Origin: a virus
IMG/VR virus record: IMGVR_UViG_3300044859_001373
Coordinates: 1-22,303 of that record
Length of the DNA: 22,303 nt
Direction: 5' to 3' (one strand)
This document shows, piece by piece, positions 1 to 22,303 of the stretch. The notes beneath the pieces were generated by a model, which saw only the letters and a list, made by a program, of their open reading frames with translations, did no database searches and was not told the origin of the DNA. Positions within the stretch are counted from its first letter, which is position 1. The number at the start of each line of letters is the position of its first letter. Position numbers and translations under genes: made by a program.

Positions 1-765
1 TACATTCTGAAACCAACTAACATCTTCACCTCGAGCATGCATAAACCAAGCAATTCGACTAGCATCTAAAAAGCGTTGACGTCGATGGTCAAAGTGATTA
101 AAGTCTCTAGGATCTTCAGGCCGACCCTCGTACATAATTCTATTCTGAAAAGTTTCGTCGTTATTATTACCGGTTAGGTCGTGTCGATCGTGTAGTACAT
201 CAACGGAAATAGTTTCCATGATATTCAATATATAGGCAATCTGACTAATCCATGCGTCGGAAAGTTGATGTGCGCTTAGATAATCAAATAACATTAACCA
301 ATCTCTTGGCACAATTGGAAATACAGCATAAGGGTGTTCATTGTGTGTGGGCATTCTCAACACACGAAACTTACCGGTGTGCTCTTTTATTCGACTGTCC
401 CAGCCCTGTGTTTGCATGAGTGCATCGTCGTTCCAGAACATTAACCAACGTGCATTGCTTTTTTTAGCCAGTGCTGTTACATATTCATTCAAGCGAGTGT
501 AGCCAACCGGTTTAAATTCCAATATTGACGTTGAAATACCTCGACTGTCAAAATCTTTAAAAATATTTTTTGCCGCCCACTCAATAGACTCTGTGTCATC
601 ATCATCCATGCCCAGTAAAATTTGTATTGATTTTACATCATCGGCGTGGTCAATCAGGCTGTTTAGACTATCGAGCAATGCAGTTGTGCGTCCTCGTGTG
701 GGTAATAATACAGCCACATCATATTTTGGCTCTAAAATTAAAGCTGGTATTTCAATTAATTTCAT
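1..765 (-). CDS. GT-A fold glycosyltransferase (family 2-like), C-terminus off the window
   Basis: My own translation of the minus strand gives an uninterrupted 255-codon frame open at the left edge. The N-terminus reads MKLIEIPALILEPKYDVAVL followed by LPTRGR (residues about 21-26), the first-strand nucleotide-sugar-binding motif typical of family 2 glycosyltransferases. Further on is MFWNDDALM, which fits the metal-binding DxD-like position of the GT-A fold. It should therefore transfer a sugar from a nucleotide-sugar donor; the acceptor is unknown. The ATG overlaps the queD stop codon (ATGA), so the two genes are co-transcribed. The domain is seen by motif only and the C-terminal part is missing, so a related nucleotide-diphospho-sugar transferase is also possible. 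Confidence 0.72.
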   Translation of the reverse strand, partial: MKLIEIPALILEPKYDVAVLLPTRGRTTALLDSLNSLIDHADDVKSIQILLGMDDDDTESIEWAAKNIFKDFDSRGISTSILEFKPVGYTRLNEYVTALAKKSNARWLMFWNDDALMQTQGWDSRIKEHTGKFRVLRMPTHNEHPYAVFPIVPRDWLMLFDYLSAHQLSDAWISQIAYILNIMETISVDVLHDRHDLTGNNNDETFQNRIMYEGRPEDPRDFNHFDHRRQRFLDASRIAWFMHARGEDVSWFQNV

Positions 766-1295
766 TCAAATAAATCCTCGTTCCATTCTCTATGGCCTTC
801 TCTAAAAGCCATGTTTGCTTGTGTTTCACGCACTTCCACTCGGTAGCACCATAAACGACTTGCTTCGTACTCTCCCCAAAAGTCAGGAATGTAAACACCG
901 TTCACATACTTGTACAGCATGTCTGCAAGTGATTCACATCCAACTCGGGGCAAGATTGTGAGCTTGGCCAGTTTACGACGTTCCATTTCTTTGTAGAATT
1001 CTAGTTCCGGATCATCGGCACTGACCAAGGTTGTGTGATCAAATTGATCTTCTAAAATCTTTTTAAGTTCTTTGAGACCACCATAGTCAGCGGCCCAGTT
1101 GCGGACGTCAAGGTGGTTGGTACCAAAGTAAAACTTCATACTAAACGAGTAACCATGATTCAAGTTACAATGACTGTCGGCTCTCCACTGTCGGTAGGCA
1201 CACGGAAATGCATCAATGTACTCTTTGGTACTGGTAAACTTGTAGGTCACCGGACGATACTTTTGCTCGACTACTGCGTTAAAATTGTCTGACAT
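762..1295 (-). CDS. queD: QueD / 6-pyruvoyl-tetrahydropterin synthase family protein
   Basis: A 177-residue tunnelling-fold (T-fold) enzyme. In the family, QueD turns dihydroneopterin triphosphate, the FolE product, into 6-carboxytetrahydropterin on the way to preQ0. Visible motifs are SHCNLNHGYS (residues 41-50), with the catalytic-type Cys43 and His47; NWAADYGGLKEL (67-78), matching the family's 'DFxxLK' segment; FDHTTL (85-90), with the catalytic Asp-His; GCES (119-122); and VEVRET (153-158), with the substrate-binding Glu. Two places where most family members carry zinc-binding His appear as Tyr here (Tyr34 in CAYRQ, Tyr49 in HGY). This may mark a phage subfamily or an altered metal site. 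The start follows an AGGAG ribosome-binding site and a promoter at 1314-1342. With folE nearby and a DpdA-like gene in the window, DNA 7-deazaguanine synthesis is the likely role; a pterin cofactor role is the alternative. Confidence 0.85.
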   Translation of the reverse strand: MSDNFNAVVEQKYRPVTYKFTSTKEYIDAFPCAYRQWRADSHCNLNHGYSFSMKFYFGTNHLDVRNWAADYGGLKELKKILEDQFDHTTLVSADDPELEFYKEMERRKLAKLTILPRVGCESLADMLYKYVNGVYIPDFWGEYEASRLWCYRVEVRETQANMAFREGHREWNEDLFE

Positions 1296-1313
1296 GCTTT
1301 TCTCCTATGTTAA

Positions 1314-1342
1314 ATTATAGCATAGACAGCAGAATTTGTATA
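1314..1342 (-). promoter_or_regulatory. sigma70-type extended -10 promoter for queD
   Basis: On the minus strand TATAAT (1314-1319) is an exact -10 box preceded by TGC, giving an extended -10. A weak -35 (TATACA, 1337-1342, 4 of 6 matches) lies 17 bases upstream. It sits in the 81-base gap between the preceding methyltransferase gene and queD, just upstream of the queD AGGAG ribosome-binding site. Confidence 0.6.
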
Positions 1343-1376
1343 GCGGGATGATGCTCTAAAGACCGCTGAAGCTTGA

Positions 1377-2069
1377 CTACTTGGCTTCTACCACAATACG
1401 AATATTTCCGTCCATTTGTTCATTGTGAGTGCTAATGTCAACGTCCACAATCAAATAATTACAATCTATATTTGATAACGCATCACGGATAAACTGATTG
1501 TACATTGCACCGTTGGGCTTTGCTGTGTTAAAAAGTTTAATTAAATCAGTTTCACTTGTAAAGTCAGTGAATCTTTGAAAATTTAATGCCAGATATCCTC
1601 GCCCGCCAGGTTTGATCATTGAAACAAATTGTTGTATTTGATTCTCAAATTTAGTTAATGAACAAAAATGCAAGGCACAAATTGAAAATACTGATTCAAA
1701 ATATTGTTGATGATTTTTAACATATTCATCATCAAATTGATCATCAATGTCTCGATAGTCATCATTGAAATCTACACCAACAATATTAGGTATATATTTT
1801 TTAAAAATATTCCAGCCACATCCTATATCATATATTGTGTCCGGAGATTTTTCCAACAATGGTTTTAGATAATAAAAAGGTGTTAGAGAAAAATAAGTCT
1901 CTCGTAGCCGATCTCCCCACATTTGTCTAGGAGTACTTGCATGTTTTTGATACGGCCAGTGTTTGGTCCAGACTAAATGGTCAAAGTCTTTTTCGAGAGT
2001 CCGGTATAAATCTGTATTCAGAAACTCTTCTTTAAATTTGGATACATTGTATTCGTTTACGTTATTCAT
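1377..2069 (-). CDS. Class I SAM-dependent methyltransferase
   Basis: 230 residues with a clear Rossmann-type methyltransferase core. IYDIGCGWN (79-87) is motif I, the SAM-binding glycine loop. NIVGVDFND (95-103) ends strand beta-2 with the acidic residue that holds the SAM ribose. SICALHF and MIKPGGRGYLALNF correspond to strands 4 and 5. It resembles small phage and bacterial methyltransferases; the substrate cannot be read from the sequence. It starts three bases after the folE stop, so it is almost certainly co-transcribed with folE. That hints at a step on a pterin, a deazapurine or modified DNA, but this is inference from position only. Confidence 0.8.
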   Translation of the reverse strand: MNNVNEYNVSKFKEEFLNTDLYRTLEKDFDHLVWTKHWPYQKHASTPRQMWGDRLRETYFSLTPFYYLKPLLEKSPDTIYDIGCGWNIFKKYIPNIVGVDFNDDYRDIDDQFDDEYVKNHQQYFESVFSICALHFCSLTKFENQIQQFVSMIKPGGRGYLALNFQRFTDFTSETDLIKLFNTAKPNGAMYNQFIRDALSNIDCNYLIVDVDISTHNEQMDGNIRIVVEAK

Positions 2070-2072
2070 ATA

Positions 2073-2756
2073 TTAATTTCTTTTACACGCATTAACAATA
2101 TTCATAAACTCGTTACGAACTGATGGATCACTCTTGAATACTCCGCCAAGTTTGCTAGTAACTGTTGACGATCCTGTGTCCTCTACGCCGCGACTCTTTA
2201 CACAATAGTGTTGAGCATCGACTACCACCGCAATATCATCAGTGTCAAGAATGTATTGTAGAGCATGATATACCTGTTCTGTCAGACGCTCTTGAATTTG
2301 TGGACGTTTGCTAAAGTATTCAACAACACGATTGATCTTAGATAAGCCCAAGACTTTTTGTTTGGGAATGTAACCCACAGTTGCTACACCATCAATCACA
2401 ACAAAGTGATGTTCGCAATTGCTTTGTACGTTGACATTACGTTCAATAACCATTTCATCGTATTTCATCTTGTTGTCAACTGTAGTACATTTTGGAAACG
2501 CTTCATAGTCAAGACCCCAGAAGATTTCATTAACATACATCTTGGCCACACGCTTTGGTGTATCCATTAGACTATCATCACTAAGGTCTAAACCCAACAC
2601 TTCCATGATATGTTTAAAGTCTTTTTCGATTAACTCAATTTTATCTTTACGATCAACTGCATGTTGAAATGTAGGAGTTTCTACACCACACTTGACCAAG
2701 TGTTTGTGTACTAGTAGACCCAATTCAGGGTCGCATTTTGTTTTGTTGTATGACAT
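2073..2756 (-). CDS. folE: GTP cyclohydrolase I (FolE)
   Basis: 227 residues, the normal length for FolE. The enzyme opens the GTP ring to give 7,8-dihydroneopterin triphosphate, the shared precursor of folate, biopterin and 7-deazaguanines. Motifs: DTPKRVAKMY (65-74), the zinc-site CEHH (114-117, with Cys114 and His117), GYIPKQKVLGLSK (128-140), and HYCVKSRGV (183-191) with the third zinc ligand Cys185, followed by the C-terminal TGSSTVTSKLGGVF segment. All key residues look intact, so it should be active. The start follows a strong AAGGAAGG ribosome-binding site. Upstream lie a T4-late-like box and a weak terminator for the previous operon. With queD and the DpdA-like gene it supplies the first steps of a 7-deazaguanine pathway. 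Confidence 0.95.
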   Translation of the reverse strand: MSYNKTKCDPELGLLVHKHLVKCGVETPTFQHAVDRKDKIELIEKDFKHIMEVLGLDLSDDSLMDTPKRVAKMYVNEIFWGLDYEAFPKCTTVDNKMKYDEMVIERNVNVQSNCEHHFVVIDGVATVGYIPKQKVLGLSKINRVVEYFSKRPQIQERLTEQVYHALQYILDTDDIAVVVDAQHYCVKSRGVEDTGSSTVTSKLGGVFKSDPSVRNEFMNIVNACKRN

Positions 2757-2795
2757 ATTGATATCCTTCCTTACGCGGATTTTAAATTTTGATAT

Positions 2796-2815
2796 TTGCT
2801 ACCTTTGTGTAGCAA
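2796..2815 (-). other. Perfect hairpin in the folE leader
   Basis: TTGCTAC (2796-2802) and GTAGCAA (2809-2815) form a perfect 7-bp stem with a 6-base loop. The hairpin lies between the late-promoter-like box and the folE ribosome-binding site. No T-run follows it on the minus strand, so it is more likely a leader structure or protein-binding site than a terminator. Confidence 0.4.
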
Positions 2816-2818
2816 GAA

Positions 2819-2826
2819 TATTTATT
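2819..2826 (-). promoter_or_regulatory. Possible T4-type late promoter box upstream of folE
   Basis: The minus strand reads AATAAATA, 7 of 8 matches to the T4 late promoter TATAAATA recognised by gp55. It lies about 62 bases upstream of the folE start in the only sizeable gap of this region. In AT-rich DNA such a match can arise by chance. Confidence 0.35.
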
Positions 2827-2845
2827 AAGTTTAACAGATTTATTT

Positions 2846-2876
2846 AAAAAAGTCAAATCCTAAAGCCTGAAATTTG
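2846..2876 (-). terminator. Weak intrinsic terminator at the end of the sugar operon
   Basis: CAAAT (on the minus strand, from 2876) pairs with ATTTG (ending at 2854) across a 13-base loop overlapping the last codons of the oxygenase-like gene. A run of six T follows (2846-2851). The stem is short and AT-rich, but it lies exactly where the nine-gene run ends and the folE unit begins. Confidence 0.3.
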
Positions 2877-3392
2877 GAGAGTATATTTGTCTTCCATGCC
2901 TGCATTACAGCTTAGATGTTGGATATCACTATCCCACATCCAGCCCTCGCCCTGTTTCCAACCAACACTGGTTTCAAAAGTATTGTCCGGGGAAATGTAT
3001 TGAATCATTTGCCCAAATTTGTAATCTTCCAAATAGACATTGGCTCTGACTTTTAGTTCAGTACGTTCAGGAAATCGTTTTTTAATTTGGTAGAATGTAT
3101 CTTTGTGCAAGGTGGTTATACAGCCAGGTTGTTGTCTAATACTTGACATAGTGACAATTTCCATACCTAACTGTTGACCAATTTCTATAAAGTCTATCTG
3201 ATCCGGAGTCCACCAAAGTTGATTAATTTTAGTATTTTCATAACAGTAACTTTTTGGCAATCCACCATAGGATGCATAGATGTCAGCCATTTCGGTCACC
3301 TGATGTTTGATACAGGTATCTTCGTGTGTGGTATAGTCGGCATTTAGAAAAATACCAAAATTATAGTCTAGTTTAATTTTTTGTACAAACAT
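2853..3392 (-). CDS. 2-oxoglutarate/Fe(II) oxygenase-like (cupin-fold) protein
   Basis: 179 residues. The C-terminal half has the layout of a double-stranded beta-helix oxygenase: TTLHKDTF (93-100) gives the HxD iron pair (His96, Asp98), WDSDIQHLSCNAG (153-165) gives the distal His159, and DKYTLQISG (168-176) supplies a basic residue suited to 2-oxoglutarate. The spacing and the 'aspartyl/asparaginyl hydroxylase-like' feel fit small phage dioxygenases. The reaction would be hydroxylation of an unknown substrate. It is the last gene of the nine-gene run, three bases after the aminotransferase-like gene, so it may act on the same sugar or metabolite. The family call rests on motifs; a non-catalytic cupin is possible. 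Confidence 0.6.
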   Translation of the reverse strand: MFVQKIKLDYNFGIFLNADYTTHEDTCIKHQVTEMADIYASYGGLPKSYCYENTKINQLWWTPDQIDFIEIGQQLGMEIVTMSSIRQQPGCITTLHKDTFYQIKKRFPERTELKVRANVYLEDYKFGQMIQYISPDNTFETSVGWKQGEGWMWDSDIQHLSCNAGMEDKYTLQISGFRI

Positions 3393-3395
3393 TTT

Positions 3396-3992
3396 TTAAT
3401 CCTCAATGGTTATTTGTCTACAGTCTGGATAATCAACATACACGGGTTGCGGCCTATTAACCTTGATTACGTTGAGCAGGTCCAAACCAATTTCTGCTTC
3501 TTCTATGGTGGGCTTGTAATGATAACCCACCTTGAACACCTGCTGTGATTCCCATGGCTTGATAGCTAAGTCTCTGCCGTCGTAGCGTTGAGCCAGCATG
3601 ATATTGTAGGCTTCGACATCATCCAGCAAGATAGCACCACCACGACCAATGTGAAGTGGTTTGCCATGCCCAAAGCTCAGGCAGGTCAATGTGTCCGGAC
3701 GATACATATCTTGTTCGAGTCTACGTGCTGAATCCCAAATGCGTGTGCCTACAAAAGGGTATTCGCCGACCCAGCGTTGCCAGGCATGATCAAGGTACTC
3801 GTATTTGATACCTAACTTGTGCATGGTCATTGGAATACTCAAATAGGTATAAGGAGTAAACTTGCACTCCTTGACTTGATCGTATCGCAAACACAGTTCA
3901 ATAGCATGCGTACAACAATCAGTCATGATTGCATATGGCGCACCGGTAAACTCTGCTAGAGCTTGTTCAAATTTTAATATTTTGTCAAACAT
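3396..3992 (-). CDS. Half-size DegT/DnrJ/EryC1-family PLP protein
   Basis: 198 residues from the ATG at 3992, chosen because family homology begins there (FEQALAEFTGAPYAI). An upstream ATG at 4100 would overlap the previous gene by more than 100 bases. DegT enzymes are PLP-dependent sugar aminotransferases, usually 360-400 residues. The family landmarks are all present: the TDCCTHAIELCL helix start, TPYTYLSIP, an acidic residue in IWDSARRLEQD (Asp87) for the PLP ring nitrogen, the PLP lysine in SFGHGKPLHIGRGG (Lys111), and KVGYHYKPTIEEAEIGL, matching the usual GYNYRM..(A)AIGL. The C-terminal small domain is absent with no sign of a frameshift, so this is a compact form. Its start overlaps the radical-SAM gene by 8 bases. 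Confidence 0.75.
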   Translation of the reverse strand: MFDKILKFEQALAEFTGAPYAIMTDCCTHAIELCLRYDQVKECKFTPYTYLSIPMTMHKLGIKYEYLDHAWQRWVGEYPFVGTRIWDSARRLEQDMYRPDTLTCLSFGHGKPLHIGRGGAILLDDVEAYNIMLAQRYDGRDLAIKPWESQQVFKVGYHYKPTIEEAEIGLDLLNVIKVNRPQPVYVDYPDCRQITIED

Positions 3993-5865
3993 TGTCAATT
4001 TTGTTAATTCTGTTTTTTGATACTGATGCTCGTCGACCAAAATATAATTGTTCAAAGAAGTCCTGTTTGTTTTTATGCTTAAATGGATACGAAATTTCAA
4101 GTGTGTTTGGAACGTTTAATTCGTCAGAGTTGTTGAACACATAATCGTAAATGTTGTATTGATAGTCAACAGTATACGGGTAACTACCTTCATAATGATG
4201 TAGATAATCAGATTGCAACAACATTACTTCTTTATAAATTTCAGGATCCAACTCGCAAAATTCGTTGTTAATAATTTGATAAATTTCTTCAAGCGTCAAA
4301 TCAACATTATCAAACAATATGTGGATACTGGTCCAAAGCGCACTATGCCCATCCCTGTTTGGAATAATACTTTCGCCACTTTCTAAAAAAGAAACAATAA
4401 AATTCTTCATTCTATAGTATTCTTGAGTCAGTAAACTAGTACTAGGACCGTTAACAATTTTATTTTCAATTTGAGAATAGAAATCGTAGTAACTGATATT
4501 TTTATGTTTTCTTAGGAACCTACTTAGAATATGCGTGATGCCACTATAGTGATAAGTCATTATAATATAACTAAACAAATAACTCTTAACAAAATCCTCA
4601 AGGGGCATGTACTTTGTGGCTTTGACTACTACTTCTTTTTCCATAATATCATCACCCTCATTAACTAATGCACCAGTTACAAACTTTGGAACAGCAATAC
4701 TTTCAATCTGGTGCAGAGTCCGTTGCTCATAGCTGTTGAGTTCTGAGTTTTCTAATAATTGTGCAAGCCAAACATCCAGGCTGTTGTGTTGCCCGGCCTC
4801 GAGTATCAGCCCATGATTTTGTTTCCAAGTTTCATAGGTCTCATAGGGTAGTCCGAGGATCATTTCAGTGTATGCTGGAATACCATTTTTAAAACATTCT
4901 TCTAGCATTTCTTTAAGATCGCTGATTTCCATATTCTTTCTTTTGATAGCATCGAGAACTTGGTCGTTCATGCTTTGCACACTGACAGTAAATCCTCTAT
5001 TTTTATCATTACTAAAAAATATTTTTGCAATTTCTATAATTTTTTGTTTTGCATTTTTAGCCCATTGGGCAATAACAACATGCGGAAATCCCTTTGTGTT
5101 TTGTAATTGATGGATGTGTTGTGCAAACTTTTTATCTCTTTCATAGAGCATGCCAAAATTTGCATCAGCAATAAACAAATATGCAACACGATTGTTAGCC
5201 ATCCAAGTAAGCTCGTCTAGTACCCGATCTTCTGCAAATTTAAGAACCTTGCTGTATGTTAAGCTACCCCAATCACAAAAAGTACATGAATACGGGCATC
5301 CACGGTTGGTTTCTAATACTCCTTGCCAGTAATACTCAGGATTATCCTTGACTATTTTATCAAACACACCCGATGTGTATGGGCTTGGGTACTCTAAGTT
5401 GGCCATTCTAGCAAACGTACTAACTTTTTTAATTGGTTTATTATGATATAATGATAATAGTATATCTAAAAATGCCGGCTCACCTTCACCATTGACAATT
5501 GTATCAACATATGGATGTTTCTTAAAGAAAGATTTTTCATAGGGTAATTTAGTAACTTGTGGTCCACCAAATACAATAAGACACTTGGGCCATTTTTCTT
5601 TAATAGCCTCGGCTAGTTTTTTACAATATTCGTAATTCCAGACATAACAACTAAATGCTGCCACGGATGGATTATCAAAGTTTTTAATTGTTTCGTCAAT
5701 TGACATTCTTTTAAAGACCAACTCTTTAAGTGCAAAGTTATCTTTAATCACCGGGTTTTGTACAGCAAAACTCCAAAGGCATCCTACAGAATACGGCAAC
5801 CAATACCCTTCGGTTCCGCCAAACACATTTCCATGTGCGGGCTGTAGTAAGTAAACATTATGCAT
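3985..5865 (-). CDS. B12-binding-type radical SAM protein
   Basis: 626 residues. Residues about 1-145 look like a cobalamin-binding Rossmann domain (LIVFGGPQVT at 97-106; DTIVNGEGEPAFLDIL at 121-136, the usual end of this domain). Next comes the radical SAM core with the 4Fe-4S triad in NRGCPYSCTFCDWG (Cys190, Cys194, Cys197), then IADANFGM and EMILGLPYETYETWK, typical of this class. The remaining ~200 residues form a helical C-terminal extension. Such enzymes use a 5'-deoxyadenosyl radical for methylations and rearrangements. The canonical B12-ligand motif DxHxxG is not visible, so cobalamin binding is uncertain. It sits between the SGNH and DegT-like genes with 8-base overlaps on both sides, suggesting action on the same substrate. 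Confidence 0.85.
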   Translation of the reverse strand: MHNVYLLQPAHGNVFGGTEGYWLPYSVGCLWSFAVQNPVIKDNFALKELVFKRMSIDETIKNFDNPSVAAFSCYVWNYEYCKKLAEAIKEKWPKCLIVFGGPQVTKLPYEKSFFKKHPYVDTIVNGEGEPAFLDILLSLYHNKPIKKVSTFARMANLEYPSPYTSGVFDKIVKDNPEYYWQGVLETNRGCPYSCTFCDWGSLTYSKVLKFAEDRVLDELTWMANNRVAYLFIADANFGMLYERDKKFAQHIHQLQNTKGFPHVVIAQWAKNAKQKIIEIAKIFFSNDKNRGFTVSVQSMNDQVLDAIKRKNMEISDLKEMLEECFKNGIPAYTEMILGLPYETYETWKQNHGLILEAGQHNSLDVWLAQLLENSELNSYEQRTLHQIESIAVPKFVTGALVNEGDDIMEKEVVVKATKYMPLEDFVKSYLFSYIIMTYHYSGITHILSRFLRKHKNISYYDFYSQIENKIVNGPSTSLLTQEYYRMKNFIVSFLESGESIIPNRDGHSALWTSIHILFDNVDLTLEEIYQIINNEFCELDPEIYKEVMLLQSDYLHHYEGSYPYTVDYQYNIYDYVFNNSDELNVPNTLEISYPFKHKNKQDFFEQLYFGRRASVSKNRINKIDNV

Positions 5866-6556
5866 TTTTTGATTTTTTTATATAATTGTAAATATGCTCT
5901 GACCACATTTGGTGACCATAATCATTAAGGTGACAATCATTTTTACTTATCGCAACATTGTTGTCAACAATGAAATCCAACATATATCCAGCACCAACAA
6001 GTTTTAAATCTTGTGTGCTTTCTTTGCTAAAATAAAACGGAACATAAGTCCCAGGACACCGCAATTTTACACTATCGGTGTAACTTAGAAAATTGCAGGT
6101 TTGTTCGTATAACGAATAATAATTGTCAAACCAATTATCATAAAAATTGATCCCAGTTGACGTAGGAGTCAATGTTGACCACTTTTTTTGTGTGTTAAGA
6201 AAATTGTTATTACTGCGAAATAACTGTTTTGTTTTGGTGGTATACACTAAACTTTTTTTAATAGCTTCTGTGTGTACTGGGTTATCATTGTCAATGATAA
6301 AGGATTTTCGTGATGGGTGACTCCATCCAATTATTACCAAATCGTTGTCTGTAATTCTGTTAAGATTTTCTAAAAACGTATGATAAATGAAAAAATTATC
6401 TGCTCCTGCTTGAGCATAATTTTCGTACTCTATATTTAGCTTTTTACTAAGAAGATTGGGCCATCCATGTTCGGGTGACCCAATATTGTAAGGCAAGGAC
6501 ATACTTTGTCCAAATACCCAAAGTTTACTGTTTTCTATTATACCAAAGCCAGGCAT
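5858..6556 (-). CDS. SGNH/GDSL hydrolase-like protein
   Basis: 232 residues. SGNH blocks can be followed: block I as LWVFGQSMS (12-20; Ser18, with GQS in place of the usual GDS), block II as NYAQAGADNFFIYHTF (Gly/Asn oxyanion region), a VIIGWSHPSRK strand, and block V as DCHLNDYGHQMWSEHI near residues 207-222 (Asp and His of the triad). The family hydrolyses esters, often acyl or acetyl groups on sugars. The Asp-to-Gln change beside the serine may affect activity. The start overlaps the end of galE by 32 bases; later in-frame ATGs would remove block I. The role is probably glycan acyl-ester removal or transfer in the sugar operon, inferred from context. Confidence 0.72.
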   Translation of the reverse strand: MPGFGIIENSKLWVFGQSMSLPYNIGSPEHGWPNLLSKKLNIEYENYAQAGADNFFIYHTFLENLNRITDNDLVIIGWSHPSRKSFIIDNDNPVHTEAIKKSLVYTTKTKQLFRSNNNFLNTQKKWSTLTPTSTGINFYDNWFDNYYSLYEQTCNFLSYTDSVKLRCPGTYVPFYFSKESTQDLKLVGAGYMLDFIVDNNVAISKNDCHLNDYGHQMWSEHIYNYIKKSKNA

Positions 6557-7502
6557 GTTTAATTATATCATCTAGTGAAAACTGCTGTTTCCAATTGGTT
6601 AAAGAACTAAATTTATCTGCGCTGGCAGTCAGGATCTCCGGATCACCATCTCTTTGTGGACCTATTTTTACCTGTAGTTTTAATCCTGTAATTTTTTCTG
6701 CTGAATTGATAATGTCCTGATTACTTGATCCTGTACTGGTTCCAAGATTATAAGTCCCACTAGGAAGTTCTGCATCAATTGCCAATATGTGTGCATGTGC
6801 AATGTCCTCAACATGAATGTAATCTCTAATGCAGGTTTTGTCAGCAGTGGGATAATTGTTACCATTGAGAGTGAATTCTTGACCATCCCGTAAACTCTCT
6901 AACACACGAGCAATAATGTGTGTTGCATTGGGTGCTTGCCCGTGCTGTATTTTACTATCTGCACCGCAGGCATTGAAATATCGGAATGCAACATATTCTA
7001 ATCCATAAGCTACTTTATATCCTTCTAAAATCCATTCCATAGCCCGTTTTGTTTCTCCATATGGACTAATTGGTTCGCAAGGATCAACTTCGTGACAAGG
7101 AGTCATAATTGGATTACCATAAACACTAGCACTACTACTAAAGATAATTTTGGGACGATATTCTGCTGGAATACTACAAATTCTATCCAGAAATTGTATG
7201 TTCTTTGCAATGTTATTATTCCAGTATTCTTTTGGATTCTTAACACTGGGTCCAACTAGACTAGTTCCTGCACAATGAATGACCGCGGCTGGCCTGGCGG
7301 CCTCGATGACATTGATGATTTCCTCAGATGCAAAATCCCCTCGATGGAATTGATTTGGTACCAACATTAAATGTTTGGGCAACGTATTCTGATCAACTCC
7401 AAGAACTATGTACCCTAACCGCTTTAACGAAATCATTGTTTGTCCACCGATATACCCGGCAGCACCAGTAACTACTACTAATTTATAAGAGTCAACATTC
7501 AT
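6525..7502 (-). CDS. galE: UDP-glucose 4-epimerase (GalE) or closely related NDP-sugar epimerase
   Basis: 325 residues, the usual length for an extended short-chain dehydrogenase. VTGAAGYIGG (11-20) is the NAD-binding glycine motif, FSSSASVYGNP (121-131) carries the catalytic Ser, and SPYGETKRAMEW (146-157) gives the YxxxK pair (Tyr148, Lys152). YFNACGAD, RDYIHVEDIAHAH and GTYNLGTSTGSSNQ are strongly GalE-like. It interconverts UDP-glucose and UDP-galactose, or the N-acetyl forms, supplying donors for the adjacent glycosyltransferases. It begins with an ATGA overlap with the glycosyltransferase stop and runs into the SGNH gene. Confidence 0.92.
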   Translation of the reverse strand: MNVDSYKLVVVTGAAGYIGGQTMISLKRLGYIVLGVDQNTLPKHLMLVPNQFHRGDFASEEIINVIEAARPAAVIHCAGTSLVGPSVKNPKEYWNNNIAKNIQFLDRICSIPAEYRPKIIFSSSASVYGNPIMTPCHEVDPCEPISPYGETKRAMEWILEGYKVAYGLEYVAFRYFNACGADSKIQHGQAPNATHIIARVLESLRDGQEFTLNGNNYPTADKTCIRDYIHVEDIAHAHILAIDAELPSGTYNLGTSTGSSNQDIINSAEKITGLKLQVKIGPQRDGDPEILTASADKFSSLTNWKQQFSLDDIIKHAWLWYNRKQ

Positions 7503-8695
7503 TCAACTTTCCTAACTTTATATTTTGCGCCAGCCACATGGTCTCGATATCGATTGCCTGCACGATTCCATTGCTCTCCTTTGCCTTGCATGATATCGCA
7601 GATTCTATCAATAGTTCCGTTGTTCCAGTCACTGATGAGACCAATGTTATGATGAGATTTTTCTAATAGATTATTAAGTTTTCTAACTACATCATCCTCA
7701 CTCCAGGGAATGTACAGACGGTCTAGGTCGTTAGCAAATGTTTCTGGAAAACTACGATAAGCAGGGTAAAGCACATTAGCGCCAAGTGTGTCAGCTTCTG
7801 AAACTGTGTTTGACACCCAGTCTTGAAGAGCACAATTGAAAAGAACACGAGTGTCATTAAGAAGAGAGTAATACTCATTTTTAGTTAAGTTTTCATGAAT
7901 CTCAAGTAATCCACTAGCTTGTAATTTGCGAGCACGTTTTACATAATTATTATTGTTTGACCGCAACGGACCTCCAGAGAAGATAGCAAAGCTAATCTGA
8001 GGCTGTTCTTCTTGAACACGTTCAGCCAGGTCCATAAAGAAACCTGGTTGCTTTTCTTGGTCAAATCTTGCGGCAAACCCTACCCGCATTTTACGATCGG
8101 CAAATGGTTTGATATTTGCTGTGCCACCTATGCGTTCTAACACTTCTTCTTTGCCAAATGCTAAACCGCTAATATTGTAGATAGGTGCAGTCCAATTGGC
8201 AATACGCATGTGGGCTACCATTTCTTCGTTGGTAGCCAGTACACCTGTAACAAATTCATTGACCATTTGTTCATACAAACTCATCCACTTGCTCATGCCC
8301 CATACATGTACAAAGTCGTCGGGATCAATAGCCTGTGCCAGACAACGAACATACACACGAGGTCTTTGTTCTGTTGGAATCTGATTCATGATATAAGGCA
8401 AGCTTTCAATGCCTGGCTGGAACATGTCTTCAAAGTACACAACATCTTTTCCTGAGCATTCACCATTACGCATCAGCTGTACAAGATTCATCATCTGACT
8501 CATGCCAAAGTAACTGCGCCCGTGTGCGTCTAAAACCTGTCCTACACTAATACTTTTAGTATTGTCTATAGTGGATCCAGGAACATACACTACATCAATG
8601 CCTCGACGTTCAAATACACGTCGATTCCATTCAGTGAGTTGTAGTGTGTAACGGGCTTCGTAACTTTCCAAGCCCATGTAGAATAGTTTTCTCAT
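7499..8695 (-). CDS. GT-B fold glycosyltransferase-like protein
   Basis: 398 residues. The second half has GT4-like features: KMRVGFAARFDQEKQPGFFM (about 223-242), the start of the nucleotide-sugar domain; ISFAIFSGGPL; LLEIHENLTKNEYYSLLNDT, like the 'G.l..ee...l...' segment; and NTVSEADTLGANVLYP, matching the donor-binding E(x7)E-type region. The N-terminus MRKLFYMGLESYEARYTLQL resembles a protein I associate with T4-like phages, although I cannot confirm this without a search. It sits directly upstream of galE with an ATGA overlap, so a UDP-hexose donor is likely. Possible acceptors are modified DNA bases (as with T4 DNA glucosyltransferases), virion protein or host glycan; nothing in the sequence decides. 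Confidence 0.7.
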   Translation of the reverse strand: MRKLFYMGLESYEARYTLQLTEWNRRVFERRGIDVVYVPGSTIDNTKSISVGQVLDAHGRSYFGMSQMMNLVQLMRNGECSGKDVVYFEDMFQPGIESLPYIMNQIPTEQRPRVYVRCLAQAIDPDDFVHVWGMSKWMSLYEQMVNEFVTGVLATNEEMVAHMRIANWTAPIYNISGLAFGKEEVLERIGGTANIKPFADRKMRVGFAARFDQEKQPGFFMDLAERVQEEQPQISFAIFSGGPLRSNNNNYVKRARKLQASGLLEIHENLTKNEYYSLLNDTRVLFNCALQDWVSNTVSEADTLGANVLYPAYRSFPETFANDLDRLYIPWSEDDVVRKLNNLLEKSHHNIGLISDWNNGTIDRICDIMQGKGEQWNRAGNRYRDHVAGAKYKVRKVE

Positions 8696-8703
8696 ATTAA
8701 CCC

Positions 8704-8910
8704 TTAAGGTCTTGTGTCAGCAGTCCACATGTCCTTGGCGTTTTTGCCTTGGGCATGTTTGCTGTATTGTTGCCATGCATAACTCTTCCAGTTATACAAA
8801 TCGGTTTCGTTGTAACGATAGCCAAATCTAATACAAAAATCTAGAAATTTTTCTAGCTCTTCAAAAATTTGATTAAGACGAGGGTTGGTTTTAAATGTAG
8901 GCTTGGCCAT
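8704..8910 (-). CDS. Small basic phage protein of unknown function
   Basis: 68 residues, rich in aromatic and basic residues (FLDFCIRFGYRYNETDLYNW, then KSYAWQQYSKHAQGK). It has no membrane segment and no recognised domain. Its N-terminus MAKPTFKTNP and the 'xLYNxKSYA' centre feel like a small conserved protein of T4-like cyanophages, but no function is known to me. It lies 8 bases before the glycosyltransferase and 11 bases after the T-fold gene, so it belongs to the same transcript. Confidence 0.7.
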   Translation of the reverse strand: MAKPTFKTNPRLNQIFEELEKFLDFCIRFGYRYNETDLYNWKSYAWQQYSKHAQGKNAKDMWTADTRP

Positions 8911-8921
8911 ACTATTTCCTA

Positions 8922-9371
8922 TTAAATTTTGATTGACAAACTTGAGCGAGAAATTTCATACTTGATCAAAGCGCCGTTCTCACCATCTTCGGCCACTTCA
9001 ATCCAGACCGCACGGTCAGGATACCTTTCGGCAATCTGCAAGTACAGATCGTCTGAGATCATTTCGCAACTCTTGTAGTCTAACGACAGTACACCTTGGT
9101 TGCTAGAATACAATTTTTCGAGCCAACGCTTGAATTGTATAAACTCCACATCTCGGTCATTGTGGAATACGTCAATCCAAACCCTGAAATGAAAAATATG
9201 ACGATGAGGATAGCCCAAAAACGAAACATCATATTCATCTCCTGTTGCTAGTTGCGGGTCTTCCAAGGCTGCCGGATACTTGTGGATGCCTTCTTTGCGG
9301 AACGTGACCCAGATTTTTCGTTCTGCATATTGTTTAATTCTATCAATTTTTTCTCGTTGCTCTTGATTCAT
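8922..9371 (-). CDS. T-fold (QueD/PTPS-like) protein, function unknown
   Basis: 149 residues. I see a layout parallel to QueD: a histidine cluster PHRHIFHFRVWIDVF (55-69; His56, His58, His61) where QueD has its zinc-binding HGH strand; DVEFIQFKRWLEKLY (74-88) like 'DFxxLK'; a conserved-style SCEMISDDLYLQI (101-113) resembling the GCESLADMLYKY of the QueD in this window; and a strand WIEVAEDGENG (123-133) ending in Glu, as in VEVRET. This suggests a tunnelling-fold relative, either a second QueD-type enzyme, a QueF- or FolE-type relative, or a non-enzymatic pterin or deazapurine binder. The typical Cys-x3-HGH order is not kept, so the same reaction as QueD is doubtful. It has an ATGA start overlap with the preceding gene, near the head of the promoter-driven operon. 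Confidence 0.5.
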   Translation of the reverse strand: MNQEQREKIDRIKQYAERKIWVTFRKEGIHKYPAALEDPQLATGDEYDVSFLGYPHRHIFHFRVWIDVFHNDRDVEFIQFKRWLEKLYSSNQGVLSLDYKSCEMISDDLYLQIAERYPDRAVWIEVAEDGENGALIKYEISRSSLSIKI

Positions 9372-9664
9372 AATTTAAGACTTTCAGTAGTTATAATTTT
9401 ACCTAGTGATTCAGAAAAATTCTCATCGCTGTTGATAATATAAGTTGTGTGGTTTGTTCTATCTGTTCTTTGATCGTAGTTCCTAAAGATTACAATTTTA
9501 CCGCCAATAGCAGATTTAACTTGTATATTTAGGCCGCCGTCTGGGTAATCATCAGTACTATTCATTAGTCGACTGTGTTTGCTAATATTACGAGCAGGCA
9601 CAGCCTCGCAATCAGAGCCAACTCTATCTATTTTGTTAAAAAGATATCTCCAAAACCATTTCAT
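9368..9664 (-). CDS. Conserved-looking 98-residue phage protein, function unknown
   Basis: 98 residues. It has a tryptophan-rich basic N-terminus (MKWFWRYLFNKIDR), a polar middle, and a C-terminal half with regular beta and helix patterns (GLNIQVKSAIGGKIVIFRNY, then YIINSDENFSESLGKIITTE). No signal peptide or membrane span is clear. It is the first gene after the exact-consensus promoter at 9685-9713, with an AAGGA ribosome-binding site a few bases before its ATG, so it should be strongly expressed early in infection. Its start overlaps the stop of the upstream 59-residue gene (ATGA). I do not recognise a domain. Confidence 0.7.
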   Translation of the reverse strand: MKWFWRYLFNKIDRVGSDCEAVPARNISKHSRLMNSTDDYPDGGLNIQVKSAIGGKIVIFRNYDQRTDRTNHTTYIINSDENFSESLGKIITTESLKL

Positions 9665-9840
9665 GTATTGTCCTTGTTCATGCTATTATATTGCTTTTTA
9701 TCAACAATGTCAACTAGAACTGGGCCTAAATTATTAATTTTATCAAGATTCTCTGGGAACCAACTATCTACCAAATCAGGATCAAAAAAATACTCAATTA
9801 AATCTCCGTTGAGAGATTGGATATGATATATCTGATTCAT
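9661..9840 (-). CDS. 59-residue acidic protein of unknown function
   Basis: An ORF just under 60 residues, found by translating the gap. It begins MNQIYHIQSLNGDLIEYFF and continues with DPDLVDSWFPENLDKINNLG. It starts two bases after the stop of the 159-residue acidic gene, and its TGA overlaps the ATG of the next gene, so it fits the operon exactly. It is acidic with several aromatic residues and has no recognised domain. Its last third also contains the -35 and -10 boxes of a consensus promoter, so this DNA is both coding and regulatory. Confidence 0.65.
   Translation of the reverse strand: MNQIYHIQSLNGDLIEYFFDPDLVDSWFPENLDKINNLGPVLVDIVDKKQYNSMNKDNT
9685..9713 (-). promoter_or_regulatory. 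Exact-consensus sigma70 promoter inside the 59-residue gene
   Basis: On the minus strand TTGACA (9708-9713), a 17-base spacer and TATAAT (9685-9690) match the bacterial sigma70 consensus at all 12 positions. The predicted transcript would start about 14 bases before the ATG at 9664, leaving room for the AAGGA ribosome-binding site. It would drive the nine-gene sugar and radical-SAM run down to 2853. Confidence 0.85.
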
Positions 9841-9842
9841 TT

Positions 9843-10322
9843 TTAGTTTGGAAATGGCCAGTTATTGCTGGCAGCGGGGCGAGGTTTTAATTTAATATTT
9901 TCTTCAATCACTGTACCATCATCTTCACACAGACTAATCTCAAAAGGTGCATATATCACAACCTGATCATCCTCGACACCCCATTCGTGTTCGCCATCAA
10001 ATAACCAGGCGGCGCCACCTTCGTAGTAGGATTCTTTGATTTCTTGTTGCTCTGTTTCAGTGATATCATCACTAAATTCCCATTCGATTCCTATACTGTC
10101 GTCAAACTCACAGCCCCAACCACAATCGGTTCGAGCATAAGCAATGTCGTCTTCTTTCCAGGGAAGATTGCAATCTAGATCCTCTTCAATAAATCCTTGT
10201 CCCCATCGATATGTTTCACGCATGGTAAACCAACTGACAGTATCATTGTCGTTTTGGCGAAACATTTCTACCACCCACTGAACACTTTTCTTTTCCAAGG
10301 GTTTGATAAGATATACACTCAT
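9843..10322 (-). CDS. Acidic phage protein, paralogue of the gene at 10498
   Basis: 159 residues, very rich in Asp, Glu and Trp. It shares an order of blocks with the 136-residue protein two genes upstream: an N-terminal 'L..KKSV/AVE' region, YRWGQGFIEED against YRWGEFYCESD, then DCGWGCEFDD..IEWEFSDDITETEQQEI against DDGCWADWTFPEDMTEEEQAEI, then GEHEWGVEDDQVVIYAPFEI against EELGWSNNDTDYILQGPLEL, and a closing EDDGTVI against EEGNVVY. The two are clearly paralogues by eye. I know similar acidic genes from marine T4-like phages only as unknowns. A charge-based role such as nucleic-acid mimicry or protein inhibition is possible but speculative. Its start overlaps the small membrane gene (ATGA). 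Confidence 0.75.
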   Translation of the reverse strand: MSVYLIKPLEKKSVQWVVEMFRQNDNDTVSWFTMRETYRWGQGFIEEDLDCNLPWKEDDIAYARTDCGWGCEFDDSIGIEWEFSDDITETEQQEIKESYYEGGAAWLFDGEHEWGVEDDQVVIYAPFEISLCEDDGTVIEENIKLKPRPAASNNWPFPN

Positions 10323-10501
10323 TTGAATCCCCGATAAGCGTCAAACATAAGAGCGCCACCAATTGTAAATCCCACTATGGCAAGTGCATAGTTACCTGTG
10401 ACCAATGCACTTAGCCCAGACAGTAGATTCAACCCGCCAATTGTAAGGCTAATTGATTTACTGTTGCGATTACACCATTCTAAAAATTTACCCATCATCA
10501 T
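10319..10501 (-). CDS. Small membrane protein (two predicted spans)
   Basis: 60 residues: a short charged N-terminus (MMMGKFLEWCNRNSKS), then two hydrophobic stretches at about 17-35 and 38-54 separated by a short TGN turn, and a basic C-terminus (DAYRGFK). This fits a hairpin inner-membrane protein. It lies exactly between the two acidic paralogues, with ATGA overlaps on both sides. No family is recognised. Of the three Met codons at the start, the real one is uncertain by one or two residues. Confidence 0.65.
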   Translation of the reverse strand: MMMGKFLEWCNRNSKSISLTIGGLNLLSGLSALVTGNYALAIVGFTIGGALMFDAYRGFK

Positions 10502-10908
10502 TCTTCTCCTGAATATACAACATTGCCTTCTTCATCAGTCAACTCTAGCGGTCCTTGTAAGATGTAATCTGTGTCATTGTTTGACCAACCTAGTTCTTCC
10601 ATGCCATCAAAGTAATCTTCATCCCATGCTGTTTCAATCTCTGCTTGTTCTTCTTCCGTCATGTCCTCAGGAAAAGTCCAATCAGCCCAACATCCATCGT
10701 CAAGACTTGACAGTTCCCAATCATAATCACTTTCGCTTAGATTGTATTCTCCATCTTCAGGCTCAATAACAGGTTGTTCATCGCTTTCGCAATAGAACTC
10801 GCCCCAACGATAACCTTCTTCACGAATGATTACTTTGCCGTCTTTGTACCAGAACTGTCGTTCAACAGCAGACTTTTTGTGTAGCGTTTTTAGCGTCCAT
10901 GTTGCCAT
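10498..10908 (-). CDS. Acidic phage protein, paralogue of the gene at 9843
   Basis: 136 residues, strongly acidic and tryptophan-rich, with DDGCWADWTFPEDMTEEEQA as the core block. A basic N-terminal segment (LKTLHKKSAVERQFWYKDGK) precedes the acidic body. The ATG at 10908 follows a strong AAAGGAG ribosome-binding site. It is the upstream member of an acidic-membrane-acidic triplet with 4-base overlaps, which suggests the three products are made in fixed proportion and may act together. No enzyme motif is visible. Confidence 0.75.
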   Translation of the reverse strand: MATWTLKTLHKKSAVERQFWYKDGKVIIREEGYRWGEFYCESDEQPVIEPEDGEYNLSESDYDWELSSLDDGCWADWTFPEDMTEEEQAEIETAWDEDYFDGMEELGWSNNDTDYILQGPLELTDEEGNVVYSGEE

Positions 10909-10920
10909 GATTTGGCTCCT

Positions 10921-11112
10921 TTACTTAGTAATGCAAGCGGCCCAGACAATGTAGCCACCATTGGTTTTGCTCCAGGGACAATGTTGTTCCCATAGTGTGT
11001 TTGCTTCTGCAACATCAGCATGAGACTTCATCAACTGATCCAGTTGCGGTCTTGTTGCATAACCATCTAAACTCCAGTCATGCGACTCTAACGCCGTTGC
11101 TAGGTCAGTCAC
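10921..11112 (-). CDS. 63-residue protein of unknown function
   Basis: A compact protein (MTDLATALESHDWSLDGYAT at the start, ending in YIVWAACITK). It is predicted mostly helical with a Trp/Cys-rich C-terminus, and has no membrane span or domain that I recognise. Its start lies two bases after the stop of the Bax-inhibitor-like gene, so it is co-transcribed with it. The small size and lack of family evidence keep confidence moderate. Confidence 0.55.
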   Translation of the reverse strand: MTDLATALESHDWSLDGYATRPQLDQLMKSHADVAEANTLWEQHCPWSKTNGGYIVWAACITK

Positions 11113-11114
11113 AA

Positions 11115-11810
11115 TTATTTCCTATCACCAAACAACTGCAACAGGTTCAAGAACAAGTTGATAAAGTCCATGTACAAGGTCAGCGCACCACGAACTTCGG
11201 CCACGTCGCTGGTTTCGGTACTGAGTTCTTCACGAATCTTTTGCGTGTCATAGGCAGTCAATCCAAGGAAGATAATAATTGCTAGTGCGGAGATCACCAT
11301 CTGCATCACAGTTGATCCAATAAAGATATTCACAATACTGGCAATAACAATAGCAATCAGTCCAACAAACATAAACTTGCCCATGCTATCTAGACTTTGT
11401 TTGGTGAAGTAGCCATAGCCACTCATCACCCCAAACAGAATGGCAGCACCCATAAATGCTGACACAATTGATCCCATAGTGAACACAGCAAAGATCATTG
11501 CAAAACTCAGGCCCATCAGGGCCGCAAAGCCATGCAAGCATAACTGTGCCACACTCTTAGTAGGATTGTTACCTAGTACCATAGCAACACCAAAGATTGC
11601 CGCAAGTGGTGAAAAGATCACAATCCATTTCAACCAACCTGTAAAAAAGAATGCCAGCAACTCTGGACTAGATCCTACAAAGTAACTCACAAACATTGAT
11701 ACTATTACAGCAAGACTCATGTGTCCATACACACGACCCATTGCTGAATTGATTTCTTCTGCTGAGCGGTAATTTACAATACCATTATCAGTATAATTTG
11801 CACCAAACAT
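11115..11810 (-). CDS. Bax inhibitor-1 / YccA-family membrane protein
   Basis: 231 residues with seven hydrophobic spans at about 28-46, 62-80, 88-110, 113-131, 146-166, 168-186 and 208-228. The C-terminal signature is clear: FLGLTAYDTQKI (181-192) with the conserved Asp188, and LYMDFINLFLNLLQLFG (212-228), matching the LYLDFINLFLxLL motif of BI-1/TMBIM proteins. Family members include pH-sensitive calcium-leak channels such as bacterial YetJ; YccA inhibits the FtsH membrane protease in E. coli, and lambda CIII targets the same protease. The ATG follows an AAGGAG site. A phage copy could protect phage proteins from FtsH or alter ion leak to time lysis; both are inferences. All conserved residues seem intact. 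Confidence 0.92.
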   Translation of the reverse strand: MFGANYTDNGIVNYRSAEEINSAMGRVYGHMSLAVIVSMFVSYFVGSSPELLAFFFTGWLKWIVIFSPLAAIFGVAMVLGNNPTKSVAQLCLHGFAALMGLSFAMIFAVFTMGSIVSAFMGAAILFGVMSGYGYFTKQSLDSMGKFMFVGLIAIVIASIVNIFIGSTVMQMVISALAIIIFLGLTAYDTQKIREELSTETSDVAEVRGALTLYMDFINLFLNLLQLFGDRK

Positions 11811-11820
11811 ATTTTTCTCC

Positions 11821-12012
11821 TTAATTATCTAAGTCCATTGAAATCCACTCTTTGACCACTGCAATAAGTTCTTCTTCTGTATTGCACATAACCTTGGCGG
11901 TCTTCCATTCTTCTTTCTTATCGCGACCACCAACTTCTACCATGAAGCCGTTGTCATAACGATTAAGACTGATGTTTTCATTTACTTTTGCAAGTTTAGT
12001 TAGTTTTGCCAT
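11821..12012 (-). CDS. 63-residue conserved-looking phage protein
   Basis: The start is taken at the ATG at 12012 because AAGGAA sits 8 bases before it. The longer frame from 12042 would overlap the upstream gene and has no ribosome-binding site. The product (MAKLTKLAKVNENISLNRYD, then GRDKKEEWKTAKVMCNTEEE) has a beta-hairpin followed by a helix (ELIAVVKEWISMDLD), a small alpha/beta layout seen in short T4-like phage proteins of unknown role. No catalytic motif is visible. It sits between the 180-residue unknown and the BI-1 gene. Confidence 0.7.
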   Translation of the reverse strand: MAKLTKLAKVNENISLNRYDNGFMVEVGGRDKKEEWKTAKVMCNTEEELIAVVKEWISMDLDN

Positions 12013-12022
12013 TTTTATTTCC

Positions 12023-12565
12023 TTATTTAAACGTTGAATCATTTTTATACTGAGTCCAGTCAGTGAATGTTTCGCGCCTTGTTAACTCATGCAGACTATG
12101 ACACCAGACGCCAGGATTGGTAGCGGCAAAGTCTTTATCATCTAGTTTAATTGTGGCATTGTATCCTAGTTGTTGGATGTAAGGTAGTTTAACACTGATC
12201 ATTGGAATGAACAAGTGATGTTCAACTAATCCGCTTTCCAACAGTCCTTCGACATTTTTTTGGTCAATGTCAAGAGTACACCAATAACCTAGGTCTAAAA
12301 AGTATTGAATTAATTTTTCCCAAGGATTCCAAAAAACAGCATCATTGGTTTCAATATGAATTGGAAAACTCATATTTGCGCCAAAGTAAATGTGTTTTAT
12401 ACGCTGGGTAGAATCTGAGTGACTATTTTGCTCATCTAATATTTCTTTAATGTCATTGGGCGATTGTAATCCAACTACAAAAAGAGTATTCATTCCATAA
12501 GCAGGAGTGTGTTCAACTTCTTTGCCAAAGAAGAACTTGATATTATTGTGACCTTCGCGATTCAT
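12023..12565 (-). CDS. 180-residue phage protein of unknown function, linked to the DpdA-like gene
   Basis: It begins MNREGHNNIKFFFGKEVEHT and shows alternating strand and helix units: TLFVVGL, HIYFGANMSF, LGYWCTLDID, HHLFIPMISVKLPY, YNATIKLDD. This suggests a partial TIM-barrel or Rossmann-like protein. There is no CxxxCxxC cluster, so it is not a radical SAM enzyme such as QueE by itself. The C-terminal NPGVWCHSLHELTRRETFTD is striking and probably functional. It is tightly coupled to the DpdA-like gene through the coiled-coil gene (4-base overlap), so a role in the same base-modification process is possible but not shown. Confidence 0.65.
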   Translation of the reverse strand: MNREGHNNIKFFFGKEVEHTPAYGMNTLFVVGLQSPNDIKEILDEQNSHSDSTQRIKHIYFGANMSFPIHIETNDAVFWNPWEKLIQYFLDLGYWCTLDIDQKNVEGLLESGLVEHHLFIPMISVKLPYIQQLGYNATIKLDDKDFAATNPGVWCHSLHELTRRETFTDWTQYKNDSTFK

Positions 12566-12768
12566 CGTTCATCATCCCAGGGAATCTCTTGTTCGTATTC
12601 GTATTGTTGTTTGCGTAGTGCTGACAGTTGATCTAAAACTGTTAGTTTTTGTTTTTTAAGATTTTGCATTAACTCGTCGGTGTACACACCCGACTTTTCT
12701 AATGTGTCAATCTTGTCATGGAGCACACGGTGTGACTCCTCAAGCATGCGAATTTTTCCCTTGTGCAT
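12562..12768 (-). CDS. Small coiled-coil protein (DUF465/YdcH-like pattern)
   Basis: 68 residues, almost all helical. RMLEESHRVLHDKIDTLEKS followed by DELMQNLKKQKLTVLDQLSAL gives two heptad-rich helices joined by a short turn, the pattern of DUF465/YdcH or SlyX-like mini-proteins (the LKKQKL motif is typical). The C-terminus is acidic (EIPWDDER). It overlaps the end of the DpdA-like gene by 29 bases, so translation is probably coupled. It may act as an oligomerising partner; the function is unknown. Confidence 0.65.
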   Translation of the reverse strand: MHKGKIRMLEESHRVLHDKIDTLEKSGVYTDELMQNLKKQKLTVLDQLSALRKQQYEYEQEIPWDDER

Positions 12769-14305
12769 TTAAATTCTCCAATTGATCTAAAAGTGATTCA
12801 TCAAACTCATCTGATGACCGGGTGCTTTCAACTTCAAACAAGTTATTAAATTGTGTATGTGCGTTGGTTGTTTTCTTACCAGTAAAACCTCTAGTGCCTA
12901 TGATCTGATCCCAAAACTTCGAATGTTGGTTAATCAAGTCAAGACTCTTTTGTCTGTCTTTAAGGCTAAAGATTTTATCTATTAAGTCCCTAAATTTTAC
13001 ACGATCAAAGGTTTCTCGGACAAGCATTCCGGGCAACAAGCCTGCATCATATTGCCTATTTGCTTCCTGTACTGCTCGAATGTGATGCCAAACATTGTGC
13101 CCCATCATCAAAGCATAGCTAAAACTATCCCATGATGTGCGACCTTCTTTGCCAATCTTATTAAGATCACCAGGTTTATAAATGCAAACATCCTTAATGC
13201 CCATTCTTGAACTAATTGGACTGTCTTCAAACAAGCTGTGTACTTTGTCTTGTATTACTGCATCTCTAAAACTTCTTGTGTCGATAGAATATTTTTTATC
13301 ATCTGCAGTTGGTTCCATTTGATAAGACCACTTGCCTCTATCTTCCACACGTAGATTGGTGTAGATTTGTCCATTGGCTGTGGCAAGGAAAGGGCTGGCA
13401 CAGTCAAAGCTGATGGTGAACTTGGGATTGTGATAACGTCTAACTGCACGTTGAACATCAGTAAGCAAACACGCCCACTCAAGTTTGCTTGTACCTAAAA
13501 AGTGCATCCAATCATGTAGGCCTTCTTCTAATAGACCATCGTGAATTAGTGTAATTAATCTTTTTAGAACCAAGTGAACATCACACATGTTCTGACCACC
13601 CATGCCCCAGCCGTTAAATGGTCGTTCGTATTTGGAAGGGTCGCAGTAATCCTTCATCAAACTGTACCAGTGGTCGGCCTCTCCATGATTACCACCTTGC
13701 AGTACATTTAGAATCTTGACATTGCCGTGTCTATTTTTAATCCAATATTCGTTGTTGTACTTTGTGGCACTCACTGCATCGTCGTAGCTAAAAATACCAC
13801 ATGCGGCAGCGGCCTTTGGATCACGGAATGTCCAAGTTGGAATATCCATGGTCATTCCGTATGTGCCCAGACCGCATTGCCATTCTAATACTGCTCTGCG
13901 TTTTTTCTCTGCGGCTTTGTCTGTGGGATCAGCCCAGCGACCGGGCCATACACCCTTGGCTATCTGGAATCCGCCGGAGTCCAAAATCATGAGACTGTTT
14001 GGATCCCTGTTTCGAACCATGTCTTCTTTTGGATCTACCTTGGCCAGATCTAGGTTGGCATGACCCGCTGAGTAAAGACTGTACTTGTATGGAAATAACC
14101 CTTTTTGTGGACTGAGCCAATTAAGCATTTCCATGTCAGGGATTGCTGTGGGCATACGTGCTGGTTCAATATATTGTTCAGTACGTTGCCTGCCCACATA
14201 CGAAGCATAGAAACTACTAATAGCAGGCAAAAACACAGCATAGTCACTTTGCTGTGCTGTTAAATTGTCCTGCGTGACTGAGCTATTATTTTCTTTAAGA
14301 TCCAT
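12740..14305 (-). CDS. dpdA: TGT-like / DpdA-type 7-deazaguanine DNA transglycosylase
   Basis: 521 residues. The core matches tRNA-guanine transglycosylase: LDSGGFQ (108-114) carries the general acid/base Asp109; VLQGG (201-205) and GMGGQ (234-238) match the substrate-binding QGG and GG motifs; MHFLGTSK (267-274); and FDCASPF (300-306) holds the nucleophile Asp301 in the place of TGT FDCxxPTR. The canonical tRNA-TGT zinc motif CxCxxC...H is not visible, and the C-terminal ~200 residues are unlike TGT. Both points favour DpdA-type enzymes, which swap guanine in DNA for preQ0 or a derivative. FolE and QueD nearby support this. It is co-transcribed with the sliding clamp. A phage enzyme on tRNA is the main alternative. 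Confidence 0.82.
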   Translation of the reverse strand: MDLKENNSSVTQDNLTAQQSDYAVFLPAISSFYASYVGRQRTEQYIEPARMPTAIPDMEMLNWLSPQKGLFPYKYSLYSAGHANLDLAKVDPKEDMVRNRDPNSLMILDSGGFQIAKGVWPGRWADPTDKAAEKKRRAVLEWQCGLGTYGMTMDIPTWTFRDPKAAAACGIFSYDDAVSATKYNNEYWIKNRHGNVKILNVLQGGNHGEADHWYSLMKDYCDPSKYERPFNGWGMGGQNMCDVHLVLKRLITLIHDGLLEEGLHDWMHFLGTSKLEWACLLTDVQRAVRRYHNPKFTISFDCASPFLATANGQIYTNLRVEDRGKWSYQMEPTADDKKYSIDTRSFRDAVIQDKVHSLFEDSPISSRMGIKDVCIYKPGDLNKIGKEGRTSWDSFSYALMMGHNVWHHIRAVQEANRQYDAGLLPGMLVRETFDRVKFRDLIDKIFSLKDRQKSLDLINQHSKFWDQIIGTRGFTGKKTTNAHTQFNNLFEVESTRSSDEFDESLLDQLENLNAQGKNSHA

Positions 14306-14320
14306 CAGAATAACAATCTT

Positions 14321-15052
14321 TTATTTGCTATGTGCTGGAAGAATATAATTGTATTCTGCAATGCCACTGTTTACAGTAATCTGTGCGGCACCGTCATCGC
14401 TGATTTTAAATGTTTTATCACCAGTTAGATCTAGAATACTGATTACCTGTGACTTGGGCCAAGACCATGCACGTTTCAATTGTCCACTGATACCTGAGTG
14501 GAACACAAATTCACCAGCATGTGTTGAGTGATCACCAAAATATAATTTTAGATCTGTACCTTCGGTACGTGCTTGAAACGATGGCTCTTCTGCATTGGCC
14601 TGACTTTGCATCTTAAGACGTTGAATTCCTGCATTGGTTGGTTCGAATTCAATGTGCCAGTTCACACCCTTGAACTTGACTGTTTTAAGTTTTTCGGCAA
14701 TTATCTCACTGGTCATAAAACGATAGTCGTTTTTAAAGTCGCCTACTTTGTTTTTAAAGTGTAAGCCCACCGGCACAGATTCACCATTGCGGTCTTGTCG
14801 CTTGACAGTGATCTCAGCATTTTCTTTATACTCTTGCAAGTTTAATAGAATTTTAAGTTTGCTTAGATTAGGCATGCCAAATGTGCCAATAAAGTCAGGA
14901 ACTGGATTTAAAAATTTAGCCTGGACTACAACTGAACGATCTTCGGCCATGCCGTCGATGACAGTTTCGGTTTCTGTTCCTGTAATCTTAATTAGGTCGA
15001 TACAGCCAAGATCGAATGTGTGTTGTACTAAGTCTAGTAAGTGGTCTTTCAT
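14321..15052 (-). CDS. 45: T4 gp45-type DNA polymerase sliding clamp
   Basis: 243 residues, close to T4 gp45 (228). Recognisable features are the N-terminal helix with LDLVQHTFDLGCIDLIKITG (6-25), the FIGTFGMPNLSKLKILLNL segment (54-72), and a C-terminal half with repeated strand patterns (GTDLKLYFGD, QVISILDLTGDKTFKIS, AQITVNSGIAEYNYILP). The product encircles DNA as a trimer and tethers the polymerase; in T4 it also activates late transcription. The polymerase here ends with a hydrophobic tail suited to clamp binding. A GGAG ribosome-binding site and a separate sigma70 promoter (15076-15104) precede it. Its direct downstream neighbour is the DpdA-like gene. Confidence 0.88.
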   Translation of the reverse strand: MKDHLLDLVQHTFDLGCIDLIKITGTETETVIDGMAEDRSVVVQAKFLNPVPDFIGTFGMPNLSKLKILLNLQEYKENAEITVKRQDRNGESVPVGLHFKNKVGDFKNDYRFMTSEIIAEKLKTVKFKGVNWHIEFEPTNAGIQRLKMQSQANAEEPSFQARTEGTDLKLYFGDHSTHAGEFVFHSGISGQLKRAWSWPKSQVISILDLTGDKTFKISDDGAAQITVNSGIAEYNYILPAHSK

Positions 15053-15075
15053 ATTTTCTCCAAAGTGTTAAAAGT

Positions 15076-15104
15076 ATTATACAAGGGTTATTTAGATTTT
15101 GCAA
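15076..15104 (-). promoter_or_regulatory. sigma70-type promoter for the sliding clamp and downstream genes
   Basis: The minus strand has TTGCAA (15099-15104, 4 of 6 matches), a 17-base spacer and an exact TATAAT (15076-15081). It overlaps the last codons of the methyltransferase-like gene and lies just upstream of the clamp ribosome-binding site. Confidence 0.68.
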
Positions 15105-16032
15105 CGATTTCGGCCAAACTTTGTCCACCTCTAATACTGGACAATGTACCCGGCTTACGCAATTCTACCCAACAGCTGGCCGCATCTACATGAAATGTTT
15201 GTCTCACTTCATACCCTATTGAACGTGCAAGATTTAATACCATTGCGCCGGGTGTGTAGCACATAAAGCTACGCTCGGTCAATTCAACTCCTGCGGCACG
15301 GTCGCAATCGTTAAATGTTATAGCAAATGTTCCACCATTTTTGAGTTTTTTGTATATTTCAATAAGGTAACATTTGATTACTTCAAATGGTTTAAAATTA
15401 AAAAAGTTATAAGCAAGACAAAACCCAAATTGATTGTCAGGGATGTTATCCAGCATAGTGTGTTCACATGATTCTTGGATCACATACGATCGTAGTCGAC
15501 GTTGATATTGTCTACTAAATTTTAATACAGCAGGATCTAACAACTCATTGGTAACATCAACAAGATACAACGGATCGCAACCAACCAATTGCCGTATCCA
15601 ATCTTCTCGACCCGGACGAATAATCATACCTGCATGATGCCAGTCACCATACAGCCCAATTCTTCCTTTGATAAAATCAAATGCTGAGTGTTCCAGAGTA
15701 GGCCGTCGATCTAAAATGTATTCAGCTGAGTCATGCACCATTTCTTGATCATATAGTCTATAACTTTCTTGAAAATACGCCGATTCCTGATTGGAAATTA
15801 TTGATGCAAGTTCTTCTTTGACTTTCTCAATGGTGTCGTCAAATTTAGTAAACGCTGAATTAATATTTTTGTAGTCGTCCTCTAATTCTCGAATTAAATC
15901 GTTAAATTGAATTCCGTGGGTAGCTACTGTATGTAATACTGGTCCAAGTTTTTCGTGCGTGAGCGGAATAACATCAATTGGTGTTAAATCGTCTAGCAAA
16001 TTTTTGTATGCCACAAGAGAACTTAATTTCAT
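15088..16032 (-). CDS. Putative SAM-dependent methyltransferase-like protein
   Basis: 314 residues. An N-terminal helical region (1-110) is followed by a Rossmann-like part: DPLYLVDVTNELLDPAVLKF (153-172) resembles the strand beta-2 acidic SAM-ribose position, MLDNIPDNQFGFCLAYNFFN (193-212) the motif-4 region, and LKNGGTFAITFNDCDRAAG (about 231-249) the usual 'LkpGG.l.it' strand-5 segment. Motif I (GxGxG) is not obvious; the IKGRIGLYGDW stretch (121-131) may take its place. Its ATG overlaps the DNA polymerase stop (ATGA), so it is translated with the polymerase. The substrate is unknown; a DNA or nucleotide target would fit the neighbourhood. Confidence 0.6.
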   Translation of the reverse strand: MKLSSLVAYKNLLDDLTPIDVIPLTHEKLGPVLHTVATHGIQFNDLIRELEDDYKNINSAFTKFDDTIEKVKEELASIISNQESAYFQESYRLYDQEMVHDSAEYILDRRPTLEHSAFDFIKGRIGLYGDWHHAGMIIRPGREDWIRQLVGCDPLYLVDVTNELLDPAVLKFSRQYQRRLRSYVIQESCEHTMLDNIPDNQFGFCLAYNFFNFKPFEVIKCYLIEIYKKLKNGGTFAITFNDCDRAAGVELTERSFMCYTPGAMVLNLARSIGYEVRQTFHVDAASCWVELRKPGTLSSIRGGQSLAEIVAKSK

Positions 16033-18689
16033 GAGAAGTCAAATAATGTTTGAAATGTATTTTCTGTGTTGGTTGCACTAGCAAGATCCCATTCTAGTAC
16101 ACCCAACAAGTTATCAATTTTTTGATCCACAACAGTGGCCTCCATCTCGCCATCGTTGAACGGCAAGTCTTTGAACCATTGTGGCAAATGTAGTTCGTCT
16201 GTGGGATAACCAATTGATGTCCAGCCCAGGGGATTTGATTTTAGTTTGCACACAATGGTTTTCATACCGTCAACCACTTGCATGGAATAGTTGTCCCCGT
16301 TCATCTTACGCATGTTATTCCAGTTGATGGCTGCTCTAACATGCCCGGGCATGTTGGCTTTGCCCAAGCGGGCTTCTTCTGCCGCATACTTGGTCAAGTT
16401 GTTCACACGCTTGGGCGAACCTTTTTCCCAACCTGGACGATCAGCAAATATGTACTTGAAGTCTCGGATTTTTTCAATGATGATCTCACGCTTGGTACCT
16501 ATCAATACTTCGTTAAGAATGTCACTGAGAAATTCTTGAATGACCTTGGGCGTGTCACTGCGCTTCAAATCCAGGCCCATGGCCTTGACCTTGCCTGGCT
16601 TGCCTGCCACATCCAGTCGCTTGCCTTCCTTGTCAATGATCATCACAGCATAACGCTTCTTGGTAATGAATAATCCTTTGCTGGCAACAATTTCTCGACC
16701 GCCCTTGATAATTGATCCCATTTCTCTTGGCACATGAAATGCCTGTTCCATAAATCCTGGGAAACTTTGATTCACTTGTTCAGCAATAGAGTCATACAAT
16801 GCAATGGCAATTTCTTTTGACCATTCCATGCGACCTGCTTCTACTTCGGCTTTGACAGCACTCCATGCACTAAAGTAACAGGAGTCTGTGTCACCATAAA
16901 TGATGCTTTCGCCTGTGTGATCATACTTGCCATGTATGCACTCGTTCACATGAGCATCCATGTGCCGGGCAATGCTACGCCCAGTCAAAGTGGTACTTTG
17001 ACCAATTCGTTTGTCAAAGAATCTACAACCAGGATTAAGAATAGCACCATACAAGCTGTTCAAGTTAATCTTCTTGACCAACTGACGCTTGTCCCAGTAT
17101 TCTTCATCTTCTTTTGTTTTGCATTCTTTTAGTTTGGCCTGCATTTCTTTACGTTCAGCATACCAACGTTTTAACAAGCCTGGTATGATGCCTTCTGTGG
17201 CATAGGTAAAGATAGTGCCATTGGCGCTCAAGATCCAGGGTTGATTTGAATCAAAGATCATCTTCCATATTTCGGCGGCACTATGCACAGTCTCCTCGCC
17301 CGACTGCCAGTCAATGGTGATCTCTGTGCCACGTTGCTGTTCCATCACTGCTGTGTATTCCATGGTGGCAAACAAGCCCTCCCAGGCACCGGCAAAACTG
17401 GAACCTTTGCTGGTCTTTTCTCGAATCAAATGATCTGTCATTATCGGTCGGAGTTGACCAACAATGGTTTCGGGTCCCATGTTAAGAGCACGGATTGCTG
17501 ACGGGTAGAGCGAGTTGATGTCGATACTACCAATGTATTCGTGGACTCCTTTTTTGGGATAAGCAACATAGGCACCTGCGGCTTGCGTGTCTTCATCTGT
17601 GAGTCTTTCTTTACGGTTAGGAACTACCATTCCACGTTCGTGGGCTTCATTAATAATTGCTTGTTCTGTCACTGCCACAGCACCCATGGTGGTTGGCAGT
17701 AACACAGTATTCTCATGTGCCAAGGTATTGGCTAGGTCTAGGAAACGCAGTTTCTTGTCAATGTCACTCAACAGTTTTGTATCTTGTCTGTTGTACTCAA
17801 TGAATGTTTTGAAGTTTTGATTGTACAACTGGTCCAAGGTACCTTCAAATGCTGTCTTTGATCCCAGTTCTTCGTACTCACCAATTGCATCTAGACTGTA
17901 TGAATGTCGCTCTTCGTATGTGTATTTGCGATACAATTGCATGTAGTCTAGATGCACACGGCCAATCAAGTCAAAGGTCTCATTTTCACTGCCAAAACGT
18001 TCAAACATACGCTTCTTGGGCAGTTGCCCCCACAAGCAGAATCTCCTGGTGTCATCTTTGCTGAGCACACGAGTTGTTCTGTTGATTGTATATGGTATGT
18101 CGTAGCCTTCTGAGTTCCAGCCACTCAGCACATCTGCGTCTTCAATAAGATTTAAAAAGGTATCCAACAAGTCTGCTTCTTTTTCAAACACAAAACAGTT
18201 AGGGAATTCTCTAGCAATTTCATTTGCAGTCTCTGCACTCATGTGCCTAGGTGGAACAACCAAGGTGACCATCTGGTCCAGCCAGTCCATGTAAACACTG
18301 ATAGCAGTGATAGGATTGAATGGATCATCGGGTCTGCTGAAGCCACGTTCAGGATCAAAGTCTACTTCAATGTCAAAGAACGCTACATTAAGTTTAGGGC
18401 CGTCTTGCCCTTTGTAGTTTTCTTCCAGGCATCTAAACACAGGTTTGATATCTGCTTCGTACAAGTTCTTGTGACTTTGTACTCGCAGTTCCTTACGAAA
18501 CTCTTTGTTGTTGCGTGTGGAGAATCTACTGACAGATGTGCCATAGATGCTTTGAAACTTGCCTCTAGGGTCATCATAATAAAAGATGTAGTTGGCAGGG
18601 TATTCTTCGTAGTACCTTTGTCCATTCTTACGACCCACAATGTGAATACGATCGTGCTCACGATCAAATAGTGCGTCAATGTAACTCAT
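16029..18689 (-). CDS. 43: T4-type family B DNA polymerase (gp43)
   Basis: 886 residues (T4 gp43: 898). Exonuclease motifs: FFDIEVD (104-110; Asp106, Glu108), SGWNSEGYDIPY (189-200; Asp197) and EYNRQDTKLL (298-307; Asp303). Polymerase motifs: SIDINSLYPSAI (388-399; Asp390), KKINLNSLYGAI (539-550) and IYGDTDSCYF (597-606; Asp600, Asp602). All catalytic acids are present, so both proofreading and synthesis should work. The C-terminal NTFQTLFDFS resembles the T4 clamp-binding tail. The ATG has a GTGGAG ribosome-binding site 16 bases after the clpP stop, placing it in the dsbA-clpP-43 unit. There is no split, intron or homing endonuclease. Confidence 0.98.
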   Translation of the reverse strand: MSYIDALFDREHDRIHIVGRKNGQRYYEEYPANYIFYYDDPRGKFQSIYGTSVSRFSTRNNKEFRKELRVQSHKNLYEADIKPVFRCLEENYKGQDGPKLNVAFFDIEVDFDPERGFSRPDDPFNPITAISVYMDWLDQMVTLVVPPRHMSAETANEIAREFPNCFVFEKEADLLDTFLNLIEDADVLSGWNSEGYDIPYTINRTTRVLSKDDTRRFCLWGQLPKKRMFERFGSENETFDLIGRVHLDYMQLYRKYTYEERHSYSLDAIGEYEELGSKTAFEGTLDQLYNQNFKTFIEYNRQDTKLLSDIDKKLRFLDLANTLAHENTVLLPTTMGAVAVTEQAIINEAHERGMVVPNRKERLTDEDTQAAGAYVAYPKKGVHEYIGSIDINSLYPSAIRALNMGPETIVGQLRPIMTDHLIREKTSKGSSFAGAWEGLFATMEYTAVMEQQRGTEITIDWQSGEETVHSAAEIWKMIFDSNQPWILSANGTIFTYATEGIIPGLLKRWYAERKEMQAKLKECKTKEDEEYWDKRQLVKKINLNSLYGAILNPGCRFFDKRIGQSTTLTGRSIARHMDAHVNECIHGKYDHTGESIIYGDTDSCYFSAWSAVKAEVEAGRMEWSKEIAIALYDSIAEQVNQSFPGFMEQAFHVPREMGSIIKGGREIVASKGLFITKKRYAVMIIDKEGKRLDVAGKPGKVKAMGLDLKRSDTPKVIQEFLSDILNEVLIGTKREIIIEKIRDFKYIFADRPGWEKGSPKRVNNLTKYAAEEARLGKANMPGHVRAAINWNNMRKMNGDNYSMQVVDGMKTIVCKLKSNPLGWTSIGYPTDELHLPQWFKDLPFNDGEMEATVVDQKIDNLLGVLEWDLASATNTENTFQTLFDFS

Positions 18690-18705
18690 TTATCTCCACT
18701 TAACA

Positions 18706-19299
18706 TTAAATATCACGTGTAGTTATCACTTTGTCGGCAAGACCGTAATTAACTGATTCCTCTGCTGACATAAACTTGTCACGATCCATATCTTCAGTTA
18801 GCTGTTCAAAAGTTTTACCCGTTGAGTTGTGCTTGACATAAATTTCAGTTAAACGTTTCTTCAAATAGGTAATTTCTTTGTAGCTAATTTCGATATCGCT
18901 TTGCATGCCACGAGCGCCACCACTAGGTTGGTGTATCATGTGTCGTGCATTAGGCAGGATCATGCGCTTGCCTTTGGCACCCGATTGTGCCAACAAACTT
19001 CCCATGCTACATGCTTGTCCCATTACAATGGTATTAACATCGGGTTTAATAAACTGCATGGTATCATAGATAGCCATACCAGCAGTGACACTACCTCCAG
19101 GGCTGTTGATGTACATACTGATATCTTTGTCTGGGTTTTCGCTCTCGAGAAATAGTAGTTGAGCAACAATTAGATTTGCCATTTGATCATGTACTTCACC
19201 TTCAAGTAAAATCACACGGTCACGTAACAAGCGGCTATAGATATCATAGCTACGCTCACCTTTGCTGGTTTGTTCCAGCACCATTGGTACTAATGCCAT
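18706..19299 (-). CDS. clpP: ClpP-type serine protease
   Basis: 197 residues, standard ClpP length. [20 protein letters not shown] (61-80) is the ClpP hallmark, [10 protein letters not shown] (94-103) holds the nucleophile Ser98, [14 protein letters not shown] (118-131) gives His123, and [11 protein letters not shown] (171-181) gives Asp172, so the triad is complete. Cellular ClpP forms a double-ring barrel served by ClpA/X ATPases. The N-terminal [20 protein letters not shown] matches mature ClpP, which typically has PxVxExTxxGERxYDI. Encoded between a DNA-binding regulator and the polymerase, a phage copy could redirect host Clp proteolysis or process phage proteins. No partner ATPase is in this window. 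Confidence 0.96.
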
Positions 19300-19308
19300 A
19301 TTTTACCT

Positions 19309-19569
19309 TTAAAGAGTTTTGCCGGCAGTTTCGAGAATAGTTTCCAGGAGCTCGTGGTCCTGTCGTGTTTTTCCTAGTTCAGCTTTGTGTGCGATCTTGA
19401 TTGCTTTTTTAAGAACAGCTGGTTTGATTTCAAGTTCTTCGGCGATGGCTTTAATGGTATCGTTTAGGCCGCCATTTAAAGTTTCAACTTCGTGCATGAC
19501 TTGCATGCCTTCATTGATAATTTGAATAAGTTTAATCTTTTGATCGCCATTAAATGTTTTGTTGTCCAC
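19309..19569 (-). CDS. dsbA: DsbA-like double-stranded DNA-binding protein
   Basis: 86 residues with a GTG start at 19569, supported by an AGGAG site 8 bases upstream. It is all-helical in pattern (INEGMQVMHEVETLNGGLND, then IKAIAEELEIKPAVLKKAIK) and ends in an acidic tail. The middle 'LNxxLxDxIKxIAEEL-ExKPAVLKKAIKIAxK' layout matches DsbA-like proteins of T4-like phages; in T4, DsbA binds double-stranded DNA and enhances late transcription. It is the first gene after the promoter at 19590-19618, ahead of clpP and 43. The name follows the T4 protein, not the disulfide isomerase of the same name. Confidence 0.72.
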   Translation of the reverse strand: MDNKTFNGDQKIKLIQIINEGMQVMHEVETLNGGLNDTIKAIAEELEIKPAVLKKAIKIAHKAELGKTRQDHELLETILETAGKTL

Positions 19570-19589
19570 GAGAGTTCTCCTAAAAACAT

Positions 19590-19618
19590 AGTATAACAGG
19601 TTTACCTGCCTAGGTCAA
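19590..19618 (-). promoter_or_regulatory. sigma70-type promoter with palindromic spacer ahead of dsbA-clpP-43
   Basis: The minus strand has TTGACC (19613-19618, 5 of 6), a 17-base spacer and TATACT (19590-19595, 5 of 6). The spacer contains CAGGTAAACCTG (19597-19608), a 5-2-5 perfect inverted repeat placed where a repressor would block RNA polymerase. An AGGAG ribosome-binding site and the GTG start follow. Confidence 0.72.
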
Positions 19619-19642
19619 CAATATATGGCTGTTTTGGTAGAA

Positions 19643-20713
19643 TTATAATCCGCCAAATAAAATTACTCGGTCAAGATTTTTTATTTGATCTAAGTTTTCT
19701 TGTGCTTGTGGATATTGACTGTGTTTGGGATTAAATACATCAATCAACTTAAATTCATCGTTGGAAAATGTACCCCAATTTCCAATTCTTCCATATTCGA
19801 CTAAATCTACGCCCAGTTCCTGTCCCATGTTGTAAAATTCTAGCATTTCTTCAAAATTATCTTTTTGAACAATCATTCGAATTTTAAACAGCATGCCATT
19901 TTGTTTTTTCTTTTCAGAGATCCACAATAATGCATGTTGTAGGTCGTCCCAGCGTCCACCACGACGCAATTTTTCATATGTAGCGGGCCTTGCGGCATCA
20001 GTGGTAATGGTAATTGATTTTACTTTTTCTTGCATGCTCTCGAGTCGATGCCATCGTTCTGGTACCAGTAAACCATTTGATTGTATAGCCAATTGTACGT
20101 TTGGAAAATCCTCAGTTGATATTGTGTTAACAAACGACAACAACATTGGACTAGCAAACAGTTCCCCACTGGTACTCACGTGTAGTACAATTGGTCGATC
20201 AGTGGGTGTACAAAACAGATTTGATTTTAGCGTTTGCCCTAGGTGTTCTAGATGTTCGGTCTGTGCATCATTGTTTTTTATAATTTCCGTTCGACAACTT
20301 GGGCAACTGAGATTACAGGTGCGATCGCCGGATACCCAAATCTCTTTGGGCATAATGTAACGAGATGCATCAAGAAGCAAGGGCTTAATATCATCGCCTA
20401 CATTTTCTTTAACATTAAGTAGATCACTTTTTAAAACTCCACAGGTGTTTTCATTGCAAAAGTCGTAGGTTCCGTTGATGATGCTTTGACGTATATTGGT
20501 ACTGCCAGCATTGGACAATATTTCGTCTAGTGAATTGATTAATAAATTTCCAACCTTGGAGGGCATCCAATCTTGACAACCACATAATGTTATTCCACCA
20601 TCTGTATCAATGCACATGCCCACAAAAGGACTAAGACAAACAAGATTTTGAAAATTTTTTGCTGGAAATTGTACTAGTGGTTTTTGTATCCAATTTAGTT
20701 TGTATTTTGACAT
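19643..20713 (-). CDS. Radical SAM protein with N-terminal SPASM-like cysteine segment
   Basis: 356 residues from the ATG at 20713; a TTG at 20764 could add 17 residues. The radical SAM triad lies in GDRTCNLSCPSCRTE (Cys133, Cys137, Cys140), followed by LHVSTSGELFASP, LAIQSNGLLV and ITTDAARPATYEKLRRGG, typical barrel strands. Ahead of the core, residues about 24-95 carry CLSPFVGMCIDTDGGITLCG (26-45), then Cys46, a GNLL-SLDEIL stretch and FCNENTCGVL. This is the order of a SPASM domain (auxiliary iron-sulfur cluster), but placed before instead of after the core. SPASM enzymes modify peptides, proteins or sugars. It stands alone between the structural gene and the dsbA promoter. It is not QueE, which is smaller and has no SPASM. 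Confidence 0.82.
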   Translation of the reverse strand: MSKYKLNWIQKPLVQFPAKNFQNLVCLSPFVGMCIDTDGGITLCGCQDWMPSKVGNLLINSLDEILSNAGSTNIRQSIINGTYDFCNENTCGVLKSDLLNVKENVGDDIKPLLLDASRYIMPKEIWVSGDRTCNLSCPSCRTEIIKNNDAQTEHLEHLGQTLKSNLFCTPTDRPIVLHVSTSGELFASPMLLSFVNTISTEDFPNVQLAIQSNGLLVPERWHRLESMQEKVKSITITTDAARPATYEKLRRGGRWDDLQHALLWISEKKKQNGMLFKIRMIVQKDNFEEMLEFYNMGQELGVDLVEYGRIGNWGTFSNDEFKLIDVFNPKHSQYPQAQENLDQIKNLDRVILFGGL

Positions 20714-20719
20714 ATAGTA

Positions 20720-20820
20720 ATTATGCTCACTTTTGGATTCCTGGTAGCGAATCAGGCCGTCCAAGGCAGCAGCCGCCTACACCACGGTAACAAGTACCGG
20801 TCCTAAGGTGTGTTCTTAAA
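20720..20820 (-). other. GC-rich structured leader upstream of the radical-SAM gene
   Basis: This stretch is more GC-rich than its surroundings. On the minus strand ACACC...GGTGT encloses GGTA-CTTGT-TACC as a nested stem, and further on GATTC...GAATC flank an 8-base loop. It could be a regulatory leader RNA for the radical-SAM gene or the end of a processed transcript. I do not recognise a known riboswitch class. Confidence 0.35.
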
Positions 20821-20833
20821 AAAAGTAGTTGAT

Positions 20834-20841
20834 AATTTATA
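20834..20841 (-). promoter_or_regulatory. Possible T4-type late promoter box
   Basis: The minus strand reads TATAAATT, 7 of 8 matches to the T4 late consensus TATAAATA. It overlaps the stop codon of the mini-ORF and lies about 120 bases upstream of the radical-SAM ATG. Confidence 0.35.
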
Positions 20842-20917
20842 CTGGGCTGTGGGGATTGAGAGGGCGATCCCATTCGCCCTCTTGTTCAGGATACACTGGG
20901 TACTCGTTGTTTTGCAT
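20837..20917 (-). CDS. 26-residue mini-ORF after the structural gene
   Basis: The frame reads MQNNEYPVYPEQEGEWDRPL and then NPHSPV, ending TAA. It starts four bases after the stop of the upstream polypeptide, as if translationally coupled, and its composition (Pro, Glu, Asn, aromatic) looks like real coding sequence. It contains a strong inverted repeat at 20859-20882. No ribosome-binding site is clear and the length is too short for a firm call. It could be a small virion peptide. Confidence 0.4.
   Translation of the reverse strand: MQNNEYPVYPEQEGEWDRPLNPHSPV
20859..20882. repeat. Strong hairpin inside the mini-ORF
   Basis: AGAGGGCGA (20859-20867) and TCGCCCTCT (20874-20882) form a perfect 9-bp GC-rich stem with a 6-base loop. 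No T-run follows on either strand, so it does not meet the form of an intrinsic terminator. It could stabilise the 3' end of the structural-gene transcript. Confidence 0.6.
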
Positions 20918-20921
20918 TGAT

Positions 20922-22303
20922 TTACTTGCTGGATTTATAACTAGCGTAGCCGCGACCGTAGCCGCTTCGTTGACCTTCCGCTACACCTTTGTTTTTCTGA
21001 AAATTTACTTCAGTACTCTTATCTAGTTGATCAGCAAAGTGAGCCAGTGCCGGACTCTTGCCTGCCATGTATGCGTCTACAGCAGGGCCTTCTGCCACGC
21101 CTTGCGATTCAAAAGTACCTATATCTTTAGAAACTCTACGCTCACTGCCTTGACTTGGAAAATTAGTTTGTGATTTCTTAGATTGTTGCATCTTTTGTGC
21201 AGCCGCATCTTGTGCCTTTGCCTTCAACACATTCAATGTTCTTGTGTCTAATTCTCTACCATCTTCTTTTGCTCGTTGCACTAAGACCTGAAAATATTTG
21301 TTTGCTAATTCTACTTGTTGACCATTCATGCTTGGCATTGTTTGAGCGCCAACACCTAGTGAACTTAATGCCATTGCACTACCTGCAACAACATCTTTCC
21401 AGCCTTCCGCCACACCTTGAGGGTTATCGTTGGGATTGGTAGTCAACATAAACTCTTTGCCCTGATTGAACAGTTTAGCCTGCATTGTTAGTGCGGCTTT
21501 GTTTGCGGCAGCCTTACCGCGGAATGAATAAGGACCGCCTTGTTTGTCTTTGATGATTTTTCCATTGAGACGAATGTACCATGTACCGGACTGCACTTGT
21601 TGTTCACGGCGACGATCGCTTTCGTGATCTTCATCGTTGGCACCACCATCAGCACGATATGCTTGTGAATTCTTACCAAAACCTGTGCGATTGTCATCGT
21701 AGTTTCTGTAACCAGCTTCTGTTACACCTTGCTGGCCATACATATCCATCAGTTGTCGAACATAGAAATTGTAATGACCACGGCGGCCGTTGTATTCTCT
21801 ATCTCCAAGCACAGTCTTTAGAGCTCGTACAGCATCATTTACGTCTGAACCCTGCATTATTTTTAGTGCGTCGGTCACAAGTGAATCAACTCGCTGTGAA
21901 CCTTCCGCTACAGCTTCTTGCATGTTCTTCAGCAATTCTTGTGCTTTTTCAACACTGATCATGTATCTACCAAATCTATTTGGGTCTGCTGCCTTTTGTA
22001 GATATTCTTTGCTAAATCCTTTTGGTGCTTCTGCGGCCGGTTTATTATCAGCAGGTGCTGTCACTGTTGTACTTGGCTTTAGCCCGCCAGTGAAACCGCC
22101 TTGGCCATCAGGAGTAACTCTGGCATTGGCGCCTGCTGAGCCAAGAGCCATTGCTCCAGCAAGACCTAATCCAGCTAACTTGGAACCCAAGCCTTCGTCT
22201 ACATCTTTACCTGCAAAATTATCATTCTGGAAACTACCAACAATGTACCATTTTAAATCATGGTCAACATCATTATGTTCTACACCCATTACGTTAACAT
22301 TGT
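20922..22303 (-). CDS. Polypeptide with repeated prohead-protease-like sites, N-terminus off the window
   Basis: A frame open at the right edge; the first Met visible (22289) is probably internal, because codons upstream are open too. Numbered from that Met, the protein has VDE32|G, VAE129|G, VTE191|A, VAE295|G, VAE400|G and VAE438|G, all fitting the T4 gp21 cleavage rule (hydrophobic-x-Glu | Gly/Ala/Ser). Cutting would give peptides of about 97, 62, 104, 105, 38 and 17 residues, the last a basic GQRSGYGRGYASYKSSK. Two segments right after sites (LAGLGLAGAMALGSAG and VVAGSAMALSSLGVGA) are alike. Low-complexity, Gln/Gly-rich linkers are common. It resembles internal-head or scaffold proteins of marine T4-like phages; the exact virion role is unknown. 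Confidence 0.7.
   Translation of the reverse strand, partial: NVNVMGVEHNDVDHDLKWYIVGSFQNDNFAGKDVDEGLGSKLAGLGLAGAMALGSAGANARVTPDGQGGFTGGLKPSTTVTAPADNKPAAEAPKGFSKEYLQKAADPNRFGRYMISVEKAQELLKNMQEAVAEGSQRVDSLVTDALKIMQGSDVNDAVRALKTVLGDREYNGRRGHYNFYVRQLMDMYGQQGVTEAGYRNYDDNRTGFGKNSQAYRADGGANDEDHESDRRREQQVQSGTWYIRLNGKIIKDKQGGPYSFRGKAAANKAALTMQAKLFNQGKEFMLTTNPNDNPQGVAEGWKDVVAGSAMALSSLGVGAQTMPSMNGQQVELANKYFQVLVQRAKEDGRELDTRTLNVLKAKAQDAAAQKMQQSKKSQTNFPSQGSERRVSKDIGTFESQGVAEGPAVDAYMAGKSPALAHFADQLDKSTEVNFQKNKGVAEGQRSGYGRGYASYKSSK
20973..21917 (-). repeat. Dispersed 18-base repeats encoding QGVAEG-type motifs
   Basis: Five copies lie in one frame of the structural-type gene at 20973-20990, 21087-21104, 21402-21419, 21714-21731 and 21900-21917. 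Their consensus on the minus strand is close to CAAGGTGTGGCGGAAGG. Three encode (K/Q)GVAEG, one QGVTEA and one EAVAEG. Conservation at the DNA level beyond the Glu-Gly bond suggests copying of a module boundary. Confidence 0.75.

Follow-up and report, generated by a model that had tools for sequence, protein, structure and literature searches.

The stretch of viral DNA analysed here (the window), a 22.3-kb fragment from IMG/VR, matches a 341,990-bp viral contig (G001) at 99.98% identity, and the phage is therefore a jumbo phage. All features given below by window coordinates lie on the minus strand. The window carries a family B DNA polymerase (16029-18689; 886 aa, C-terminus NTFQTLFDFS; phrog_262, E 9e-192) and, with one gene intervening, a 243-aa sliding clamp of PCNA fold (14321-15052). 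The clamp model has a pLDDT of 92; all 50 PDB matches listed are PCNA-type, the top one being yeast PCNA (E 6.5e-11). A gene for a 521-aa DpdA-like guanine transglycosylase (12740-14305) starts 15 bp past the clamp gene. This order, pointed out in an earlier note on the same DNA, recurs in 79/79 loci with enough sequence. A clamp homologue also precedes the transglycosylase in PA5oct and Vibrio phage 2.275.O, and in Sinorhizobium phage Phosso a gene of comparable size is found there.

The left part of the window contains genes of 7-deazaguanine synthesis. FolE, GTP cyclohydrolase I (2073-2756), scores 326 bits against NF006824 (cut-off 202) and has both active-site motifs, CEHH and HYC. The QueD-like protein (762-1295), of the 6-carboxytetrahydropterin synthase family, matches the PTPS profile PF01242 with 53.7 bits (cut-off 22.4; E 2.5e-14) and phrog_2389 (E 1e-34), while scoring under the strict TIGR03367 equivalog cut-off. 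Both genes are intact, in agreement with the earlier note. The 8922-9371 gene encodes a 149-aa protein of phrog_17812.

Other genes surround these two groups. Glycosyltransferase genes (1-765 and 7499-8695), GalE (6525-7502), a DegT-type aminotransferase and methyltransferase-like genes are interspersed with the que genes over positions 1-8695 and could serve surface sugars or extra base decoration; a 398-aa glycosyltransferase is found in 66/80 family loci. A B12-binding, KedN5-like radical SAM protein (3985-5865) is also read there and overlaps the DegT-type gene (3396-4100). Directly downstream of the transglycosylase, 12023-12565 encodes a 180-aa protein of unknown function and without PHROG match, kept in 74/80 family loci. 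A complete ClpP-type protease gene (18706-19299) lies directly upstream of the polymerase but is rare (14/80 family loci), and a Twitch/SPASM-type radical SAM protein (19643-20764) is encoded upstream of the replication genes. In PA5oct the DNA polymerase (L082:3605-8831) is annotated as two parts split by a Hef-like homing endonuclease gene.

Fold, class and distribution of the transglycosylase

An AlphaFold model of the transglycosylase, built with 32 relatives in the alignment (pLDDT 85.5, pTM 0.84), has the TGT-type (beta/alpha)8 fold. All 50 PDB matches listed by Foldseek are tRNA-guanine transglycosylases (TGT; E 6e-7, probability 1.0), and the named matches in a viral structure library include the Motura TGT and the nt-1 DpdA2. 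The motifs occur in TGT order. DSGGFQ (13964-13981, residues 109-114), invariant in 33/33 relatives, would supply the general base D109 by TGT homology. FDCASPF (13388-13408, residues 300-306) aligns with FDCVMP of E. coli TGT and contains the predicted nucleophile D301. D109, D154, G237, D301 and S304 are all invariant (33/33). The zinc motif CxCxxC-x20-32-H of E. coli TGT is missing from the same 33 sequences. The earlier description of a TGT-like protein bearing these two motifs and no zinc motif is confirmed.

Profile searches place the protein less precisely. Pfam, PHROG and PADLOC contain nothing that matches it, and NCBIfam gives no match to a TGT model; PF01702 gave zero matches to the family across 11 genomes at E 1, as it also does for the proven 9g DpdA and the nt-1 DpdA2, and the family profile found no match among PDB sequences. 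The comparison with DpdA and TGT families proposed in the earlier note confirmed membership of the superfamily (DpdA2, E 7e-8, score 67) without separating the protein from TGT (E 1.5e-7, score 63, with a TGT profile of six sequences); the highest scores among 20 column-shuffled profiles each were 24 and 21, respectively. Clustering with DpdA2 rather than TGT was consequently dropped, the six-sequence TGT profile having scored equally well. Grouping with DpdA1 (9g type) was rejected because the profile score did not exceed that of shuffled profiles. PA5oct-like phages are not among the DpdA2 tblastn matches. For the groups DpdA3 and DpdA4, reportedly named by Cui et al. in 2023, a profile search found no relative in Cellulophaga phi19:2, and 150 kb of Campylobacter phage CJLB-14 gave no convincing match. 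Judged by sequence, the transglycosylase appears to be a separate branch of the superfamily that belongs neither to the 9g DpdA nor to the nt-1 DpdA2 group, and sequence by itself fails to distinguish between a DNA and a tRNA substrate.

The window enzyme resembles each of its better known relatives in part. DpdA2 of Vibrio phage nt-1, described by Hutinet et al. 2019 (PMC6884629), and the window enzyme both belong to the TGT superfamily, lack the zinc motif and are about 460-520 aa long; they share DSGG and (F/Y)D..S motifs, a C-terminal LF and adjoining FolE and other que genes. However, nt-1 has QueC, and the match of the window enzyme to the DpdA2 profile is no better than that to TGT. With 9g DpdA it would share the base-swap role, and it does share a place beside the replicative clamp gene of the phage, the C-terminal LF and the lack of a PF01702 match, but 9g has DSGAF and VDSSS in place of DSGGFQ and FDCAS, the profile match is not significant and the 9g pathway has GAT-QueC. 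Fold, catalytic aspartates and motif order are common to bacterial TGT, from which the missing zinc site, a long extra C-terminal region and the clamp synteny set it apart. The TGT of Achromobacter phage Motura shares the DSGGFQIRQGV block and a phage que cluster; it differs in its zinc-type motif, and Motura has QueC. The Motura enzyme (L142:6774-8195), with such a motif despite its que cluster, is a possible TGT-DpdA intermediate.

Relatives of the transglycosylase were found in at least 228 viral stretches in IMG/VR. In GenBank they are encoded by 13 phage records, eleven of PA5oct-like Pseudomonas phages (PA5oct, MIJ3, Paride and Callisto among them), Phosso and Vibrio 2.275.O, each annotated as 'hypothetical protein'. 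Two further searches gave the same GenBank set plus weak partial matches in Xanthomonas and Erwinia phages; when PA5oct and Vibrio 2.275.O proteins served as queries, scans of viral contigs gave no matches. The papers on MIJ3, Callisto and Paride mention neither deazaguanine nor queuosine, and none of the papers searched links PA5oct with queuosine. The block of polymerase, clamp and transglycosylase is also shared by MAG contigs (L143-L146) attributed to Pacearchaeota, Neomarinimicrobiota, Euryarchaeota and Phycisphaerae. These were not accepted as hosts, and such contigs are probably misbinned phage contigs. The family would add to phage DNA modification a widespread, unannotated transglycosylase branch that includes isolated P. 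aeruginosa jumbo phages.

Pathway genes and the nature of the base

FolE and QueD are present in 15/15, and QueE in 14/15, of the large contigs or isolates with the transglycosylase. The earlier note had suggested that QueE and QueC might lie elsewhere in the phage or come from the host. This proved correct for QueE, which lies in G001 at 112051-112926, about 2 kb past the left edge of the window, and matches phrog_2076; a long insertion separates its second cluster cysteine from the third, a feature also seen in PA5oct, Vibrio 2.275.O and Moby. QueC, on the other hand, was not found within the 341,990-bp contig, beyond which the genome may extend, and neither was QueF. Weak QueC matches in G001 and G004 (that of G004 above the cut-off) were traced to NadE (NAD synthase), and weak QueF matches in G001, G002 and G008 overlap FolE. 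Nine control phages whose pathway is of the preQ0 or dG+ type did give QueC matches in the same search, so that the absence of QueC is not due to a lack of sensitivity. The preQ0 transporter YhhQ is absent from G001. Among the phages with the transglycosylase, only Vibrio 2.275.O has a genuine QueC above the cut-off or a QueF. Its transglycosylase gene is followed by QueF, YhhQ, QueC, a glutamine-amidotransferase-like gene and FolE.

This gene content bears on the substrate. Phages with que genes but without DpdA have been proposed to boost queuosine (PMC6884629), and a transglycosylase whose profile likeness to TGT equals its likeness to DpdA2 could similarly modify tRNA, the que genes raising queuosine and thereby supporting translation during infection. 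We consider this very improbable, given that the zinc motif is missing from 33/33 sequences, that the gene is fixed beside clamp and polymerase, that its tail is polymerase-like and that, with QueC absent and QueF confined to Vibrio 2.275.O, the phage alone cannot make preQ1. A transglycosylase of the DpdA type that acts on DNA, as the earlier note had proposed, agrees with the fold, the catalytic residues, the missing zinc motif, FolE/QueD/QueE and the clamp synteny, and computation strongly supports a DpdA-type DNA modification system. The best explanation, in which we have high confidence, is that the phage synthesises a 7-deazaguanine and exchanges guanines of its own DNA for this base. 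DNA would thus be the substrate of the transglycosylase, and the modification may protect from restriction. If real, it would alter restriction and sequencing of PA5oct-like phages.

FolE, QueD and QueE, the latter encoded outside the window, would convert GTP into 7-carboxy-7-deazaguanine (CDG). The gene that might take the place of QueC is that of the phrog_17812 protein, present in 69/80 family loci. It occurs in 6/6 genomes without QueC (G001, PA5oct, Phosso, ACP17, BUCT-ZZ01, phi19:2) and in 0/9 genomes with QueC; GenBank has it in 26 phage records, and in ACP17 and BUCT-ZZ01 it lies near the DpdA2 gene. The Cellulophaga phiST/phi19:2 pathway shares FolE, QueD, QueE, phrog_17812 and the absence of QueC with that of the window phage, but a profile search found no relative of the window transglycosylase there. 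Among Cellulophaga records, FolE was counted in 12, QueC in 7 and phrog_17812 in 5, as totals from lists not matched record by record. The window protein has no Pfam match. It has a conserved H..HRH, which by eye resembles the QueD zinc site, and its C-terminus matches QueD weakly (score 26.6, best shuffle 18.3). Co-occurrence and this faint hint of fold suggest an enzyme acting on CDG. Cui et al. 2023 (NAR 51:9214, a paper cited in PMC13329287) are said to have found dCDG and dDG in phages and to have predicted a CDG decarboxylase, DpdL; the phrog_17812 protein may be DpdL or another enzyme. A QueC-independent route is thus indicated, with a specific candidate gene.

The earlier note had named preQ0 or derivatives as the bases that DpdA enzymes put into phage DNA. 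The pathway genes agree with a 7-deazaguanine; preQ0 is not expected as the phage-made base because the long contigs lack QueC, and a phage missing QueC alone could carry CDG, as Hutinet et al. pointed out (PMC6884629). Since phrog_17812 is found in all QueC-less and in no QueC-bearing genomes, we favour CDG or 7-deazaguanine, with some confidence. CDG would be used directly or would first be processed by the phrog_17812 protein; the simplest such step would be a decarboxylation that yields 7-deazaguanine. Alternatively, host QueC could convert the CDG raised by the phage enzymes into preQ0 for insertion into DNA by the transglycosylase. Such host supply has been proposed for phages without pathway genes (PMC6884629), and the relative in Vibrio 2.275.O is accompanied by its own QueC and QueF; but the strict alternation of phrog_17812 with QueC, and the lack of a preQ0 transporter in G001, leave this fallback route, and a preQ0-type base in general, rather doubtful. 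With CDG or 7-deazaguanine as with preQ0, the transglycosylase would exchange DNA guanine for the base by means of D301 and D109.

The transglycosylase tail and the sliding clamp

Near its C-terminus the transglycosylase carries FNNLFE (12833-12850, residues 486-491), a candidate clamp-binding peptide; the tail that holds it has a pLDDT of less than 50. The pattern F..[LFM]F[DEG] is found in 52/63 unique relatives when the final 60 residues are considered (0.5% in shuffles) and in 53/65 unique polymerases when the final 12 are; the window polymerase has FQTLFD (16038-16055). Only 3/340 G001 proteins have it in their last 60 residues, the transglycosylase, the polymerase and one other. In three lineages the tail resembles the polymerase C-terminus of its own phage, even where the motif changes. 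The pair is SFNSLFDV and HFDSLFGW in PA5oct, and NNNDLFGW and NNTDLFDW in Vibrio 2.275.O.

A related feature is found in the other DpdA groups. The dipeptide [LMIF]F falls among the six C-terminal residues in 28/30 DpdA1 and 18/21 DpdA2 clusters versus 16/340 G001 proteins, an enrichment that Fisher values overstate because the clusters are related by descent. The motif was first spotted in the window family and later extended to DpdA1 and DpdA2, and relatives are not independent. DpdA1 proteins often end in Q-x-E-LF and DpdA2 proteins in S-L-E-[DE]-LF, tails that we take to resemble bacterial beta-clamp and T4-type clamp peptides. The LF tail is thus common to three groups of low mutual sequence similarity, which suggests the sliding clamp as a docking site of DpdA enzymes. 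A literature search on DpdA and clamp gave nothing relevant among the matches listed.

The LF motifs could also be structural and unrelated to the clamp, since those of DpdA1 and DpdA2 stand at the extreme protein end, where a packing role is conceivable. This is the less likely reading, though a serious one: the motif of the window family sits in a low-confidence tail that follows the polymerase of its own phage in three lineages, and the frequent DpdA1 ending is like the bacterial beta-clamp motif. We rather favour docking of the transglycosylase on the neighbouring clamp. Its polymerase-like tail peptide would then probably couple the base swap to replication; the timing with replication put forward in the earlier note gains from this clamp-binding-like tail, to the extent that docking takes place. 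If true, riding on the clamp would explain how a base-swapping enzyme that acts on finished DNA keeps pace with replication. A broader view, to which we give an even chance, is that DpdA enzymes in general are clamp clients, swapping guanines at or behind the fork by means of a clamp peptide fitted to each lineage, and that the jumbo-phage branch is a QueC-less DpdA subfamily using CDG or, via phrog_17812, 7-deazaguanine.

The C-terminus of the QueD-like protein is NEDLFE, and this protein is one of six in G001 with LF close to the C-terminus. This may be due to chance or may correspond to a second clamp-tethered protein of the pathway.

Follow-up and report, generated by a model that had tools for sequence, protein, structure and literature searches.

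A jumbo-phage polyprotein of shuffled modules joined at VxE|G/A sites: probable prohead cargo with possible hidden export signals

The last open reading frame in a fragment of a giant freshwater phage raises the question of what a single polypeptide punctuated by six similar glutamate-containing motifs is for. This frame lies on the minus strand at 20922-22301 of the window, by which we mean the whole 22.3-kb stretch of DNA analysed; the feature extends to 22303, and its 459 aa are open at the window end. The window holds the C-terminal 456-459 residues of the protein, and the first ~103 codons lie beyond it. Exactly six [LIVF]xE triplets occur in the window protein, and every one is a VxE followed by G or A; six such sites had been claimed in the first-pass annotation. 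V[AT]E[GA] was found five times, compared to 0.05 on average, and never more than 2, in 20,000 shuffles of the same protein. All six sites are on the minus strand: VDE|G (site 1, 22191-22202), VAE|G (site 2, 21900-21911), VTE|A (site 3, 21714-21725) and three further VAE|G (sites 4 to 6, at 21402-21413, 21087-21098 and 20973-20984, respectively). The motif-coding DNA had been described as repeated, and is indeed a 17-nt repeat in six copies with 76-100% identity. A scan for the exact DNA pattern CAGGGYGTRGCRGAAGG gave mostly single matches, as chance would. The VDEG had been placed near the visible N-terminus; in the full protein it lies at about residue 138 of 560. The proposed fit to the T4 prohead protease rule failed: that rule has Leu or Ile at P3 (PMC9026906), whereas P3 is Val at all six sites. 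Since [LI]xE[AG] is absent from the window protein, the sites fit a hydrophobic-x-Glu rule and not the exact T4 one. Pfam and PHROG profiles gave no match for the window protein, and a search of cultured phages with the whole of it gave none at E 0.1.

The remaining genes of the window considered here are also on the minus strand. A SPASM-type radical-SAM protein (19643-20764) is encoded immediately downstream of the polyprotein, and a second radical-SAM protein, with a B12-binding domain, lies at 3985-5865. A Bax-inhibitor-1 family membrane protein was recognized at 11115-11810 (PF01027, E=6e-54). GTP cyclohydrolase FolE (2073-2756) and a GalE-type epimerase (6525-7502) have glycosyltransferase-like and aminotransferase-like genes as neighbours, forming a small-molecule/sugar block. 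A 521-aa protein (12740-14305; ..TAKQNDYAVFLPAISGFYA..) had no Pfam, PHROG or NCBIfam match and is conserved in other module-bearing contigs.

The complete gene was found in a 342-kb contig, G001 (IMG/VR 3300043570_001980), at G001:C1:87482-89164 (locus L004), which includes the N-terminus outside the window. It encodes 560 aa, differs from the window protein by one residue across the common part and starts with MNLNNLFE|A. This start matches a regular expression for capsid-targeting sequences (CTS) that was derived from T4 IPII/IPIII, Alt and gp24; the T4 peptides used for comparison were MKTYQEFIAE|A, MELITELFDE|D and MAKINELLRE|S. The T4-like capsid-targeting N-terminus, being beyond the window, was missed in the first-pass annotation. 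The gene belongs to a cluster, g124-g134 (78-89 kb), of mostly multidomain proteins, several of which have similar starts (MRATEFIVE|N, MRYREILE|A, MRNFINLLE|A and MRFNELQE|T, besides MNLNNLFE|A). GNAT, NTase, GP88, M48 and GH19 matches, weak or clear, were obtained among the cluster neighbours and relatives. Over all loci, the expression was matched by 17/40 proteins with at least two internal motifs, compared to 48/576 without (p=4e-8). Across the whole G001 genome, no excess of CTS-like starts was seen (11 versus 5.6 shuffled). In phage PA5oct, such starts were weakly linked to detection in virions by mass spectrometry (15/93 versus 22/294, p=0.024; 5/93 versus 8/294 with a stricter expression). 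Elsewhere in G001 (265935-266695, at the L049/L050 boundary), two adjacent small proteins start with MRAREFIAE|R and MRAREFITE|Q; encoded a few kb from the terminase gene, they are candidate head cargo. Beside the terminase itself, g338 (L050:4618-7077; G001 270618-273080) encodes an 820-aa protein in which a single QGVAEG site and a glycine-zipper segment occur.

The first-pass annotation had named the lack of a gp21-type protease as a refutation of its reading; the phage lineage encodes one. G001 has a T4-type head block comprising portal, acidic core-type protein, S77 prohead protease, scaffold-position protein and gp23 major capsid protein (profile match 1.8e-99), with the terminase and sheath genes located away from it. 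The gp21-type S77 protease, between portal and Gp23, matched PF03420 (E=3.9e-24) and phrog_207 (1.4e-57), and the T4 stretches GELNHP and GVSSRG appear in it, by eye, as GEVDHP and GVSSRG. Among the contigs that carry modules, an S77 protease was detected in all seven measuring 320 kb or more (G001 is one of them) and in a 235-kb one; the other three gave none, but at 127-262 kb they may be partial. The G001 capsid protein is 64-67% identical to those of PA5oct, Serratia phage BF and Sinorhizobium phage Phosso. Its candidate cut, YLKE|NASAG (FLVE|NASAG in PA5oct), also has Glu at P1 and was placed by eye at the position where T4 gp23 is known to be cut. Leu stands at P3 in this likely capsid site (LKE) and in the CTS-like end LFE, unlike in the VxE joints.

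We then mapped the modules along the chain, all on the minus strand. The C-terminal part of module A (..VEHNDVDHDLKWYIVGSFQND.., 22194-22301), ending at VDE|, is found in ~20 further loci, in many of which it stands in other protein contexts; in the full protein it corresponds to a domain modelled by AlphaFold2 with high pLDDT (residues 46-125). Immediately behind site 1 starts a first signal-peptide-like segment, GLGSKLAGLGLAGAMALGSAGANA^R (22122-22193), and cassettes resembling it come after LAE, IDE, VDE or LDE in five other loci (L244, L251, L254, L256 and L019). A Pro/Thr-rich linker with a helical segment follows (GFSKEYLQKAADPNRFGRYMISVEKAQELLKNMQEAVAE, 21903-22121). Module C (SQRVDSLVTDALKIMQG..MYGQQGVTE, 21717-21902) was confirmed in 86 stretches of viral contigs, in differing protein contexts; a search of 84,980 bacterial and archaeal genomes retrieved neither it nor the whole protein, and so offered no hint of the host. 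Module D (..SGTWYIRLNGKIIKDKQG..KEFMLTTNPND, 21405-21716; pLDDT ~94) occurs in 23 loci in differing orders. A second signal-peptide-like segment, GWKDVVAGSAMALSSLGVGA^Q (21345-21404), starts immediately behind site 4, and its counterpart VAE|GWKDLAIGGAMALGSLGAGA^Q occurs in a different protein, in L009. Module E, a two-helix domain (NGQQVELANKYFQVLVQRAKEDGRELDTRTLNVLKAKAQDAAAQKMQ.., 21090-21344; pLDDT ~93), is also present in L009 and, more distantly, in L034. A piece 97% identical to module F (PAVDAYMAGKSPALAHFADQLDKSTEVNFQKNKGVAE, 20976-21089) is flanked by other modules in L014, and the C-terminal tail (GQRSGYGRGYASYKSSK, 20925-20975) is common to L007 and L016.

The AlphaFold2 model of the full protein (52-row alignment) scored 0.30 in pTM; its compact segments span residues ~46-125, 200-290 (at moderate confidence), 331-390 and 424-480. 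All sites but one fall within linkers with pLDDT<50; the exception, site 2, is at a helix end (pLDDT ~79) and is the least certain of the six. Fold searches with this model in two libraries gave no informative match. The idea that the protein arose by duplication of cleavage-bounded modules was not supported: one module shows no sequence relationship to another, and what recurs within the window protein is limited to the joints and the signal-like segments. Judged by sequence, the modules are swapped in from a pool common to related phages, rather than duplicated.

Comparison of module order between related phages, a check proposed at the outset, supported this view. In ~100 related viral contigs from IMG/VR, single modules turn up in rearranged orders and beside different partners, and the joints coincide with the boundaries of the reshuffled modules. 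[VILM]xE lay no more than 8 aa from 36% of the alignment breakpoints, compared to 14% at random (0 of 500). When k-mers were counted without assuming a motif, VAE, GVAE and QGVAE ranked first at module breakpoints; GVAE was the top 4-mer in breakpoint windows (59 windows versus 14 expected), and no other 4-mer was as common in mosaic ORFs (62, versus 5 in the four-times larger rest). V[AT]E[GANS] was observed 92 times versus 6 in shuffles. One upstream domain (..RAFRADTGxxVxYELSR..) had four different modules attached at the same xxE in five phages.

The segments behind sites 1 and 4 confirm the earlier observation of hydrophobic stretches following two sites, the first (VDEG) and the fourth (VAEG). 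Each combines positive charge with a hydrophobic run and ends in A-x-A or G-x-A, and by simple rules only they look like Sec export signals. It had been overlooked that cleavage would place these Sec-like segments at a free N-terminus. Twin-arginine (Tat) signals in module proteins gave a clearer picture. All 13 start 1-3 residues after [VILF]xE (background 7%), although some are mutually related and thus do not amount to 13 independent events, and they sit up to 650 residues into the chain. In one relative, VSE|ADMNRRGFLRG..AMAQ is found at residue 426 of 554; in another, MRAREFVNE|DLTRRGFLRG.., the signal comes straight behind a CTS-like start. Tat profile scores were above the NCBIfam cut-off in L034 and L016, just below it in L007 and near or under the Pfam cut-off in other loci. 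Internal start codons were considered as the origin of these pieces and rejected for 9/13, which have no ATG, GTG or TTG there. The residues before the signals vary (LGE, VSE, LKE, VDE, VEE, LEE, LDE, VNE and ITE), as do their codons. A TIGR01409 scan of 13 whole records, with matches not selected on the xxE motif, gave six above the cut-off, 6/6 directly after [VL]xE, two of the six being the same protein in the near-identical contigs G003 and G004. One new case, from a 524-kb phage, reads VDE|DISRRGFLKG and is followed by a HECGH metallopeptidase motif. If the cut occurs, the TIGR01409 signals in relatives would be N-terminal export signals.

Enzymes encoded downstream of such signals in relatives include M48 peptidase domains and a GH19 domain, which would fit an envelope destination. 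A 1186-aa protein (L033:3079-6636) joins a dCMP-deaminase-type domain to a GH19 domain, the latter behind LEE|GWRNALAGAAAAATMAFTPAPANS, and also carries a Tat signal internally. Signal-shaped segments after [VILF]xE were counted in 17/29 cases in motif-bearing ORFs versus 13/149 in others, a test partly conditioned by the choice of ORFs for a related motif. Generic hydrophobic segments showed no clear excess after sites (31% versus 26%), as most of these segments were domain cores. Searches of cultured phages with the Tat module and the M48 module found none, and nothing relevant on Tat signals in virion proteins was found in the literature searched.

These observations bear on other ways of reading the chain. 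It might be a polyvalent virion protein that is packaged and injected whole, with QGVAEG as a mere flexible linker. Polyvalent proteins of 2-15 domains are known, N4 virion RNAP, ArdC and TraC1 are delivered whole (PMC5512222), and the sites do lie in predicted disordered linkers, as linkers would. However, Glu is specifically enriched at P1 of the [LIVM]x-pattern (331 versus 156 shuffled), whereas Asp shows no excess (167 versus 168) and Gln a slight one (157 versus 120). Moreover, export signals occur directly behind xxE, and, located hundreds of residues into the chain, they could not function uncut. We thus consider an uncleaved chain unlikely.

The joint could also be kept at the level of DNA, with the GGTGTGGCGGAA repeat serving as recombination homology that shuffles cassettes and the peptide being incidental. 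Indeed, GGTGTGGCGGAA encodes 77/129 distinct GVAE sites, and the joint codons are strongly biased (GCG 75% versus 9% background; GTG 79% versus 25% in the same ORFs), so that part of the joint conservation may reflect common DNA ancestry. Module C shows much the same codon uniformity internally as the joints do, however, and recent spread of cassettes is therefore the simplest reason for the bias. The sites preceding Tat signals vary in both codons and residues, as does the likely capsid site YLKE|N. A purely DNA-level joint is very unlikely in our view; a recombination joint and a protease site can, for that matter, coexist. Finally, the chain might be cut by another protease, such as a host glutamyl endopeptidase or the nearby phage ClpP. 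The latter gene (18706-19299, minus; Pfam E=2.2e-81) also matches head-maturation protease PHROGs and lies ~1.6 kb from the polyprotein gene, an order kept in the 342-kb relative. Against this stands the dedicated S77 protease within the head gene block, and Clp protease is not known to cleave at a short fixed motif; cutting by another enzyme seems very improbable to us.

Proteins related to the modules have been recovered from virions of cultured phages. In cyanophage S-SCSM1, virion proteins were assigned by mass spectrometry and S-SCSM1_29 is annotated 'virion protein' (PMC9602691); it is a mosaic with several modules in common with the jumbo-phage polyproteins. ORFs 136, 137, 154 and 156 of S-CREM2 were detected in virions (PMC10665884, Table 3), with the authors' caution that such proteins might be co-purified contaminants. 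The C-terminal module (~90 aa) of ORF137 is 75% identical to a jumbo-phage module, the nucleotidyltransferase domain of G001 g124 has a homologue in ORF156 (35%), and ORF154 and ORF136 start with MKNFSSFLTE|A and MQTFSMFFSE|D. DUF6321 (PF19846), a basic, Cys-containing module ending in ..RRRWNC, is found at the C-terminal ends of L009, L034 and L287 and is common to jumbo-phage mosaics and apparently to cyanophage virion proteins; it is possibly DNA-binding or packaging-related.

Of the first-pass reading as a polyprotein of cleavable modules, duplication and the exact T4 consensus find no support, while the protease gene, the shuffling at joints and the virion homologues speak for the rest. 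From the sites, the shuffling, the CTS-like starts, the protease gene and the placement of the signals, all read from the genomes, we infer that the polyprotein is probably capsid-targeted head cargo, which the prohead protease would divide into modules for injection, some of them then being exported to the envelope. The MNLNNLFE|A peptide would carry the chain into the prohead core, and the gp21-type protease would cleave behind hydrophobic-x-Glu, here at the VxE|G/A bonds. Small, independently folded modules would thereby be freed and kept separately inside the capsid, then injected along with the DNA, and phages would trade them as cassettes that end at cut sites. Certain cuts would leave the freshly made N-terminus with a Sec- or Tat-type signal, and the modules bearing one (M48 peptidase and GH19 hydrolase domains among those of relatives) could be exported to the host envelope following entry. 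We hold more tentatively, as a nearly balanced question, that the prohead protease plays a double role, both freeing modules and switching on hidden export signals. Modules drawn from a common cassette pool with a standard cleavable joint might be packed silent, cut in the head and injected, some of them bound for the periplasm via host Tat or Sec.

If this is true, dozens of unannotated jumbo-phage and cyanophage proteins would become a readable code, as cutting at hydrophobic-x-Glu would make each piece a candidate early effector. Periplasm-bound pieces would be predictable and injected proteins could be found from sequence alone. It would also add a maturation-triggered export step, none of which we found described for a phage, and a natural cassette system that loads many small proteins per capsid.

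Parts of this arrangement are known from other systems. The T4-like cyanophage mosaics S-SCSM1_29, S-CREM2 ORF137 and S-SSM7_236 share modules with the polyproteins, and mass spectrometry identified the first two as virion proteins. These mosaics are annotated only as virion or hypothetical, the literature searched held no polyprotein interpretation of them, and a search on CTS with metagenomes or cyanophages found nothing relevant. In SPN3US and phiKZ, likewise jumbo phages, ejection and inner-body proteins are cut after x-x-E by the gp21-like gp245/gp175, and propeptides are cut several times (PMC10052503, PMC9026906). The mapped SPN3US cuts, however, remove N-terminal propeptides (A-x-E motif) and do not yield separate retained modules; the protease itself has one C-terminal propeptide. 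Polyvalent proteins (PMC5512222) are similarly multidomain, with shuffled NTase, GNAT and metallopeptidase domains delivered with the genome, and the polyprotein likewise has several unrelated domains per chain, shuffled between phages. Release of domains was proposed there to occur via embedded peptidases, whereas here it would occur via a separate prohead protease at a standard joint; signal peptides have 0 occurrences in that paper (Iyer et al. 2017). The T4 internal head proteins IPI, IPII, IPIII and Alt are alike in their N-terminal M-x3/4-[DEN]-[LFIM]-x1/2-E peptide, the gp21-type S77 protease, the hydrophobic-x-Glu cut and their nature as head cargo meant for injection. In T4 IPIII, processing is blocked when Asp occupies the cut position. 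T4 cargo is trimmed of a short N-terminal CTS (and, in the case of Alt, of a C-terminal piece as well), whereas the polyprotein has many sites per chain between interchangeable modules, and export signals behind some of them.
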